Shown: positions 1 to 64,000 of the stretch, one piece after another | How the letters are laid out: each line of letters opens with the position of its first letter | Numbering within the stretch: position 1 is the stretch's first letter | Source of the DNA: Pseudoxanthomonas composti | GTDB lineage: Bacteria > Pseudomonadota > Gammaproteobacteria > Xanthomonadales > Xanthomonadaceae | Direction: 5' to 3' | Assembly (NCBI RefSeq): GCF_004122095.1 | Contig: NZ_SAWZ01000014.1 | Coordinates: 1-64,000, forward strand | Length of the DNA: 64,000 nucleotides | Translations under genes and position numbers: made by a program | The notes under the pieces: model-generated | What the model was told of the DNA's origin: nothing | Seen by the model: the letters and a program-made list of their open reading frames with translations, nothing else | Databases searched by the model: none

Positions 1-262
1 GGACGGCGCTCAACTCGCTTCGCTCAAACAGGCGCGCCTCTTCGCCCGTTTTTTCCTCCGGTGCTCGGCGAGCTTTACGGCTCCAAAGGTCAAGGGCGAA
101 GATCAACAGCAACAGCAACAGCAACAGCAACGGCAACGGCAACGGCAACAGCTTCGCCATCCAACTCACGCCAGTGGGAGAAGGGACTGCAGAGGCGCGC
201 AGCGATCTCGTCGCCCTGCCGAGGAACTCTCTCCGAACACGCTGACTCGGCAGCGCGACCAG
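1..262. other. Non-coding window edge, no gene seen
   Basis: I see no credible gene here. The stretch lies downstream of the leftward nagX stop at 263 and runs to the window edge. It holds a hexamer microsatellite (listed separately) and a T-rich run near 49-56. Reading frames across it are made of the repeat and have no recognisable protein character. Confidence 0.6.
104..151. repeat. Hexanucleotide tandem repeat CAACAG/CAACGG
   Basis: Eight uninterrupted copies of a 6-bp unit: four CAACAG, three CAACGG, then CAACAG. It lies about 110 bp past the nagX stop and outside any credible gene. On the opposite strand it would read as an alternating Val-Ala string, but no gene supports that frame. 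Copy number of such tracts can vary by strand slippage. Confidence 0.95.
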
Positions 263-1327
263 TCAGATCTTGATCACCAGCCCACGGCGCTGCATCCACC
301 GCGCGACGCACCACCACACGCCAACGAAAGCCAACGCGAACGCCAGCGAAGGCAGCTTGGGCCCGAAGCGCGGGGTCATCCAGTCGGCGAAGCCGACGCG
401 ATAGATCGTCTCCCACCAGCCCAGCCCGGCCAGCGCATAGACCATCAGCGCCGAACCCGCATACACCGTGATGGCGTTGATGCCGAACGCCTTGCCCAGC
501 GGCGGCAACCCGCGGCGATCGATCAGCTGGTGGAACAACCACAAGCCCAGCAGCGCCCAGCCCGCGGTCCACAGCACGAACGAGGGCGTCCATAGATTCT
601 TGTTGAACGGCAACCACGGCGACCAGGCCGCGCCCAGCACCAGCAGCATCAGTCCGGCCACCGGCAACCAGGCACTGCGCCCCAGCCGTAACCATTGCCC
701 CGCCACCACCCCCAGCAGGGTCGTGGCCAGGGCCGGCAGCGTGCTCAGCAGGCCCTCGGGGTCATGACCCAGCCCGGTGGCGGGATCGAACTCGTACACC
801 AGGGGTCCCAGCAGCGCAGTGTCCAGCCGGCTGGCCAGATTGGTGAACGGTGCGTAGCCGGATGGGGCCATCAGCGCCCAGTCGGCCAGCAGGAGGCCGA
901 TGGCCAGCGCGCCGAGCGACAAGGGCCTGGCCCAGGTCGCCAGCAGCCCGGCCGCGAAAAAGCACAGCCCGATCCGTTGCAGCACGCCCCAGGGGCGGAA
1001 GTGCGGCTTGTCCAGGCACCACATCGCCACCGCGTGCAGGGCCAGGCCGAGCAGCACGATCTTCAGCGCACGCCAGGCAATACGGCCCCGCAGGCCGCCC
1101 AGCGCACCGCCAGCCTCCACCCGCGGCACGATGCCCAGGGCGATGGACACGCCCACCACGAACAGGAAAAACGGGAAGATCAGGTCGGTCGGCGTGCAGC
1201 CATGCCAGTGCGCATGCAGCAGCGGCGCGTAGACGTGCGACCAATCGCCGGGGTTATTGACCAGCAGCATCGCCGCCACGGTGATGCCGCGCAGGGCATC
1301 GACCGAATCGAACCGTCTTGCGTGCAT
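263..1327 (-). CDS. nagX: NagX-like membrane acyltransferase (DUF5009 / heparan-alpha-glucosaminide N-acetyltransferase-like)
   Basis: A 354-residue polytopic inner-membrane protein. The N-terminus has the DSVDALRG motif typical of the family (about residues 7-14), followed by about ten hydrophobic segments, including an FPFFLFVVGVS stretch. Relatives resemble the eukaryotic heparan-alpha-glucosaminide N-acetyltransferase and sit in bacterial NAG and chitin clusters; the biochemical role of NagX is not well established. The ATG at 1327 begins just after the family motif's expected N-terminus and 5 bp after the nagA stop, so this is the last gene of the nagP-nagQ-nagB-II-nagA-nagX operon. The frame stays open further upstream, but that part lies inside nagA and is a shadow. 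Confidence 0.85.
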   Translation of the reverse strand: MHARRFDSVDALRGITVAAMLLVNNPGDWSHVYAPLLHAHWHGCTPTDLIFPFFLFVVGVSIALGIVPRVEAGGALGGLRGRIAWRALKIVLLGLALHAVAMWCLDKPHFRPWGVLQRIGLCFFAAGLLATWARPLSLGALAIGLLLADWALMAPSGYAPFTNLASRLDTALLGPLVYEFDPATGLGHDPEGLLSTLPALATTLLGVVAGQWLRLGRSAWLPVAGLMLLVLGAAWSPWLPFNKNLWTPSFVLWTAGWALLGLWLFHQLIDRRGLPPLGKAFGINAITVYAGSALMVYALAGLGWWETIYRVGFADWMTPRFGPKLPSLAFALAFVGVWWCVARWMQRRGLVIKI

Positions 1328-1332
1328 GCCGG

Positions 1333-2484
1333 TCAGGCCGCGCTGGCGCGGCCGCCGATCCAGGTCTGGACCACGCCCAGTTGCGCATCCAGCGCCACCA
1401 GGTCCGCGCGCAGGCCCGGCGCGATGCTGCCGCGCTCGTGCTCCAGCTTGAGGAACTGGGCCGGATACAGCGCGGCCATGCGCACGGCCTCCTCCAGGGA
1501 CAGCCCCAGCAGCTGCACGCTGTTGCGCACCGCGCTGGCCATGTCCAGCGCCGAGCCGGCCAGCGAACCGGCGGCATTGCGCACCACGCCATCGACCGCG
1601 GTGATGGTCTCGCCGTAGAGGTCGAAGCTGGGGCTGGCATCGCCCACCATCGGCATGGCATCGGTCACCAGCAGGACCTTGCCGCGCGGCTTGGCCGCCA
1701 GCGCCACGCGCAGCGAGCCCGGATGCACGTGTACGCCATCGACGATGACCCCGCACCAGCTGTCGGCATCCTCCAGCGCCGCGCCCACCGCGCCCGGCTC
1801 GCGCCCCTGCAGCGGCGACATGGCGTTGTAGAGGTGGGTGAAGCCGCGCAGGCCGGCCTGCAGGCCCGCCCGGACCTGCTCGTAGGTCGCCGCCGTGTGC
1901 CCGGCCACCACCATCGCCCCACGCGCGCAGAACGCGGCGATGCGCTCGGGGCCGATCACTTCCGGTGCCACCGTCAGCAGGGTCAGGCCGTTGTCCAGCG
2001 CGGTGACCATTTCGATCTCGTCGGCATCGGGCACGCGAAAGCGCTGCATGTCGTGCGTGCCCTTGCGCGCCGGCGCCAGGTACGGCCCTTCCAGGTGCAC
2101 GCCCAGCACGCCATCCACGCCCTGGGCGATGGCCTGGCGCGTAGCGTCGATGGCCGTGCGCATGACGTCCGCGCCGTCGCTGATCAGGGTCGGCAGGAAG
2201 GCGGTGGTGCCGAACTTGCGGTGCGCCTTGCCGATGGCCTCGATGCCTGCAGCGGTGGGCGTGTTGTTGAACAGCACCCCGCCACCGCCGTTGACCTGGA
2301 TGTCGATGAAGCCTGGCGCCAGCCAGGCCCCCTGCAGGTCGCGCAGGTCATCGGTGTGCGCCTTGGCGCCGGCGGTGTCGGTCACGGCGGCGATGCGGCC
2401 ATCGCGAACCACCACCGCCCCCTCCTCGATCAGTCCCTGCGCCGCCAGGACGCGCGCGTTGACCAGGGCGAAGGACGTGCTCAT
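1333..2484 (-). CDS. nagA: N-acetylglucosamine-6-phosphate deacetylase
   Basis: Removes acetate from GlcNAc-6-phosphate to give glucosamine-6-phosphate in the cytoplasm. 383 residues, normal for the amidohydrolase NagA family. Metal and catalytic positions are visible at the expected spacing: E132 in HLEGPY, H196 in AGHTAA, H217 in FTHLYNAM and the catalytic D275 in VTDAM. The N-terminal beta-sandwich segment runs to GFIDIQVNG (about 58-66). The ATG at 2484 overlaps the nagB-II stop by 4 bp (ATGA), implying translational coupling. Its product feeds the deaminase encoded just upstream, so the two steps to fructose-6-phosphate are adjacent. Confidence 0.95.
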   Translation of the reverse strand: MSTSFALVNARVLAAQGLIEEGAVVVRDGRIAAVTDTAGAKAHTDDLRDLQGAWLAPGFIDIQVNGGGGVLFNNTPTAAGIEAIGKAHRKFGTTAFLPTLISDGADVMRTAIDATRQAIAQGVDGVLGVHLEGPYLAPARKGTHDMQRFRVPDADEIEMVTALDNGLTLLTVAPEVIGPERIAAFCARGAMVVAGHTAATYEQVRAGLQAGLRGFTHLYNAMSPLQGREPGAVGAALEDADSWCGVIVDGVHVHPGSLRVALAAKPRGKVLLVTDAMPMVGDASPSFDLYGETITAVDGVVRNAAGSLAGSALDMASAVRNSVQLLGLSLEEAVRMAALYPAQFLKLEHERGSIAPGLRADLVALDAQLGVVQTWIGGRASAA

Positions 2485-3521
2485 ACGGTTTCGGTGACCT
2501 TGTTCAGATGCGGCGGCACGTCGGGATTGTGGCCACGCGCCAGTGCCAGGGCGTTGATCGCCTTGTAGAAGCTCTGGATGGTCAGCAGCGGCGCGCAGGC
2601 CGGATGTGGCGGCGCCGCCAGCGGCAGATCGCCGTGGGCCGAGGCAACCCACACCTGCGCGCCGCGGCCGCGGAACTCCTCGGCCAGGGCCAGGGTGCCG
2701 GCCTCGGTGCCATCGGGCTGGGCGAAGCACAGCACCGGGAAGCCCTCACCCACCAGCGCCATCGGCCCGTGCTTCACCTCGGCCGAGCTATAGGCCTCGG
2801 CGTGCAGGCCGCAGGTTTCCTTGAACTTCAATGCCGCTTCCTGCGCCGCGCCCAGGCCCAGGCCACGGCCGAGCACGAACAGGTTGTGCGCCCCGGTCAG
2901 GCCGGTGGTCAGGCTGGACCAGTCCGATTGCCAGGCGCTGCGCAGGGCCTGCGGCAGGGTCTCCAGCGCGGCCAGCAGCTTCGGCTCCCGCGACCACTGC
3001 GCAGCCAGCTGCAGCAGTGCCGCCAGCGAGGCCAGGTAGCTCTTGGTGGCGGCCACCGACTTCTCCGGGCCGGCGCACAGCGGGATCACCGTGTCGGCCA
3101 GCTGCGCCAGCGGCGAATCCTCCACGTTCACCAGCGCCACCACGCGCGCGCCGGCGGCCTTGGCGGCTTCGGCATTGCGCAGCAGGTCCGGGCTCTTGCC
3201 CGACTGCGAGATGGCGATGAACAAGGCGCCGGCCAGCTTCAACGGCGCGGCGTAGACCGAGCCGATCGAAGGCGAGGCCGAGGCGGTGACGATGCCCAGC
3301 TGGGTCTCGAACAGGTACTTGGCGAAGGTCGCCGCGTGGTCGGAGCTGCCGCGCGCGCAGGTGGCGATGAACGGCGGCGGGTTGGCGCGCAGTTCGGCGG
3401 CCAGCGCCGCCACCGTGTCGTGGTTGCGCGCGAACTGCGCGGCCACGACATCGCCGGTGGAGGCGGCTTCGTTGAACATCAGGGTCTGGTCTGCCTGCGG
3501 CAGCGGTGCGGCGGAATTCAT
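2481..3521 (-). CDS. nagB-II: SIS-domain glucosamine-6-phosphate deaminase (NagB-II type)
   Basis: 346 residues with two SIS sugar-isomerase domains (roughly 30-180 and 195-340). It lacks the N-terminal glutamine amidotransferase domain of GlmS, which with the nag context points to catabolic deamination of glucosamine-6-phosphate to fructose-6-phosphate rather than synthesis. CARGSSDHA and ISQSGKSPDLL are the phosphosugar-binding SIS motifs, and the C-terminal HNPDVPPHLNKVTETV is typical of this group. I chose the ATG at 3521; a GTG at 3539 in frame would overlap the preceding lacI gene by 8 bp and is possible. It replaces the unrelated hexameric NagB of enterics. Confidence 0.9.
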   Translation of the reverse strand: MNSAAPLPQADQTLMFNEAASTGDVVAAQFARNHDTVAALAAELRANPPPFIATCARGSSDHAATFAKYLFETQLGIVTASASPSIGSVYAAPLKLAGALFIAISQSGKSPDLLRNAEAAKAAGARVVALVNVEDSPLAQLADTVIPLCAGPEKSVAATKSYLASLAALLQLAAQWSREPKLLAALETLPQALRSAWQSDWSSLTTGLTGAHNLFVLGRGLGLGAAQEAALKFKETCGLHAEAYSSAEVKHGPMALVGEGFPVLCFAQPDGTEAGTLALAEEFRGRGAQVWVASAHGDLPLAAPPHPACAPLLTIQSFYKAINALALARGHNPDVPPHLNKVTETV

Positions 3522-3531
3522 AGGCGTCGAA

Positions 3532-4599
3532 TCAGGCACTCTGGGTCTTGGCCTCGGCGCGCGCGGGGCGCACCGGGGCGGTGGAACCGCGCACGACCAG
3601 CTGCGGCGTGAAGCCCTGGTTGTGCAGGGCGATGGGCGTATCGGCGTAGGCGTCCTGGCGCAGGCGCGCGATCAGCAGGCGCGCGGCCTGCTTGGCGATG
3701 TCCTCGGTGGCCTGCTTGGCCGTGGTCAGCGGCGGCCAGGACTGCTTGGAGAACGGGCTGTCCTCGAAGCCGGCGATGGACAAGTCGTAGGGCACGTTCA
3801 TGCCGGCGGACTTGGCCGCGGCCAGCACGCCGGCGGCGATCTCGTCGTTGGAGCCGAAGATCGCCGTGGGCGGCTCGCGCAGCGCCAGCAGCCGACGCGC
3901 GCCGCGGAAGCCATCGTCGAAGGTGTAGTCGCCGGGAATCACCAGGTGCTTGTCCGGGCTGATGCCGTAGTCCTTCAGCGCCTGCTCGTAGCCGGCATGG
4001 CGCTCGGTGGAGGAGCGATGCGCCATCCCCCCCATCAAAAAGCCGATGCGCTGGTGACCCAGCTGGATCAGGTGCTCGGTGATTTCGTAGGCCGCATCGC
4101 GATCGTCCACGTAGACGCAGGGCGGGCCGTCGCCGGGGTCCTCGGTGGCGGCGATGATGCGCACCAGCTGCACCCCGCGCGCGCTGAGCGCGGCGATCAG
4201 CTCGGGCCGCTCGGACATCGGCGCGGTCAGCACCAGCCCGGCCAGGCGCGAGCGTTGCACGAACTCGGCCAGCTCCTCGGCCAGCAGCGGCGAGGTCGAA
4301 TCGCAGGGCTGGATCTGCAGGCCGAAGCCGGTCTCCCGGCACGCGGCCAGCACGCCGTTCTGCACGCCGATGATGTGGTACGGGTTGGGGTTGTCGTAGA
4401 CCAGCCCGATCACGAAGGGCGTGGCGCTGCGCAGGTTGCGCGCGGCCGGGTCGGGCTCGTAGTCCAGCTCGGCGATGGCGTGCAGCACGCGCGCGCGTGT
4501 GCCCTGCATCACCGAGGGCTCGTTGTTGATCACCCGCGAGACGGTCTTCAGCGAGACCTTCGCGCGTTCGGCAACGTCCTTGATCGTGGGTCGGCGCAT
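3532..4599 (-). CDS. nagQ: LacI-family transcriptional regulator of the NAG operon
   Basis: 355 residues. The N-terminus TIKDVAERAKVSLKTVSRV (about 4-22) is a textbook LacI helix-turn-helix followed by the hinge helix, then a periplasmic-binding-protein-like effector domain ending near residue 335. It is the second gene of the operon, between the permease and the deaminase. It probably represses its own operon and the divergent glucokinase through the TGACAACGTTGTCA palindrome; the effector is likely a NAG-derived phosphosugar. The ATG at 4599 is preceded by AGGAT about 8 bp upstream; an earlier in-frame start at 4626 is not needed. The symbol follows Xanthomonas usage and is an inference. 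Confidence 0.88.
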   Translation of the reverse strand: MRRPTIKDVAERAKVSLKTVSRVINNEPSVMQGTRARVLHAIAELDYEPDPAARNLRSATPFVIGLVYDNPNPYHIIGVQNGVLAACRETGFGLQIQPCDSTSPLLAEELAEFVQRSRLAGLVLTAPMSERPELIAALSARGVQLVRIIAATEDPGDGPPCVYVDDRDAAYEITEHLIQLGHQRIGFLMGGMAHRSSTERHAGYEQALKDYGISPDKHLVIPGDYTFDDGFRGARRLLALREPPTAIFGSNDEIAAGVLAAAKSAGMNVPYDLSIAGFEDSPFSKQSWPPLTTAKQATEDIAKQAARLLIARLRQDAYADTPIALHNQGFTPQLVVRGSTAPVRPARAEAKTQSA

Positions 4600-4626
4600 G
4601 GGGATCCTATGGAGCGAGGAGGCCAA

Positions 4627-5889
4627 TCAGCCCCGGCCTGCCAAGCGCTGTCCGGCGCGGTAGCCGCGCAGCGCGAAGAACAGGATGTACAGGTAGCAGG
4701 GCACGGCCAGGCCGGCGAACACCCACTGGAAATCGTAGTGCTGCTTGAGCACGGCGAAGGCCTGCGGGATCAGCGCGCCGCCGGCGATGCCCATCACCAG
4801 CAGCGCCGATCCGGTCTCGGTGAAACGACCCAGGCCCTTGATCGCCAGCGGGAAGATCGCCGGCCACATCATCGCGTTGGCAAAGCCCAGCGCGGCCACG
4901 AACCCCACCGACACGTAGCCATGGGTCAGCAGTGCGGCAATGGCGAACGCCACGCCCAACAGCGCCGAGACGGCCAGATAGGCCTGCTGGGAAAACACGC
5001 GCGGGATGGTCACCAGCCCCACCACATAGCCCAGCAGCATGGCGCCCAGGGTGAAGGAGGTGAAGAACTTGGTCTCGTCCAGCGGCAGGCCGAAGCCATT
5101 GCCATAGGTGCCGATGGCATCGCCGGCGAGCACCTCCACGCCGACGTAGACGAACAGGCACAGCACGCCCAGCCACAGATGCGGGAACTGGAAAATGCTG
5201 CCGCGCGCACTTGCGCCATCGGTGGACGCGTTGGCCTCGCTGCTCTTCAGTTCCGGCAGCGGCGAGAAGACGATGAACACCGCCACCAGCACCAGCACGC
5301 CGGCCATCGTCATGTAGGGGCCGTGGATTTTCGCGGCAAAGGCGGTGAGCAACTGCGCCTTGGTTGCCGCATCGGCCGCGGCGACCTGCGCGGACAGATC
5401 GCCGATGCCGTGCAGTACCAGCGAGCCGATCACGATGGGCGCCAGGATGCCGGCGATCTTGTTGCACAGGCCCATGGCGGCGATGCGCCGGGCCGCGGTC
5501 TCGATCGGCCCCAGGATGCTCACGTAGGGATTGACCGCCGTCTGCAGCAGCGCCAGGCCGCCGCCGATCACGAACAGCCCCGACAGCGCGCCGGCATACC
5601 AACGCTGGGTGGAGAACTGGCCGAACATCGCCGCGCCCACCGCCATCACCAGCAGGCTGAGCGCCAGGCCCTTTTTCAGGCCCGTCGCGCGCATCACCGC
5701 CGCCGCCGGCAGCGCCAGGACGAAATAGGAGATGTAGAACACGAACACCACCAGGAAGGCGTTGACCTCGTTCAGGTCGAAGGCCAGCCGCACGAAGGTG
5801 ATCAGCGGCCCGTTGATCCAGGTGAAGAAACCGATGATGAAGAACAGCAGGCCGGTCACGGCCAGGGCGGAGGTGTTTCGGTTTGACAT
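4627..5889 (-). CDS. nagP: MFS N-acetylglucosamine permease (FucP/NagP family)
   Basis: 420-residue major-facilitator transporter with about 12 hydrophobic segments, starting with an ALAVTGLLFFIIGFFTWING segment characteristic of the FucP sugar:H+ symporter branch. In this context it is the inner-membrane NAG importer, which means the sugar enters unphosphorylated and needs a cytoplasmic kinase; that matches the divergent glucokinase-type gene. It is the first gene of the leftward operon, separated from lacI by 27 bp. The upstream gap carries candidate operators for the LacI protein. Confidence 0.9.
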   Translation of the reverse strand: MSNRNTSALAVTGLLFFIIGFFTWINGPLITFVRLAFDLNEVNAFLVVFVFYISYFVLALPAAAVMRATGLKKGLALSLLVMAVGAAMFGQFSTQRWYAGALSGLFVIGGGLALLQTAVNPYVSILGPIETAARRIAAMGLCNKIAGILAPIVIGSLVLHGIGDLSAQVAAADAATKAQLLTAFAAKIHGPYMTMAGVLVLVAVFIVFSPLPELKSSEANASTDGASARGSIFQFPHLWLGVLCLFVYVGVEVLAGDAIGTYGNGFGLPLDETKFFTSFTLGAMLLGYVVGLVTIPRVFSQQAYLAVSALLGVAFAIAALLTHGYVSVGFVAALGFANAMMWPAIFPLAIKGLGRFTETGSALLVMGIAGGALIPQAFAVLKQHYDFQWVFAGLAVPCYLYILFFALRGYRAGQRLAGRG

Positions 5890-5974
5890 GGATCACGACC
5901 CGGTAGGACGCCGGTACCGCGGAAGGCCGGCAGGACTGGGATCTTCCCCGAAGACCCCTGTGGTGGACATGCGG

Positions 5975-5988
5975 GACTAACGTTGTCA
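5975..5988. promoter_or_regulatory. Imperfect NAG-regulon operator upstream of nagP
   Basis: The sequence GACTAACGTTGTCA keeps the right ten bases (AACGTTGTCA) of the perfect palindrome at 6217-6230 while the left arm has diverged. It lies 86-99 bp upstream of the nagP start, a plausible operator position for the leftward operon. Assignment to the LacI protein encoded here is inference. Confidence 0.5.
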
Positions 5989-6178
5989 CAAGGGCGCCGG
6001 CTTTGCCAAGCCTCGCGCTTGCGAGCGAGGGTTGGACCGCGCCGCATCGAGCGCAAGTGCATTCGCCTTTGGTCGTAGCACGCCGCACGGCTGCAACCGA
6101 TTCCAGGAGCGACTTCAAAACAATAAGGAGCGCCGACCGAGGGACCGCGCTCAGGCACCCCCTGTGTCCGGGAATCCC

Positions 6179-6209
6179 TGACGTTGGCGTCATGTAAAAA
6201 AATCATGAC
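6179..6209. promoter_or_regulatory. Overlapping inverted repeats in the nagP-nagK gap
   Basis: TGACGTTGGCGTCA (6179-6192) is an inverted repeat with 5-bp arms and a 4-bp centre. It overlaps a second one, GTCATG...CATGAC (6189-6194 with 6204-6209), whose 9-bp spacer is almost all A/T. They lie immediately upstream of the perfect operator and could be additional regulator sites or promoter elements for the rightward genes. Confidence 0.4.
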
Positions 6210-6216
6210 GATCTGT

Positions 6217-6230
6217 TGACAACGTTGTCA
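6217..6230. promoter_or_regulatory. Perfect palindromic operator TGACAACGTTGTCA
   Basis: A 14-bp perfect palindrome with a central CG, the usual form of LacI-family operators. The preceding T makes TTGACA at 6216-6221, a consensus -35 hexamer, so a bound repressor would block polymerase at the kinase promoter. No good -10 is visible at 17 bp. It sits 76 bp before the GTG chosen for the kinase. Confidence 0.7.
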
Positions 6231-6305
6231 GCGGATCGCAAAACTCCAGGTCATGCCACGGCGGCGCCGCTGTCCAGGGCCGCATACCGCCATCGGGGAC
6301 GATCC

Positions 6306-7331
6306 GTGCTTTCCAACGCCACCTCCGGTTCCACCCTCGCCTCCTCGCGCCAGCCGTTCATCGCGGCCGACGTCGGCGGCACGCACGTGCGCATCGGCCT
6401 GGTGCACGCCACCGGCGACGCCGCGCGCCCGGTGGACGTGGTCAATTACCGCAAGTACGCCTGCGCGGCCTACCCGGGGCTGGCCGAGATCATCGGCGAC
6501 TTCCTGGGTACGCTCGATGGCGGCACCGCCGAGTGCGGCGTGATCGCCAGCGCCGGCTTTCCGCTGGAAGACGGCACGGTGATCACCGCCAACCTGCCCT
6601 GGCGGCTGTCCCCGCGCGAGATCCAGCAGCGCCTGGGGCTGCGCGACCTGCGGCTGGTCAACGATTTCGAAGCCGTGGCCTACGCCGCGGCGCTGGTGGG
6701 CGACAACGAGGTGCTGCGCCTGACCGGCCCGGCCACCGCCTCCGAGCGCGGCCCGACCCTGGTGCTGGGACCTGGCACCGGCCTGGGTGCGGCGGTGTGG
6801 ATCCCCAACGCCCACGGCGCCACCGTGCTGGCCACCGAGGCCGGACAGGCCGCGCTCAGCGCGGGCAACCCGCTGGAGCTGGCGCTGCTGGAGCGCATGC
6901 TGGCCCGGCAGCCGCACGTCCCGGTGGAATCGGCGCTGTCCGGCCCGGGCCTGCTCAATCTCTACGGCCTGCTGTGCGAACTGCGGGGCCAGGCACCGGC
7001 GCACGCCACGCCCGGCGAGGTCACCGCCGCCGCCACGCGTGGCGATGACCCGCTGGCGCGCGAGGCGCTCGAGGTGTTCTGCGGATTCCTGGGCAGCGCC
7101 GTGGGCGACATGGCCCTGCTGTACGGCATCACCGGCGGGGTCTACCTGGCCGGCGGGATCCTGCCGCAGATCCGCGAGTTCCTGCTGCAGAGCCGCTTCG
7201 TCGAGCGCTTCCTCAACAAGGGACCGATGCGAGCGGCGCTGGAGCGCATTCCCGTGCGACTGGTCGAGCACGGACAACTGGGAGTTCTGGGTGCCGCCAA
7301 CTGGTACCTCGGCCAGACGCAACACGCATGA
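6306..7331 (+). CDS. nagK: Glucokinase-family NAG/glucose kinase
   Basis: 341 residues from a GTG at 6306, which has a GGGGAC Shine-Dalgarno-like stretch just upstream. It belongs to the Glk (not ROK) sugar-kinase family: the phosphate-binding AADVGGTHVRIGLV is near residues 20-33, LVNDFEAVAY supplies the catalytic Asp region, and VLGPGTGLGAA is the adenosine-binding loop. In this cluster the likely substrate is GlcNAc imported by NagP, giving GlcNAc-6-phosphate for NagA, though glucose cannot be excluded from sequence. An in-frame TTG start at 6216 would lie inside the operator and is rejected. First gene of the rightward arm. Confidence 0.82.
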   Translation: MLSNATSGSTLASSRQPFIAADVGGTHVRIGLVHATGDAARPVDVVNYRKYACAAYPGLAEIIGDFLGTLDGGTAECGVIASAGFPLEDGTVITANLPWRLSPREIQQRLGLRDLRLVNDFEAVAYAAALVGDNEVLRLTGPATASERGPTLVLGPGTGLGAAVWIPNAHGATVLATEAGQAALSAGNPLELALLERMLARQPHVPVESALSGPGLLNLYGLLCELRGQAPAHATPGEVTAAATRGDDPLAREALEVFCGFLGSAVGDMALLYGITGGVYLAGGILPQIREFLLQSRFVERFLNKGPMRAALERIPVRLVEHGQLGVLGAANWYLGQTQHA

Positions 7332-7412
7332 GCAGATCACGTGCGGGCGCCAGGGGGCGTTCGCACGCAGGCAGTGAAGGATCGGCAAGACCGTCGTACC
7401 ACGCACAGGCAC

Positions 7413-7428
7413 TGGCAGCGCGCTGCCA
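7413..7428. promoter_or_regulatory. 16-bp perfect palindrome upstream of the TonB-dependent receptor
   Basis: TGGCAGCGCGCTGCCA is a perfect palindrome 30 bp upstream of the receptor start codon. It could be an operator for another regulator or, as RNA, a hairpin in the leader. It does not resemble the TGACAACGTTGTCA operator. Confidence 0.5.
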
Positions 7429-7457
7429 CCACTCAACAACAGTGATGGGGAAGCATC

Positions 7458-10109
7458 ATGAACTGTAAGAAGTCCCTCCTCTCCGCGGCGATCCTGACCA
7501 GCATCGGGTTCGCTGCGCAGGCGCAGCAGGCCAGCACCACGCAGGCGACCGATCTGGACACCGTGGTGGTGACCGGTATCCGCGCCAGTCTCGAAAAGTC
7601 GCTGGATACCAAGCGTTACAACACCACCGTGTCAGAGGCGATCACCGCTGAAGACATCGGCAAGTTCCCGAGCACCAACGTGGCCGAGGCCTTTTCGCAG
7701 ATCCCGGGCGTGACCCTGGATCGCCGCTTCGGCCAGGGCGAACGCGTCAGCATCGACGGCACCGATCCCAGCCTCAACCTGTCCTTCATCGACGGCCACC
7801 CGGTGGCGCAGGCGATCTGGCTGTACGGCGAACAGCCCAACCGTGGCTTCGACTACACCCTGCTGGCACCGCAGATCCTCGGCCGCGCCGAAATCATCAA
7901 GTCTTCCGAAGCGCGCCTGACCGAAGGCAGCCTTGGCGGCACCGTGCTGATGCATACCCGCCAGCCGCTGGACCTGAAGGCCAACGAGATCGCCGCGTCG
8001 GTCGGCTACAGCTATAGCGAACAGGCCAGCGAAGGCAAGCCCAACGCCTCGGTGCTCTACAGCTGGAAGAACGACCAGGAAACCTTCGGCGTCACCGCCT
8101 CGGCGCAGCACTACGAGGAGCGCGTGGACCGCCAGGGCATGGAAGTGTTCGGCTACGCCAAGGCCTCGTCCTTCCCGAACGCCGCCGCCGCGGGCCTGGA
8201 CCCGAACGCCGATGTGCCCAACTCGGTCAACGCGGCGTGGTTCCAGCAGGACCGCAAGCGCGACAGCGCCGTGGTCAACCTGCAGCTCAAGCCCTCCGAT
8301 GCACTGGAGTTCAACCTGAGCGGCTTGTACATCAAGGAAAACTTCGACAACTACAACCAGTCGATGTACAGCTTCCTGACCTGGAACCCGGGCACCCAGA
8401 ACGCCGTGGACCAGCTCAACCAAGGTCCGAACGGCGTGGTCACCAGTGGACATTCCACCGCCAACGCGGCGGCCAACAGCGGCACGGTGATCTACGATAA
8501 CAACGTGCGTGAGTCCGAAGTCACCACCAAGGGGCTGGACCTGCGCGGCGCGTTCAAGGGCGAGGGCTGGGGCGTGAGCGGCCAGGTCGGCCAGAGCAAG
8601 TCCGACAACAAGAACATGTCGCAGTTCTTCATCGAGCCGTTCTACAACGGCGGCTTCAGTTGGGACCTCAACCGCGGCATTACCTTCGACGATTCCGCCG
8701 CTGCGCGCGACCCCGCCAACTGGAACTCGGCCGGCGGTTGGTTCGGTAACAACGGTATCTTCTCCACCGAGAGCAAGGACACCTATGGACAGGCCGACTT
8801 CAACGTCATGTTCGATAGCGCATTCAACAAGCTGTCCTTCGGCGTGCGCCAGGCCAAGCACGAGGAGTCTTTCCAGCTCGGTGTGTTCGGCGGGGTGCGT
8901 CCCGGTTCGCTCGCCGACGTCGGTACGATCGGTCTGACCGACATTCAGGGCTTTTCTCCCGACCATGGCCAGCATATCCAGGCCGGTCGCGGCAACGTGC
9001 TGGATTGGATCCGCGGCAGCAACATCAACTATGCCTTCGATGCACAGGATCCGGGCAGCTACCTCAACAACACCTGGGCGCTGGAGCAGACCAACACCGC
9101 CGGCTACGTGCAGATGGACTTCGCCACCGACGGCGCGCTGCGCGGCAACTTCGGCGTGCGCTACGTGCGCTCCAAGACCGATGGCAGCGGCTTCGTCTAC
9201 AGCGGCACGCCCACGCTGGAGGACCTGGACAGCAAGTGGCAGACCCGCAGCAAGACCGAGGACTTCTTCCTTCCCTCGGTGAACCTGGTGTTCGATGCCA
9301 GCAACGACTGGGTGTTCCGCTTCGCCGCGGCCAAGGTCATCGCCTGGGCGCCGTACAACCAGATGGTGAACAACACCTTCCTCAACGATACCCAGCTCAC
9401 CGGCAGCGGCGGCAATGCCGAACTCTCGCCGTACGAGTCCTGGAACTTCAACGTCTCGGCCGAGTACTACTTCGACACCGAGGCCGTTGCGGCGTGGTCG
9501 GTGTTCTACAAGAAGATCGACAACTACATCGACACCTCGGCTGTCGTCGAGCGTCAGTACAACTCGATCCGCGACACCTCCCCGGCTGACTGGGCGGCCA
9601 ACTACGTCGGCTCGCGCGGTTGCACCGCGGATGGCTATTGCGACTACAGCATCCAGCGTCCGCGCAATGCCGGCGAAGGCGAGGTCAAGGGCTTCACCGC
9701 CAGCTTCCAGCAGCCCTTCGGCGACAGCGGCTTCGGCGTGACGTCCAGCTTCACCTACGCCGATGGCGAGAACAACACCGGCGATCCGCTGCCCTACCAG
9801 TCCAAGACGAGCTTTGCCATCAGCCCGTACTACGACAAGGGCATCGTCAACGCCCGCCTGACCTACAACCACCGTTCCAGCTACCTGGCCGGCGGTTACG
9901 TGGCTGGCGCCGCCCCGGCCTCGGTCGACGCGTACACCGAGCTGGGCGCCAGCGTCGGCATCCGCTTCACCGACAACCTGTCGCTGCAGATCGATGCGCA
10001 AAACCTCCTGGACGAGGAGTACTTCCAGTACCTGGGCGACAAGGACCACATCGCCGGTCGTTACAAGAGTGGCCCGCGCTACATGGCGACGTTGAACTTC
10101 AAGTTCTAA
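7458..10109 (+). CDS. TonB-dependent outer-membrane receptor (NAG/chitooligosaccharide)
   Basis: 883 residues. Signal peptide about 1-22 (ending FAAQA), a TonB-box-like DLDTVVVTGIRASLEKSL at about 32-49, a plug domain to about 170 and a beta-barrel ending in ...MATLNFKF, with the terminal Phe expected for BAM-assembled barrels. It belongs to the large xanthomonad carbohydrate-type receptor group, and its position between the kinase and the hexosaminidase suggests uptake of chitin oligosaccharides or GlcNAc across the outer membrane. The GGGGAAG ribosome-binding site is 5 bp before the ATG. A strong terminator follows, so the hexosaminidase is probably transcribed separately or by readthrough. 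Confidence 0.9.
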   Translation: MNCKKSLLSAAILTSIGFAAQAQQASTTQATDLDTVVVTGIRASLEKSLDTKRYNTTVSEAITAEDIGKFPSTNVAEAFSQIPGVTLDRRFGQGERVSIDGTDPSLNLSFIDGHPVAQAIWLYGEQPNRGFDYTLLAPQILGRAEIIKSSEARLTEGSLGGTVLMHTRQPLDLKANEIAASVGYSYSEQASEGKPNASVLYSWKNDQETFGVTASAQHYEERVDRQGMEVFGYAKASSFPNAAAAGLDPNADVPNSVNAAWFQQDRKRDSAVVNLQLKPSDALEFNLSGLYIKENFDNYNQSMYSFLTWNPGTQNAVDQLNQGPNGVVTSGHSTANAAANSGTVIYDNNVRESEVTTKGLDLRGAFKGEGWGVSGQVGQSKSDNKNMSQFFIEPFYNGGFSWDLNRGITFDDSAAARDPANWNSAGGWFGNNGIFSTESKDTYGQADFNVMFDSAFNKLSFGVRQAKHEESFQLGVFGGVRPGSLADVGTIGLTDIQGFSPDHGQHIQAGRGNVLDWIRGSNINYAFDAQDPGSYLNNTWALEQTNTAGYVQMDFATDGALRGNFGVRYVRSKTDGSGFVYSGTPTLEDLDSKWQTRSKTEDFFLPSVNLVFDASNDWVFRFAAAKVIAWAPYNQMVNNTFLNDTQLTGSGGNAELSPYESWNFNVSAEYYFDTEAVAAWSVFYKKIDNYIDTSAVVERQYNSIRDTSPADWAANYVGSRGCTADGYCDYSIQRPRNAGEGEVKGFTASFQQPFGDSGFGVTSSFTYADGENNTGDPLPYQSKTSFAISPYYDKGIVNARLTYNHRSSYLAGGYVAGAAPASVDAYTELGASVGIRFTDNLSLQIDAQNLLDEEYFQYLGDKDHIAGRYKSGPRYMATLNFKF

Positions 10110-10143
10110 GGACGCAGTCTCGCCGCACAGTGACGGAACACTG

Positions 10144-10178
10144 CACGGGCCCGGTTCGCCGGGCCCGTGGTTGTTTTG
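10144..10178 (+). terminator. Rho-independent terminator after the receptor gene
   Basis: A perfect 11-bp GC-rich stem (10144-10154 with 10159-10169) closed by a TTCG tetraloop and followed by G-TTGTTTT. It starts 34 bp after the receptor stop. Confidence 0.92.
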
Positions 10179-10308
10179 GGGATCGGTGCGCACCGCGCAC
10201 GCGCCTGCCGCCCGCATGCGTTGCAGGGCGTCAAGGCGATTCCCGCAGACACGCTACAGTCCAATGACGATGCGCCTGGCGCGTCGACGCACATGGAGAA
10301 CCGATTCG

Positions 10309-12588
10309 ATGCGATGCCCACGCTCCACCCGCTGGCTGCTGGCCGCGCTGCTGCCGCTGGCGCTGCTGTCCACCACGCAGGCCGCCACGACGCCGCTGAT
10401 CCCCGCCCCGGCCCATGCCCAGGCCGGTGAAGGACAGTTCCTGCTGGATGCGCAGGTGCGCGTGGGCGCCGGCCCGGACGCGCAGGCCGCCGCCGCGCAG
10501 TTCGTGGCGCTGCTGGCGCGCAGCGGCGGCCCGCAACTGGCGCAGGACGGCAAGACCGGCGGCAAGGACAAGCGCATCGTGTTCGTGCTGGACCGCAAGG
10601 CCGCCAGCACGCCCGAGGGCTACACCCTGGAGGTCACGCCACAGCGCGCGACCGTGCGCGCGGCCGATCCACGCGGCCTGTTCTACGGCGCCATGAGCCT
10701 GTGGCAGCTGATCCCCACGGGCGAGGCTGGCCAGCCCAGGCCGATCGCCGCGGTGAAAATCGAGGACGCGCCGCGTTTTGCCTGGCGCGGACTGATGCTG
10801 GACTCGGCGCGCCACTTCCAGCAGGTCGATGAGATCAAGGCGCTGCTCGATGCCATGGCGGTGCACAAGCTCAACACCTTCCACTGGCACCTGGTCGACG
10901 ACCAGGGCTGGCGCATGCCGGTGGACAAGTACCCCAAGCTGATCGAGGTCGGCAGCTGTCGCGTGCCCGCCGGCGATGCCGGCAAGGCCGCCGATGGCAG
11001 CCCGGCCACCTACTGCGGCTACTACACCCATGCGCAGATCCGCGAGGTGGTGGCGTATGCGGCCAAGCTGCACATCGAGGTCGTGCCGGAGATCGACATC
11101 CCCGGCCACGCCACCGCCGCCATTGCCGCCTACCCGCAGCTGGGCATGCTGGACACGCCGCTGAAGGTGGGCAACGAGTGGGGCGTGTATCCGAACCTGT
11201 TCAACGCCGACGAGCCGACGATGCAGTTCATCGAGGACGTGCTGGCGCAGGTGATCGACCTGTTTCCCGGGCGCTATGTACACGTCGGCGGCGATGAGGC
11301 GGTCAAGGACCAGTGGCAGGCCTCGCCGAAGATGCAGGCGCGCATGCGCGCGCTGGGCGTGAACAACGAGATGGAAATGCAGAGCTGGATGATCAAGCGC
11401 ATGGAGCGCTTCCTGGTCGCCCACCAGCGCCGGCTGATCGGCTGGGACGAGATCCTGGAAGGCGGCCTGCCGCCGGAGGCCACAGTGATGTCCTGGCGCG
11501 GCATCGAGGGCGGCATCGACGCGGCCCGGCAAGGCCATGACGTGGTGATGTCGCCGGTCACCCACCTGTACCTGGACTACCTGCAGACGCGCTCGCCCGA
11601 CGAGCCGCCGGGCCGGCCGGCGACGATCGACCTGGAGAAGGTCTACGGGTTCGAGCCGGTGCCGAGCGCGCTGGATGCGCAGCAGCGCACGCACATCATC
11701 GGCGTGCAGGCCAACACCTTCACCGAGCACATGCGCAGCTTCGCGCGCGTGCAGCACGCGATCTTCCCGCGCCTGGCGGCCCTGGCCGAGACCGCGTGGA
11801 GCCCGCAGGCCGACAAGGACTACGCCAGCTTCCTGGCACGCCTGCCGGCGCTGCTGGCGCACTACCGGGCGTTGGGCATCGATTACGCCGCCACGCCGTT
11901 CCAGGCGCAGTTCACCGTGCAGGGCGATGCCCGTGCGGGCAAGGCGACCGTGCAGCTGAGCGAGCCACTGGGCTACCCGCTGCGCTACACCACCGACGGC
12001 AGCGCCCCCACGGCCGCCTCACCGCTGTACAGCGCGCCGCTGGCCTTGACGTTGCCGGCCACCGTGCAGGCGCAGGTGTTTATTGAGGGGCAGGCCTTGG
12101 CACCGGCCACCTCGCGCGCGCTCAGCGCGGCCTCGCTGCGCACGCGCAGCGACGAGGAGCTGGCCATGTGCACCAACCAGCTGATGCTGCGCCTGGAGGA
12201 CGACGGCCCGCGCGAGGGGCCGCGCGAGATCTTCAACGTCGACATCTTCAACCCGTGCTGGACCTGGAAGCAGGCCGACCTGCGCCAGATCCGCAGCCTG
12301 CGCATACGCGCCGGGCGCCTGCCCTACCTGTTCCAGCTGGCCCACGACGAGTCCCATCGCGGCTTCAAGCCGGCCAGCACCGCCCACGGCGAACTGGTGG
12401 TGCGCAACGGCTGCGAGGGCCCCACGCTGGCCACCGTGCCGATGCCGGGCAAGCTCGACCCCGATGGTTTCGTCGACATCACCGTGCCGCTCAAGCGCGC
12501 CCCGGCGCAGGCGGACCTGTGCGTATGGTTCACCGGCGATACGCGGCCGGAGATGTGGGTGCTGGATCGGATGACGCTCGAGGAGTGA
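10309..12588 (+). CDS. Beta-N-acetylhexosaminidase, GH20
   Basis: 759 residues with a secretory signal peptide (about 1-25). The GH20b domain covers roughly 28-150, then the GH20 barrel with RGLMLDSARHF and the catalytic Asp-Glu pair D329-E330 in HVGGDEA. After about residue 520 comes a chitobiase C-terminal-like domain (RYTTDGSAPT) and a further beta-rich tail of about 150 residues. It releases GlcNAc from chitooligosaccharides or glycans in the periplasm or outside, feeding the adjacent uptake system. The ATG at 10309 has GGAGA 8 bp upstream and begins the signal peptide; the frame is open earlier but that part is not protein-like. Its stop codon lies inside the first copy of the GAGGAGTGAG repeat. 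Confidence 0.93.
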   Translation: MRCPRSTRWLLAALLPLALLSTTQAATTPLIPAPAHAQAGEGQFLLDAQVRVGAGPDAQAAAAQFVALLARSGGPQLAQDGKTGGKDKRIVFVLDRKAASTPEGYTLEVTPQRATVRAADPRGLFYGAMSLWQLIPTGEAGQPRPIAAVKIEDAPRFAWRGLMLDSARHFQQVDEIKALLDAMAVHKLNTFHWHLVDDQGWRMPVDKYPKLIEVGSCRVPAGDAGKAADGSPATYCGYYTHAQIREVVAYAAKLHIEVVPEIDIPGHATAAIAAYPQLGMLDTPLKVGNEWGVYPNLFNADEPTMQFIEDVLAQVIDLFPGRYVHVGGDEAVKDQWQASPKMQARMRALGVNNEMEMQSWMIKRMERFLVAHQRRLIGWDEILEGGLPPEATVMSWRGIEGGIDAARQGHDVVMSPVTHLYLDYLQTRSPDEPPGRPATIDLEKVYGFEPVPSALDAQQRTHIIGVQANTFTEHMRSFARVQHAIFPRLAALAETAWSPQADKDYASFLARLPALLAHYRALGIDYAATPFQAQFTVQGDARAGKATVQLSEPLGYPLRYTTDGSAPTAASPLYSAPLALTLPATVQAQVFIEGQALAPATSRALSAASLRTRSDEELAMCTNQLMLRLEDDGPREGPREIFNVDIFNPCWTWKQADLRQIRSLRIRAGRLPYLFQLAHDESHRGFKPASTAHGELVVRNGCEGPTLATVPMPGKLDPDGFVDITVPLKRAPAQADLCVWFTGDTRPEMWVLDRMTLEE

Positions 12589-12695
12589 GTGGCTAAGAGC
12601 GAGGAGTGAGTGGATGAAGCGAGGAGTGAGGAGTGAGCGTGGTGCAAGACGCTCACCGCTTTTCGCTCACTCCTCACTCCTCTGCGCTCACTCCT
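12580..12695. repeat. Inverted array of GAGGAGTGAG repeats between convergent genes (locus A)
   Basis: Four forward copies of GAGGAGTGAG-like units are followed by reverse copies. 12621-12639 pairs perfectly with 12664-12682 over 19 bp, leaving a 24-nt loop. The TGA stops of both the hexosaminidase (12586-12588) and the convergent VanZ-like gene (12688-12690) are formed by repeat copies. It probably acts as a bidirectional terminator, though it has no long T-run. Confidence 0.85.
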
Positions 12696-13098
12696 GCTTT
12701 TCCGGATCGAGCCTGACCAGCAGGTTCCGCAGCGGCGTCCACGCCGTGGCCAGGCCCAGCAGCACGCCCACCGTGTCGGCCAGTGCGTCCAGCGCATCGG
12801 CGCTGCGGTCGGCGGTCAGGGCGCCCTGGGCGAACTCGATCAGCACGCCCAGCATCACCAGCCAGGCACAGGCGCGCAGCAGGCCGCGGCGCGTGGCGAA
12901 CAGCTGCACCGCGGCGGCGGCCAGGACGAAATAGGCCAGCGCGTGTTCGACCTTGTCCCCGCCGTCGGGCACCTGCGGCAGGCTGGCACCCGGCAGCAGG
13001 CACACCACCACCACCGCGACATTGGCCAACAGCCACAGCGCCAGCCACAGCCGCGGATGGCCCAGCGGCTTGAGCCCGGGGATGCTCACAGCCGCCAT
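12688..13098 (-). CDS. VanZ-like membrane protein
   Basis: 136 residues with four hydrophobic segments (about 18-34, 50-66, 74-90, 108-118). The pattern GDKVEHALAYFVLAAAAVQLF resembles the KxxHxxxYF motif of the VanZ/YfkN-type small membrane proteins. The function of chromosomal VanZ-like proteins is poorly known; envelope-related roles are suggested for some. The start overlaps the end of the upstream methyltransferase gene by 13 bp, so the two are co-transcribed and coupled. Confidence 0.75.
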   Translation of the reverse strand: MAAVSIPGLKPLGHPRLWLALWLLANVAVVVVCLLPGASLPQVPDGGDKVEHALAYFVLAAAAVQLFATRRGLLRACAWLVMLGVLIEFAQGALTADRSADALDALADTVGVLLGLATAWTPLRNLLVRLDPEKQE

Positions 13099-14267
13099 GT
13101 CAGGTCCCCCACCAGGAAGGCCGGGCCGAAGTCCACGCCGCGCGAGAACCCCATCGCCTGGAAGCGCTCGCCCATCTCGCTGGGCAGGGTCAGGCGCTTG
13201 GCCTGGTTGGCAAAGCGCAGCGACAGCACCTCATCGCCACGCGCCTGCACTTCCTCCAGCCGCTGCGGCAAACCGTTGCCCAGCAGGAAACTGGCCTGGG
13301 TGCAGTAGCCGGCCAGCTCGAAGCCGGCACCCGTGCCGGCCTCGGCTAGGGCGGTGAAATCCACCGAGGCGGTCAGGTCCTGCAGGCCCGGCCAGCGGTG
13401 GAGGTCGTTGTGGGTCTGGTGCCGGTAGAAGGCACGCAGGGTGCCGCCCTCGCGTTCGGACAGGTAGTACTCGCGACGCGGATGGCCGTAATCGATGAAC
13501 AGCAGCGCGCCGGCCTGCAGCTGGCCGATCACCGCCTGCACCCAATACGGGAGCTGCGGCAGCAGCTCGGAGCGGTAGCCATCGGCGAACGGCGTTTCCA
13601 GGTAGCGCTCGACATGGCGCACGCCGGCCGCCAGCAAGGCGTCGGCCGGCCGATCGGTGGCGATGAACCGGCCCTGGCCATCCAGCGCGACGTGCTCCTC
13701 GAATACCTCGCCATCGCGCAGGGTGAAGCGCGGCGTCGGCAGCGCGTCGATGACCTCGTTGGCGAACACCACGCCCTGCCAGGCTTGCGCTGGCGGGCTG
13801 TCCAGCCATTCCACGCAGGCGAACACCGGCGGAATCAGGCCGCGGCCCAGGCGCTCGCGCTGGCGCTCGCGCAGGTCGGCCGAGGGCTCCAGGATCATGT
13901 AGCGCGCCGGCATCGCGTCCAGCTGCAGCAGGCGCTTGAGCACGGTCTCGGCGAAGGCGCCGCTACCGCCGCCGATTTCCATGAACTGCGCCTCCGGTCC
14001 CAGCTGCTGCAGCACCGGCGCCAGCGCATCGGCCACGCAGGTGGCGAACAGCGGCCCCAATTCAGGCGCGGTGACGAAGTCCCCCGCCTGCCCGAATTTG
14101 GTGGCACCGGCGCTGTAATAGCCCAGCCCGGGCGCGTACAGGCAACGCTCCATGAAGCGCGAGAACGGCATGCTGCCGCCGGAGGCGGCGATTTCTTCGC
14201 GGAGATGACGCGCCAGCGTGTCGCTATGGGCCAGCGCGGCGGCGTCTGGCGTGGGGAGTTCAGGCAT
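13086..14267 (-). CDS. MidA/NDUFAF7-family SAM-dependent methyltransferase
   Basis: 393 residues. PFSRFMERCLYAPGLGYYS (about 34-52), GDFVTAPEL (62-70) and the SAM-binding EIGGGSGAFA (97-106) are signatures of the NDUFAF7/MidA family. The mitochondrial member methylates an arginine of a complex I subunit; the bacterial target is not known to me. I chose the ATG at 14267; a TTG at 14279 adds four residues but has no better ribosome site. It overlaps the VanZ-like gene downstream. Confidence 0.88.
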   Translation of the reverse strand: MPELPTPDAAALAHSDTLARHLREEIAASGGSMPFSRFMERCLYAPGLGYYSAGATKFGQAGDFVTAPELGPLFATCVADALAPVLQQLGPEAQFMEIGGGSGAFAETVLKRLLQLDAMPARYMILEPSADLRERQRERLGRGLIPPVFACVEWLDSPPAQAWQGVVFANEVIDALPTPRFTLRDGEVFEEHVALDGQGRFIATDRPADALLAAGVRHVERYLETPFADGYRSELLPQLPYWVQAVIGQLQAGALLFIDYGHPRREYYLSEREGGTLRAFYRHQTHNDLHRWPGLQDLTASVDFTALAEAGTGAGFELAGYCTQASFLLGNGLPQRLEEVQARGDEVLSLRFANQAKRLTLPSEMGERFQAMGFSRGVDFGPAFLVGDLTWRL

Positions 14268-14351
14268 GTGACCAAACAACGGCAGATGAAACCGTCATGG
14301 TACGCGCTGCGCCCGTGATCGATCAGGGTAGCCATCCCCCGGATGCCCCCC

Positions 14352-14357
14352 TATGAT
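14352..14357 (+). promoter_or_regulatory. Candidate -10 box (TATGAT) for the Anbu gene
   Basis: TATGAT matches the -10 consensus in five of six positions and ends 28 bp before the ATG at 14386. Its presence argues that the in-frame ATG at 14353, which lies within it, is not the start codon. No clear -35 is visible. Confidence 0.45.
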
Positions 14358-14385
14358 CGGGTGGCACTACTTTCACGGCTTCGAC

Positions 14386-15219
14386 ATGACCTACTGCGTC
14401 GGCATTGAAGTGGACGAAGGCCTGATCTTCGCCGCAGACACCCGCACCAGCGCCTCGTTCGACGATGTGCGCGTGTATCGCAAGATGCACATCTTCGAGT
14501 TTCCGGGCGACCGGGTGTTCGTGATCATGTCCGCCGGCAATCTGGCCACTACCCAGCTGACGCTGTCGCGGCTCAAGCGCGACCTGGAAGATCCCGACGC
14601 CCCCCGCAGCCTGCGCAGCTTCTCGCACCTGTACGAGGTGGCTGAGTACATCGGCGAGGTGCTGGTCTCCAGCCAGGCCCGGGTCAGCGACGAGGCCCAG
14701 CAGAGCGGGGTCAGCGTGCAGTCCACCCTGATCCTGGGCGGGCAGATCGCCGGCGAGCGGCCCGGCCTGTACCTGGTCTATCCGCTGGGCAACTGCATTG
14801 CCACCTCGCCGGAAACGCCCTACCTGCAGATCGGCGAATCCAAGTACGGCAAGCCGATCCTGGACCGCATCATCCGCGCCAGCACCAGCCTGGAAGACGC
14901 CGCCCGCTGCGCACTGGTGTCGCTGGATTCGACCATCCGCTCCAATCTGTCGGTGGGCATGCCCATCGACATGGCGCTGATCAAGGCCGGCGACCTGCGC
15001 ATCACCCAGAAGATGCGGCTGGAAGCGGACACGCCGCTCTACGCCGAGATCCACGACACCTGGTCGCGCAAGCTGGAGGCGGCCGTGCACAGCCTGCCCA
15101 GCTTCCCCTGGGAGCAGGGCCGCAGCACCGAACCGGTGGTGGCCAGCGCCGGTCCCCGGGTGCCGCCGCGCCGCACCGCGCCGCGGCTTGATCCGGGCGA
15201 TGTGCAGGGCCAGCAATAA
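14386..15219 (+). CDS. Anbu proteasome-like peptidase
   Basis: 277 residues, the HslV-related Anbu (ancestral beta-subunit) family. The start at 14386 gives MTYCVGIEVDEGL, so Met removal exposes an N-terminal Thr as nucleophile. D18 in AADTRT and K33 in YRKMH complete the Ntn-hydrolase site (precursor numbering). An upstream ATG at 14353 would bury the Thr behind 11 residues, so I reject it. In other bacteria Anbu assembles into self-compartmentalised rings and is co-encoded with alpha-E, ATP-grasp and transglutaminase-like proteins. Here the first two are present on the opposite strand and the transglutaminase is absent. The C-terminal tail is proline/arginine rich. Confidence 0.9.
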   Translation: MTYCVGIEVDEGLIFAADTRTSASFDDVRVYRKMHIFEFPGDRVFVIMSAGNLATTQLTLSRLKRDLEDPDAPRSLRSFSHLYEVAEYIGEVLVSSQARVSDEAQQSGVSVQSTLILGGQIAGERPGLYLVYPLGNCIATSPETPYLQIGESKYGKPILDRIIRASTSLEDAARCALVSLDSTIRSNLSVGMPIDMALIKAGDLRITQKMRLEADTPLYAEIHDTWSRKLEAAVHSLPSFPWEQGRSTEPVVASAGPRVPPRRTAPRLDPGDVQGQQ

Positions 15220-15225
15220 CGACGC

Positions 15226-15651
15226 TCAGCGCGTGCCCTGTGCCTCGCGCAGGGCGGCAAGTTCGTCCAGGAACGCCTGCCGCTCGCGGGGCGAGATCAG
15301 CACGCTGCGCCAGCGCCCATAGTCCACCCGCAGCCGGTCCAGCGACAGCGCCGGCCCCGACATCAGGCTGCGGGTCGGGGTCACCGCGCGAATCTCGGAC
15401 AAGGCGATGCGCCAGCGGAACGGCCCGCAGCGCACCAGCAGGCGCTCGGCGGTGAGCTGGTAGCGCGTATCCAGCAGCAGCCACAGCGGCAGGACCAGCG
15501 CAGGCAGCACGCCCAGAAACGTCGCCAGACCGCCCGCTGAAGGGCCATGCAGCCAACCCCAGGCCACCGTGCCGGCCGAGAGCATCAGCGGCAGCGCCAG
15601 GCAGCAGGCGATGAAGCCATCCACCGCGGACACGTAGGGACGGGATTGCAT
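15226..15651 (-). CDS. Small membrane protein with bacterial PH-like domain
   Basis: 141 residues: two hydrophobic segments (about 11-32 and 41-60) followed by a beta-rich region LTAERLLVRCGPFRWRIALSEI typical of bPH_6 / YyaB-like PH domains. Function unknown. It is separated from alpha-E by 30 bp on the same strand and ends 6 bp from the convergent Anbu stop, so it occupies the position where the transglutaminase of Anbu operons might be expected; this may be coincidence. Confidence 0.72.
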   Translation of the reverse strand: MQSRPYVSAVDGFIACCLALPLMLSAGTVAWGWLHGPSAGGLATFLGVLPALVLPLWLLLDTRYQLTAERLLVRCGPFRWRIALSEIRAVTPTRSLMSGPALSLDRLRVDYGRWRSVLISPRERQAFLDELAALREAQGTR

Positions 15652-15681
15652 GGGCCACCTCCTGTGGCGGGCCTGCGGCCC

Positions 15682-16623
15682 TCAGCTGTAGAAATAGCCC
15701 TGCACGATGGCGTTGTGCAGATCGCCCAGCTGCACCTGCACCTCGTCCATGAACTTGGCCGGGTTGTGCGCGGCCAGCCAGGCCGGGTCGGCGTTGCGGG
15801 TAATGCCGACCACGCGGTTGAAGTGGCGGTCCACCGCCGGGCGCGGCGGCATGCCCGGCAGCACGCGCTGGGCGCGCGAGAGGCAGAACACCACGCTGCG
15901 CGGGAAGTCGCCGTTCTGCAGCAGGAAGCGCAGCGCATGCTCGCCGGTGACCCGCTGGCGCACGTTGCGCCGGTACATCTGGTAGGCGGCCAGCGAGCGC
16001 AGCACCGCCATCCACTGCATGTTGCTGAAGGCCTCGCGGTCTTCTTCCTGGCGCGGGGTGATCAGCCCGGAGGCGCCGGCATCGATGATGCGCGTGGTCA
16101 TGTCGGCCTGTTCGATGGCCGTGCCCAGGCGCATGAAGTTGAAGCCGATGTCGCGGCTCACGTTCGCCGTCAGCAGGCCGGAGACCTTCAGGCAGCCGTC
16201 GGCGATGCGGCTGATGAACTCGATGCGGTAGCGCCGGGTGATGGCGCGCTCGCCGTTACCCTCGATGTACAGGTGCAGGTCGTTGACCGCCTCCCACACT
16301 TCCTGCGGCAGGCTGTCGCGGATACCGCGCAGGATCTCGCGCGCGCCATCCACCGAGCTGCGCAACGAGGATGGGTTGAGCGGGTCCAGCAACAGGAAGC
16401 GCGAGACCTCCGCATCGCCCACATCGCCGCCTGCATCCGGATGCAGGCTCTCGAAGACCTCGCCGGCGCCCACCGTGTCGATCATCGGCCGCCAGGTGAA
16501 GCGCACCGAGCGCGGCAGGTCCAGCTGCAGCTGGCTGCCCACGCCGACCAGGCGCGCGGTGTTCTCGGCGCGGCGGATGTAGCGGCTGAACCAATACAGG
16601 TTGTCTGCGACGCGGGAGAGCAT
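15682..16623 (-). CDS. Alpha-E domain protein (Anbu-associated)
   Basis: 313 residues, almost wholly alpha-helical. The N-terminus MLSRVADNLYWFSRYIRRAENTARL is a hallmark of the alpha-E (DUF403) family. Alpha-E proteins are encoded beside circularly permuted ATP-grasp enzymes and Anbu in many proteobacteria and are thought to act with them in making or processing a peptide, but the product is not known. Its ATG shares one base with the stop of the ATP-grasp gene (TGATG), indicating coupling. Confidence 0.92.
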   Translation of the reverse strand: MLSRVADNLYWFSRYIRRAENTARLVGVGSQLQLDLPRSVRFTWRPMIDTVGAGEVFESLHPDAGGDVGDAEVSRFLLLDPLNPSSLRSSVDGAREILRGIRDSLPQEVWEAVNDLHLYIEGNGERAITRRYRIEFISRIADGCLKVSGLLTANVSRDIGFNFMRLGTAIEQADMTTRIIDAGASGLITPRQEEDREAFSNMQWMAVLRSLAAYQMYRRNVRQRVTGEHALRFLLQNGDFPRSVVFCLSRAQRVLPGMPPRPAVDRHFNRVVGITRNADPAWLAAHNPAKFMDEVQVQLGDLHNAIVQGYFYS

Positions 16624-18074
16624 CAGAGACCCTCCTCATCGTCCAGGTCCACCACCCAGGTGTCCTTGGCGCCGCCGCCCTGGGAGGAGTTGACCACCAG
16701 CGAGCCGGCGGTCATGGCCACGCGGGTCAGCCCGCCGGTGGTCACGTAGGTGTCCTCGCGCGAGAGGATGAACGGGCGCAGGTCCAGGTGCCGCGGCGCC
16801 GGGCCGTCGTCGGTGACGATCGGCGCGGTGGACAGGTTGAGTGTGGGCTGGGCCATGTAGTTGCGCGGGTTGGCCTGGATCAGCTCACGGAACTTCTCCT
16901 GCTCGGCCTTGGTCGAGCGCGGGCCGATCAGCATGCCGTAGCCGCCGGACTCGTTGGCCGGCTTCACCACCAGCTGGTCGATGTGCTCCAGCACGTACTT
17001 GCGGTCCTTGTCGTCGTGGCACAGGTAGCTGGGCACGTTGGGCAGGATCGGCTCCTCGCCCAGGTAGTAGCGGATCATCTTGGGCACGTAGGCGAACACC
17101 ACCTTGTCGTCGGCCACGCCCGCGCCCGGCGCGTTGGCCAGCGCCACCTTGCCGGCGCGCCAGCTGCGGATCAGGCCCGGCACGCCCAGCACCGAATCGG
17201 GGTGGAACACTTCCGGATCGATGAACAGGTCGTCCACGCGGCGATAGATCACATCCACGCGCTGCGGGCCATAGACCGTGCGCATGTAGGTGCAGTCGTC
17301 CTCGGCCACGAACAGGTCCGAGCCTTCCACCAGCTCGATGCCCATGGCCTGGGCCAGGTAGGCATGCTCGAAATAAGCGCTATTGAACACGCCCGGCGTC
17401 AGCAGCGCGATCACCGGCGCATCGCCCGGGCGCGGCGACAGCGCGGCCAGGGTGTCGTAGAGCTGGCTTGGGTATTCGTCCACCGGCAGGATCGAGCTGG
17501 TCTCGAACAGCTCGGGAAACACGCGCTTGGCGACCATGCGGTTCTCCAGCATGTAGCTCACGCCGGAGGGGATGCGCAGGTTGTCTTCCAGCGCGTACAG
17601 CGTGCCGTCGCCATCGCGCACCAGGTCCGAGCCGCAGATATGCGCCCACACGCCCAGCGGTGGTTTCACGCCCACGCACTGCTGGCGAAAGTTCACCGAC
17701 TCCTCCAGCAGCATCGCCGGGAAGATGCGGTCCTTGACGATGCGCTGCTCGCCGTAGATGTCGCCGATGAACAGGTTCAGCGCCTGCATGCGCTGCTTCA
17801 GGCCGGCCTCGGTGACCTCCCACTCCTTGCGGGGGATCACCCGCGGGATCAGGTCGAACGGCAGCGTGCGGTCCACGTTGCGGCCGTCGGAGTACACGGT
17901 GAAGGTGATGCCCATGACCCGGGCGATGACGTCTGCGGCAAGCTGGCGTTCGGCCAGTTCGCGGCCGGACAGGCCGGCGAGGTACTCCACCAGGCGGCGC
18001 GCGGCGGGGCGTGGCCGGCCATCGGCCTGGATCAGCTCGTCATACGTGGAAGTCCGATACTTCTCCCAGTCCAT
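16623..18074 (-). CDS. Circularly permuted type-2 ATP-grasp protein (Anbu-associated)
   Basis: 483 residues. Family motifs include VKPPLGVWAHICGSDLVRDGDG, YALEDNLRIPSGVSYMLENR and the late VVKPANESGGYGM and GLTRVAM segments. The permuted ATP-grasp fold suggests a carboxylate-amine ligase, possibly peptide bond forming. The ATG at 18074 starts at MDWEKYRTSTYDEL, which aligns with the family N-terminus; upstream codons in frame are not conserved-looking. First gene of the leftward trio with alpha-E and the PH-like gene, opposed to Anbu. Confidence 0.92.
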   Translation of the reverse strand: MDWEKYRTSTYDELIQADGRPRPAARRLVEYLAGLSGRELAERQLAADVIARVMGITFTVYSDGRNVDRTLPFDLIPRVIPRKEWEVTEAGLKQRMQALNLFIGDIYGEQRIVKDRIFPAMLLEESVNFRQQCVGVKPPLGVWAHICGSDLVRDGDGTLYALEDNLRIPSGVSYMLENRMVAKRVFPELFETSSILPVDEYPSQLYDTLAALSPRPGDAPVIALLTPGVFNSAYFEHAYLAQAMGIELVEGSDLFVAEDDCTYMRTVYGPQRVDVIYRRVDDLFIDPEVFHPDSVLGVPGLIRSWRAGKVALANAPGAGVADDKVVFAYVPKMIRYYLGEEPILPNVPSYLCHDDKDRKYVLEHIDQLVVKPANESGGYGMLIGPRSTKAEQEKFRELIQANPRNYMAQPTLNLSTAPIVTDDGPAPRHLDLRPFILSREDTYVTTGGLTRVAMTAGSLVVNSSQGGGAKDTWVVDLDDEEGL

Positions 18075-18296
18075 TCGCTCCGTTCCGGTGCCGTGCGCGC
18101 CACCGGGCCGTGCCGCTGCAGGTGGATCGAACATGCCCGCCGGGGCCGCAAGCGTCAAGCGTTTCTGCGATGGTCGACACATCGCGGCGCTGGCCGCGGC
18201 ACCGGCCCGGCATCTACCGAGGCCGGCGCCGCGCATCGGACGCCCACACGTGGCGCACTACAATCCCGCGCTCACAGTCCTGATGCGGGTCGACCG

Positions 18297-19040
18297 ATGA
18301 CGCCACACGCCCCTCCTGTCGCCCTGGTCACCGGCGCGGCCCGCCGCATCGGCGCGGAGATCGCCCGCGCCCTGCATGCCGATGGCTACCGGGTGGTCCT
18401 GCACTACCGCGGCTCGCAACAGGCCGCGCAGGCCCTGCAGGCCGAACTGGAGGCCGCACGGGCGGACAGCACGCTACTGGTGCAGGCCGACCTGGCGCAG
18501 CTGGATGCGCTCGCTGCGATGGTCCAGGCCACGATGGCGCGCTTCGGCCGGCTGGATGCGTTGGTCAACAACGCCTCGGCCTACTACGCCACGCCGGTAG
18601 GCCAGGCCACGGCCGAGCACTGGGACGACCTGTTCGCCTCCAACGCGCGTGGGCCATTCTTTCTTTCGCAGGCGGCCGCGCCGCACCTGCGCGCCAGCGG
18701 CGGGGCCATCGTCAACCTGGCCGACATCTACGCCGAGCGCCCCCTGCCGCAGCACACCGTCTACTGCATGGCCAAGGCCGCCCTGGTGATGATGACGCGC
18801 TCGCTGGCGCGCGAACTGGCGCCACAGGTGCGCGTCAACGCCATCGCCCCTGGCAACATCCTGTGGTCGGACAACCCGGTCAAGGCCGACACCGAGGCCA
18901 TGCTGCACGAGCGCGTGGCCCTGCAACGCCAGGGCAGCCCCCAGGCTATCGTTTCGACCGTGCGCTGGCTGCTGACCGGCAACGACTATGTCACCGGGCA
19001 GGTAGTGGCGGTGGATGGGGGGCGGCTGTTGTATGTCTAG
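18297..19040 (+). CDS. Pteridine reductase (SDR family, PTR1/FolM-like)
   Basis: 247 residues. The NADPH-binding motif is TGAARRIG (about 13-20), with Arg where classical SDRs have Gly, which is typical of pteridine reductases. NNAS and the YxxxK pair in VYCMAKAAL are the remaining SDR active-site landmarks, and VAVDGG is near the C-terminus. The enzyme would reduce dihydropterins or dihydrobiopterin/folate with NADPH. Convergent with folK and folB, which supports the pterin assignment. Confidence 0.88.
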   Translation: MTPHAPPVALVTGAARRIGAEIARALHADGYRVVLHYRGSQQAAQALQAELEAARADSTLLVQADLAQLDALAAMVQATMARFGRLDALVNNASAYYATPVGQATAEHWDDLFASNARGPFFLSQAAAPHLRASGGAIVNLADIYAERPLPQHTVYCMAKAALVMMTRSLARELAPQVRVNAIAPGNILWSDNPVKADTEAMLHERVALQRQGSPQAIVSTVRWLLTGNDYVTGQVVAVDGGRLLYV

Positions 19041-19182
19041 TGAGGAACGAGTGGAGAGGAACGAGGAACGAGTGCTAGAGGCAGGAACGAGTGAGAAGGA
19101 ACGAGAAACGAGTGTCCGCCGCCACGGCGGCGTCTGCCTTGCTTTCACTCGTTCCTCGTTTCTCGTTTCTCGTTTCTAGCTT
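19038..19182. repeat. Inverted array of GAGGAACGAG/GAGAAACGAG repeats between convergent genes (locus B)
   Basis: Forward GAGGAACGAG/GAGAAACGAG copies (about 19041-19115) are followed by a short GC hairpin and reverse copies (about 19145-19178). It fills the whole space between the pteridine reductase stop and the folK stop. The reverse half starts GCTTTCACTCGTTCCTCG, identical to locus C at 31153, so the two arrays are related rather than chance low complexity. Confidence 0.85.
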
Positions 19183-19602
19183 CTAGCGCCTCACCACGCG
19201 CCCCACCAACTCCCGGAACAACGCGTGCTCCAGCTTGCCGGCGTTCTCCCACAGCATCCGGCCCTGGGCGTCGCATTCGCCGACCAGGTCGATGTCGATG
19301 GCGCAGGCGCCTTCGCCCTCGCCGCGGCCCAGCCGCTGCTCCAGCGTCTTGAGCCAGGCGCCGAAGGCCTCGCGCGGCAGGCTGGAGGCGAACAGCAGGG
19401 CCTGGTTGACGTAGCGGTCGCCGTCGCCGGGCACCACGCTGTCGGCGTGCACCACGCCCGAGCGCGCCAGCACCTTGCCGCGCTGCTTGAGCAGGTCGCG
19501 CGCGCGTCGCAGCTGCTGCTCGCGGCGGGACTCGCCCGCCTCGGCCACCGGCGAGCTCGCGCTGCCCAGCAGCAGGATGTAGCGATAGGTTTCGGTGCTC
19601 AT
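19183..19602 (-). CDS. folK: HPPK-like hydroxymethyldihydropterin pyrophosphokinase
   Basis: 139 residues. The N-terminal ILLLGSAS, the RYVNQALLFAS strand and the AIDIDLV motif match the HPPK fold (family consensus DLDLL), and the spacing fits a short, divergent FolK. It would transfer pyrophosphate from ATP to 6-hydroxymethyldihydropterin in folate synthesis. It is coupled to folB by a 4-bp ATGA overlap, giving the order tsaD-folB-folK. A second canonical folK elsewhere in the genome is possible because this one is diverged. Confidence 0.78.
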   Translation of the reverse strand: MSTETYRYILLLGSASSPVAEAGESRREQQLRRARDLLKQRGKVLARSGVVHADSVVPGDGDRYVNQALLFASSLPREAFGAWLKTLEQRLGRGEGEGACAIDIDLVGECDAQGRMLWENAGKLEHALFRELVGRVVRR

Positions 19603-19985
19603 GCGCGCTCCCGCTGCCGCGTGATCTGCACGCCCACGCCGCCTCGGGCGGCGGGCACGGCATGGGGTTTGGTGACACGCAGGGCAATGGCGTGCATCGG
19701 AAATTCGGCCAGCAGCTGCGCGGCGATGTGCTCGGCCAGCGCCTCCACCAACTGGTACTGCGATTGCGCGCACAGCACGGCGATGCGCTCGGACACGGCC
19801 GCGTAGTCGATGGTGTCGCCCAGCGCGTCGCTGGCGCCGGCAGGGCGGTTGTCCTTGGCCATGCGTACATCGAAACGCAGCGGCTGCGGCGCACCGCGCT
19901 CGAAGTCGTAGACGCCGATCAGCGCCTGCACCTGCAGGTCGTCGATGAAGATCTCATCGCTACCCTGGAAAGGATCGACGCTCAT
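19599..19985 (-). CDS. folB: Dihydroneopterin aldolase
   Basis: 128 residues, the normal size. [20 protein letters not shown] is the family N-terminal signature (IGV.. E), and VEALAEHIA holds the conserved active-site Glu/His region. It cleaves dihydroneopterin to 6-hydroxymethyldihydropterin, the folK substrate. The start overlaps the tsaD stop (ATGA) and the stop overlaps the folK start (ATGA). Confidence 0.92.
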
Positions 19986-21016
19986 GCCGGCGCCACCGGC
20001 GAAAGCTGGGCCATGTCCCAGCGCGGGGTGACCTTCACCTGCGCGTCGTCGTGCTGGCCGGCCTGCAGGCGCAGCGCGCCAGCGAAGGCGATCATCGCGC
20101 CGTTGTCGGTGCACAGCGCCGGGCGCGGGAAGCACACCCGACCGCCGCGACGCTGCGCCATGTCCTGCAGCTTGGCGCGCAGGCGCTTGTTGGCGCCCAC
20201 GCCACCGGCCACCACCAGCACATCGCTACCGGCCGCATCCAGTGCGCGCTGGCATTTGATCGCCAGCGTATCGACCACCGCGTCCTCGAACCCGCGCGCG
20301 ATATCGGCCCGCGTGGTCTCGCCCTGGTCGCTGTCGCGCCAGGCCAGCAGCACCTGGGTCTTCAAGCCGGAGAAGCTGAAATCCAGCCCCGGGCGATCGG
20401 TCATCGGTCGCGAGAACTTGAAGGCGCCGGGGGTTCCGGCCTCGGCCAGCTTGGCCAGCTGCGGACCGCCTGGATACGGCAGGCCCATCAACTTGGCGGT
20501 CTTGTCGAAGGCCTCGCCGGCGGCATCGTCCAGCGTCTCGCCCAGCAGGCGATAGCGGCCGATCTCCTCCACCGCCACCAGCTGGGTGTGGCCACCGGAC
20601 ACCAGCAACGCCACGAACGGCGCCTGCGGCGGATCGTCTTCCATCAGCGGGGCCAGCAGGTGGCCTTCCATGTGGTGCACGCCGATGGCCGGCAGCTCCA
20701 GCGCCCAGGCCAGCGCCCGCGCCACGCCGGCGCCGACCAGCAGCGCGCCCACCAGGCCCGGGCCCGCGGTGTAGGCCACGCCGTCCAGCTCGCGCGTGGA
20801 CAAGCCGGCCTCGGCCAGGGTCTGGCGGATCAGCGGCAAGAGTTTGCGCACGTGGTCGCGGCTGGCCAGCTCGGGGACCACGCCGCCGTATTCGGCGTGC
20901 AGCGCGATCTGGCTGTAGACCGCGTGCGCGCGCAATGCCTGCACGCCGGACAGCGCGGTGTCGTAGACCGCCACGCCGGTCTCGTCACAGGAGGTTTCGA
21001 TGCCAAGGACTTTCAT
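19982..21016 (-). CDS. tsaD: tRNA N6-adenosine threonylcarbamoyltransferase TsaD
   Basis: 344 residues of the Kae1/TsaD ASKHA family. [19 protein letters not shown] is the canonical N-terminus; HHMEGHL supplies the two metal-binding His, and LVSGGHTQL and [10 protein letters not shown] are further family motifs. With TsaB/C/E it makes the t6A modification at position 37 of ANN-decoding tRNAs. Divergent from rpsU, a very common arrangement in proteobacteria. Confidence 0.97.
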
Positions 21017-21061
21017 GACGTGCAGGATGGGGCCAGATGGCCGCCGATGCCAGTGGCGGGC

Positions 21062-21090
21062 TTGCGCGGGGCCGTGCGCGCCGCTATAGT
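21062..21090 (+). promoter_or_regulatory. Promoter for rpsU
   Basis: TTGCGC (21062-21067) and TATAGT (21085-21090) are separated by exactly 17 bp, a good sigma-70 match. The -10 ends 48 bp before the rpsU start codon. Confidence 0.65.
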
Positions 21091-21138
21091 GCGCGGCTCA
21101 CCGGGTTTGTGCCCGGTCATTTGTGTCCCGGAGATTCC

Positions 21139-21354
21139 ATGCCCAGCGTCAAAGTCCGCGAAAACGAGCCTTTTGAATTTGCGCTCCGCCGCTTCAAGCG
21201 CACCTGCGAGAAGGCCGGCGTGTTGGCCGAAACCCGTAAGCGCGAGTTCTACGAGAAGCCGACCCAGGAGCGCAAGCGCAAGGCTGCCGCCGCGGTCAAG
21301 CGCCAGATGCGTCGCTCCTCGCGCGACGTCACCAAGCGCCAGCGCCTGTACTGA
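21139..21354 (+). CDS. rpsU: 30S ribosomal protein S21
   Basis: 71 residues, highly basic, with the family core [20 protein letters not shown] and an Arg/Lys-rich tail. S21 binds the 30S platform near the 16S 3' end and aids initiation. GGAG lies 5 bp before the ATG at 21139. It is followed by its own terminator. Confidence 0.98.
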
Positions 21355-21420
21355 GCGACGGCACGGTGGCTGCTGGCGCGCGCCTTCATTGGGGCGATGC
21401 GCTGGTTGTTCTGCCAAAAG

Positions 21421-21450
21421 GCCGGCACGCGCAAGCGTCGCCGGCTTTTT
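21421..21450 (+). terminator. Rho-independent terminator after rpsU
   Basis: The stem GCCGGC/GCCGGC continues as ACGC/GCGT with one bulged C and a GCAA loop, followed by TTTTT at 21446-21450. It separates rpsU from yqeY and allows S21 to be made in excess of the downstream genes. Confidence 0.9.
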
Positions 21451-21545
21451 GTCGTTCCTGAAGTTCCTGGCTGGTCGCCCGCCGCCGCGCACATCCGCCG
21501 CTGGCCACGCGCCCTAGCCCTTCGCCCCCGTCCTAGAGATCCGCC

Positions 21546-21992
21546 ATGAGCCTCAAAGCCCAACTGACCAACGACATGAAGGCCGCCATGAAGGCCGGCG
21601 AAAAGGACCGCCTGGGCGTGATCCGCCTGATCAATGCGGCGATCAAGCAGCGCGAGGTGGACGAGCGCATCGAGCTGGACGATGCCGCGGTGCTGGCCGT
21701 GCTGGAGAAGATGGTCAAGCAGCGCAAGGATTCGGTGACCCAGTACGAGGCGGCCAATCGCGAGGACCTGGCCGCCGTGGAGCGCGCCGAGCTGGCGATC
21801 ATCGACGGCTACCTGCCGGCCAAGCTGGACGAGGCAGCCATTGCCGCGGCGATCGATGCGGCCATCGCCCAGACCGGCGCCAGCGGCGCGGCCGACATGG
21901 GCAAGCTGATGGGCGTGCTGAAGCCGCAGCTGGCGGGCCAGGCCGACATGGGCCTGGTGTCCAAGCTGGTGAAGGCCAAGCTGGCCGGCTGA
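21546..21992 (+). CDS. yqeY: YqeY / GatB-like domain protein
   Basis: 148 residues, all helical, with an N-terminal MSLKAQLTNDMKAAMKAGEK and the late GKLMGVLKPQLAGQADMGLVS typical of the GatB/Yqey family. The domain is shared with the tail of amidotransferase GatB, where it contacts tRNA; the free-standing protein has no settled function. Its usual place between rpsU and dnaG is kept here. Confidence 0.93.
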   Translation: MSLKAQLTNDMKAAMKAGEKDRLGVIRLINAAIKQREVDERIELDDAAVLAVLEKMVKQRKDSVTQYEAANREDLAAVERAELAIIDGYLPAKLDEAAIAAAIDAAIAQTGASGAADMGKLMGVLKPQLAGQADMGLVSKLVKAKLAG

Positions 21993-22142
21993 CTGCCCCG
22001 CCGGCAGCAAGTGGTGCGCCGCCCGACGGCGCAAACGCAAACGGTTCCCATCTACAATGAAGGCGCGGCCTAGTCCTGGGCTGCGCCTTTCGCTTGATGG
22101 GATCTCGCTCGTGGTCTTTTCCCGCACCCGTGTCGCTGCCAC

Positions 22143-22442
22143 ATGCTGACCGGTTCCCTGCCGACAACGGCTTACCTAGCGCTCGGCGCCGCCGCGGCAC
22201 TGTGCTTCTACCTGGCCAGCCCGCATCAGCGCTTGCGGCCCGCGCTGCATCGCCATGCGCGGCCGCTGCGCGTGGCCGGGTGGCTGCTGTGTCTGGCCGG
22301 CCTTGGCGCGGCCATGCAGGCCCTGGGGCCATGGGCCGGGGTGTTCGCAGGTTTGACCGTCTTCATGCTGGCCGCCGTGCTGCTGCCCTACCTGGACGTT
22401 GGGTGCCGCCAGCGCGCCGGAAAGAACAATCATGTGGGGTAA
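22143..22442 (+). CDS. DUF3325 small membrane protein
   Basis: 99 residues, three hydrophobic segments (about 8-25, 43-58, 65-86). DUF3325, DUF3649 and PepSY-TM genes form a recurring trio near TonB-dependent siderophore receptors in proteobacteria. This one overlaps the next gene by 11 bp, so the trio is one transcription unit. A TACAAT -10-like box lies at 22053-22058. Function unknown; iron-linked by association only. Confidence 0.72.
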   Translation: MLTGSLPTTAYLALGAAAALCFYLASPHQRLRPALHRHARPLRVAGWLLCLAGLGAAMQALGPWAGVFAGLTVFMLAAVLLPYLDVGCRQRAGKNNHVG

Positions 22443-22707
22443 GTCGCTGGCCGCCGCGCTGCTGGGCCTGCCGCTGTCCACCGGCCTGATCGGCCTGATC
22501 GCGCTGCTGTGGCCCGGCCCGCTGGAACGCCATACCCTGCCGCTGCTGTTGTTGTCCTTCCCGGTGTGGATCGGCGTGATGTCGGCGGCCTTCGCCTGCC
22601 GCAGCGGCGCGCGCGCATGGCTGTGGCTGGGCGGGGCGACCGTGCTGGTGTTCGCCGCGCTTTACCTGGTCAAGGCCGCCGGCTGGGCCACGGAGCTGCC
22701 CGCATGA
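22432..22707 (+). CDS. DUF3649 small membrane protein
   Basis: 91 residues, three hydrophobic segments, beginning MWGKSLAAALLGLPLSTG. It is the middle member of the DUF3325-DUF3649-PepSY trio. Its stop overlaps the PepSY gene start by 4 bp (ATGA). Role unknown; by family association an inner-membrane partner in siderophore-iron handling. Confidence 0.7.
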   Translation: MWGKSLAAALLGLPLSTGLIGLIALLWPGPLERHTLPLLLLSFPVWIGVMSAAFACRSGARAWLWLGGATVLVFAALYLVKAAGWATELPA

Positions 22708-24266
22708 AGGCCGCCACCCTGCGCAGTTTCCTGGCCGTGCACACCTGGGTCGGGCTGGTCGCCGGCATGGCCTTGTTCATCGCCTTCTATGCCGGGGCCT
22801 TCAGCGTCTTCACCCACGAGCTGAGCGACTGGGCGCCACGCCCGGCCACCGCCGCCCCGGCCGAAGACGCCCCGGCCGCGCTGGCACGCGCGCAGACCCT
22901 GGTGGACACCATGCTGCGGCAGCGCCCCGCCGCGCGCGAGGCGATGTTCCTGGTGCTGGCCGGCGACCATGGCCCGGTGCCGCGCCTGTTCCACCAGCCG
23001 CCCGGCGGCAAGGACACCTTCCAGTACCAGCTGGACGAGACCGGCACGCTGGTGACCCTGCCCCAGCGCACCGGCTTCGTCGATTTCCTCTACGACCTGC
23101 ATTTCACCGCTGGCCTGCCGCGCCAGTTCGGCACCTACCTGTTCGGCGTGGTGTGCCTCCTCTACGGGCTGGCGCTGGTGTCGGGCGTGGTGATCTATGC
23201 GCCGGTGTTCTTGAAGGATCTGTTCGCCCTGCGCGCGGGCCCCAACCTCAAGCGCCTGTGGCAGGACGCGCACAACGTGATCGGCATGCTGTCCCTGCCC
23301 TTCCACGTGATCTTCGCCTGGTCCGGCGCGGTGCTGACGCTGGGCGTGCTGCTGTTGGCGCCGTTCCAGTACCTGGTGTTCGGCGGCAAGCTGATGCAGG
23401 TGCTGCAGTCGGATTTCGAAGTGGTGCCGCACGTGGCCCCGGCCCATGTCGCCCGTCCCACGCTGCCGGTGGCCGAGTTGATCGCACGCGCGCAGCGGGC
23501 CCTGCCCGGGCTGCAGGTCGAATCGATCGCGTATCACGACAGCGGCGATGCCAACGCGCGGGTGGAGCTGTACGGCGAGGTCGACCAGCGCCATCTCAAC
23601 ACCATGGGCGTGGTCGCCTTGAACGGCGCCAGTGGGCAGGTGCTGCGCGTGATCGACCCGCGCACCATGTCGCCGGGCACGGCCTGGCTGCGCGGCATCC
23701 AGGCGCTGCACTTCGGCAACTTCGGCCATGCGCCGGTGAAGTGGCTCTACCTGCTGCTGGGCCTGGGCGGGGCCTTCCTGTTCTACAGCGGCAACCTGCT
23801 GTGGATCGAGGCGCGCCGCAAGCGTCGCCAGCCGCAGCAGCCCCTGCGCACGCAGGTGATGGCGCGGCTGACGCTGGGCATCTGCCTGGGCTGCATCGCC
23901 GGGGTCTCGGCATTGTTCATCGCCGGCGCGCTGCTGCCGGCCTCGCAGGCGGCGCTGGCCTATTACGCGGTGTTCGGCCTGGTGCTGCTGTGGGCACTGC
24001 TGCGCCCGGCCGCGCGCGGCGCGAGCGAGCTGCTGGCGCTCTGCGCGCTGATCACCGCGGCCATTCCCATGGCCGGCTGGCTGGGCACCGGCGAGCATCT
24101 GATCGCCGCAGCGGTGCACGGCCATGGCGCCCGGTTCTGGATCGGCGCGCTGGCGCTGCTGCTGGCCGCCGCGTATGCGCGCATGGCGCTGGCCAGTTGG
24201 CGCCGCGCGCGCAGCGCCGATGCCAACAGCGTGTGGGCGCACGCACCCAGGACACACACGCGCTGA
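22704..24266 (+). CDS. PepSY-associated transmembrane protein (putative iron-siderophore reductase type)
   Basis: 520 residues. The N-terminal LRSFLAVHTWVGLVAGMALF helix, the large periplasmic PepSY region (about 50-150), paired membrane helices with conserved His (HNVIGMLSLPFHVIFAWSG and ALHFGNFGHAPVKWLY) and a C-terminal helical bundle match PepSY-TM proteins; some family members are ferrisiderophore reductases that use membrane heme. Third gene of the trio. There is no siderophore receptor or Fur-box-like site that I can see nearby, so the iron link rests on the family. Confidence 0.8.
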   Translation: MKAATLRSFLAVHTWVGLVAGMALFIAFYAGAFSVFTHELSDWAPRPATAAPAEDAPAALARAQTLVDTMLRQRPAAREAMFLVLAGDHGPVPRLFHQPPGGKDTFQYQLDETGTLVTLPQRTGFVDFLYDLHFTAGLPRQFGTYLFGVVCLLYGLALVSGVVIYAPVFLKDLFALRAGPNLKRLWQDAHNVIGMLSLPFHVIFAWSGAVLTLGVLLLAPFQYLVFGGKLMQVLQSDFEVVPHVAPAHVARPTLPVAELIARAQRALPGLQVESIAYHDSGDANARVELYGEVDQRHLNTMGVVALNGASGQVLRVIDPRTMSPGTAWLRGIQALHFGNFGHAPVKWLYLLLGLGGAFLFYSGNLLWIEARRKRRQPQQPLRTQVMARLTLGICLGCIAGVSALFIAGALLPASQAALAYYAVFGLVLLWALLRPAARGASELLALCALITAAIPMAGWLGTGEHLIAAAVHGHGARFWIGALALLLAAAYARMALASWRRARSADANSVWAHAPRTHTR

Positions 24267-24329
24267 ACACCATGCTCACTGGGCGATGACAGCCTGCTGG
24301 GGCATGCTCGGTGACGTGTTCGTTTCCCT

Positions 24330-25340
24330 GTGACCGCGCTGCCAACCGTGCCCCTGCTGCCTTCCACCGACCGCTTCCAGCACCGCCTGCAACAGCTGCA
24401 GGACAGCCTGCCGGTGGCCATGGCCAAGCGCTTCTCCGACAGCGACCTGATGACACAGGCCGCGGCGCTGACTTTCTATGCCCTGCTGTCGCTGGCCCCA
24501 CTGCTGGTGCTGCTGCTGTGGATCGTGGCCTCGTTGTATCCGCCGGCGCAGGACGAGCTGCTGCGGCAGATTGCCGGCCTGGCCGGGCCTGAGGCGGGCG
24601 CGGTAGCCCGCACCGTGCTCACCAATGCCAAGGACCAGCCCAGCATCGGCTCGCTGGCCGGGTTGTGGAGCACGCTGCTGCTGTTCGTCGGTGCCACCGC
24701 GGTCTTCGCCAGGCTGCAGGCCGCGCTCAACCTGATCTTCTTCACCGACCGCCAGGAGTTGGGCGGCGGCATCAAGGAGTTCCTGAAGAAGCGCGTGTTC
24801 TCCTTCGGTGTGGTGCTGGGGCTGGGCTTCCTGCTGATCGTGTCGATGATGGCGGCCACCGCGCTGCAGGTGATGTTGGCCAACGTGCCCTCTCTGCTTC
24901 CGGCACTGGGCAATGGCCTGACCTTCGCGCTGTATGCGGCCGCGTTCGGCTTCCTCTACCACTACCTGCCCGACCGCCCGGTGGAATGGCGGCAGGCGCT
25001 GCTGGGGGGCGTGATCACCGCCGGCCTGTTCATCGCCGGGCGCTACGGCATTGGCCTGTATCTGTCGCAGACCGATCCGGGCAGCGCCTACGGCGCGATG
25101 GGGGCGATGGTGATCATGCTGGTGTGGTTGTACTACGCCACGGTGGTGTTCTTCGTCGGCGCCCTGATCACGGCGGTCATCGACGAGCGCATGGACCAGC
25201 GTGCCGCGCACCGGGCCGCCGAGCGCGAGGCCAAGCTGCGCCAGAGCACGGTGACCAGCGCAGCGGCGGTGGATCCGGATTCGCAACCGCTGCCTGCGCA
25301 GGACGTACTGTTGCACAAGGACGCCGCGCCAAGGGCCTGA
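24330..25340 (+). CDS. YihY/BrkB-family membrane protein
   Basis: 336 residues with six hydrophobic segments. MTQAAALTFYALLSLAPLL, GASAYGAMGAM-type (GSAYGAMGAMVIMLVWLYY) and the late VFFVGALITAV are BrkB/YihY signatures. These are inner-membrane proteins once misannotated as RNase BN; function is unclear. A GTG at 24330 is the likely start, although an in-frame ATG at 24420 is also possible. It lies between the PepSY gene and dnaG. Confidence 0.82.
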   Translation: MTALPTVPLLPSTDRFQHRLQQLQDSLPVAMAKRFSDSDLMTQAAALTFYALLSLAPLLVLLLWIVASLYPPAQDELLRQIAGLAGPEAGAVARTVLTNAKDQPSIGSLAGLWSTLLLFVGATAVFARLQAALNLIFFTDRQELGGGIKEFLKKRVFSFGVVLGLGFLLIVSMMAATALQVMLANVPSLLPALGNGLTFALYAAAFGFLYHYLPDRPVEWRQALLGGVITAGLFIAGRYGIGLYLSQTDPGSAYGAMGAMVIMLVWLYYATVVFFVGALITAVIDERMDQRAAHRAAEREAKLRQSTVTSAAAVDPDSQPLPAQDVLLHKDAAPRA

Positions 25341-25490
25341 GCGCGCAGGCCCCGCGCAACGCCGGAGTTGCCCGCCGCTGGTGGCTCGGATCGAGCCAGG
25401 ACCTGGCCAGACGCCTGGAATAGCACCGACCACGGCAGCACTGGGCTGCCGGCTCCTGGCTTGACGCCCATGGCATCCTAGTGGCCTGCC

Positions 25491-27224
25491 ATGGCCCGCA
25501 TTCCCGACGCTTTCATCGACGAACTCCTCGCCCGCACCGACATCGTCGAGGTGGTCGGCCTGCGCGTGCCGTTGAAGAAGCAGGGCAAGGAGTACTCGGC
25601 GCGCTGTCCGTTCCATGACGAGCGCTCGGCTTCGTTCACCGTCTCGCCCACCAAGCAGTTCTATCACTGCTTCGGCTGCGGCGCCCACGGCACGGCGCTG
25701 AGCTTTTTGATGAACTACGACCGCCTGGAGTTCCTGGACGCGGTCGAGGAACTGGCCAAGCGCAACGGCATGGAAGTGCCGCGCGAAACCCGCCAGCGCA
25801 ACCAGAGCGACGACAGCCGCGAGCTCTACACCGCACTGGAAGCCAGCGCCAAGTTCTTCCAGCGCGAACTGGAGGGCAGCGACAAGGCCAAGGGCTATCT
25901 GGATGGGCGCGGCGTGGATGCGGCCACGCGCACGCTGTTCGGCATCGGCTACGCGCCCGATGGCTTTTCCGCGTTGAAGGATGCCCTGGGCAAGGACGAG
26001 CGCCGCATGAAGCTGCTCGAGCGCGGCGGCATGTTCTCGCGCAACGAGCGCGGCCACGTCTACGACAAGTTCCGCGACCGCATCATGTTCCCCATCGCCG
26101 ACCGGCGCGGGCGCACGATCGCCTTCGGCGGTCGCGTGCTGGGCAAGGACGATGGCCCCAAGTACCTCAACAGTCCCGAGACCACGCTGTTCCACAAGGG
26201 CCGCGAGCTGTACGGCCTGTGGCAGGTGCGCCAGTCCAACCAGAAGATCGACAAACTGGTGGTGGTGGAGGGCTACATGGACGTGGTCAGCCTGTTCCAG
26301 TTCGGCGTGACCTACGCGGTGGCCACGCTGGGCACGGCCACCACGCCGGACCACGCCGAGCTGCTGTTCCGCAACGCAGCCGATGTATATTTCTGCTTCG
26401 ACGGCGATGCGGCCGGCCAACGCGCCGGCTGGCGTGCGCTGGAATCGGTGCTGCCGCGGATGAAGGACGGGCGCCAGGCGTTCTTCCTGTTCCTGCCGCA
26501 AGGCGAGGACCCGGACACCATCGTGCGCAAGGAGGGCGCCGACGGATTTTCCGCGCGCCTGGGCCAGGCCACGCCACTGTCGCAATTCTTCTTCGACGAG
26601 CTGTCCAAGGACATCAACCTGGGCACGCTGGATGGCAAGGCGCGGCTGGCCGAGCGCGCGCGTCCGCTGCTGGCGCAGATTCCCGAAGGCGCTTTCGGCG
26701 ATCTGATGCGTGCGCGCCTGGGGGAGATCACCGGCATCGGCCAGGCCTCTCCGAGCGCCGCGCCCACGCCCGCGCCGGTGGCGCGCCCGATGCGCCGCGC
26801 ACCCAGCGCGGGGGCACAGCGCATGAGCCTGGTGCGCAGCGCGATCCTGCGCGTCCTGCATGCCCCGGCGCTGGCGCTGGACCTGCCGCCGCCGCATCCC
26901 TTCGCCGACCTGCGCCAGCCCGGCATCGAGCTGCTGTGCGAGCTGCTGGACATCGTGCAGGGCCGCCCGGACATCACCACCGGTGCGCTGCTGGAGCACT
27001 TCGCCGAGCGCGAGGAAGTCGCGGCCCTGCAGAAGCTGGCGCTGCAGGATATTCCAGGCGATCTGGAGACCTGGCGCCAGGAATTGCACGACGCTTCGCT
27101 GCAGCTGGAAAAGCAGACCCTGGCTCAGCGCATCGACGAGCTGCTGGCCAAGCAGCGCGCGCAGGGGCTGGATGAGACGGACAAGTACGAGCTGCGTGAG
27201 CTGCTGAAGCTGCGCGCCGGGTGA
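25491..27224 (+). CDS. dnaG: DNA primase DnaG
   Basis: 577 residues. The zinc-binding domain has C39, H42, C60 and C63 (CPFH ... CFGC). The RNA-polymerase/TOPRIM domain carries E260 in VVVEGYMD and D304/D306 in FDGDAAG, the metal-binding catalytic acids. A flexible Ala/Pro linker near 420-440 leads to the C-terminal DnaB-binding domain. It makes RNA primers for replication. Usually followed by rpoD in the rpsU-dnaG-rpoD operon, but here the next gene is convergent ctaB. Confidence 0.97.
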   Translation: MARIPDAFIDELLARTDIVEVVGLRVPLKKQGKEYSARCPFHDERSASFTVSPTKQFYHCFGCGAHGTALSFLMNYDRLEFLDAVEELAKRNGMEVPRETRQRNQSDDSRELYTALEASAKFFQRELEGSDKAKGYLDGRGVDAATRTLFGIGYAPDGFSALKDALGKDERRMKLLERGGMFSRNERGHVYDKFRDRIMFPIADRRGRTIAFGGRVLGKDDGPKYLNSPETTLFHKGRELYGLWQVRQSNQKIDKLVVVEGYMDVVSLFQFGVTYAVATLGTATTPDHAELLFRNAADVYFCFDGDAAGQRAGWRALESVLPRMKDGRQAFFLFLPQGEDPDTIVRKEGADGFSARLGQATPLSQFFFDELSKDINLGTLDGKARLAERARPLLAQIPEGAFGDLMRARLGEITGIGQASPSAAPTPAPVARPMRRAPSAGAQRMSLVRSAILRVLHAPALALDLPPPHPFADLRQPGIELLCELLDIVQGRPDITTGALLEHFAEREEVAALQKLALQDIPGDLETWRQELHDASLQLEKQTLAQRIDELLAKQRAQGLDETDKYELRELLKLRAG

Positions 27225-27267
27225 GGTGGGGCGAGGAGTGACTGGAGAGGAGTGAGGAGTGAGCGGA
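27222..27267. repeat. GAGGAGTGAG repeats after dnaG, forward copies only (locus D)
   Basis: Immediately after the dnaG stop (27222-27224) come GCGAGGAGTGAC, GAGAGGAGTGAG and GAGTGAGCGG, the same unit as loci A and E but without reverse copies. About 60 bp further on, TGGGAGC and GCTCCCA (roughly 27330-27360) form a short inverted pair of the REP-like family before the convergent ctaB stop. Confidence 0.75.
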
Positions 27268-27369
27268 GGCGCTGCTGCCCGAGCTCCAGTCCAAGCGCAC
27301 CCTGCGGTCAACGCCGATGAACTTGTGGGAGCCCCTGACGCGCTTACCCCTGTTGCTCCCAGCGGTTCT

Positions 27370-28284
27370 TCAACCCACCATGCCGCTGCCCGGCAGCCAA
27401 GGCTTGAGCCAGTGGTCCACCAGCAGGAAGGCGAACAGCGCCATCAGGTAGACGATGGAGTAGCGGAAGAAGCGCATGTCGAACATGGCATCGGGCGGAT
27501 CCAGCTGGCGCCAGGCGTACCACAGGAACACGCCCCCCAGCACCACCGCCCCGCCCAGGTAGAACAGCCCGCTCATGCCCACCACCACCGGCAACAGGGT
27601 GCTGATCAGCAACAGCACGCTGTAGAGCAGGATCTGCTTGCGCGTGTACGCCACGCCATGGGTCACCGGCAGCATCGGGATGGCGGCCTTGGCGTAGTCG
27701 GCGCGGCGGAAGATCGCCAGCGCCCAGAAGTGCGGCGGCGTCCACACGAAGATGATCAGCACCGGCAGCAGCGCATAGGCCCAGTCCCACTCGCCGCGCA
27801 TGCCGGTGATCGAGGCCCAGCCCAGCAGCGGCGGCGTGGCCCCGGCGACGCCGCCGATGACGATGTTCTGCGGCGTGGCGCGCTTGAGATAGACGGTGTA
27901 GATGACCGCATAGCCGATCAGCGAACCGAAGGTCAGCACCGCGGTGATCACGTTGACCCACAGCACCAGCAGCGCCATGGACAGCGCGGTCAGCACGCCG
28001 GCGAACACCAGCACCTGCCAGGGCCTGACCTTGCCCACCACCAGCGGCCGCCAGGAGGTGCGCGCCATCTGCGCGTCGATGCGCGCATCCAGCAGCTGGT
28101 TGATCGCCGCCGCGGCCGAGGCCGCCAGCCAGATGCCGATGAAGCCCAGCACCCCGGCGCGCAGCTGTTCGGCCGTGGGCACGGTCTCGATGGCCAGGGA
28201 CATGCCCACCAGCGCGGTGAACACGATCAGCCCCACCACCTTGGGCTTGGTGAGGTCCCAGTAGTCGCGTGCGGTCGCGCTCAT
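27370..28284 (-). CDS. ctaB: Protoheme IX farnesyltransferase (heme O synthase)
   Basis: 304 residues, UbiA-superfamily prenyltransferase with about nine membrane helices. The first Asp-rich motif [20 protein letters not shown] (about 62-81) keeps the N, both D, and the MxRTxxRP of CtaB. It transfers a farnesyl group to heme B, giving heme O for CtaA. Last gene of the leftward oxidase-assembly series; 10 bp after ctaA. Confidence 0.96.
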
Positions 28285-28294
28285 CCCCGCGCCC

Positions 28295-29458
28295 TCACTC
28301 GCCCGGCGCCCGCAGGCGCGCCAGCAGCGACACCAGCAGGAAGGTCAGCACCACCGCGCCGGCGTTGTGCAGCACCGCCACGGCCAGCGGCAGGGCCAGC
28401 TTGACGTTGAGGATGCCGAAGCTGATCTGCGCCGCCAGCGCCGCCACCAGGGCGATGGACCAGCCGCGCATGCCCGGCGAGCGCAGCAGCCGCAGCGACA
28501 GCCACAGCAGGTACACCGCCACCAGCACCGCCATCATCCGGTGCGCCAGCTGGATGGCGATGCGCGAGGCGCCGTCGAGCACGCCGCCTTCGTAGTCCAC
28601 CCCGATGCCGCGCCACAGGGTGAAGCCCTCGGCGAAATCATGCGGTGGCCACCACTGGCTGACGCAGCGCGGGAAGTTGTCGGCCGACCAGCTGCCGCCC
28701 CCACAGGCCAGCGCGGCGTAGTTGGCGCTGACCCAGCCGCCCAGGGCGATCTGCACCAGCAGCAGGCCCAGCCCGATGCGCAGCAGCCATTTCAGGCGCG
28801 CCGCATCGGCCAGGCGGATCGGCAGCTGGGTGGCGCGCCAGGCCATCCACACCAGCATGATGAACAACGTGATGGCGCCCAGCAGATGGCCCATGACCAC
28901 GATGGGCTTGAGCAGCCAGGTCACCGTCCACATGCCCAGCAGCGCCTGGAAGATGATGGTGGCCAGGGCCAGCACCGAGACCCGCGAGAGATCCTGGTTG
29001 GACCAGCGCAGCGCGGCGATCAGCAGCACGGCCTCGCCCAGCGCCGCCAGCACGCTGGCCGCCACATGCTGCCCGCCCATGTACAGCGGGATCGCCGCGG
29101 CCACCAGCACCGCCGCGCCGATGATCTGCGCCATGCCGCCCTTGCGGCGGCGCGCGGACATCAGCGCCAGGGCGAACACCTCGATGCTCAGCAGGCCGGC
29201 CAGGAAGCGGTGCACCTGCTCACGCCAGACCTTGTGCGTCTCCAGCGGACGGATCTTGCTGGCGGCATGGTCGGCGACCTCGGCCGGCGCGCTCGGCCAG
29301 GTCGCCCGGCCGTAGCAGGTCGGCCAGTCCGGGCAGCTCAGGCCGGCGTCGGACAGGCGCACGAAGCCACCGAAGATGATCGTGCTGGCGGTCATCAGCG
29401 CGGCGAACCAGGCGATGCGGTGGAAGTGCCGGAACGGCAGGCGGAACGAGGCAGGCAT
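28295..29458 (-). CDS. ctaA: Heme A synthase (COX15/CtaA)
   Basis: 387 residues with eight membrane helices. [21 protein letters not shown] near the N-terminus is the CtaA/COX15 signature; the paired His appear as HRFLAG and HLLGA in the first half and HRMMAV and LHNAGA in the second. It oxidises the C8 methyl of heme O to make heme A for the aa3 oxidase encoded upstream. It lies between the SCO-like gene and ctaB. Confidence 0.95.
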
Positions 29459-29476
29459 GAGGGGGCGACCGCTAAA

Positions 29477-30046
29477 TCAAAGAAGTTTCAACAGCTTGGC
29501 CACGTCGCTGCGCAGGTCGGCGGGGTCGAACCCCGGGGCGAAGCGCATGATGACGAAGCCATTGGGATCGATGACGTAGACCGGCACGCCGGCCGGGTCG
29601 TCCACCTGCGGCAGCGCCGCGCGCAGCGCCGCATCCGGCGCCAGCACGCGCAGCGCGGCCGGGCGCGGCGCGCCGGCCGGCGGGGTGCCCAGCCACAGGA
29701 TGTGCACCTGGTCGGCGTTGTGGCCGAACAGCTGCCACACCGTGTCCAGCCGCTGGCCCAACGCCACGCAGGCGGCCTGGCACTCCGGCGGCGGTGCCAG
29801 GACGATGCGCCAGGTCTTCTGCGGCTGCTGCCAGGCATAGCGGCCACCACCGATCAGCTGCGGCGGATGCTGGCGCAGGTCCACCGGCGGGTTCAGCAGC
29901 TGGCCGTGATTGCGCATGCCGGCCGGCTGCCAGCCGGAGAAGCGCAGCAGTCCGGCCCCGGCGGCGCTGCCGAAGAACAGGACGAACAGGGCGATCAGGA
30001 TCCAGCGGCCGCGGACACGGGCCGCGTCGGTGGACGGCGGGGTCAT
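29477..30046 (-). CDS. SCO-like membrane-anchored oxidase assembly protein
   Basis: 189 residues: one N-terminal membrane helix (about 14-33) and a periplasmic thioredoxin-like domain. C89 and C93 (ECQAAC) form a CxxxC pair as in SCO copper chaperones, and VYVIDPNGFVIMRF matches the SCO beta-hairpin. I do not see the distal conserved His of canonical SCO proteins, so copper binding is uncertain. The position between SURF1 and ctaA supports a role in building the CuA or redox state of subunit II. Starts by ATGA overlap with the SURF1 stop. Confidence 0.75.
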   Translation of the reverse strand: MTPPSTDAARVRGRWILIALFVLFFGSAAGAGLLRFSGWQPAGMRNHGQLLNPPVDLRQHPPQLIGGGRYAWQQPQKTWRIVLAPPPECQAACVALGQRLDTVWQLFGHNADQVHILWLGTPPAGAPRPAALRVLAPDAALRAALPQVDDPAGVPVYVIDPNGFVIMRFAPGFDPADLRSDVAKLLKLL

Positions 30047-30789
30047 CCGCCTATTTTCGCACGCGCGGCCCGTCGGCGTCGGAACGTGAGCAGCGCGGCG
30101 GTGGCCAGCACCGCGATGGCCAGGCCGAACCACTGCACGGCATAGCCCAGGTGGCGCTCCGGCGGCAGGGTGTTGGGCAGCACCTCGAGGTCCCGCGGAT
30201 AGCCCCAGGGCAGGGCCGGATCCAGGCGCAGCACCCGCGGCGCCAGGCCCGGCGCATGCAGCGGGCCGGCCAGCGCCTGCGGCTGCAGGCCCAGCGCCAG
30301 CAGCACGCCGTCCTGCGCGGCCGGCGCGCCGTGGCCGGCCAGCCCGGCCGCGGGCGGCGGCATCAGCAGGCCGGAGACCTCGGTCTGCACAGGCTTGGGC
30401 GGATGCGGCAGGCGGCGATCGGCCGGCAGCGGCTGCCAGCCCAGTTCCACCAGCAGCGGCGGGCCCTGCAGCGGCTGGAACACGCGGTAGATCCGCACCC
30501 CTGCGCGCCCTTCGCGCAGCTGGTTGTCCAGCAGGACCGGCGGGGCGTCGGTGAAGCGCCCGTGCCCGGCGGCCCAGTCCAGGCCGTCGGGCGCGCCGGC
30601 CAGCGACAGCGGCCCGGCCTGGCGCCTGGCCAGCACCTGCTCGGTCTTGGCCAGCAGCGCCTGCTTGTCCCGCGCGCGCTGCAGCTGCCAGTGGCCGAGC
30701 GCGCTGAAGCCGGCCGCCACCAGCAGCGCCAGCGTCCACCCCAGCCACAGCGGCATGCGCCTCACACGCGGCGTCGCCGCAGCGGCCAT
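30043..30789 (-). CDS. SURF1-family oxidase assembly protein
   Basis: 248 residues with N- and C-terminal membrane helices flanking a periplasmic domain. LGHWQLQRARDKQALL near the N-terminus (family: GxWQxxRxxxK) and GYAVQWFGLA near the C-terminus (family: YAxQWxxxA) are SURF1 signatures. It helps insert heme A into subunit I. I use the ATG at 30789; a later ATG at 30756 is also possible. Divergent from the small twin-TM gene. Confidence 0.88.
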   Translation of the reverse strand: MAAAATPRVRRMPLWLGWTLALLVAAGFSALGHWQLQRARDKQALLAKTEQVLARRQAGPLSLAGAPDGLDWAAGHGRFTDAPPVLLDNQLREGRAGVRIYRVFQPLQGPPLLVELGWQPLPADRRLPHPPKPVQTEVSGLLMPPPAAGLAGHGAPAAQDGVLLALGLQPQALAGPLHAPGLAPRVLRLDPALPWGYPRDLEVLPNTLPPERHLGYAVQWFGLAIAVLATAALLTFRRRRAARAKIGG

Positions 30790-30827
30790 AATCGGACGCT
30801 CATGGACATCGGCGTGGGAGGCGTGCG

Positions 30828-31046
30828 ATGAACGAGTCACTCAAGATCCTGCTGGTGGTCGGCTTTCTGCTGCTGATTCTGTGGAATCTCGGCGCCGGCC
30901 TGTACTACCTGCTGGTCGATCGCGGCCAGAGCAAACGCACGGTCAACGCCCTGACCTGGCGCATCGGCCTGTCGGTCGGACTGATCGTGCTGGTCGTCCT
31001 GGGCATCTGGAGCGGCGTGATCCGGCCGCATGGGGTAGGCGGTTGA
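30828..31046 (+). CDS. Twin-transmembrane protein (DUF2909-like)
   Basis: 72 residues with two membrane helices (about 6-28 and 44-64) joined by a short basic loop. Such genes recur inside proteobacterial cox operons, usually pointing against the flow of the other genes as here, and their role is unknown. A GGAGG-like stretch precedes the ATG at 30828. Its stop is followed directly by repeat locus C. Confidence 0.78.
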   Translation: MNESLKILLVVGFLLLILWNLGAGLYYLLVDRGQSKRTVNALTWRIGLSVGLIVLVVLGIWSGVIRPHGVGG

Positions 31047-31198
31047 GGGCGAGAAACGAGTGCGGAGGAACGAGTAACGAGTGGGCAAAGTGCGAGGAAC
31101 GAGTGCGGAGGAACGAGAAACGAGTCAAAGCTCGATCTTCGGCGCAGCCCCTGCTTTCACTCGTTCCTCGTTCCTCGTTTCTCGTTTCTCGTTTCTGC
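31044..31198. repeat. Inverted array of GAGGAACGAG/GAGAAACGAG repeats between convergent genes (locus C)
   Basis: From the stop of the twin-TM gene to the ctaE stop, about 150 bp hold forward copies (31050-31125), a short spacer and reverse copies (31158-31196). The reverse half shares its first 18 bases and repeat phase with locus B, about 12 kb away. Long imperfect stems can form, so both convergent transcripts could end here. Confidence 0.85.
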
Positions 31199-32077
31199 TC
31201 AAAGCACGTAAACGAACAGGAACAACGCCAGCCACACCACGTCGACGAAATGCCAATACCACGCGGCCGCTTCGAAGGCGAAGTGGTTGTCGGCGGTGAA
31301 ATGCCCGCGCAGCACGCGCAGCCACATGACCGCCAGCATGATCGTGCCGAGCAGGACGTGGGCGCCGTGAAAGCCGGTGAGCATGAAGAAGGTCGAGCCG
31401 TAGATGCCCGAGCCCAGGGTCAGGTTGAGGGCATGGTAGGCATGGATGTATTCCTCGGCCTGCAGGCACAGGAACACCACGCCCAGCGCCACGGTCAGGC
31501 CCAGCCACACCAGGATCTGACGGCGGTGGCCGGCCTTGAGGGCGTGGTGGGCCACGGTCAGGGTCATGCCCGAGGTCAGCAGGATCAGGGTGTTGATCAG
31601 CGGCAGGCCCCAGGCCGGGATGGTCTGGAAGGCGCCCCCGATCTGCGCCGGGCCGTTGGTCGGCCAGCCGGCGCTATAGCCATCCCACAGGATGGCATTG
31701 GTCATGACCCCATCGCCCTCGCCGCCCAGCCACGGCAGTGCATAGGTGCGGGTGTAGAACAGCGCGCCGAAGAAGGCGGCGAAGAACATCACCTCGGAGA
31801 AGATGAACCACACCATCCCCATGCGGAAGGACACGTCCACCTGCCGGTTGTAGTGCCCGGCGATGGACTCGCGGATGACATCGCCGAACCACATGAACAG
31901 CGTGGCCGCCAGCATCAGCAAACCGGCGAAGAACATCCAGCGCCCCCAACCGGCGTCGTTGAGCCAGCTGGCCACGCCGATGACGGTCACGAACATCGCA
32001 ATGGAGCCCACGAACGGCCATTTGCTCTGCGCGGGCACGTAGTAGACGTTGCTGTCCGGCATCTGGGTCTGTGCCAT
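31199..32077 (-). CDS. ctaE: Cytochrome c oxidase subunit III
   Basis: 292 residues with seven membrane helices. MVWFIFSEVMFFAAFFGA, EEYIHAYHALN and the C-terminal YWHFVDVVWLALFLFVY are subunit III landmarks, including the Glu that takes part in proton uptake support. Part of the aa3 terminal oxidase. Separated from ctaG by 21 bp. Confidence 0.96.
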   Translation of the reverse strand: MAQTQMPDSNVYYVPAQSKWPFVGSIAMFVTVIGVASWLNDAGWGRWMFFAGLLMLAATLFMWFGDVIRESIAGHYNRQVDVSFRMGMVWFIFSEVMFFAAFFGALFYTRTYALPWLGGEGDGVMTNAILWDGYSAGWPTNGPAQIGGAFQTIPAWGLPLINTLILLTSGMTLTVAHHALKAGHRRQILVWLGLTVALGVVFLCLQAEEYIHAYHALNLTLGSGIYGSTFFMLTGFHGAHVLLGTIMLAVMWLRVLRGHFTADNHFAFEAAAWYWHFVDVVWLALFLFVYVL

Positions 32078-32098
32078 GGGGCTCTCCGGTAAAACGGG

Positions 32099-32689
32099 TT
32101 AAGGCGCAGCGCGCGGTGGCGAGCCCTGCGGCGGAGCGCCCAGCTCCGCGGTCAGGGCATCGTTCTTGAAGAAGGTGTAGGACAGCGTCACGGTGGACAC
32201 GTCCTTGGGCAGGTTGGGATCGATGATGAAGCGCACCGGCATGTCCCGCGTCTCGCCCGCATCCAGGGTCTGGGCGGTGAAGCAGAAGCACTCGGTCTTG
32301 GTGAAGTACTGCGAGGCGCGCGCCGGCGCCACGGACGGCACGGCGCTGCCGACGATGGCGCGGGCACCGTCGTTGCGCGCGAAGTAGTTCGCCTCGTACA
32401 TGCGCCCGGGCACCACCTTCATGGTCAGCTGCTCGGGGTGGAAGGCCCACGGCAGGCGCGAGTTGACGCCCCCATCGAATTCCACCGTGACCACGCGTTC
32501 CTGCGGCGCGCCCGCGCCTGCGGCAGCGGCGCGGGTATCGGCCGGGCCTTGCTCGAGGCGAACGCCGAACACCTTCTCGCAGGCGATGCGATACAGCGGC
32601 ACCAGCGAGAAGGTCAGCACGAACACCGCCACCGCCACGCCGATCAGCTTTGGCAGGCCGAAGGTCCGCGAGGGCGCCGAGGCGTTCAC
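32099..32689 (-). CDS. ctaG: Cytochrome oxidase assembly protein CtaG/Cox11
   Basis: 196 residues: one N-terminal membrane helix then a periplasmic immunoglobulin-like domain. The copper-binding CFCF motif is at C134/C136 (TECFCFTAQ), and C37 lies just after the helix as expected. It delivers copper to CuB of subunit I. Its ATG overlaps the stop of the 43-residue ORF (ATGA). Confidence 0.95.
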   Translation of the reverse strand: MNASAPSRTFGLPKLIGVAVAVFVLTFSLVPLYRIACEKVFGVRLEQGPADTRAAAAGAGAPQERVVTVEFDGGVNSRLPWAFHPEQLTMKVVPGRMYEANYFARNDGARAIVGSAVPSVAPARASQYFTKTECFCFTAQTLDAGETRDMPVRFIIDPNLPKDVSTVTLSYTFFKNDALTAELGAPPQGSPPRAAP

Positions 32690-32817
32690 CTGGACAACAC
32701 CCCCGACAGGATGAAGGCCACATAGATGCCCAGCGCGATCAGGCCCGCCACCAGCGCCGTGCGCGAGGCGCGGCGGCGGCGTTCGATCAGGCCCTGCTCG
32801 TCCGGTGCGATGCTCAT
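32686..32817 (-). CDS. Small membrane protein of the cox operon
   Basis: 43 residues: a charged N-terminus (QGLIERRRRASR) and one membrane helix of about 20 residues. It fills the gap between ctaD and ctaG, 8 bp after ctaD, with a 4-bp overlap into ctaG. Short single-helix proteins at this position occur in many proteobacterial aa3 operons, often annotated as a cytochrome oxidase small assembly protein (CoxM-like). Function unproven. Confidence 0.75.
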   Translation of the reverse strand: MSIAPDEQGLIERRRRASRTALVAGLIALGIYVAFILSGVLSR

Positions 32818-32825
32818 GTCGGCCT

Positions 32826-34442
32826 TCAGTGCGTGACGTCGTCGTGCGCCAGGTCGCCTGGCTTGATCACCGGCGGCGTGGTGAAGGTATGGGCCGGTGC
32901 CGGCGAAGGCACGGTCCACTCCAGGCCCTTGGCCGCTTCCCAGGCGCGCGCGTCGGCGCGCTTGCCGCTGCGCAGGGACGCGCCCAGGATCGCCGCCATC
33001 ATGAAGGGCGTGACGAACATGCCGAAGGCGCCGATCGAGCTGACCAGGTTCCAGTCGGCGAACACCACGTTGTAGTCGGGGATGCGGCGCGGCATGCCGG
33101 CCAGGCCGAGGAAATGCTGCGGGAAGAACAGCAGGTTGACGAACACCATCGTCCACCAGAAATGCACCTTGCCCCAGAACTCGCTGTACATGCGCCCGGT
33201 CCACTTCGGCCACCAGTAGTAGGTGGCGGCGATGATGGAGAACAGCGCGCCGGTGACCAGCACGTAGTGGAAGTGCGCCACCACGAAATAGGTGTCGTGG
33301 TACTGGAAGTCGGCCGGCACGATGGCCAGCATCAGGCCGGAGAAGCCGCCGATGGTGAACAGGATGACGAAGGCCACCGCCCACAGCATCGGGGTTTCGA
33401 AGGACAGCGAGCCCTTCCACATGGTGCTGACCCAGTTGAACACCTTCACCCCGGTGGGGATGGCGATCAGCATGGTGGCGAACATGAAGTAGATCTCGCC
33501 GCCCAGCGGCATGCCCACCGCGAACATGTGGTGCGCCCACACGATGAAGGACAGGAAGGCGATCGAGGCGGTGGCGTAGACCATGGCCTGGTAGCCGAAC
33601 AGCGGCTTGCGGCTGAAGGTCGGCAGGATCTCGCTGACCACGCCGAAGGCCGGCAGGATCATGATGTAGACCTCGGGGTGCCCGAAGAACCAGAAGATGT
33701 GCTGGAACATCACCGGGTCGCCGCCGCCGGCGGCATTGAAGAAGCTGGTGCCGAAGAACTTGTCGGTCAGCAGCATGGTCACTGCGCCGGCCAGCACCGG
33801 CATCACCGCGATCAGCAGGAAGGCGGTGATCAGCCAGGTCCACACGAAGATCGGCATCTTCAGCAGGTCGATGCCCGGCGCGCGCATGTTGAGGATGGTG
33901 GCGATGATGTTGATCGCGCCCATGATCGAGCTGATGCCGGCCACGTGGATGGCGAACACGGTGAAGGCCACGTTGGCGCCGCCCTGCAGCGACAGAGGCG
34001 GATACAGCGTCCAGCCACCGGCCGGCGCGCCGCCCGGCAGGAACAGCGTCAGCAGCAGCATGGTGAAGGCCACCGGCAGCAGCCAGAACGACCAGTTGTT
34101 CATGCGCGGCAGCGCCATGTCCGGCGCGCCGATCTGCAGCGGGATCATCCAGTTGCCCAGGCCGACGAAAGCCGGCATCACGCCGCCGAAGATCATCACC
34201 AGCGCGTGCACGGTGGTCATCTGGTTGAAGAACTCGGGCTTGACGAACTGCAGGCCCGGCGCCATCAGCTCGGCGCGGATCACCACGCTCATCGCCGCAC
34301 CGATGATGAACATGATGAAGCTGAAGATCAGGTACAGCGTCCCGATGTCCTTGTGGTTGGTCGAGAAGAACCAACGCTCCATGAAGCTCTGCTGGTGATG
34401 ACCGTGGTGGTCATCGTGGTGATCGGTGGCGGTATGGGCCAT
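32826..34442 (-). CDS. ctaD: Cytochrome c oxidase subunit I
   Basis: 538 residues, twelve membrane helices. Ligands in place: H79 and H392 for heme a, H390 for heme a3, H255, H304 and H305 for CuB, with E257-Y259 in GHPEVY giving the cross-linked His-Tyr. The D-channel and K-channel regions look canonical. An unusual His/Asp-rich N-terminus (about 4-17) precedes the first helix. It is the catalytic core of the proton-pumping aa3 oxidase. I start at the ATG at 34442; upstream codons belong to ctaC. Confidence 0.98.
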   Translation of the reverse strand: MAHTATDHHDDHHGHHQQSFMERWFFSTNHKDIGTLYLIFSFIMFIIGAAMSVVIRAELMAPGLQFVKPEFFNQMTTVHALVMIFGGVMPAFVGLGNWMIPLQIGAPDMALPRMNNWSFWLLPVAFTMLLLTLFLPGGAPAGGWTLYPPLSLQGGANVAFTVFAIHVAGISSIMGAINIIATILNMRAPGIDLLKMPIFVWTWLITAFLLIAVMPVLAGAVTMLLTDKFFGTSFFNAAGGGDPVMFQHIFWFFGHPEVYIMILPAFGVVSEILPTFSRKPLFGYQAMVYATASIAFLSFIVWAHHMFAVGMPLGGEIYFMFATMLIAIPTGVKVFNWVSTMWKGSLSFETPMLWAVAFVILFTIGGFSGLMLAIVPADFQYHDTYFVVAHFHYVLVTGALFSIIAATYYWWPKWTGRMYSEFWGKVHFWWTMVFVNLLFFPQHFLGLAGMPRRIPDYNVVFADWNLVSSIGAFGMFVTPFMMAAILGASLRSGKRADARAWEAAKGLEWTVPSPAPAHTFTTPPVIKPGDLAHDDVTH

Positions 34443-34479
34443 GGACGGATCCTCGAAAGAGCAGCGAGCGTGGAAGCGG

Positions 34480-35409
34480 TCAGGCCTGCGCGGGCGCGGG
34501 CGCGGCTTCGGCGGCGGGAGTTTCGGCCGGCTGGCCCTCGGGCGCGGCCGGCGCGGCTTCGGCAGGCGCGGGTGCAGGCGCGGCCTCGGCCGGCGCGGGT
34601 TTGCGCGAGGCCAGCCACTGCTGGTATTCGGCCTTGGGCACGGCGCGCACCACGATCGGCATGAAGCCATGGTCCTTGCCGCACAGCTCGGCGCACTGGC
34701 CGCGGTAGATGCCGGGCTGCTCGATGTTGGTCCAGGCCTCGTTGATCAGGCCGGGGATCGCATCCTGCTTCCAGCCCAGCGCCGGCACCCACCAGGAGTG
34801 GATGACGTCATCGGCGGTGATCACGAAGCGGATCTTGGTGTCCACCGGCAGGACCAGTGCGTTGTCCACGTCCAGCAGGTAATGCGGGTTGGCCGCCGCG
34901 TCCGGGCGCTGGCCGCTCTGGCGGATGCGGTCCGATTCGCGGTCCAGGCGGCTGGTCAGCGAGACGTCCTCGCCCAGGTATTCGTACTTCCACATCCATT
35001 GGTAGCCGGTGACCTTGACCGTCATCTCCGACTCGCGGGTGTCGTACATGGCGATCAGCTTGGCCGTGGCCGGCCAGGCCATGACCACCAGGATGATCAC
35101 CGGGATCACCGTCCAGATGATCTCGGCGGTGGTGTTGTGCGAGAAGGTCGCGGCGACCGCGCCCTTGGACTTGCGGAACTTGAACATCGCATAGCCCATC
35201 GCGCCGAACACGATCAGGCCGATGATCACGCAGACCCACAGCGCCACCATGTGCGCCTCGTAGGCCATGCGCGCGGTATGGGTCACCCCGCGGCCCATGT
35301 TGAGCTGCCACTCCTTGGGATCGGCCGCCTGTGCCACGGCCAGCATCGGCGCGCTCATCGCCGCCATGGCCATCATCCAACGCCTGCCCCACCCCATCGC
35401 TCGCCGCAT
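34480..35409 (-). CDS. ctaC: Cytochrome c oxidase subunit II
   Basis: 309 residues: signal or anchor at the N-terminus, two membrane helices (about 50-75 and 95-118) and a periplasmic cupredoxin. The CuA ligands are H204, C239, E241, C243, H247 and M250. No cytochrome c domain follows; instead residues 271-309 are an Ala/Pro/Glu-rich tail, probably disordered. Electrons come from cytochrome c. First gene of the ctaC-ctaD-ORF-ctaG-ctaE operon. Confidence 0.97.
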   Translation of the reverse strand: MRRAMGWGRRWMMAMAAMSAPMLAVAQAADPKEWQLNMGRGVTHTARMAYEAHMVALWVCVIIGLIVFGAMGYAMFKFRKSKGAVAATFSHNTTAEIIWTVIPVIILVVMAWPATAKLIAMYDTRESEMTVKVTGYQWMWKYEYLGEDVSLTSRLDRESDRIRQSGQRPDAAANPHYLLDVDNALVLPVDTKIRFVITADDVIHSWWVPALGWKQDAIPGLINEAWTNIEQPGIYRGQCAELCGKDHGFMPIVVRAVPKAEYQQWLASRKPAPAEAAPAPAPAEAAPAAPEGQPAETPAAEAAPAPAQA

Positions 35410-35429
35410 TTGCCTAGACCCTCAACGCG

Positions 35430-35909
35430 TCATCGGTCGCGGCCTGCCACGGCCGCCAGGAGATCCTGCAACTGTCCCGCCAGCACCTGGCGTTCGGCCG
35501 GCCCGAGAAAAGCGCCGACTTCGACCCGCCTGCCGCTGGAGGACAGCGAAATCCATTCACCTTGTCCACCCACATTCAGCCGGACCCAGTAGGGATGCGC
35601 GCGGAACACCGCCGCAGGCAACCGGGACCGCCTGACCTCAACCGCATCGGGTGCCACGGCGATGACCTCGTCGCGCTCACCCTCCCGCCACAGCCAGCGC
35701 AGGGACAGCCCCAGCAGCGTGCTGTGCAGCAGCGCGAACACGGGGGCGAACACGTTGCCGGTCCACCACCCCAGTCCCGCCACCAGCCACATGGCACCGC
35801 ACAGCACGCCGAACAGCAGCACGAACTGCCGTGCGGACAATGCCCGGGGAGGTCGCAGCGTCAGTCGCGCGCCCGCCCCGCCCGAAGGGAGTGGAGCCAC
35901 TTCAATCAT
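35430..35909 (-). CDS. DUF2244 membrane protein
   Basis: 159 residues with two adjacent hydrophobic segments (about 26-43 and 49-65) and a beta-rich soluble part with the WVRL and ISLSSSGRRVEVGAFL patterns of DUF2244. Such genes commonly precede coxB in gammaproteobacteria. Function unknown. I use the ATG at 35909 rather than the GTG at 35927. It is 20 bp upstream of ctaC and likely co-transcribed. Confidence 0.8.
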   Translation of the reverse strand: MIEVAPLPSGGAGARLTLRPPRALSARQFVLLFGVLCGAMWLVAGLGWWTGNVFAPVFALLHSTLLGLSLRWLWREGERDEVIAVAPDAVEVRRSRLPAAVFRAHPYWVRLNVGGQGEWISLSSSGRRVEVGAFLGPAERQVLAGQLQDLLAAVAGRDR

Positions 35910-36203
35910 GCCGACGCTGCCAGGCACCCAGCCCGCGAAGACCGTTTCGATGGTAGTCCCGCTTTCACATGGGCGGCAAGCTGAAAAAATGCTGCGCCGC
36001 AGCTAAAACGCGCCTGAAATCAAGGGCTTCGGCAACACATTGCAACGGGGTCGACCAAAGGTTGAGCCTGTCTTGTGGCGTTTTCCGGCAGCGGCGTCAT
36101 GCAACTGGGTGAGGTGCAGCGAAGGCTGGCAGGCCTCGCTTGCCGCCGCCACGGCGGTAGAGCCGCTGCTGCACGGGTCGGGCTCCTTGGCACCGGCGGC
36201 GAT

Positions 36204-36233
36204 GGTGGATGGAGAAGCGTCATCCACCCTACG
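36204..36233. repeat. REP-like hairpin GGTGGATG...CATCCACCCTACG
   Basis: Eight-bp arms around a 9-nt loop, with the CCCTACG flank seen in a dispersed class of palindromes in Pseudomonas and Xanthomonas relatives. Only one copy is evident in this window. Confidence 0.55.
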
Positions 36234-36305
36234 GCTCTGCAGCACGTCCCAGGCCGGAAGCCTTTCGTTTGGAGAATGGAAACCCATCCGCTGCCGAGCC
36301 TGGAC

Positions 36306-36400
36306 CTGAGTCGGGCATGGCGGAAAGCGGGCCAGGATGGCCCGCGGCGGCGAGTCAGCCAGGGATGGCTGACCGAGCCGAGGAGCCATGCCCGACTCAG
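36306..36400 (+). ncRNA. Three-way-junction structured element with GGA-loop hairpins (candidate sRNA or repeat)
   Basis: A perfect 16-bp outer stem (36306-36321 CTGAGTCGGGCATGGC with 36385-36400) encloses two perfect hairpins. One has 8-bp arms, 36327-36334 with 36338-36345, and loop GGA. The other has 7-bp arms, 36354-36360 with 36367-36373, and loop AGGGAT. On the plus strand both loops display A(N)GGA motifs like those bound by CsrA/RsmA. A rho-independent terminator follows 152 bp downstream on the same strand. Whether it is transcribed is unknown; a mobile or REP-type DNA repeat is the main alternative. Confidence 0.4.
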
Positions 36401-36552
36401 GGCCAGGCTGCTTGGCGAAGCCAGCGCACCAGGACCGTCCTTCGGGTCATCACGGCTCGACCTGCGTGCGCCCAACAACGCTCGCCGATCGCTGCTTGCG
36501 GATTGCCCTGGGGTGCGGACCTGCCAGCCAGGCGCCAGCGGAGAACCAAGAA

Positions 36553-36578
36553 AAAAGCCCTGCCGAAGCAGGGCTTTT
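36553..36578. terminator. Bidirectional rho-independent terminator
   Basis: AAAAGCCCTGC CGAA GCAGGGCTTTT, a perfect 11-bp stem with A and T runs on either side. It lies 25 bp past the leftward fadL stop and would also end any rightward transcript of the structured element. Confidence 0.93.
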
Positions 36579-36602
36579 GAACATCGCCAACGCGATGCCG
36601 GA

Positions 36603-37940
36603 TCAGAACTTGTAGTGCACCGAGGCGGCCAGCACGTTGCCGCTGACCTCGTAGTCGCCGACCAGGCGGTTACCGGTGGCGCTGGTGGTGGCCACGGCCG
36701 GGTCGCTGGTGAACAGGTGCGTGTAGCCGAGGTTGTACTCGGCCTGCTCGGACGGCCTCCAGCTCAGGCCCAGCGAGACCCACTTGCGGGTCGCGTCCGG
36801 CACGCGCACATCGCGATGCTCGTCGGTGGTCGGGGTCTGGTCGTAGGCCAGGCCGCCACGCAGGGTCAGCGTGTCGCTCATGCGGTAGTCGGTGCCCAGC
36901 GAAACGAAGGTGGTGTCGCGGTAGGAGAAGTCGAGCACGCTGTCGGGTTGATTGGAAGCGAAGTCGACGGTGACCTTGTCGAACTTGCTCCAGGCCGTGC
37001 GGGTGACGTCGGCCATCACCGACCACTGGTCGTTGATGTTGTGGGTGAAGCTGGCCGTAGCGCTGGCCGGCAGCTTGACCGTGGCCCGGCCCTCGGTATC
37101 GACGAAGGTGCCCGGCGCGGCCACGCCCAGCACGGTGGCGGCATTGCCCGGCACGGTGAACCTGGCGTCGCCGCCGGTGATCTTGTGCTCGACCTGCGAG
37201 CGGTAGCTGAAGCCGATGTGGGTATTCTCATCGACACTGAACAAGCCGCCGAGAGTGAAGCCGACCTCGGTGTTGTCGCCCTTGATGCGCGAGAAGCCAT
37301 CGGCGCTGCCCGGGGCGAAGCCCGGCACGCGACGCGCGGCCAGCAGGGTGCCGAAGTCGATGGCGTTGGTCAGGTCGATGTCCAGGCGCTCGGCGAACAC
37401 CGACGCGCCGAAGGACACGTACGGGTTGACGTCGTAGGAGAAGGCGAAGTTCAGGTCCACCGCCTGCAGCTCGGTCTTGACGCCGTTGTAGCGGCCGACC
37501 CAGTCGCGGTCGTATTCGGTCTTGAAGCCGAACGGCACGGTCAGCGAGGTACCGAAGTGCATGTTGTCGTCTGCGCCGAAGGGCAGATGGAAATACATCG
37601 CCGGCACCGGCGCGATCATGCCGGCGTCGCCGCCGTTGCCGCCGGACATCGGCCCGCCGCTGGCGTAGGTGCCACTGCCCTGGAACTTGGCGGAGAACTG
37701 GATGGCGCTGACGTCGGCCTGGAACACGCGGCCGTCGAGCTGGCGCATGCCTGCCGGGTTCACGGCGATGATCGAGGCATCGTCCGGCGCGCTGCCGGAG
37801 CCAGCGAAGGCGCGGCCCAGGCCCTTGGCGCTGTTTTCCTTGAGCTGGAAGGCGGCGGCGTGGGCGTGGCCTGCGGCCAGGGCGCCGACAATGCCCAAGC
37901 TCAGGGCGGAAAGACGGGCGAAAGTAGAAAGATTCTGCAT
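36603..37940 (-). CDS. FadL/OmpP1-family outer-membrane transport protein
   Basis: 445 residues. Signal peptide about 1-29 (ending HAHAA), then AFQLKENSAKGLGRAFAG, the N-terminal plug motif of FadL-type channels, and NPAGM near residue 61. The 14-strand barrel ends ...VLAASVHYKF with terminal Phe. It imports long-chain fatty acids or other hydrophobic compounds. A near-palindrome 83 bp upstream is shared with the second fadL-type gene at 47.3 kb. Confidence 0.9.
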   Translation of the reverse strand: MQNLSTFARLSALSLGIVGALAAGHAHAAAFQLKENSAKGLGRAFAGSGSAPDDASIIAVNPAGMRQLDGRVFQADVSAIQFSAKFQGSGTYASGGPMSGGNGGDAGMIAPVPAMYFHLPFGADDNMHFGTSLTVPFGFKTEYDRDWVGRYNGVKTELQAVDLNFAFSYDVNPYVSFGASVFAERLDIDLTNAIDFGTLLAARRVPGFAPGSADGFSRIKGDNTEVGFTLGGLFSVDENTHIGFSYRSQVEHKITGGDARFTVPGNAATVLGVAAPGTFVDTEGRATVKLPASATASFTHNINDQWSVMADVTRTAWSKFDKVTVDFASNQPDSVLDFSYRDTTFVSLGTDYRMSDTLTLRGGLAYDQTPTTDEHRDVRVPDATRKWVSLGLSWRPSEQAEYNLGYTHLFTSDPAVATTSATGNRLVGDYEVSGNVLAASVHYKF

Positions 37941-38022
37941 GACGTGTCGCGCTCCGGATTGTTGTGGTGTGCATCAACGCGTCGGTGGAGTCATCCTGAC
38001 CACCTGCCGGAACCCCTCCCGA

Positions 38023-38038
38023 CATACGACGCCGTATG
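38023..38038. promoter_or_regulatory. Near-palindrome CATACGACGCCGTATG upstream of fadL-type gene
   Basis: Six-bp arms CATACG/CGTATG around ACGC, 83-98 bp upstream of the start codon. It matches 14 of 16 positions of the palindrome upstream of the other FadL-type gene (47366-47381). The size and symmetry suit a TetR-family operator. Confidence 0.6.
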
Positions 38039-38151
38039 CAAGTATATCGGGCATTTCTAACAAATCGGTAACATTCGCCCCGACTTTGTCGGGCCTGTCT
38101 GCCTCTTTCCCGGCGCGCCATGTCGTTCGCGCGGTCCCGCCATTACAGTCC

Positions 38152-38850
38152 ATGCCGATGTTCGTCGCCATTCCCTCCCGTCGCAAAGCGCATTGGCGCT
38201 GGGCCACGCCGCTGCTGCTGGCCTCGCTGCTGGCCGCCTACCTGTGGGCGGTGACCCGGCCGAACAACGCCTATCGCGATCTGGTGATCGCCTGGGGCGC
38301 GCTGTCCGGGGGCCTGGATTCGCCGCAGGCCTGGGCGGCCAGCCTGCACGACGGGACCGTGCTGCGGCTGTTCACCGCGCTGCTGCTGCATGCGGATTGG
38401 GCGCACCTGCTGGGCAACCTGGTGTTCCTGCTGATCTTCGGCCTGCCGGCCGAACGCAGCATGGGGCCATGGCGCTTCCTGCTGTTGTTCTTCGTCGGCG
38501 GTGCTGTGGCCAACCTGGCCGCGGTGCTGGCCATCCAGTCCCCGGACCGGGTGATCATCGGCGCCAGCGGCGCGGTGTCGGCGGTGATCGGGGCCTACCT
38601 GGCGCTGTTCCCGAATGCGCGCCTGGGCATCGTGCTGCCGCTGGGCCTGTTCCTGCAGTTCGTGAAGGCGCCGGCCTCGCTGTTGATCGGCATGTGGGCG
38701 CTGCTGCAGTTCGGCTTCGCCTACTTCGGGCCGGCGTTGGGGGCGGTGGCCTGGCCGGCGCACATCGCCGGGTTCCTGTTCGGCGTGGTGTTCGCGCTGT
38801 GGGTGCGCGCGGCGATCGCGCGGCGGCTGCGCAAGCGCAAGGGCTACTGA
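38152..38850 (+). CDS. Rhomboid-family intramembrane serine protease
   Basis: 232 residues with six membrane helices. Catalytic S139 in GASGAV and H204 in WPAHIAGFLFG; HADWAHLLGNLVFL (about 80-93) is the conserved L1/TM2 region. It cleaves membrane proteins within the bilayer; no substrate is suggested by context. An ATG six bp downstream is an equally possible start. A TACAGT -10-like box lies about 10 bp upstream, so the message may be nearly leaderless. Confidence 0.9.
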   Translation: MPMFVAIPSRRKAHWRWATPLLLASLLAAYLWAVTRPNNAYRDLVIAWGALSGGLDSPQAWAASLHDGTVLRLFTALLLHADWAHLLGNLVFLLIFGLPAERSMGPWRFLLLFFVGGAVANLAAVLAIQSPDRVIIGASGAVSAVIGAYLALFPNARLGIVLPLGLFLQFVKAPASLLIGMWALLQFGFAYFGPALGAVAWPAHIAGFLFGVVFALWVRAAIARRLRKRKGY

Positions 38851-38852
38851 TC

Positions 38853-38885
38853 GAGGAGTGAGTGGAGAGGAGTGAGGAGTGAGTG
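38853..38885. repeat. GAGGAGTGAG repeats after the rhomboid gene, forward copies only (locus E)
   Basis: Three tandem units (GAGGAGTGAG, GAGAGGAGTGAG, GAGTGAG) begin 3 bp after the rhomboid stop. The downstream gene is on the same strand, so no inverted half is present, in contrast with loci A to C. Confidence 0.8.
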
Positions 38886-38964
38886 GGTGGCCGCGGGCAC
38901 TTGCGTTCGAAGGACCGCGCCCAGACATGAGAGGCTTCCTCGCCTCACCGAATCGATCGCCGCG

Positions 38965-39291
38965 ATGTCCAGCAAGATTCTCTACAAGGTGACCTTCCTC
39001 AACCACGGCAAGGTCTACGAGCTCTACGCCCGCCATGTCGGCACATCGAACACGATGTGGGGCTTCACCGAGGTCGGCGAGCTGGTCTTCGACCTGCACG
39101 AAGGGTTGGTGGTGGACCCGACCGAGGAACGCCTGCGCGAGGAGTTCGGCAACACCCGCATGCTGCATCTGCCGATGCAGAGCGTGGTGCGGATCGAGGA
39201 AGTCGAGAAGAAAGGCCAGTCGGCGATTCGCGATGCCATCAGTGGCGAGAAGGTGGTCACGCCCTTCCCCGTGCCTGCCAAGCCGCGCTGA
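38965..39291 (+). CDS. DUF1820 protein
   Basis: 108 residues. VTFLNHGKVYELYARHV and GFTEVGELVF are typical of DUF1820, a small conserved cytoplasmic protein of gammaproteobacteria with no assigned function. The ATG at 38965 lies 115 bp past the rhomboid stop. Confidence 0.85.
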   Translation: MSSKILYKVTFLNHGKVYELYARHVGTSNTMWGFTEVGELVFDLHEGLVVDPTEERLREEFGNTRMLHLPMQSVVRIEEVEKKGQSAIRDAISGEKVVTPFPVPAKPR

Positions 39292-39412
39292 GCAGCCCGG
39301 CCAGGGTCGCGTTGCGATGCCAGGTGAGTTGGCTGCCATGCGCCGCAGCGGATCATCGAAGTCAGGGACCCGGCCGACGAGGACAGCCGGCAGGTGACAG
39401 TTTCTCTATCGA

Positions 39413-39439
39413 AGCGGCTCTAGGTGGCCTAGGGCCGCT
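39413..39439. terminator. Hairpin between convergent DUF1820 and ctpA genes
   Basis: Arms AGCGGCTCTAGG and CCTAGGGCCGCT pair over 12 bp with one mismatch around a TGG loop. There is only a short T-rich stretch downstream (CTTCTGCTTTT at 39450-39460), so terminator function is likely but not certain. Confidence 0.5.
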
Positions 39440-39458
39440 CTCACAGTCGCTTCTGCTT

Positions 39459-40964
39459 TTAGGGCTGCTTCGGCTTGGCCGACTCGGCAGCCGGCGGCGG
39501 GGTCGGCGCTTCTGGCTTGGCAGGCTCGCTCGCCGGCACGCTGGCCGGGGCCTGCGGCCTGGCGGGCGCCGGCACAGGCTTGGCCGCTGCCTTGTCCGCG
39601 GCGGCCTTGGGCTTGGCGCCAGTAGGCGCTTTCGCCGCCTTGGCGCCCTTGGCTGCCTGCGCCTTGGTATAGCTGCCCGGCTGCTTGAGCTCGTTCAGGG
39701 CCGAGGTGATGTAGCCATCGCCCTCGAGCAGGTCACCGGCGGTATAGCCCTCGGCGCCCTCGTTGTCCCCGTGCAGGTGGCCGGGCAGGGTCGCCTCGCT
39801 GTAGTCGGCGATGCTGGCGGGCTTGTCCTGCGGGGCCGGGGCCTGAAACACCACGTCCGGCACGATGCCGCTGGCCTGGATCGACTTGCCGCTGGGCGTG
39901 TAGTAACGCGCGGTGGTCAGCTTGACCGAGTCGCCGTTGTCCAGCGGCAGCACGGTCTGCACCGAGCCCTTGCCGAAGGTGCGGCTGCCGACCACGCGGG
40001 CGCGGTCGTTGTCGCGCAGCGCACCGGCCAGCACTTCGGCGGCGCTGGCCGAGCCGGCATCCACCAGCACCACCACCGGCTTGCCATGCATGCGATCGCC
40101 CGGGGTGGCGTCGAATTCCGAATCGCTCACCGCAATACGGCCGCGGGTGGTGACGATCACGCCCTTGTCCAGCAGCTCGTCGGCGACCTGCACGGCGGCA
40201 TTGAGCAGGCCACCGGGATTGCTGCGCAGGTCCAGCACCAGCCCCTTGAGCGCGCCCTTGGCCTGCAGCGCGTCCAGCTGCTGCTGGAAGGTCGCGCCGG
40301 TATCGGCCTGGAAAGCGCTGATGCGGATGTAGCCGTAGCCCGGCTCCAGCAGGCGCGAGCGCACGCTGGCCACGCGGATGGTCTGGCGGGTGACGGTGAC
40401 ATCGAAGGGCCCCTCGCGACCCTCGCGCACCAGGGTCAACTTGACCTGGCTGCCGGTCGGGCCACGCAGCGGCGACATGCTGTCGTCGCTGGGCAGCGGC
40501 TTGCCGTCCACCGCGACGATCACATCGCCGGACTTGATGCCCGCGCGCGCGGCCGGGGTGTCGTCGATGGGCGCGACCACGCGCAAGGTGTTGTCCGGCT
40601 GCGCCAGCAGTTCCACGCCGATGCCGTCGTAGGCGCCGGAGGCCTGTTCGTCGAAGGCCTCGGCGTCCTCCTTGTCGAAGTAGGTACTGTGCGGGTCCAG
40701 GTCCAGCAGCAGGCCGCGGATGGCCGACTGCATCAGCTTCTTGTCGTCCACCGGCTCGACGTAGGCTTCCTTGACCGCGTTGAACACGGCCACGTAGCGG
40801 CGGATCTCGTCCAACGGCACCTTGGAGGGCGCGTTCTCGGCGGCGTTGGGGTCGTCGCTGGCGGCCACCGTGTCCTCGTCGCCGCTAGCAGGTTCGGCGG
40901 CGCGTTCCTGTGCCAGCGCCGGGGTGGCGGCCAGCAGCAGAAGCAGGGAGAAGGACAGACGCAT
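39459..40964 (-). CDS. ctpA: C-terminal processing protease (S41 family)
   Basis: 501 residues: signal peptide (1-18, ending ALA), PDZ domain about 105-195 and S41 catalytic domain with S307 in GSAS and K332 in FGKGSVQ, the 25-residue Ser-Lys spacing of tail-specific proteases. Residues from about 415 on are a low-complexity Ala/Pro/Lys tail absent from shorter relatives. Such enzymes trim periplasmic proteins, including peptidoglycan hydrolases. Encoded just after the envC-like gene, the usual pairing. Confidence 0.93.
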   Translation of the reverse strand: MRLSFSLLLLLAATPALAQERAAEPASGDEDTVAASDDPNAAENAPSKVPLDEIRRYVAVFNAVKEAYVEPVDDKKLMQSAIRGLLLDLDPHSTYFDKEDAEAFDEQASGAYDGIGVELLAQPDNTLRVVAPIDDTPAARAGIKSGDVIVAVDGKPLPSDDSMSPLRGPTGSQVKLTLVREGREGPFDVTVTRQTIRVASVRSRLLEPGYGYIRISAFQADTGATFQQQLDALQAKGALKGLVLDLRSNPGGLLNAAVQVADELLDKGVIVTTRGRIAVSDSEFDATPGDRMHGKPVVVLVDAGSASAAEVLAGALRDNDRARVVGSRTFGKGSVQTVLPLDNGDSVKLTTARYYTPSGKSIQASGIVPDVVFQAPAPQDKPASIADYSEATLPGHLHGDNEGAEGYTAGDLLEGDGYITSALNELKQPGSYTKAQAAKGAKAAKAPTGAKPKAAADKAAAKPVPAPARPQAPASVPASEPAKPEAPTPPPAAESAKPKQP

Positions 40965-41064
40965 TCGACGCACTCCGGGAAACGACGCGGGAGGCTGGAT
41001 TATGCGCGAGCGCGGCGGAAAAACCCGTTGCCCCCGCGCATCGGCCATTCCCTGGGGCGCGCGA

Positions 41065-42324
41065 TCACTGCCGCTGCAGCCAGGAAGAAGGATCCACCGG
41101 CTGGCCGTTGCGACGCAGTTCGAAGTACAGCGCCGGCATGCCCTGGCCGCCGGAGCTGCCGACCTTGGCCACCGACTCGCCACGCTTGACCGTGGCGCCG
41201 ACCTCGCGCAGCAGCGCCTCGTTGTGCGCGTACAGGCTCATGTAGCCGTTGCCGTGGTCGATGATCAGGATGTTGCCGTAGCCGGTCATCCAGTCGGAGA
41301 ACACCACCGTGCCCTCGGCCACGGCGGTGACCGTGGCTCCGGCGCTGGCGCCGATCAGCACGCCCGAGCTGCTGCGGCCATCGGGCATGCGCCCGCCGAA
41401 CCTGGCCAGCAGGTTGCCGCTGACCGGCCAGCTCAGGCCACCCACCTTCAACGCCGGCGCACTGGCCACGGTGGGCGGCACCTTGCGCTCCGGGCGCGGC
41501 GGCGCGGGCTTGCCTTCGGCCTTGGCGGTGGCCGCGGCCTTGGCGGCGGCGCGCTCTTCGGCCACGCGCCTGGCCTCGGCGGCACGGCGTTCGGCCTCGG
41601 CCTTGCGCGCGGCGGCGCGCAGGTTGGCCAGCAGGGTTTCCAGCGACTTGGCATCGCGGCCCAGCGCCTGCTCGCGCTCGCTGCGGTCCTTGTAGCGCTC
41701 CTCCAGCTGGGCCACCACCGTGGCCCGGCTCTTGCGGTCCTGCTGCAGCGCGTCGACCTGCTGCTTCTGCTGGGCGCGGGTGGCGGCCAGGGCCTGGCGA
41801 CGGTCGGTGATCTCCTGCTCGACCTGGGTCAGCGCCTGCATCTGCGTGGTGAGGGCGGCGATGCGCCTGGCGTGATCGCGCTGCAGGTAGCCGTGATAGG
41901 CCATGGCCCGACCGGCATCGCCCAGATGTTCCTGCGACAGCAACACCTTCAGCGGCGCGTCCTCGCCCTGCTGGTAGGCCGCGCGCACCAGCGCCACCAG
42001 CTGCCTGCGCTGGGCTTCCAGGTGCGTGCGCATGGCATCGCGGCGCGCCTGCAGCTCGGCCAGGGCGCTGGCCTCGCGGGCGATGGCGGCCTCGGTCTCG
42101 CTCAGCGCGCGGCTGGTGGTGGCGACCTTGGCATCGGCCTGGCGCAGGTCGCGCGAGGCATCGCCGCGCTGGTCCTCCAGCTTGCGCCGCTCGGCGCTGA
42201 TGCTCTTGAGCTCGCCGCGCACGCGCTCCAGGCGCTTCTGGGTCTCGCCGGTGGTCTGCGCCAGCCCTGTCGCGGCCGGCAGCGCCAGCGCGGTGAGCAG
42301 CAGCAGATGCAGCGCCGGGCGCAT
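41065..42324 (-). CDS. envC: EnvC-like murein hydrolase activator (degenerate LytM)
   Basis: 419 residues: signal peptide (about 1-21), long coiled coil (about 25-250, rich in Arg, Ala, Glu, Gln), a low-complexity Ala/Lys/Pro linker, and a C-terminal LytM fold. The zinc site is degenerate: SSSGVLIGA replaces the HxxxD segment and LYFELRRNG replaces HFE. This indicates an activator of amidases rather than an enzyme, as for E. coli EnvC. It acts in septal peptidoglycan splitting. The ATG at 42324 starts the signal peptide. Confidence 0.9.
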   Translation of the reverse strand: MRPALHLLLLTALALPAATGLAQTTGETQKRLERVRGELKSISAERRKLEDQRGDASRDLRQADAKVATTSRALSETEAAIAREASALAELQARRDAMRTHLEAQRRQLVALVRAAYQQGEDAPLKVLLSQEHLGDAGRAMAYHGYLQRDHARRIAALTTQMQALTQVEQEITDRRQALAATRAQQKQQVDALQQDRKSRATVVAQLEERYKDRSEREQALGRDAKSLETLLANLRAAARKAEAERRAAEARRVAEERAAAKAAATAKAEGKPAPPRPERKVPPTVASAPALKVGGLSWPVSGNLLARFGGRMPDGRSSSGVLIGASAGATVTAVAEGTVVFSDWMTGYGNILIIDHGNGYMSLYAHNEALLREVGATVKRGESVAKVGSSGGQGMPALYFELRRNGQPVDPSSWLQRQ

Positions 42325-42564
42325 GCGGCCAGGCCTCAGCACGCGCATCCGGCGATCATGCCCCCGTTGCCTGGCGCCCATGCGCGCCCACCGTCCACCC
42401 CGGGCCCGCAAGGGACACAGGCGAAGGCCGGGCGGGCAATGGCTGGGGGCACGACGGATTTCCTAGTGACTTCAGGCAGGTGCCGATTGTAGCCAGGCAT
42501 GGTGCGATGACGGTGAGGGTCGCTGGCACAGCGCCCGCCATCATTCATCGTGGAGAGACAGACC

Positions 42565-43278
42565 ATGCGCGTACCGCGATCCATCCTGTGGCTGGCCCTG
42601 CTGGCCGCCACCCCGGCCCTGGCCCAGCAGGACCTGAGCAAGATCTCCGGCGATATCCATGCCGCCGCCGGGCAGAAGTACGGCGAGCTGGCCACGGTCA
42701 GCGGCGATATCGATGTCGATGCCGGCGTGCAGGCCGGCAGCGTCAACTCGGTCAGCGGCGATGTCACCATCGGCGCGGACGTCGGCATCGAGGAAGCCAC
42801 CACGGTCAGCGGCGATCTCAAACTCGCCGACAAGGTCAGGACCAAGGACCTGACCACCGTCAGCGGCAACCTCACCGTGGGCCGCGATGCGGTCATCGGC
42901 GGCGATGTCACCTCCGTCAGCGGCAACATCTTCGTCGACCGCGGCGGCAAGATCGATGGCGATGTGACCGCAGTCAGCGGCGAGATCGGCCTGGTGCAGA
43001 CCGAGGTGGACGGCGACATCACCTTCGTCAGCAGCAATGTCACCGTCGGCGTCGGCTCGCATGTCAAAGGCAAGGTCCGGCTGAAGAAGCCCAAGAACAC
43101 CTACACCAGCAAGCGCTCGCAGCTGCCGCGCGTGGTGATCGGGCCCAACGCCGTGGTCGATGGCCCGCTGGAGTTCGAACTGCCGGTCAAGCTGTACGTG
43201 CACAGCACCGCCAAGACCGGTGCGATCACGGGCGCAACGGCGATTTCGTTCGACACGCCGAGCGCGCCGAAAGACTGA
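42565..43278 (+). CDS. Secreted beta-solenoid protein with VSGD repeats
   Basis: 237 residues: signal peptide (about 1-20, ending ALA), then eight consecutive repeats of 18-19 residues with core T-V-S-G-D-I/V/L-x-V (first at KISGDI, last at FVSSNV), then an 80-residue C-terminal part. The regular period suggests a right-handed beta-solenoid, as in bactofilin-like or DUF4097-like proteins. I do not recognise a specific function; a periplasmic or surface scaffold is plausible. GGAGA is 8 bp before the ATG. Divergent from envC. Confidence 0.8.
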   Translation: MRVPRSILWLALLAATPALAQQDLSKISGDIHAAAGQKYGELATVSGDIDVDAGVQAGSVNSVSGDVTIGADVGIEEATTVSGDLKLADKVRTKDLTTVSGNLTVGRDAVIGGDVTSVSGNIFVDRGGKIDGDVTAVSGEIGLVQTEVDGDITFVSSNVTVGVGSHVKGKVRLKKPKNTYTSKRSQLPRVVIGPNAVVDGPLEFELPVKLYVHSTAKTGAITGATAISFDTPSAPKD

Positions 43279-43294
43279 TCCAACGTCTGGGGAG

Positions 43295-43325
43295 ACGACC
43301 TTCGGCACATCGGGCCGAAGGTCGT
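43295..43325 (+). terminator. Hairpin after the beta-solenoid gene
   Basis: Perfect 11-bp arms ACGACCTTCGG / CCGAAGGTCGT around a 9-nt loop, starting 17 bp after the stop. No T-run follows, so it may be a weak terminator or an mRNA 3'-end stabiliser. Confidence 0.5.
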
Positions 43326-43365
43326 CCTGGGTAAACTCCGGGGTTTCTTTCACCGGAATGTCCTG

Positions 43366-45069
43366 ATGTCACGACACCTGCTGCTCGGCCTGGCCGTCAT
43401 GGCCGCCCTGTCGGCGTGCAAGCGCGAGTCCGCCGATCCGGCGGCCGCCAGCGCCACGCCGGGCCAGGCCCCTGCCTCGGCCCACACCTTCTCGCCCGAG
43501 CTCAATGCCGAGGACTTCGGCGAGCTGGTCAAGACCCTGGCCTCGGACGAGTTCGAGGGCCGCGCCCCCGGTTCGGTGGGCGAGGACAAGACCGTGGCCT
43601 ACCTGACCCAGCAGATGCAGCGCATCGGCCTGCAGCCGGGCAACAACGGCAGCTGGACCCAGGACGTGCCCATGGTGGAGACCACGGCCGACGAGCACAC
43701 CACCCTGGCCATCAGGCAGGGCGAGCAGACGCGCACGCTCAAGTTCGGCCAGGACATGGTGCTGGGCACGCGCACCGGCCAGCCCGAGGTCAAGGTGGAC
43801 AACAGCGAGCTGGTGTTCGTCGGCTACGGCGTGGATGCGCCGGAGCAGCAGTGGAACGACTACGCCGGCCAGGACTGGAAGGGCAAGACGGTGGTGATGT
43901 TCGTCAACGACCCGGGCTTCCACACCCAGGACGCGACGCTGTTCGACGGCAGCAAGATGACCTACTACGGCCGCTGGACCTACAAGTTCGAGGAAGCCGC
44001 ACGCAAGGGCGCGGCCGCGGCGATCATCGTCCATGACGATGCCGGCGCCAGCTATGGCTGGGACGTGGTGAAGAACTCCTGGTCCGGCCCGCAGTACGAC
44101 CTGCCGGCCAAGGACGACCCGGATGCGCGCGTGCCGGCGCAGGGCTGGATCACCCAGGCGCAGGCCCGCACCCTGTTCGCCGGCGCCGGGCTGGACCTGG
44201 ACCAGGCCTACAAGGACGCCTCCAGGCGCGGGTTCAAGCCGGTGCCGCTGAAGGCCACGGTCAGCTTCGACCTGAAGAGCACGACCACCGAGAAGACCTC
44301 GCGCAATGTCATCGGCGTGCTGCCCGGCAGCGAGCGGCCCGACGAGGCGGTGCTGTACATGGCCCACTGGGACCACCTGGGCAAGCACGAGGGCGAGCCG
44401 GGCGACAACATCTACAACGGCGCGGTGGACAACGCCACCGGCACCGCCGGCATCCTGGAGATCGCCGATGCCTTTGCCCACCAGGACCCCAAGCCCAAGC
44501 GGTCGGTGGTGTTCCTGGCGGTGACGCTGGAGGAGTCGGGCTTGCTTGGCTCCAAGTACTACGTCGCCCACCCGACCTTCCCGCTGAACAAGATCGCCGG
44601 GGTGATCAACATCGATGCCATGTCCGTGGCCGGCAAGACCCGGGACATGACGGTGACGGGCATGGGCGCCTCGGAGCTGGAAGACATCCTCAAGCCCATC
44701 GCCACCGCCCAGGGCCGCACCCTGCACCCGGAATCCTCGCCGCAGAGCGGCTTCTACTTCCGCTCGGATCACTTCAATTTCGCCAAGGCCGGCGTGCCGG
44801 CGCTGTACACCGACGGCGGCGATGACCTGCTCGAAGGCGGCAAGGCCGCCGGTGAAGCCTATGCGGCCGACTACGGCAAGCACCGCTACCACTCGCCGGC
44901 CGATCAGTACGACCCGGCGGCCTGGAAGCTCGACGGCACCCTGCAGGACCTGGAAGCGCTGTACGGCGTGGGCCGCCAGCTGGCCGGCAGCGACGCCTGG
45001 CCCAACTTCTACGCCGGCAGTCCGTTCAAGGCCGCCCGGGATGCCATGATGCAGCCGCAGGAGCCCTGA
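43366..45069 (+). CDS. M28-family metallopeptidase lipoprotein
   Basis: 567 residues. A lipobox LSAC (Cys18) makes it a lipoprotein. A PA-type domain (about 150-260) is inserted in an M28 aminopeptidase domain whose di-zinc ligands are visible: H334 in HWDH, D355 in VDNATG, the E389-E390 pair, Asp in INIDAMS and His in RYHSPADQ. It probably removes N-terminal residues from peptides in the periplasm or at the outer membrane. No close functional partner is adjacent. Confidence 0.9.
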   Translation: MSRHLLLGLAVMAALSACKRESADPAAASATPGQAPASAHTFSPELNAEDFGELVKTLASDEFEGRAPGSVGEDKTVAYLTQQMQRIGLQPGNNGSWTQDVPMVETTADEHTTLAIRQGEQTRTLKFGQDMVLGTRTGQPEVKVDNSELVFVGYGVDAPEQQWNDYAGQDWKGKTVVMFVNDPGFHTQDATLFDGSKMTYYGRWTYKFEEAARKGAAAAIIVHDDAGASYGWDVVKNSWSGPQYDLPAKDDPDARVPAQGWITQAQARTLFAGAGLDLDQAYKDASRRGFKPVPLKATVSFDLKSTTTEKTSRNVIGVLPGSERPDEAVLYMAHWDHLGKHEGEPGDNIYNGAVDNATGTAGILEIADAFAHQDPKPKRSVVFLAVTLEESGLLGSKYYVAHPTFPLNKIAGVINIDAMSVAGKTRDMTVTGMGASELEDILKPIATAQGRTLHPESSPQSGFYFRSDHFNFAKAGVPALYTDGGDDLLEGGKAAGEAYAADYGKHRYHSPADQYDPAAWKLDGTLQDLEALYGVGRQLAGSDAWPNFYAGSPFKAARDAMMQPQEP

Positions 45070-45131
45070 GCGCGGCGGTCGGTCAAGCGCTGCGGCGACC
45101 ACCGTGCCGCGACGCACTGCCACCTGGTCTT

Positions 45132-45170
45132 CGCTCCCACTCGCCCGCTGCATACAGCTTTGTGGGAGCG
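45132..45170. repeat. REP-like inverted pair CGCTCCCAC...GTGGGAGCG
   Basis: Nine-bp arms (45132-45140 and 45162-45170) separated by 21 bp, with the ACTTCAGG flank of the xanthomonad REP-like family. Lies in the gap between the M28 and MAPEG genes, which otherwise holds no gene. Confidence 0.75.
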
Positions 45171-45316
45171 ACTTCAGGGATGGTCGAGAGCGTGTGTCGT
45201 CTCCGCATTCGGGAATCGTCGCCGCAGCGGCCGATCATGAGCCGTCCAGTGAGCGTCGTCAGCGCCTGGCGGGACACGCGCATGGTTAAGCTGCCCGCTT
45301 TCCACGAGGATCCGCC

Positions 45317-45715
45317 ATGACCTATGCCCTCGCTTACTGGTGCCTGCTCGTGCTGGGCGTGCTGCCGTATGTGTGGGTCGCCACCGCCAAGGCCGTGGCC
45401 GGCACGCGCTATGACAACCGCGATCCGCGGCAGTGGATGGCCAGGCAGCAGAACCCGCTGGCCCAGCGCGCGCATGCGGCGCATCTCAATGGCTTTGAGG
45501 CCTTCCCGCTGATCGCCGCGGGCCTGCTGATGGCACAGCTGGCCGGCGTGCCGGCGCACACGGCCACGGCGCTGATGCTGGCGATCACCCTGGCGCGCAT
45601 CGCCCATGGCCTGTGCTACATCGCCGGCAGGGCTGGCTTGCGTAGTCTGGTGTGGTTCGTCGGGCTGGGCTGCACGCTGGCCCTGTTCGTCCTGGCCGCG
45701 CTGCGCGTCGGCTAG
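45317..45715 (+). CDS. MAPEG-family membrane protein
   Basis: 132 residues with four membrane helices. RDPRQWMARQQNPLAQRAHAAHLNGFEAFPLI carries the ExxxxN-type MAPEG motif region (glutathione-binding in eukaryotic members). Bacterial MAPEG proteins are small trimeric membrane proteins, some with glutathione transferase activity; the substrate here is unknown. A TTAAGC-to-ATG leader with GAGGA upstream marks the start. Confidence 0.88.
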   Translation: MTYALAYWCLLVLGVLPYVWVATAKAVAGTRYDNRDPRQWMARQQNPLAQRAHAAHLNGFEAFPLIAAGLLMAQLAGVPAHTATALMLAITLARIAHGLCYIAGRAGLRSLVWFVGLGCTLALFVLAALRVG

Positions 45716-45723
45716 CGCGCCTT

Positions 45724-45795
45724 CTGTGGGAGCGGGTATAGCCGCGAAGAGGTGTTTCCGGGAAAGCCTCTTCGCGGCTAAAGCCGCTCCCACAG
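45724..45795. repeat. Long REP-like palindrome
   Basis: CTGTGGGAGCGG (45724-45735) and AGCCGCGAAGAGG (45740-45752) recur as their reverse complements at 45784-45795 and 45767-45779, forming a 72-bp hairpin with a 14-nt loop. It is the complete form of the GTGGGAGCG family and sits 9 bp after the MAPEG stop. Confidence 0.88.
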
Positions 45796-45893
45796 GGCAA
45801 GGTGCGCTTGCCACCCGACGGACCGCTGCCCTGCCAAGCAGCGATAGGCCACGCCTTACCTTCGCTCCTGAGTCGCTGCGTCGGGAGAGGCGC

Positions 45894-45922
45894 AAAAAAA
45901 GAAGGCGCCTTGCGGCGCCTTC
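45894..45922 (-). terminator. Rho-independent terminator of the second fadL-type gene
   Basis: On the minus strand a 9-bp stem GAAGGCGCC/GGCGCCTTC closed by four bases is followed by seven T. It starts 28 bp past the leftward stop at 45950. Confidence 0.92.
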
Positions 45923-45949
45923 TTCGATCCCGTCATCCGAAGGTGTGGC

Positions 45950-47323
45950 TCAGAACAGGAAGCCAAACTTGATCGAACCGGCCAGCGCATGGTTGTCGGT
46001 GAACTCACCGGCATAGCTGCGCGCACCAGTCTCGGCGGTGGCATCGCCCAGCCAGAAGTACTTCATGCCGCCGGAGATCTCGATGTTCGGCGTCGGGCTG
46101 TAGCGCAGGCCCACGCCGACGTTCCAGTAGCCCTCGGTCGGGCCCAGCGTGGTCACCGGGTTGCCGGCGCCGCTGTCCCAGCCCACCGACAGCGAACCGC
46201 TTAGCGTCTGGGCGAGCTTGCGGCCCAGGCCCAGGTTGGCCGACCACTGGTCTTCGGAGTAGTCCACCAGGTTGAAGCCGTTGGGCTGGCCCACCAGCGG
46301 GCCGACCGCCCGCGACAGCTGGCCGAAGGCCGAGGGCTGCACGGAGAACTTGGACCACTGCACCCAACGCACGTTACCGAAGGCGATGGTGTCGGCCATG
46401 ATGCCGGTCTGGAAGTCCAGGTTGACCGACTGCGGCGTGGTCAGGTCGGTGGTGCCCGGGGTGAAGCCGCCGCGCAGATTGGCCAGCGCGCCGCCGATGG
46501 CCTGCCCGGTGGCCGGCGGAATGCGGCCGGCCCGCACCAGCTGCTGGATCAGGCCACCCAGCTGTGCGCTGTTGGCGCCCAGCGCGGCGACCATCGGCAT
46601 GGACTCGTTGGCGTCGATCTCGTAGTCGATCTCCGAGCGATAGGTCAGCGAGACCTTCAGCGCGATCTCCGGGATCTGGTAAGCCACGCCCGCCAGCCAG
46701 CCCCACTCGCCGGTGGTGGGCACGGACAGGTCGTAGCCGTTGAAGACCGAGTAGGTCTCGCCGCGCAGGTTCACATCGCCCTTGATCTGCTGGTAGGCCG
46801 CGCCGCCGTAGATGTTCCAGTTCTCGGTCGGCTGGAAGCCCACCAGCGCCGACAGGTTGCGGGTGCGCACCTGCACCTCGGTGTCGCCTTCGATGCCCGA
46901 GTTCAGGCCGAAGGCGGCCAGCTGGCCACCGGAGACGATGCTGGGGCCGGACACCACCGGCAGGCCGGTCAGGACCGGGTCGGTCGGCGAGGCGACGAAG
47001 GCGCCTTCGCGCTTGTACTCGGCCGCCGCGCCGAAGGGCTCGTCGTAGATCAGGCCGAAGGAAAACTTCTCGGTCGGCTGCAGCTTGATCGCCGCGCCAA
47101 TGAAGCTGTAGCTGCTGCCCATATCGCCAGTGGCATCGCCGTTGCGGTCCACGCCCTCGACCGTCGGGCTCAGGAACGAACCGCCGTATTCGGCGTAGTT
47201 GCCCGGCCGCAGGAAGGCGGCGACCGACTGCCCCGAACGATCCAGCGCACCGGCCGAGGCCAGCCCGCTCGCACCCGCACACACCGCACCCACTGCCATT
47301 GCCAGCACGCGCTTGTTCATCAT
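45950..47323 (-). CDS. FadL/OmpP1-family outer-membrane transport protein
   Basis: 457 residues from the first of two adjacent ATGs; GGGGGAG lies just upstream. Signal peptide about 1-25 (ending LASA). It resembles OmpP1/FadL channels: GALDRSGQSVAAFLRPGNYAE at the mature N-terminus, a 14-strand barrel and terminal ...GSIKFGFLF. It likely imports hydrophobic compounds. It is not a close duplicate of the FadL protein at 36.6 kb, but the two share an upstream palindrome. Confidence 0.88.
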   Translation of the reverse strand: MMNKRVLAMAVGAVCAGASGLASAGALDRSGQSVAAFLRPGNYAEYGGSFLSPTVEGVDRNGDATGDMGSSYSFIGAAIKLQPTEKFSFGLIYDEPFGAAAEYKREGAFVASPTDPVLTGLPVVSGPSIVSGGQLAAFGLNSGIEGDTEVQVRTRNLSALVGFQPTENWNIYGGAAYQQIKGDVNLRGETYSVFNGYDLSVPTTGEWGWLAGVAYQIPEIALKVSLTYRSEIDYEIDANESMPMVAALGANSAQLGGLIQQLVRAGRIPPATGQAIGGALANLRGGFTPGTTDLTTPQSVNLDFQTGIMADTIAFGNVRWVQWSKFSVQPSAFGQLSRAVGPLVGQPNGFNLVDYSEDQWSANLGLGRKLAQTLSGSLSVGWDSGAGNPVTTLGPTEGYWNVGVGLRYSPTPNIEISGGMKYFWLGDATAETGARSYAGEFTDNHALAGSIKFGFLF

Positions 47324-47365
47324 CTTGCTCCCCCTCTCCCACAGCATGGTTTTTCGTCCGTGCAT

Positions 47366-47381
47366 CATACGGCGCCGTACG
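47366..47381. promoter_or_regulatory. Palindrome CATACGGCGCCGTACG upstream of fadL-type gene
   Basis: It contains the perfect 12-bp palindrome TACGGCGCCGTA and lies 43-58 bp upstream of the start codon. It matches 14 of 16 positions of the element at 38023-38038. Confidence 0.65.
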
Positions 47382-47558
47382 GCGCGCACTGCTCGCCTTT
47401 GGTCTAAATGCTTGGGGTCTATTGCACGGAATTGGCTGACATTCGTGCAATGGGAAGTCTGCTCAGGACCCAGCATGGCGATGCGTGCGCTGCAGCATGC
47501 AGGCACGCTGCAGCGCACCACGCGGCAAAGCGGATCTGACGCGCCGCAGCACCGCCGC

Positions 47559-48302
47559 TCAACGCGTGTCGTGGTCCCAACCGAACAGGTCGAAGGCCTT
47601 GCGCAGTTCGTGGTCCAGCGGCGCCATCGCCGTCATCCGCTCGCCGGTGGTTGGATGGGCGAATGCCAGCTGCGAGGCGTGCAGCAGCATGCGGTGGATG
47701 CCCTGCATGCGAAAGGCACGGTTGTGGCGGCCATCGCCGTGGCTGGTATCGCCGATCAGGTGATGCGACAGATGCTTGAGGTGCCTGCGGATCTGCCGGT
47801 AGCGCCCGGTCTGCGGCTGGCAGCGCATCAGCGCATAGCGCGAAGTCTCAAAGCCGCCGCTAGGAATCGGCAGTTCGCCGGTGGCCAGGCGCCGGAAGTG
47901 GGTGATCGCCGATTTCTTGACCGGCTTGCCCGGGCCGCCGTCCAGGTCGTGGTCGACGGTGAAGGCGCCCTCCTCCGGCCAGCCGCGGCAGATGGCCAGG
48001 TAGTCCTTGCGGATCTGGCCGGCCATCAGCGCCTTGCCGAGCAAGCCGGCCACCTCGCGGTCGAAGCCGACCAGCACGCAGCCGCTGGTGGCGCGGTCCA
48101 GCCGATGGATCAGGAAGATCGCCTGCCCGAACTGCGCGCGCAGGCGATCGGCCAGGAACTCGTCCTCGCTACGGGCCAGCGCGCTGTCGTGCATCATCAG
48201 TCCGGCGGGCTTGTCGATCACCGCAAAGCGCGGGTCGGCGTACAGCACCTGCAGCGGCGGCAGCGCGTCGGGCGGGGTGGAATCGGAAGGCATGACGGGC
48301 AT
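47559..48302 (-). CDS. RluA-family pseudouridine synthase
   Basis: 247 residues from the ATG at 48302 (an ATG at 48293 is also possible). The catalytic HRLDRATSG places the Asp at residue 69. VLYADPRFAVIDKPAGLMMH is the family N-terminus with no S4 domain. Size and motif resemble TruC, which modifies U65 of tRNAs, though RluA-type rRNA targets cannot be excluded. Divergent from the two-component regulator. Confidence 0.88.
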   Translation of the reverse strand: MPVMPSDSTPPDALPPLQVLYADPRFAVIDKPAGLMMHDSALARSEDEFLADRLRAQFGQAIFLIHRLDRATSGCVLVGFDREVAGLLGKALMAGQIRKDYLAICRGWPEEGAFTVDHDLDGGPGKPVKKSAITHFRRLATGELPIPSGGFETSRYALMRCQPQTGRYRQIRRHLKHLSHHLIGDTSHGDGRHNRAFRMQGIHRMLLHASQLAFAHPTTGERMTAMAPLDHELRKAFDLFGWDHDTR

Positions 48303-48352
48303 CGGCGGGCGCAAAGCGCGGCATTATCGCAGCGCAGGCGGCCCAGGCCTTG

Positions 48353-48369
48353 TTTAAGACGGTTTTAAA
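48353..48369 (+). promoter_or_regulatory. PmrA-like box upstream of the response-regulator gene
   Basis: TTTAAG-ACGGT-TTTAAA: two YTTAA half-sites in direct repeat 11 bp apart, the arrangement of PmrA-type OmpR-family regulators. It sits 48-64 bp before the start codon. The same core with the same ACGGT spacer recurs at 52277-52293. Confidence 0.7.
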
Positions 48370-48416
48370 GACTTGGCCGCACCCTCGCACCCTGCCGCTT
48401 TCCTTCAGGATCTTCC

Positions 48417-49082
48417 GTGTCCCAGCTTCTCCTTGTCGAAGACGACCGCATGCTCGGCGATGCCGTGGCCGCCGCATTGGTCCAGGACGGCTGGGAGGTG
48501 ACCCGCGCGGCCGATGCCGCCAGCGCGCGGACCGCGCTGGTGGACCATGGCTTCGAGGCGGTGCTGCTGGACCTGGGCCTGCCGCAGGGCTCGGGGCTGG
48601 ACGTGCTCTCGGCCATGCGCCAGCGCTACGACACCACCCCGGTGCTGATCGTGACCGCGCGCGACCAGCTCAGCGACCGCATCCGCGGGCTGGATGCCGG
48701 CGCGGACGACTACGTGGTCAAGCCCTTCCAGACCGATGAGCTGTGCGCGCGCCTGCGGGCGGTGGTGCGGCGCAGCCAGGGCCGGGTGGCGCCGCAGCTG
48801 CTGTGGCGCGACATCGTCATCGACCCGGCCGCGCGCAGCGTCAGCCGCGCCGGCGTGCCGGTGAAGCTGGGCGTGCACGAATACCGCACGCTGCTGGCGT
48901 TGATGGAGCGCCGCGGCCGGGTGGTGGCGCGCGATGCGCTGGAAGCGCTGGTCTACGGCGGCGACGGCACCATCGAGAGCAACACCATCGCCGTGTACAT
49001 CCACCAGCTGCGACGCAAGCTGGGCGAGGAGATCATCGTCACCGAGCACGGCTACGGCTACCGCGTCGGAGACGAGGCATGA
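48417..49082 (+). CDS. OmpR-family response regulator (QseB/PmrA-like)
   Basis: 221 residues from a GTG with AGGA upstream. The receiver domain has acidic D9/D10, the phospho-acceptor D52 and the conserved Lys in VVKPF. The C-terminal winged helix (about 125-218) ends with TEHGYGYRVGDEA. Similarity is to the QseB/PmrA branch, consistent with the YTTAA boxes nearby. It overlaps the sensor gene by 4 bp (ATGA). Confidence 0.93.
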   Translation: MSQLLLVEDDRMLGDAVAAALVQDGWEVTRAADAASARTALVDHGFEAVLLDLGLPQGSGLDVLSAMRQRYDTTPVLIVTARDQLSDRIRGLDAGADDYVVKPFQTDELCARLRAVVRRSQGRVAPQLLWRDIVIDPAARSVSRAGVPVKLGVHEYRTLLALMERRGRVVARDALEALVYGGDGTIESNTIAVYIHQLRRKLGEEIIVTEHGYGYRVGDEA

Positions 49083-50527
49083 ACCGCTGGCACCGGCATC
49101 GGCACCAGCGCTGGCACGGCCCTGGCCGCTGGCATGAGCGCTGCGAGGGCTACCACCCCTCGCTGAAGAAGAAACTGCTGGGCGCGCTGATGGGCTGCCT
49201 GGTGGTGGGCTGGCTGATCACCGTGGCCTGCCAGTACAGCCAGGTCAGCAACCAGCAGAACGCGCAGTGGGACCAGTCCCTGCGCGAGGTCGGCGAGCAG
49301 ATCCTGCTGTCGCTGCCGGCCGACGTGGGCAACGCCGGGCGCAAGCCGCGCCTGCAGCTGGAGCACGAGGCGCTGCCGCCGCAGCACGGGCCTGAGTTCT
49401 ACAAGATGCAGTTCCAGGTGTGGGCGCTGGACACCGGCCTGGGGCTGGTGAACTCGGCCGGCGCGCCACGAACGCCGTTCCAGCCGTCGATGCGGCCCGG
49501 CTACAGCCTGCTGACCACCGAGCAGGAGCAATGGCGCGTCTACGCGGTCAGCGATGCGACCCACCGCGTGCAGGTGCAGGTGGCCCTGCCGCGCTCTGGA
49601 CTGCGCACCGAGTTCCTGCACTGGCTCAAGACCAGCCTGCTCTCGGGCCTGGGCATCGTGCTGTTGCTGGCCATCGCCATCTCCGCGGTGGTGCACTGGA
49701 GCTTCCGGCCGATGCAGCGCCTGCGCGCGCAGATCGCCGCGCGCGAGCCGACCGACCTGACGCCCTTGCCGGTGGCCGGCCTGTCGCGCGAGGTCGCACC
49801 GCTGGTGTATTCGATCAACGAGCTGCTGGAGCGACTGTCGGCCTCGATGCAGGGCGAGCGCCAGTTCCTGGCCGATGCCGCGCACGAACTGCGCACGCCG
49901 CTGGCCGCGCTGCTGACCCAGACCCACGTGGCCCTGCGCGCGGGCACGCAGGCCGATGCGCGCCAGGCGCTGGAGCACCTGTCCCACGGCATCGAGCGCA
50001 CCACCAGGCTGGCCCAGCAGCTGCTCGATTCGGCGCGCGTGGATGCCTCCCTGCGTCGCGGCGAGGACGCGACGGTGGAACTGGCCGACGTGGTGATGAT
50101 GGTGGTGCGCGAATTCGAGGGCCAGGCCGGGCGGCGGCAGCAGAGCGTGGCGATCCAGAGCGACTCGGCCCAGGTCCGCGGCGATCTGGACGACCTGGGC
50201 GTGCTGGTGCGCAACCTGCTGGACAACGCCGTGCGCTACGCCGGGCAGGGGGGCCGCATCCGCGTGTGCTGCGGCCCGGACGAATCCGGCCAGTCCACGC
50301 TGCTGCGCGTGTGCGACGACGGGCCCGGCGTGCCGGAGGACGAGCGCGAACGCATTTTCGAGCGCTTCTTCCGCGGCAGCAATGGCAACGGCGAGCGCGG
50401 CAGCGGCATCGGCCTGTCGCTGGTGGCGCGCATCGCCCGCAGCCACGGCGCGCGCATCGAGGCGCACACCGGGCTGGACGGACGCGGGCTGGGGATCAGC
50501 GTGCGCTTTCCCCGGCCGATGGCTTGA
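49079..50527 (+). CDS. Sensor histidine kinase with His-rich N-terminus
   Basis: 482 residues. Residues 5-26 are strikingly histidine-rich (seven His and one Cys). Membrane helices are at about 33-52 and 186-206, flanking a 130-residue periplasmic sensor, followed by HAMP-like, HisKA with phospho-acceptor H269 (AAHELRTP) and HATPase_c with N, DDGPGVP and GSGIGLSL boxes. Partner of the adjacent response regulator. Its 3' end overlaps the convergent metallo-hydrolase gene by 32 bp. Confidence 0.93.
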   Translation: MNRWHRHRHQRWHGPGRWHERCEGYHPSLKKKLLGALMGCLVVGWLITVACQYSQVSNQQNAQWDQSLREVGEQILLSLPADVGNAGRKPRLQLEHEALPPQHGPEFYKMQFQVWALDTGLGLVNSAGAPRTPFQPSMRPGYSLLTTEQEQWRVYAVSDATHRVQVQVALPRSGLRTEFLHWLKTSLLSGLGIVLLLAIAISAVVHWSFRPMQRLRAQIAAREPTDLTPLPVAGLSREVAPLVYSINELLERLSASMQGERQFLADAAHELRTPLAALLTQTHVALRAGTQADARQALEHLSHGIERTTRLAQQLLDSARVDASLRRGEDATVELADVVMMVVREFEGQAGRRQQSVAIQSDSAQVRGDLDDLGVLVRNLLDNAVRYAGQGGRIRVCCGPDESGQSTLLRVCDDGPGVPEDERERIFERFFRGSNGNGERGSGIGLSLVARIARSHGARIEAHTGLDGRGLGISVRFPRPMA

Positions 50528-51665
50528 GCGTGTTGCCGACCGCGGCCGCGTCACGCTCGTGCGTGCGCACCAGCGGCTTCCACCAGCGCTCGAAGGGGCG
50601 CATGGCCAGCAGGTTGACCGGCTCGCCCATGCGCGGGGTGGACAGCGACACCCCGCGCTGCTCGGCCAGGGACAGCACGGTTTCCATCGGTGCCTGCCAG
50701 TCGTGGAAGGCCAGGTCGAAGGTGCTGTTGTGGATGGGCAGCATCCAGCCGCCACGCAGGTCCTGGTGGGCCTGCACGCTCTGCTCGGGCAGCATGTGCA
50801 CGCCCGACCACAGCGGGTCGTAGGCGCCGTTCTCCATCAGGGTCACATCGAAGGGCCCCAGCCGCTGCCCGATGGCCTTGAAGCCCTCGAAGTAGCCGGT
50901 GTCGCCGCTGAAGAACAGCTTCAGCGCCGGCGTCTGCACCACCCAGGAGGCCCACAGCGTCGGGTTTTTGCGGAATGGCGTGCGCCCGGAGAAATGCTGG
51001 GCCGGGGTGGCGGTGAAATGCAGGCCATCGACCTGGGTGGACTGCCACCAGTCCAGCTGGATCACGCGCTCCGGCGCCACGCCCCAGCGCACCAGGGTGT
51101 CGCCCACGCCCAGCGGCGTCAGGAACACCTGCGCGCGCGTGGCCAGGGCCTGGATGCTGGCCCGGTCCAGATGGTCGTAGTGGTCGTGGGACAGGATGAC
51201 CCCGCGCAGCGGCGGCAGCTCGTCCAGCGCGATGGCCGGGGCGTGGAAGCGCTTGGGCCCGGCAAACTGCACCGGCGAGGCGCGCTCGGAGAACACCGGG
51301 TCGGTGATCCAGAAGCCGCCGTCCAGCTTCATCAGCACGGTGGAATGGCCCAGCCGCCACAGATGATGGTCCGGCGCGGCCTCCAGGTCCGCGCGCGTCA
51401 GCGGCTGCACCGGCAGCTGCGTGTCCGGACGCGTGGTCGGGCGCTTGCCGAAGAAGAACTTCCACCACAGCTTGAGCACATCGCCCGCACCCTGCGGCCC
51501 CTTCGGCGTCACCGCGTTATGGAAGGCGCCGTCATGGAACTGCGGCGAGTCGGGATAGGCGCGAGGGGGACGGGCGGCGGCATTCACGAGCAGGACTCCA
51601 GCGAGGGCCGACAGCAGCGCGGCCACGGCAAGACGGCGGCGCCAGCGGCGCGGGGAAGGTGACAT
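50496..51665 (-). CDS. Metallo-beta-lactamase-fold hydrolase (NAPE-PLD-like)
   Basis: 389 residues: an N-terminal membrane or signal segment (about 11-30) and an MBL-fold domain with the metal motif H160-x-H162-x-D164-H165 in SHDHYDHLD, the form seen in N-acyl-phosphatidylethanolamine phospholipase D and related enzymes. Further ligands lie in PAQHFSGR, FSGDTGYF and LPIHNSTFD. A membrane-lipid phosphodiesterase is plausible but unproven. It follows the GNAT gene by 9 bp and overlaps the kinase gene on the other strand. Confidence 0.85.
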   Translation of the reverse strand: MSPSPRRWRRRLAVAALLSALAGVLLVNAAARPPRAYPDSPQFHDGAFHNAVTPKGPQGAGDVLKLWWKFFFGKRPTTRPDTQLPVQPLTRADLEAAPDHHLWRLGHSTVLMKLDGGFWITDPVFSERASPVQFAGPKRFHAPAIALDELPPLRGVILSHDHYDHLDRASIQALATRAQVFLTPLGVGDTLVRWGVAPERVIQLDWWQSTQVDGLHFTATPAQHFSGRTPFRKNPTLWASWVVQTPALKLFFSGDTGYFEGFKAIGQRLGPFDVTLMENGAYDPLWSGVHMLPEQSVQAHQDLRGGWMLPIHNSTFDLAFHDWQAPMETVLSLAEQRGVSLSTPRMGEPVNLLAMRPFERWWKPLVRTHERDAAAVGNTLKPSAGESAR

Positions 51666-51674
51666 CGGCGCGGG

Positions 51675-52160
51675 TCAGTTTTGCCGCGCGTGCGTTTGCC
51701 CGACGCGAACCAGCGGCGGGTGCGGACCGGGCGCGGGCAGCTGCGCCAGCACCGGCTGCGGACCGCGCAGTTCCAGGCAGTCCAGCTCCGCCGCGCGCGC
51801 CCGGGCGAAGGTCAGCAGCGCATCGGCGATGCCGTCATCGCGCCAGGGCGCGCTGACGTGCAGCGCATCGATGGACAGGTGGTAGCGCTGCTGCGGGAAG
51901 GCCAGGCCGGCACTGGCGGCGATGAAGCCCACTAGTTGGCCATGCTGCTCGGCCACCCACACCCAGGTCCGCACCGGGGTGTCGAACAGGGCCTCCAGCA
52001 GCTCCAGCCGCGGACCGTCCTGCGCCGGCAGCGCCTGCGCCTGGGCCAGTTCCGCACACAGCTGCATCAGCTGCGGCAGGTCCTCTCGCACCACCCGGCG
52101 TACCAGCGGCAGGGCCAGGGTGGCGCGGCGCCGCGGCAGGCGTGCGACGGCCGCCTTCAT
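51675..52160 (-). CDS. GNAT-family N-acetyltransferase
   Basis: 161 residues. Weakly conserved GNAT fold: VRRVVREDLPQLMQLCAELA at the start, WVAEQHGQLVGFIAA and the acetyl-CoA-loop region ALHVSAPWRDDGIADALLTFAR. Substrate unknown. Its ATG overlaps by 4 bp with the stop of a 23-codon ORF, and the MBL gene follows, so three coding units share one transcript downstream of a PmrA-like box. Confidence 0.8.
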   Translation of the reverse strand: MKAAVARLPRRRATLALPLVRRVVREDLPQLMQLCAELAQAQALPAQDGPRLELLEALFDTPVRTWVWVAEQHGQLVGFIAASAGLAFPQQRYHLSIDALHVSAPWRDDGIADALLTFARARAAELDCLELRGPQPVLAQLPAPGPHPPLVRVGQTHARQN

Positions 52161-52228
52161 GCCAGGCCTCCGGCGTGCATGGTCATGGTCGGGGCCGGAC
52201 CGGGCTTTACGCAGGAACGATGCGACAT
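52157..52228 (-). CDS. Possible 23-residue leader peptide coupled to the GNAT gene
   Basis: An ATG at 52228 with GGAG 6 bp upstream opens a 23-codon frame that ends in an ATGA overlap with the GNAT start. The peptide has one Cys and a Pro-rich middle. It is too short for me to recognise, but the good ribosome site plus the exact overlap suggest real translation, perhaps for coupling. Confidence 0.5.
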   Translation of the reverse strand: MSHRSCVKPGPAPTMTMHAGGLA

Positions 52229-52276
52229 GGCGAACTCCGCAGCAGCAGGGGCATGGCAGCAGGTTCGCCGGGCGCG

Positions 52277-52293
52277 ATTAAAACCGTTTTAAG
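52277..52293 (-). promoter_or_regulatory. PmrA-like box upstream of the GNAT/MBL operon
   Basis: Read on the minus strand: CTTAAA-ACGGT-TTTAAT. The spacer and half-site phase are identical to those at 48353-48369; the shared core is YTTAARACGGTTTTAA. It lies 49 bp upstream of the 23-codon ORF and 117 bp upstream of the GNAT start. Likely bound by the response regulator encoded 3 kb away. Confidence 0.65.
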
Positions 52294-52318
52294 CGCCCGA
52301 CCAGTGCAAGCGGACGGT

Positions 52319-52909
52319 TCAGGCCGCTGCGCGCACGACCATGAACTGGCCATTGCCGACGGGGACCTCGCTGCAGCGGAACGCCGCATCCGCACGCACG
52401 GCTTGCATGAAGCCGGCCATCTCCTGGGCGTGTGAGGTGGCGTTGTCCACCACCATCAGCCCGCCGCCGGGCTTGAGCACGCGCCGCAGGTGCGGCCACC
52501 AGTCCAGATAGGCACCGCGGTCCGAGTCCAGGAACAGCAGGTCCACGCTGGCATCGGCGGCGTCCTCCAGCCAGCGTCCGGCATCGCCCAGCACCTGGGT
52601 GATGCTGGCTTGCAGTCCGGCCCGGGCGAAGTTGGCCGCGGCCAGGTCGGCCTTGTCCTGCGCGTATTCCAGGGTGGTGACGTGGCCTCCGATGGCCGCG
52701 GCCGCCTCGGCCAGCCACAGGGTGGAATAGCCGTTGGAGGTGCCCACTTCCAGCACCTGTCGGGCCTGCATGGCATGCACCAGCACGGCCAGAAGCTGAC
52801 CGGTGTCGGGGGTGATGTTGAGCATGCGCTTGCCGCGGGCGGTCTGCACCGCATCGTTGTCGGCGCCAAAGCGCGCCAGCTCGTCCTTCAACGCCTGCAA
52901 GTCATCCAC
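52319..52909 (-). CDS. O-methyltransferase (class I SAM-dependent)
   Basis: 196 residues of the Methyltransf_3 / caffeoyl-CoA-type O-methyltransferase fold: LEVGTSNGYSTLWLA (SAM motif I, about 53-67), the acidic LEYAQDK strand, and LLFLDSDRGAYLDWW with the metal-binding Asp. Small-molecule substrate unknown. It follows ubiB by 64 bp on the same strand, which might suggest quinone chemistry, but ubiquinone methylation is normally done by UbiG/UbiE, not this fold. Confidence 0.85.
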   Translation of the reverse strand: MDDLQALKDELARFGADNDAVQTARGKRMLNITPDTGQLLAVLVHAMQARQVLEVGTSNGYSTLWLAEAAAAIGGHVTTLEYAQDKADLAAANFARAGLQASITQVLGDAGRWLEDAADASVDLLFLDSDRGAYLDWWPHLRRVLKPGGGLMVVDNATSHAQEMAGFMQAVRADAAFRCSEVPVGNGQFMVVRAAA

Positions 52910-52973
52910 GCCCTGTCTCCCTCGATGGTCCTCGCACGCACGGCCCGCGATGGACGCAGCGGGTCATCTGCGC

Positions 52974-54656
52974 CTACTTGCGCAACCAGGCCGACAGCAG
53001 CGACACCACGCCGATGCTCCCGGTGACCCAGGTCAGCAGCGGCACGCCCAGCAGCACCGGGCCGCCCACGCCAAAGGCATGCAGCACCGAGGCCACCACC
53101 AGCAGGCCGGCACCGGCGATGGCCGTCACCACCCGGCGCTGCATCCGCGCCAGGGTGAGGTTGAGCTGGGCCAGGTCTTTGGAGCGCATGGACAGCTCGT
53201 GCTGGCCCTCCACCTGCTGGCGCAGCCAGCTGTGGATCAGCCGCGGCATGTCCGGGGCCTGGGTCATGATCTCCGGCAGCCGCTTGCGCAGTTCATTGAG
53301 CGCATGGCGCGGGCTGTAGCGCTTGATCAGGATGCGCTGCAGCACCGGCTTGGCCACTGCCCAGATGTCCAGCTGCGGGTCCAGCTGACGGCCGACGCCC
53401 TCGATGTTGAGCAGGGTCTTCTGCAGCAGGATCAGCTGCGGCTGCAGCGTCAGCTGGTACTTCTGCGCGGTGCGGAACAGCTTGACCAGCACCTCGGCCA
53501 ACGAGATCTCCGACAGCGGCCGGGTGAAGTACGGCTCGCACACCGCGCGCACGGCCGCTTCCAGCTCGTCGATCCGCACCGTAGCCGGCATCCAGCCCGC
53601 CTCCAGGTGCAGTTCGGCGATACGGCGATAGTCCTTGTTGAAGATCGCCATGAAGTTCTCGGCCAGGTAGTACTGGTCGCGCGAGGACAGCTGCCCGGTG
53701 ATGCCGAAATCCAGCGCGATGAAACGCGGATTGAGCCGGCGCGCCGGGTCCGGATCGACCCAGATGTTGCCGGCGTGGGCATCGGCGTGGAAGAAGTTGT
53801 CGCGGAACACCTGGGTGTAGAACACCCGCACGCCCTTGGCCGCCAGCGCCTTGCGGTCCACGCCGGCCGCGTCCAGCGCCGCCACGTCGTCGGAGGGGAT
53901 GCCGCTCACCCGCTCCATGGTCAGCGCGCGCTCGCCGGTGTGGGTCCAGATGATCTCCGGCACGTACAGGTCGTCCGAATCCTTCCAGAACCTGCGCATC
54001 ACGCTGGCGTTGGCGCCCTCGCGCTGCAGGTCCAGCTCGGCGGCCAGGGTGGTCTCGATCTCGGCCACCACTTCCTTGGGACGGATCTTGTCGGCTGAAG
54101 GATGCGCATAGTCCACCACCGCGGCGGCGGACTTGAGCAGGGCGATGTCGCCGGCGATGTCGCGCTCAATGGTCGGGCGCAGCACCTTGACCACCACCTG
54201 GCGGCCGTCGTGCAGCGTGGCCGCATGCACCTGGGCGATGGAGGCCGAAGCCAGCGGCGCGGTGTCGAAGCTGGCGAAGGCGACCTCGATCGGCCGGCCC
54301 AGCGCCTGCTCGACGATGCGCCGCGCAGTCTGGCCGTCGAAGGGCTGCACGCGATCCTGCAGCAGGGTCAGCTCCTCGGCCACGTCCGGCGGCACCAGGT
54401 CGCGGCGGGTGGACAGGATCTGCCCGAACTTGACGAAGATCGGGCCCAGCTCCTGCAGCACCATGCGCAGGCGCGCGCCGCGGCTCATCGCCGCCACGTC
54501 GTCGCGGGCGCGCGGCACGAAGGGTCGGGCCAGGCGCAGCCAGGGCTCGGCGGGCGTGCCATCCAGCAATGCGTCCAGGCGGTAGCGGATCAGCACCCGG
54601 CCGATCTTGCTGGCCCGCAGCGCGGCGCGCACGCTCTTCATGCCGGGCAGCATCAT
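52974..54656 (-). CDS. ubiB: UbiB-family atypical kinase/ATPase
   Basis: 560 residues. The ABC1/ADCK signature [14 protein letters not shown] (KxGQ) is near residue 75; [20 protein letters not shown] and [10 protein letters not shown] complete the protein-kinase-like core. Two hydrophobic helices at the C-terminus anchor it in the inner membrane. UbiB supports ubiquinone synthesis, probably by extracting lipid intermediates using ATP. Its start overlaps the ubiJ stop by 4 bp, the conserved ubiJ-ubiB order. Confidence 0.93.
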
Positions 54657-55282
54657 GCGCGCGGGCCCAGGCGCCCGATGCGCGCGGCCAGGCGCTCGAC
54701 GTCATCGCGCAGCGCATCGACATCGTCGTGGAAGGCGGCCAGCTCCGCGCGCGGCACCACATCGCGCGATTCCTCGGTCAGGTACTCGGCGGTGGTGCGG
54801 GCCAGATCGGCGCCACGCAGCTGCGCCTGCCGCAGCGCGCCCTGCACTGCCTGCGCGACCTGCACGCCGACCACATCGCCCAGCACGTCGGTGAAGGGCT
54901 TGACCCAGTCCGGGTCGAAGCGCGAGGCCAGGGTCTGCAAACGATGCGCCAGCTCGGCATCGCCGGAGATGCGCAGCTTGCCCACCGTGGTGGCGCGCTC
55001 GGGCCGGGCGAAGGGCAGCTGCGCCAGCAGCCCGCCCAGCGTGCCGCGCACCGACAGGTCGGCCTCGGCGTGCTCGCGCACCGGGCCCACGTGCAGGTGC
55101 TGCTCGGCCACGGCGATTTCCAGCGCCAGCGGCGGCGATGCCAGCGTCAGGGCGATACGGTGCCCTTCCAGCGCGGCCAGCGCATCGTAGGTGTCCGGAT
55201 CGAGCGCGACGGCGCGGTTGAGCGCGGCTTCCAGCGCGCGGCCGGCCAGGGGCTTGAGCAGGGTGAGGGGCGTGGGCGACAT
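54653..55282 (-). CDS. ubiJ: Ubiquinone biosynthesis accessory factor UbiJ
   Basis: 209 residues, SCP2-like lipid-binding domain in the first 110 ([21 protein letters not shown], then [13 protein letters not shown]), followed by a helical tail with coiled-coil character ending [17 protein letters not shown]-like. UbiJ binds ubiquinone intermediates in the soluble Ubi complex. UbiE is not next to it here, unlike the enteric ubiE-ubiJ-ubiB order. The ATG at 55282 gives the family N-terminus. Confidence 0.88.
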
Positions 55283-55458
55283 AGAGCGCCATTCTAGCCG
55301 GTCGCCGCAGCCGGCCGGACCTGGCCGGAGGTCATGACACCGCGCTCGAGGGCGGCGATACGGGCGCTTGAGATCGCGCGCCGATGCGGCATGCTGTCGT
55401 CCCACCCGCCCTGGAACACCCGTGAGGCACGCCATCGCCCCTGCCCGCGGTACCGCGC

Positions 55459-55962
55459 ATGGATGAACCGATGAGCACGCCTGCGAGCTTCCGCGATGTC
55501 CTGGCCGATGACCTGCCCGCCCTGCTTGCGCTCAACAATGCGCATGCCCAGGCCTTGTCCTGGCAGGAGCCCGACGCGTTCGCCGGGCTCATCGCCATGG
55601 CCTGCTTCGCGCAGACCTGTGGGCAGGCCGATGCGCTGCTGGTCGCCCTGGACCAGGACGCCCGCTACGACAACGCCAACTTCGCCTGGCTGGCGGCGCG
55701 ACTGGACCGCTTCGTCTACATCGACCGCGTGGTGGTGGCCGACCACGCGCAGGGCCGGGGCCTGGCCGGCGCGCTCTACGCGGCATTGAAGCAGTGGGCA
55801 CGGGCGCAGCGCCATGAGCGCCTTGTGTGCGAGATCAACCTGGAGCCGCCCAACCCGGCCTCGGTGGCCTTCCACGAGCGCCAGGGCTTTACGCAGATCG
55901 GCCAGGCCACACTGGCCAACGGCAAACACGTGGGCTACTTCCAATGCCTGCTGCAGCCCTGA
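55459..55962 (+). CDS. GNAT-family N-acetyltransferase
   Basis: 167 residues. Strand and acetyl-CoA loop RFVYIDRVVVADHAQGRGLAGALYAAL (Q/RGxGxA type) is clear, followed by CEINLEPPNPASVAFHERQGF, the C-terminal GNAT motif. Substrate unknown. A second in-frame ATG at 55471 could be the start. Confidence 0.9.
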   Translation: MDEPMSTPASFRDVLADDLPALLALNNAHAQALSWQEPDAFAGLIAMACFAQTCGQADALLVALDQDARYDNANFAWLAARLDRFVYIDRVVVADHAQGRGLAGALYAALKQWARAQRHERLVCEINLEPPNPASVAFHERQGFTQIGQATLANGKHVGYFQCLLQP

Positions 55963-56006
55963 TCCCGCGGCAGGCCCGCCACTCGATCGCGATCGCGGCC
56001 TAGGCG

Positions 56007-56393
56007 ATGAAACTCTTCCTATTCGTTCTGCTGCTGGCGATCGTCGCCAAGGCCTTGCAGCACCGCGTCCGACTGCGCCATCGGCAACGGGAAACGCATC
56101 TGCTTGGTGCGATGAACGCCTTCATCGCACGCGCGGGCGACTTCGACGGTGCGCATGTCGACCGGGTGGTGGCCGCGCTGGGACCGTGGACCGCCGCGGA
56201 CGATTGGGATTGGGGGCGGATCGCCTACGAATGGAGGCATCCGGAGCTGCGTCTGCGTGTGCTGACGCAAAGCCAGCACGTCCACGTCATCGAACTGCTC
56301 GATCCCCGGGACTGCTCGCGCTTCGGCCTGGTGCTCGAGACCCTGCTGGACACATCCGGCAACGACGAACGCGCCGCGTCGCCTGGACCCTGA
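56007..56393 (+). CDS. Hypothetical membrane-anchored protein
   Basis: 128 residues: a short N-terminal membrane helix (about 3-17), a basic stretch (RVRLRHRQRE) and a soluble part rich in Trp, Asp and His. I do not recognise it. It follows the GNAT gene by 44 bp on the same strand and may be co-transcribed. Confidence 0.6.
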   Translation: MKLFLFVLLLAIVAKALQHRVRLRHRQRETHLLGAMNAFIARAGDFDGAHVDRVVAALGPWTAADDWDWGRIAYEWRHPELRLRVLTQSQHVHVIELLDPRDCSRFGLVLETLLDTSGNDERAASPGP

Positions 56394-56441
56394 AGACGCC
56401 GCAGGCAGCGTGTGCTGCCGTGCGGCGCCGATTCCCCGCGG

Positions 56442-56600
56442 CTAGACCTTGCCGCGTCGGAACAGCGAGACCACCGCCAGGATCAGGAACACCACGAACA
56501 GGATCCAGGCGATGTTGGACGCCGCACCGGCGATACCGCTGAAACCCAGCAGGCCCGCGATGATGGCGATGACAAAGAAGACGACCGCGTAATGCAACAT
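56442..56600 (-). CDS. DUF1328 small membrane protein (YtjA family)
   Basis: 52 residues, two membrane helices: [25 protein letters not shown], then a second ending in SLFRRG. This matches the YtjA/DUF1328 family of stress-associated small inner-membrane proteins. I chose the ATG at 56600; the frame continues upstream but the family begins with MLxxA. Confidence 0.9.
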
Positions 56601-56830
56601 GGGGACGTTCCCGGGGCCGTGCCCGATCGGCACGCAGGCAGCTTGGTCCGGTCCGGATCACGGCGCGGTGATGACGGCGGGATGACCTCTGCACATCGTG
56701 TTCGCGATCGATGTCTGGGCTCACCACGGCTTCACCCCGCTTGCCCGGCCGGCCTGATTCTCATCATTCGCATGCCCGCGCTCATGCGCGCCGCGGCGTC
56801 CGTGCCGGTGCGGCGTTCCGGCCCGTAGCG

Positions 56831-58039
56831 TTATCGCTTGGGCCTGGCTGCGGCCAATGCGTCAGCGCGGGCGAAAAGCAGCTTGAGGATGCCCACATAG
56901 GCCTTGTCGGTGTCCGCCCCGGCGGTGTTGGTAAACAGCACGACCCCCGTGCGCAGGTCCGGCGAAGCCAGCATCTCGGTTTTCAGACCCGGGTCGCTGC
57001 CGCCGTGGCCGACGTAGCGGGTGTTGAACTTGGTCTGCCAGAACAGCCCTGAATTTTTTTCCGCCAGGTCGACGTTGGCCGGCTTGTGCTCGGCGGTGAA
57101 CTGCAGGCGCAGCATCTCATCGACCGAGGCCTGCTTCAGGATCCGCACTTCGTCCACGCGCCCGCCCTGCAGCAGCGCGATGAAGAACCGGGACAGGTCG
57201 TCCACCGAGGTGCGGATGCCACCGTCGGGCCAGGTAGTGACGGTGTAGGGCTGCAGCGCCACGGCGATGCCGTCCTGCGACAGGTATAGCGTGGCGCCCT
57301 GGCGCTGGTCGCTGGGCTGCAGGTGCCAGTGCGTGCTGTCCATGCCGAGCGGGCCGAAGATGCGCTCCCGCGCATAGCGCTCCAGCGGCTGCCCGGTGAC
57401 CGACTCGATGGCGTACCCGGCCAGTCCTGCCCCGATGTTTGAGTACTCGCGCGTGCTGCCCGGCGCCGCATCCAGGAAATTCTCCGGGCCGTAGTCGGCG
57501 CCGCCCGGGGTGAAGTAGCCCTTGAGGAAGTCGCCCAAGGGCTGTGGCGCGTTGCGGCCGAAATGATAGTTGGCGGCATAGACCTCCCAGCGATCGGTGA
57601 TGCTGGAGGTATGGGTGGCAAGCTGCCGCAGCGTGATCGGCACGGCCGGATGACGCGGATTGCGCACCCGGAACGGCAGGTAGGTCTGGATATCGGCGTC
57701 GAGATCGAGCCGCCCCTCCTCGCGCGCGCGCATCATCGCCGCGCCCACCACCGTCTTGCTGATGGAGGCGATGTTCATCACCGTGGCGGTGGTGAACGGC
57801 CGTTGCGTCTCGCGGTCGGCAAAGCCATAGGCGCCACGCCAGGCCACCTTGCCATCAACGATCACCGCGGCCGCCACGCCGACCAGGCCGCCCTCGCGCA
57901 TCTGCGCCTGGATGGCCTGGTCGATGGACGCCTCCGCTGGCGGCGGCACGGATGCGGGCACCTGTGCCCTGGCCACAGGCCATGGGCCGAGCACCGACAA
58001 CAGGGTCAGCAGGACCACCGCGCAGGATCGTGAGGGCAT
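56831..58039 (-). CDS. Serine hydrolase of the class C beta-lactamase/DD-peptidase superfamily
   Basis: 402 residues. Signal peptide about 1-25 (ending ARA). The SxxK motif is S92-K95 (ASISKTV) and the YxN element is in YSNIGAG; a late HGGSDPG serves as the KTG-like motif (HxG type). This is the broad Beta-lactamase family (esterases, DD-peptidases, not necessarily antibiotic resistance). The ATG at 58039 has AAGGA 8 bp upstream and is preferred over the ATG at 58069. Confidence 0.87.
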   Translation of the reverse strand: MPSRSCAVVLLTLLSVLGPWPVARAQVPASVPPPAEASIDQAIQAQMREGGLVGVAAAVIVDGKVAWRGAYGFADRETQRPFTTATVMNIASISKTVVGAAMMRAREEGRLDLDADIQTYLPFRVRNPRHPAVPITLRQLATHTSSITDRWEVYAANYHFGRNAPQPLGDFLKGYFTPGGADYGPENFLDAAPGSTREYSNIGAGLAGYAIESVTGQPLERYARERIFGPLGMDSTHWHLQPSDQRQGATLYLSQDGIAVALQPYTVTTWPDGGIRTSVDDLSRFFIALLQGGRVDEVRILKQASVDEMLRLQFTAEHKPANVDLAEKNSGLFWQTKFNTRYVGHGGSDPGLKTEMLASPDLRTGVVLFTNTAGADTDKAYVGILKLLFARADALAAARPKR

Positions 58040-58203
58040 ACAGGCGTCCTTGTCTGGAAGCGCCATCATCCGCCGTCACGCGTCGGCGGCATCTGCCAGA
58101 GGTCACATCGCCACGCCTGGGCACACAATGCCTTACCCGCTCGAAGAGAGCGCAACGATCGCGACGCCGCGTCTTGCGCGTGCGCGATCGGCCCGCAGTA
58201 CCC

Positions 58204-59580
58204 TCAGCGCACCACGCTGGCCAGCTGCGGCAGCGGCGGGAAGGCCCGCTGCAGGCAATCGCGCCATTCGCAGGTGCGGCAGCCCGGGCCGATGGGCACG
58301 GCCGATTCGGGGCGGATGTCGATGCCGCGCGCATAGACCAGGCGCTCGGCGTGGCGCAGGTCGCAACCCACGGTCAGGGCGAAGGTCTTGCGCGGCTGGC
58401 CGTAGCCGACCGGTCCGGTGCTGACCTGGCGGGCCAGCCAGAAGTGCCGGCGCCCGTCGGGCAGCCGGGTGACCTGGGTGAGCACGCGCCCGGGCTGGTT
58501 GAAGGCCTCGTAGACGATCCACAGCGGGCACGAGCCGCCGACCTGGGAGAAATGGAAATCGGTGGAAGAGTGGCGCTTGGAGACGTTGCCGGCGCGGTCC
58601 ACGCGCATGAAGAAGATCGGCAGGCCAGGGGCGCCCTCGCGCTGCAGCGTGGACAGCCGGTGGCAGACTGCCTCGAAGCCCACGCCGAACCGGTGCGCCA
58701 GCCATTCGATGTCGTAGCGGCTGTGCTCGGCATCGTGCAGGAAGCGGCCATAGGGCATCACCAGCGCGCCGGCGAAGTAGTTGGACAGGCCGATGCGCGC
58801 CAGCGCCACGCGCTGCGCATCGTCGAAGCCGGCGCGCGCGGTCAGCGCGGCGATCAGCTCCGGGTGCTCCAGCAGGACCAGCTCCGCGGCCATCTGGAAG
58901 GCCTGCTGGCCCGGGCGCAGGTAGTCCGGCAGGTGCAGCACGCGCGCGGCGGTGTCCAGGCGGCGCTTGGCCTGGCCGCCGTCGTGGACCTGGACCAGCA
59001 CACCGTGGCGGTCGGCCAGGCGTTGGCGCAGGCGCGGGCCGGTGTGGCCGGGCGTCAGGCCCAGTTCCTCGAACAGGCGCTCGGCCAGCGTGTCCAGCTC
59101 CGGGATGTGGTTGCGCAGGCGATTGAAGTAGTCGCGCACCTGGTCGCCCGGAGGCAGCAGCGCCGGTGCGCCAGTGCCGGGGTCGCCGACCTGCAGCTCC
59201 AGCGCCGCGGCGCGCTCGCGCAGGGCGCGGTGCTCGCGGTGCAGGTCCAGCAGCGCGTGGGCCACCTGCGGCAGGTTGCCGGCCAGGGCCCGCAGCTCGG
59301 CCGTGGTCACCCCTGGCCGGTCCAGCGCGGCCAGGGTCTCGTGCAGCGGGTCGATCAGCGCGGCCGGATCGTCGGCATCGAACAGGCCGGCGGTCTCGCC
59401 CAGCACCTGGCGCAGCCGTGCCTGCACGGCCGGGGTCAGCGGCCGCTTGTTGCGCTCGATCTGGTTGAGGTAGCTGGGCGAGAGCCCCAGGGCCTGGGCC
59501 AGCTGGGCCTGGGACAGACCCTGACGCTGGCGCAGGCGCTGCAGCCGCAGGCCGAGTTCGAGGCGACGGTGGGGGCTCAT
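58204..59580 (-). CDS. ScfR-type short-chain acyl-CoA regulator (XRE + IrrE-like)
   Basis: 458 residues: an N-terminal XRE helix-turn-helix (about 8-62, LSQAQLAQALGLSPSYLNQIERNKRPL), a central ImmA/IrrE-like domain without an obvious HExxH (AAELVLLEHPE occupies it) and a C-terminal DUF2083-like domain with Cys near the end (GPGCRTCEWRDC). The family includes RamB, PrpR and MccR-type regulators of acetate, propionate and short-chain acyl-CoA metabolism. It is divergent from the valine-catabolic operon and almost certainly controls it and itself. Confidence 0.88.
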   Translation of the reverse strand: MSPHRRLELGLRLQRLRQRQGLSQAQLAQALGLSPSYLNQIERNKRPLTPAVQARLRQVLGETAGLFDADDPAALIDPLHETLAALDRPGVTTAELRALAGNLPQVAHALLDLHREHRALRERAAALELQVGDPGTGAPALLPPGDQVRDYFNRLRNHIPELDTLAERLFEELGLTPGHTGPRLRQRLADRHGVLVQVHDGGQAKRRLDTAARVLHLPDYLRPGQQAFQMAAELVLLEHPELIAALTARAGFDDAQRVALARIGLSNYFAGALVMPYGRFLHDAEHSRYDIEWLAHRFGVGFEAVCHRLSTLQREGAPGLPIFFMRVDRAGNVSKRHSSTDFHFSQVGGSCPLWIVYEAFNQPGRVLTQVTRLPDGRRHFWLARQVSTGPVGYGQPRKTFALTVGCDLRHAERLVYARGIDIRPESAVPIGPGCRTCEWRDCLQRAFPPLPQLASVVR

Positions 59581-59597
59581 CTTCGCAATCTTCGCAG
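59581..59597 (-). promoter_or_regulatory. GCGAA-N4-GCGAA site abutting the scfR start
   Basis: CTTCGCAATCTTCGCAG on the plus strand: two TTCGC half-sites with a 4-bp gap, directly upstream of the regulator's ATG. The same direct-repeat design in the other orientation is found at 59656-59671. Binding here would cover the ribosome-binding region and favour autoregulation. Confidence 0.65.
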
Positions 59598-59655
59598 AAA
59601 TCCATGCAGGCGTTGGCCGGATTAAGCAGATTTCCGGCTGAAACGAGGCCCGGGC

Positions 59656-59671
59656 TTGCGAAAGATGCGAA
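59656..59671 (+). promoter_or_regulatory. GCGAA-N4-GCGAA site upstream of mmsA
   Basis: TTGCGAAAGATGCGAA: GCGAA at 59658-59662 and 59667-59671, spaced 4 bp, ending 32 bp before the mmsA start. It resembles the TTTGCAAA-type half-sites reported for RamB/PrpR-family regulators. Confidence 0.65.
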
Positions 59672-59703
59672 TCCTGTCATCCGCAACTGTCCTGAAGGCC
59701 GCC

Positions 59704-61209
59704 ATGAACGCCGAGCTCCCCCGCATGTCCCTGCTGATCGACGGCGCCTTCGTCCAGTCGTCCACGACCACCTGGAAGGACATCGTCAACCCGGCCACCC
59801 AGGAGGTCCTGGGCCAGGTGCCCTTCGCCACCGTCGCGGAAGTGGACCAGGCCGTGGCTGCCGCCAAGGAGGCGTTCAAGACCTGGCGCAAGACCCCCAT
59901 CGGCACCCGCGCGCGCATCTTCCTCAAGTACCAGCAGCTGATCCGCGACCACATGGGCGAGCTGGCGGCCATCCTCACCGCCGAGCAGGGCAAGACCCTG
60001 CCCGACGCGGAGGGCGATGTGTTCCGCGGCCTGGAAGTGGTGGAGCACGCCGCGGCCATCGGCAACCTGCAGTTGGGCGAGCTGGCCAACAACGTGGCCA
60101 CCGGCGTGGACACCTACAGCGTGCTGCAGCCACTGGGCGTGTGCGCCGGCATCACCCCGTTCAACTTCCCGGCGATGATCCCGCTGTGGATGTTCCCGAT
60201 GGCGATCGCCACTGGCAACACCTTCATCCTCAAGCCCTCCGAGCAGGACCCCATGGTGACCATGCGCCTGGTGGAACTGGCGCTGGAAGCTGGCATCCCC
60301 AAGGGCGTGCTCAACGTGGTCCACGGCGGCGAGGACGTGGTCAACGCGATCTGCGACCACCCGGACATCAAGGCGGTGTCCTTCGTCGGCTCCACCAAGG
60401 TCGGCACCCACGTCTACAACCGCGCCAGCCTGGCCGGCAAGCGCGTGCAATGCATGATGGGCGCCAAGAACCACGCGGTGGTGCTGCCCGATGCCAACAA
60501 GGAGCAGACCCTCAACGCCATGGTTGGGGCGGCCTTCGGCGCGGCCGGCCAGCGCTGCATGGCCGCTTCCACCCTGGTCGTGGTGGGCGCGGCGCGCGCG
60601 TGGATCCCGGACCTGGTGGCCAAGGCCAAGACGCTCAAGGTCGGCCCGGGCAACGCGGCGGGCGTGGATGTCGGGCCGCTGATCTCCACGGCCGCCTGCA
60701 CCCGCGTGGAAGGCCTGATCGAGTCGGGCATCGCCCAGGGCGCCACGCTGGAACTGGATGGCCGCAAGCCGCAGGTGGAAGGCCACGCGCAGGGCAACTT
60801 CATCGGTCCGACCATCTTCTCCGGCGTCAGGCCGGGCATGCGCATCTACGACGAGGAAATCTTCGGGCCGGTGCTGGTGATCGTGGAGGTCGACACGCTG
60901 GAGGCGGCCATCGACTTCGTCAACGCCAATCCCAACGGCAACGGCACGGCGGTGTTCACCCAGTCCGGCGCGGCCGCGCGCAAGTTCCAGGAAGAGATCG
61001 ACGTGGGCCAGGTGGGCATCAACGTGCCGATCCCGGTGCCGGTGCCGCTGTTCTCCTTCACCGGTTCGCGCGCCTCCAAGCTGGGCGACCTGGGCCCCTA
61101 CGGCAAGCAGGTGGTGATGTTCTACACCCAGACAAAGACAGTCACTGCGCGCTGGTTCGACGACGACACCCTGGGCCACGGCGTCAACACCACTATCAGC
61201 CTCAAGTAA
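59704..61209 (+). CDS. mmsA: Methylmalonate-semialdehyde dehydrogenase (CoA-acylating)
   Basis: 501 residues of the aldehyde dehydrogenase superfamily. [21 protein letters not shown] and the nucleophile C285 in GQRCMAAS are MmsA features, together with the C-terminal [18 protein letters not shown]. It converts methylmalonate semialdehyde and CoA to propionyl-CoA in valine degradation. First gene of the operon; an in-frame ATG at 59728 is a less likely start. Confidence 0.95.
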
Positions 61210-61252
61210 GCGGCTCGACCCCGCCAGCCAACTTTCGCCAGAGCGCCACGCC

Positions 61253-62434
61253 ATGAATGCAGTGATGAAACTCCCGGCCGACCCGGCCGAACTCTCCGAG
61301 GAACAGCAGGCCTTCCGCGAGGTCGCGCGCGACTTCGCCGACAAGGAGCTGGCCCCGCACGCCGCGCGCTGGGATGCTGAGGGCATCTTCCCGCGCGAGA
61401 CCATCTCCAAGGCCGGCGAGCTGGGCTTCTGCGGGCTGTATTCGCCCGAGAGCGTCGGCGGGCTGGGACTGTCGCGGCTGGATGCGGCGGTGGTGTTCGA
61501 GGAGATGGCCACGGTCGACCCCTCCACCACGGCCTTCATGACCATCCACAACATGGCCACCTGGCTGATCGCCTCCCACGCCGCGCCCGCCGTGCGCGAT
61601 GCCTGGTGCCCGGCGCTGGTCAGTGGCCAGAAGCTGGCCTCCTACTGCCTGACCGAACCCGGCGCCGGCTCGGACGCGGCCTCGCTCAAAACCCGCGCGG
61701 TGCGCGATGGCGCCGAGTACGTGATCGACGGCGCCAAGGCCTTCATTTCCGGCGCCGGCGTGACCGACGTGCTGGTGGTGATGGCGCGCACCGGCGAGCC
61801 GGGCGCGCGCGGCATCAGCGCCTTCGTGGTGCCGGCCGATGCACGAGGCATCACTTATGGCCGCAAGGAAGAGAAGATGGGCTGGAACAGCCAGCCCACG
61901 CGCGGCATCACCTTCGAGGGTGTGCGGATTCCCGCGGCCAATCTGCTCGGGTCCGAGGGCGATGGCTTCCGCATGGCGATGAAGGCCCTGGACGGCGGCC
62001 GCATCAATATCGCCGCATGCTCGCTGGGCGCGGCCCAGGGCGCGCTGGATGCGGCGCGCCGCTATCTTACCGAGCGCAGCCAGTTCGGCAAGAAGCTGGC
62101 CGAGTTCCAGGCGCTGCAGTTCAAGCTGGCCGACATGGCCACCGAGCTGGTGGCCGCGCGGCAGATGGTGCATACCGCCGCACGCAAGCTCGATGCCGGC
62201 AGCAGCGAGGCCACGGTGTGGTGCGCGATGGCCAAGCGCTTCGCCACCGATGCCGGTTTCTCCATCTGCAACGACGCGCTGCAGCTGCACGGTGGCTACG
62301 GCTACATCCGCGAATATCCGGTCGAGCGCCTGCTGCGCGACAGCCGCGTGCACCAGATCCTGGAAGGCACCAACGAGATCATGCGCGTGATCATCTCGCG
62401 CCACCTGCTGACCCGTGAGGAGCGTCTGGCATGA
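61253..62434 (+). CDS. Acyl-CoA dehydrogenase, probably isobutyryl-CoA dehydrogenase
   Basis: 393 residues. YCLTEPGAGSDAA is the first FAD-binding signature and the catalytic base is E371 in ILEGTNEIMR. Position in the operon between mmsA and the enoyl-CoA hydratase indicates oxidation of isobutyryl-CoA to methacrylyl-CoA in valine breakdown. Starts 43 bp after mmsA and overlaps the next gene by 4 bp (ATGA). Confidence 0.9.
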   Translation: MNAVMKLPADPAELSEEQQAFREVARDFADKELAPHAARWDAEGIFPRETISKAGELGFCGLYSPESVGGLGLSRLDAAVVFEEMATVDPSTTAFMTIHNMATWLIASHAAPAVRDAWCPALVSGQKLASYCLTEPGAGSDAASLKTRAVRDGAEYVIDGAKAFISGAGVTDVLVVMARTGEPGARGISAFVVPADARGITYGRKEEKMGWNSQPTRGITFEGVRIPAANLLGSEGDGFRMAMKALDGGRINIAACSLGAAQGALDAARRYLTERSQFGKKLAEFQALQFKLADMATELVAARQMVHTAARKLDAGSSEATVWCAMAKRFATDAGFSICNDALQLHGGYGYIREYPVERLLRDSRVHQILEGTNEIMRVIISRHLLTREERLA

Positions 62435-63225
62435 GCTGGCGTACGTCCGAACACACAGGCTTGGAGATTCAGGCCGATGGCCACGTCGCCGTCCTCACCC
62501 TGTCCAACCCGCCGGCCAACACCTGGACGGTGCACAGCCTGGCCGCGCTGCGCGATCTCATCGCCGCACTCAACGCCGACCGCGAGGTCTATGCGCTGGT
62601 GGTGACCGGCGAAGGCGAGAAGTTCTTCTCCGCCGGTGCGGACCTGAAGCAATTCGCCTCCGGCGACAAGGCCGCCGCGCGCGAGGCCGCGCGCCGCTTC
62701 GGGGAGGCCTTCGAGGCCCTGGCCGCGTTTCGTGGCGTGTCCATCGCCGCGATCAACGGCTACGCCATGGGTGGCGGCCTGGAGTGCGCGCTGGCCTGCG
62801 ACCTGCGTATCGCCGAAGAGCACGCGCAGATGGCCCTGCCCGAAGCCACCGTTGGCCTGCTGCCGTGCGCCGGCGGCACCCAGGCGCTGCCGCGCCTGGT
62901 GGGCGAAGGCTGGGCCAAGCGCATGATCCTGCTGGGCGAGCGCGTGGACGCGGACACCGCCATGCGCATCGGCCTGGTGGAAGAGGTTGCGCCCAAGGGC
63001 CAGGCCAAGGCACGGGCGATCGAGTGGGCGCACAAGGCCGGCAAGCAGAGCCCCAGCAGCGTGGCTGCGTGCAAGGCCCTGGTGCAGGCCACGCGCAGCG
63101 GCAGCTATGCCGCCGCGCTGGTGGCCGAGCGCGAGGCCTTCGTCGACCTGTTCGATACCGCCGACCAAGCCGAAGGCGTCAACGCCTTCCTGGCCAAGCG
63201 CGCGCCGCAGTGGACCAACGCATGA
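62431..63225 (+). CDS. Enoyl-CoA hydratase (crotonase family)
   Basis: 264 residues. GADLKQFASGDK and the oxyanion-hole GYAMGGGLECALACDLRIA, then PEATVGLLPCAGGTQ with the second catalytic-region residue. In this operon it would hydrate methacrylyl-CoA to 3-hydroxyisobutyryl-CoA. Overlaps the following gene by 4 bp (ATGA). Confidence 0.92.
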   Translation: MSWRTSEHTGLEIQADGHVAVLTLSNPPANTWTVHSLAALRDLIAALNADREVYALVVTGEGEKFFSAGADLKQFASGDKAAAREAARRFGEAFEALAAFRGVSIAAINGYAMGGGLECALACDLRIAEEHAQMALPEATVGLLPCAGGTQALPRLVGEGWAKRMILLGERVDADTAMRIGLVEEVAPKGQAKARAIEWAHKAGKQSPSSVAACKALVQATRSGSYAAALVAEREAFVDLFDTADQAEGVNAFLAKRAPQWTNA

Positions 63226-64000
63226 GTGCGGTCGAACTGTCCAGCCAGGCGCCGGTGCTGTTCGAAGAGCGCGCCAGCGCGAACGGCAAGCGCATTGGCA
63301 TCGCCACGCTCAATGCACCCAGGACGCTCAACGGGCTATCGCTGGAGATGACCCGCATGCTCGATGCGCAGCTGCGCACCTGGGCCGACGATGCGGCCAT
63401 CGCCTGCGTGGTGCTGCAGGGCGCGGGCGAGAAGGCCTTCTGTGCCGGCGGCGACCTGCATGGCCTGTACCGCAGCATGCGCGACTACCGCGACAGCGGC
63501 GCTGCGGACATCACCGCCAACCCCTACGCTGCGGCGTTCTTCGAGGAGGAATACCGCCTCGACTTCTTCATCCACACCTACCCCAAGCCGCTGCTGTGCT
63601 GGGGCCATGGCATCGTCATGGGCGGAGGCATCGGACTGATGTCCGGCGCCAGCCATCGCGTGGTCACCGAGCGCTCGAAGCTGGCGATGCCGGAGATCAC
63701 CGTCGGGCTGTTCCCCGATGTCGGCGGCAGCTGGCTGCTGGCGCGGGTACCGCGTGGGGCGGGCCTGTTCCTGGCCCTGACCGGCGCGCCCTTGAACGCC
63801 GGCGATGCGATCTACGCCGGGCTGGCCGACGTATACCTGGACAGCAGCCGGCATGAAGCCTTGTTGCAGGCGCTGGCGGCCGAGCCATGGAGCGGCGATG
63901 CGGCCGCCGATCGCGATGCGCTGACCGCGTTGCTCAAGCGCATGGCGAGCAAGCCCGCCCCAGGCCCGCTGCAATCGCACGCGGCGCTGGTCGATGAGCT
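63222..64000 (+). CDS. 3-hydroxyisobutyryl-CoA hydrolase-like protein (partial, cut by window end)
   Basis: 259 codons visible; the frame is still open at 64000. CAGGDLHGLYRSM, GIVMGGGIGLMSGASHRVVTE and the signature MPEITVGLFPDVGGSW identify the HIBYL-CoA hydrolase branch of the crotonase family rather than a plain hydratase. It releases CoA from 3-hydroxyisobutyryl-CoA, so with the two preceding genes it covers three consecutive steps of valine catabolism. Confidence 0.9.
   Translation, partial: MSAVELSSQAPVLFEERASANGKRIGIATLNAPRTLNGLSLEMTRMLDAQLRTWADDAAIACVVLQGAGEKAFCAGGDLHGLYRSMRDYRDSGAADITANPYAAAFFEEEYRLDFFIHTYPKPLLCWGHGIVMGGGIGLMSGASHRVVTERSKLAMPEITVGLFPDVGGSWLLARVPRGAGLFLALTGAPLNAGDAIYAGLADVYLDSSRHEALLQALAAEPWSGDAAADRDALTALLKRMASKPAPGPLQSHAALVDE

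What the first reader, a model, noticed from the sequence alone, without database searches (positions are those of the whole stretch)
12580..38885. Dispersed GAGGAGTGAG / GAGAAACGAG repeats placed directly after stop codons
Five arrays (12580-12695, 19038-19182, 27222-27267, 31044-31198, 38853-38885) begin 0 to about 9 bp after a stop codon, in two cases supplying the stop codon itself. Where genes converge, three of four arrays contain both forward and reverse copies and can fold into long hairpins (19 perfect bp at locus A); before a same-strand gene only forward copies exist. Loci B and C share an identical GCTTTCACTCGTTCCTCG segment, so they have common ancestry. This looks like a lineage-specific terminator or 3'-end element that grows by unit duplication, not ordinary REP DNA.
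Basis: seen in the sequence. Interest (0 to 1): 0.72.

Follow-up and report, generated by a model that had tools for sequence, protein, structure and literature searches.

The report
Paired 7-bp repeats filling gene junctions
Many short hairpin-forming 7-base repeats sit right between neighbouring genes of this bacterium, even inside tightly packed operons, and related species carry a different version of the repeat at the same junction, usually with both halves of the hairpin of the same version.

Summary
The arrays are real and belong to a genome-wide set of period-7 repeats. 'Terminator-like 3' end element' is only partly right. The usual form is an inward-facing pair of heptad arms (often X-GAGTGNN-X-X-GAGTG, X = GAGRAAC or GAGGAGT) around a mostly locus-specific spacer. 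In an 846-kb sample, 34 of 51 inward pairs lie between SAME-strand genes, including likely operon partners such as rimM-trmD, era-recO and glyA-nrdR, often reaching from just after the stop to just before the ATG. The two arms share unit type in 49 of 51 pairs. Relatives have the same junctions without elements (glyA-nrdR gaps of 4-24 bp in 12 of 30) or with other unit types. T-runs before the distal arm are rare (5/34, 3/26), so most are not classic intrinsic terminators. Xanthomonas GGGAATC heptads (Rehm 2015, PMC4692102) follow the same placement rules; the window's units lack their G-triplets. Best reading: a new variant of that kind whose arms fold into an RNA hairpin keeping stop and next start close. 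Function and spreading mechanism are unproven; a neutral filler is nearly as likely.

The parts
12580..12637 (+). forward arm, GAGGAGT type; its first decamer holds the stop of the gene 10309-12588 (+)
12638..12665 (.). spacer of the convergent element at locus A
12666..12696 (-). reverse arm, GAGGAGT type; holds the stop of the gene 12688-13089 (-)
19042..19114 (+). forward arm, GAGRAAC type, 1 bp after the stop of the gene ending at 19040
19115..19147 (.). spacer; holds a terminator-like hairpin at 19126-19138
19148..19178 (-). reverse arm, GAGRAAC type, near the stop of the minus-strand gene at 19183
27233..27265 (+). single forward arm, GAGGAGT type, after dnaG (stop at 27224), convergent with a heme o synthase gene
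31051..31126 (+). forward arm, GAGRAAC type, after the gene 30828-31046
31127..31159 (.). spacer of the element next to the cytochrome oxidase subunit III gene
31160..31197 (-). reverse arm, GAGRAAC type, after the stop of the subunit III gene 31199-32077 (-)
38853..38885 (+). single forward arm in the X-GAGTGGA-X-X-GAGTG form (X = GAGGAGT) in a tandem gap

Best explanation
These are paired heptad-repeat gene-junction elements, a variant without G triplets of the heptad repeats known from Xanthomonas. A complete element is two inward-facing arms of 7-bp units around a spacer (15-344 bp in the sample), lying between the stop codon of one gene and the next gene boundary: a stop in convergent gaps, a start in tandem gaps. 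SHOWN in the sample: placement, avoidance of divergent gaps, matching unit types in the two arms, different unit types at orthologous junctions of related species, and presence at junctions that are only 4-24 bp long in other species. INFERRED, most likely mechanism: in the mRNA the two arms pair into a long stem whose base lies near the upstream stop and the downstream start, so the added ~100 nt are folded out of the way and stop-to-start translation coupling can survive; at convergent ends the same hairpin shields or helps define mRNA 3' ends. Arms change length by slippage (inferred from unit counts); unit types are replaced over time by an unknown process.
For: Inward orientation in 51 of 55 adjacent opposite-strand pairs; arms share unit type in 49 of 51 pairs, permuted mean 20.7, largest of 5000 permutations 32; arms with two or more seeds in 0 of 56 divergent vs 20 of 195 other gaps in the systematic sample, P 0.009. 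Folds: z below -3 in 26 of 33 tandem and 10 of 11 convergent elements up to 300 nt; era-recO -74.5 kcal/mol, z -8.1, with the stem between UAG and AUG. Several tandem host pairs look like operon partners. In 35 two-armed junction elements of 5 orthologous junctions the arms' unit spectra agree (mean cosine 0.80 vs 0.35 permuted, 0 of 10000; 28 of 35 share a dominant unit); in a stricter set of 19, complementarity within a gap (median score 36) exceeds that between species at the same junction (16), P 0.0006, own partner best in 11 of 19. The gap left beside the element is 70 bp or less in 23 of 32 tandem junctions, against 4.9% expected for length-proportional placement. Starts within 40 bp of a distal arm more often lack an SD-like stretch: 13 of 20 vs 60 of 246, P 0.0003. 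Precedent for a hairpin shortening an over-long initiation spacing: T4 genes 38 and 25 (PMC3014915, passages).
Against: Within one unit type the two arms of a locus are no more alike than arms of different loci (GARAAC 19.86 vs 20.53 of 26, 99.9% of permutations at or above), which fine-tuned pairing would not predict. Mismatches between arms show no excess of G.U over A.C on the sense strand of tandem elements (49 vs 44, P 0.68; convergent, with the + strand as arbitrary reference, 32 vs 20), so selection on RNA pairing is not demonstrated. Pairs are not significantly more common in tandem than in convergent gaps (P 0.26). 7 of 35 two-armed elements share no dominant unit. At ribBA-ribH the distal arm stops before a stretch conserved upstream of ribH, so the hairpin does not abut that start. 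The SD test is confounded because the arm itself occupies the site, and rests on my own gene caller. [quoted passage not shown] I had no RNA or protein data.
Confidence: 0.42

Rival explanations
1. Neutral or selfish repeats: heptads that spread and expand by copying and slippage and survive only where they do least harm, that is after stop codons and away from promoters. The hairpin is a by-product of inverted arms and has no job.
For: Rapid turnover: GAGRAACGAG counts range from 1 to 573 among 38 same-genus genomes; junction occupancy differs between sister genomes (G016 6 bp, G027 113-bp element); arms are not fine-tuned to each other.
Against: Neutral placement in proportion to gap length does not predict 23 of 32 elements in junctions with 70 bp or less left over, nor matching unit types in 49 of 51 pairs.
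Confidence: 0.33
2. Terminator or 3'-end element: the hairpin ends transcription, in both directions at convergent genes.
For: Sense placement after stops; strong folds; one terminator-like hit inside the 19038 element; at the cytochrome oxidase subunit III gap three relatives carry heptad arms on both sides of an ordinary terminator; transcript ends were enriched at quadruplex-capable heptads in Xanthomonas (PMC4692102).
Against: 34 of 51 sampled pairs lie between same-strand genes, several likely operon partners; T-runs of 4 or more in 5/34 and 3/26; three of the four window arrays inside 12001-32000 have no terminator-like hit.
Confidence: 0.14
3. Processing or binding site: the long RNA stem is cut by RNase III or the arms bind a protein, adjusting the relative level of the two parts of an operon, as REP elements are thought to do (recalled).
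For: Long double-stranded stems; operon junctions.
Against: No processing data; host genes show no common function in the 10 pairs examined.
Confidence: 0.08
4. DNA or RNA quadruplexes, the explanation offered for Xanthomonas heptads.
For: Some loci of this genome have GGGATT or GGGACC units, which could form quadruplexes.
Against: 103 of 135 sampled arms are GAGRAAC or GAGRAGT types without G triplets and are placed alike.
Confidence: 0.03

Closest known systems
Xanthomonas GGGAATC / (GGGANTN)n heptameric repeats (Rehm et al. 2015, PMC4692102; parts 1-5 of 8 read)
   Same: 7-bp units, mostly intergenic, preferentially 0-50 bp after a stop on the coding strand or before a start on the non-coding strand, some overlapping stops, under-represented between divergent genes, often in inverted pairs (70 cases in Xcc, 75 in Xac).
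   Different: Window units GAGGAGT and GAGRAAC have no G triplet; several unit types coexist in one genome; a composite 33-bp arm recurs; both arms usually share a unit type; elements of different unit types occupy operon junctions that are tight in other species. I did not meet these points in the parts I read.
Nostoc GGGGA(T/C)T heptads (same paper)
   Same: Heptad units near gene ends; like GAGGAGT, GAGRAAC and GGGAATC they fit GRGRANY (my own loose summary).
   Different: The paper reports few inverted pairs and more intragenic copies than in Xanthomonas.
TAACTGA direct repeats of marine Beggiatoaceae (PMC4679880, passages read)
   Same: Dispersed, mostly intergenic 7-bp repeats at gene boundaries; [quoted passage not shown]
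   Different: Mostly just upstream of start codons in forward orientation; one inverted repeat reported; unrelated unit.
REP/BIME elements with RAYT transposases (PMC2817692, passages read)
   Same: Inverted units scattered between genes.
   Different: REPs have a GT(A/G)G head and a palindrome inside each unit and are tied to rayt genes; heptad units are not palindromes.
Split ribosome-binding sites with an intervening hairpin, T4 genes 25 and 38 (PMC3014915, passages read)
   Same: A hairpin at a gene junction shortens an over-long spacing; analogy of mechanism only.
   Different: Single phage genes, short hairpins, a Shine-Dalgarno sequence upstream of the hairpin; no repeats.

Membership tests
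Xanthomonas G-rich heptad repeats | tandem 7-bp units, intergenic, next to stops in sense or starts in antisense | tested here: met
Xanthomonas G-rich heptad repeats | unit of the (GGGANTN) type with at least one GGGAATC | tested here: not met
   window arms are GAGGAGT or GAGRAAC; other loci of the genome have GGGATT and GGGACC arms
Xanthomonas G-rich heptad repeats | four G triplets, quadruplex-capable | tested here: not met
   no GGG in the window units; 103 of 135 sampled arms are of such types
Xanthomonas G-rich heptad repeats | inverted pairs; rare between divergent genes | tested here: met
   51 of 55 opposite pairs inward; 2 of 123 arms in divergent gaps, both single GGGAAT seeds; 0 of 56 divergent gaps in the systematic sample
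REP/BIME with RAYT | unit with GT(A/G)G head and internal palindrome | tested here: not met
   by inspection of the arm listing; definition from PMC2817692
REP/BIME with RAYT | cognate rayt gene flanked by the repeat | tested here: not met
   one Y1_Tnp gene; no GRGRA tandem in the 3.3-kb locus around it
Intrinsic terminator | GC hairpin followed by a T-run | tested here: not met
   as a general feature: T-run of 4 or more before the distal arm in 5/34 tandem and 3/26 convergent directions; one of the four window arrays inside 12001-32000 has a terminator-like hit (19126-19138)
MITE | homologous interior between terminal inverted repeats | tested here: not met
   of 37 spacers, one local duplicate pair, two long spacers (L068, L069) sharing a second repeat, and a few 12-16 bp matches
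MITE | target-site duplication | tested here: inconclusive
   glyA-nrdR in sister genomes G016 (6 bp) and G027 (113 bp) shows no evident duplication, but gain and loss cannot be told apart
Known structured RNA family | match at the Rfam gathering score | tested here: not met
   0 matches in window 12000-40000
Split ribosome-binding site | hairpin required for downstream translation | not testable with these tools
   needs a reporter assay

The most novel reading that the evidence does not exclude
A self-complementary repeat that is acquired precisely at gene junctions, including stop-to-start gaps of 4-24 bp inside operons, and acts as an RNA bridge: its stem holds the stop codon of the terminating ribosome next to the following start codon, so operon junctions can swap in elements of different heptad type, both arms together, without losing translational coupling. 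Such junction targeting would imply a dedicated, still unknown copying machinery.
Probability: 0.22. Interest if true: 0.78.

Novelty: new variant of a known kind. Interest (0 to 1): 0.56.

Why it matters
It separates the placement of these heptads from quadruplex formation, the property by which they were explained: units without G triplets follow the same rules. It also offers a natural experiment: the same junction (glyA-nrdR, era-recO, rimM-trmD) exists within one genus as a short gap or as a ~100-bp element of several unit types, so termination, coupling, processing and neutrality can be tested directly. How a 7-bp unit type reaches so many junctions and ends up in both arms is an open question that these genomes make testable.

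Tried and rejected
Quasi-palindrome correction (one arm copied onto the other): rejected as the main process, because arms of one locus are not more alike than arms of different loci of the same unit type.

RNA-strand-specific selection: looked for a G.U over A.C excess between arms of tandem elements; none (49 vs 44).

RAYT or REP origin: one Y1_Tnp gene, no heptad tandem in its 3.3-kb locus. MITE: spacers mostly not homologous. Rfam: nothing at gathering score.

A copying reverse transcriptase: one RVT_1 match in the genome, a Drt2-type defence reverse transcriptase; nothing ties it to the repeats.

dnaG 3' end across named loci (46 of 80 printed): gene order differs, so it gave no orthologous empty site, but Lysobacter sp. 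Root690 has a GGGATTC/GGGGTTC array at the dnaG stop.

Detector limits: the element rule was strict and missed elements (for example the own hslV-hslU one); counts used come, whose '2 or more units' rule lets in weak cases (for example L249, L315). For hslV-hslU the true start codon is uncertain in many relatives, so gap lengths there are rough. Rows dropped: 8 arms in called genes and 4 at stretch edges before the placement counts, one-seed arms where '2 or more seeds' is stated (104 of 135 arms have 2 or more), and one ribH locus without ribBA (L320). Of 34 tandem junctions listed I examined 10 by Pfam, picked for neat elements, plus glyA-nrdR.
Full report
WHAT WAS CHECKED. The five arrays are in the window as described. 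With one mismatch allowed, GAGGAGTGAG occurs 13 times against 3.8 expected and GAGAAACGAG 19 times against 1.8; no shuffle of 100 reached either. The genome that holds the window (4,334,477 bases, 24 contigs) has 388 exact GAGGAGTGAG and 573 GAGRAACGAG. The backwards-read control gives 167 for the first, inflated because a GAGGAGT tandem contains that string too, and 7 for the second. The closest named dnaG sequences are from Pseudoxanthomonas (83 and 80% identity), then Xanthomonas (79-80%); the genome itself is unnamed.

SAMPLE AND GENE CALLS. The whole genome was not available as a file. I read 20 evenly placed 20-kb stretches and 20 stretches chosen around known arrays, with the window 846 kb in all, and called genes with a home-made Markov model (678 genes, 83% of the DNA). 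Frequencies called systematic use the first set plus the window; other counts use the whole, partly targeted sample. Start codons are predictions.

THE FAMILY. A scan for tandem repeats of any unit finds 40 period-7 arrays, 36 of them outside called genes, against 0-8 for nine other periods. Unit types include GAGGAAC/GAGAAAC, GAGGAGT, GGGATTG/C and GGGACCG/C. With free choice of rotation and strand many fit GRGRANY, as do the published GGGAATC and GGGGAYT; that consensus is my own loose summary (13 of 43 arrays in relatives fit all seven positions). A recurrent arm form is X-GAGTGNN-X-X-GAGTG, often followed by AAAGC, with X = GAGGAAC or GAGGAGT.

PLACEMENT. Seeded search gives 135 arms: 65 GARAAC, 38 GARAGT, 26 with G triplets, 6 other; 8 lie in called genes, 4 at stretch edges, 2 in divergent gaps (single GGGAAT seeds), the rest in tandem or convergent gaps. 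Of 98 arms with two or more seeds in tandem or convergent gaps, 85 are nearer the gene on their 5' side (P 4e-14), median distance 13.5 bp against 117 bp on the other side; 61 of the 98 follow a stop in sense. Genes followed by an arm within 25 bp use TAG more (14 of 59 vs 59 of 593) and TAA less (1 of 59 vs 84 of 593) than others, as expected if arms supply stops. In the systematic sample 7 of 42 convergent, 13 of 153 tandem and 0 of 56 divergent gaps of 20 bp or more carry an arm.

PAIRED ARMS. Of 55 adjacent opposite-strand arm pairs, 51 point inward. Of these, 34 lie in tandem gaps, 13 in convergent gaps, 2 at stretch edges and 2 in called genes; unpaired arms with two or more seeds number 11 in tandem and 9 in convergent gaps. 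So the rule that same-strand gaps have forward copies only does not hold outside the window. Unit type agrees in 49 of 51 pairs, against 20.7 expected and 32 at most in 5000 permutations. GARAGT pairs are relatively more often convergent than GARAAC pairs (7 of 12 vs 5 of 27, P 0.023).

OPERON JUNCTIONS. Of 34 tandem junctions listed, ten with neat elements were examined by Pfam on both sides. From their domains I read rimM-trmD, era-recO, pstB-phoU, ribBA-ribH, cysJ-cysI, argF-argG, argC-argH and hslV-hslU; two others (DUF3011 with an mtnA-like gene; a short-chain dehydrogenase with EF-P) are not familiar partners. glyA-nrdR was added later. That these are operons is inferred from gene names, not from RNA. 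In many the element spans nearly the whole gap, from a few bases after the stop to a few bases before the ATG. The gap left beside the element is 70 bp or less in 23 of 32 junctions; gaps weighted by length would give 4.9%. Distal arms take the place of the ribosome-binding region: 13 of 20 such starts have no SD-like stretch of 3 or more, against 60 of 246 other tandem starts.

RELATIVES. Each of five junctions was read in 29-30 same-genus genomes out of 38 searched. Junctions with two or more heptad units: rimM-trmD 8 of 30, hslV-hslU 9 of 30, era-recO 7 of 30, ribBA-ribH 4 of 29, glyA-nrdR 13 of 30. Element-free glyA-nrdR gaps are 4-24 bp in 12 of 30 genomes; the other 5 have longer gaps without heptads. 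Three to five unit types are seen at each junction, counting weak cases. In 35 two-armed cases the two arms' unit spectra have a mean cosine of 0.80, against 0.35 when arms are exchanged among cases (0 of 10000 permutations); 28 of 35 share a dominant unit. A stricter set of 19 gives higher 5'/3' complementarity within a gap than between species (median 36 vs 16, P 0.0006; own partner best in 11 of 19, worst of 7 in two). Sister genomes G016 and G027 (flanks 94.8% identical) have 6 bp and a 113-bp element at glyA-nrdR; which is ancestral is not settled, because five species carry an element of similar layout there, in part with alike spacers. At rimM-trmD G012 and G028 have similar spacers but seven and two consecutive GAGGAGTGAG seeds in the reverse arm. 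At the gap after the cytochrome oxidase subunit III gene, of 19 relatives' loci delivered in readable orientation (11 of 30 were not read), three (G001, G022, G036) have heptad arms on both sides of an ordinary terminator-like hairpin, and by eye at least eight have such a hairpin without heptads. The window's own element there has no run of four T before its distal arm.

COPY NUMBER IN THE GENUS. GAGRAACGAG: 573 in this genome, 278 and 269 in G037 and G036, 73 and 47 in G021 and G007, 1-24 in the other 33 of 38. GAGRAGTGAGRAGTGAG occurs in 18 of 38. In 80 named loci around dnaG, period-7 arrays number 37 against 1-3 for five other periods.

FOLDING. Elements fold better than shuffles: median z -5.7 (convergent, n 11) and -4.7 (tandem, n 33) for those up to 300 nt; era-recO -74.5 kcal/mol, z -8.1; ribBA-ribH z -6.1; window 12580 z -6.0; window 31044 z -5.1. 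Repeats in inverted orientation fold by construction, so folding alone does not prove function.

RESULTS AGAINST MY READING. Within a unit type the arms of one locus are not more alike than arms of different loci; mismatches do not favour G.U pairs on the sense strand; pairing is not significantly commoner in tandem gaps; 7 of 35 elements have arms without a shared dominant unit; ribBA-ribH keeps a conserved stretch between element and start; published Xanthomonas RNA-seq finds quadruplex-capable heptads more often at transcript starts or ends than controls (PMC4692102). These leave a neutral or selfish filler nearly as likely as a working hairpin.

COMPARISON WITH THE LITERATURE. Rehm et al. 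2015 (PMC4692102; parts 1-5 of 8 read) describe GGGAATC heptads in two Xanthomonas genomes with the same placement and many inverted pairs, and study them as G-quadruplexes. The present units cannot form a three-layer quadruplex yet are placed alike, and are the majority here (103 of 135 arms). My searches of the held library (listings only, apart from the papers named) showed no report of GAGRAAC or GAGGAGT heptads, of unit-type matching between arms, or of such elements in tight operon junctions; most subscription papers and preprints are not in that library. REP/BIME (PMC2817692, passages) and Beggiatoaceae TAACTGA repeats (PMC4679880, passages) differ as listed.

VERDICT.

Noticed in passing
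L322 1213-2577 (minus strand), own genome contig C24: A Drt2-type defence reverse transcriptase (PADLOC Drt2, E 5.6e-137), the only RVT_1 match in the genome.
   Followed up: partly
L151 1153-1866 (minus strand), own genome contig C18: One IS200-like (RAYT-type?) transposase gene. A separate REP-like repeat (GTGGGAGCGGCTTCAGCCGC and similar) lies inside two long spacers (L068, L069), and a GGGGCTGAAGCCCC repeat sits at the hslV-hslU gap of several relatives.
   Followed up: partly
G004, whole genome: GAGRAACGAG occurs 0 times forward and 12 times reverse, scattered as single copies over four contigs; an odd strand bias.
   Followed up: no
L101 11751-11834: Lysobacter sp. Root690 has a GGGATTC/GGGGTTC heptad array starting at the dnaG stop codon, a case of the same placement in another genus.
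   Followed up: partly
L115 (Chiayiivirga flava) and L093 (Luteimonas marina): Heptad arrays of other units (CACGAAT-type, GGTGATT-type): the period is kept while the unit differs.
   Followed up: no
L156, L157 (G009, G029), gap after cytochrome oxidase subunit III: A different long inverted repeat (GAGGGTACGGCGAAG type) fills the same gap.
   Followed up: no
window 104-152: CAACAG hexamer repeated about 8 times.
   Followed up: no
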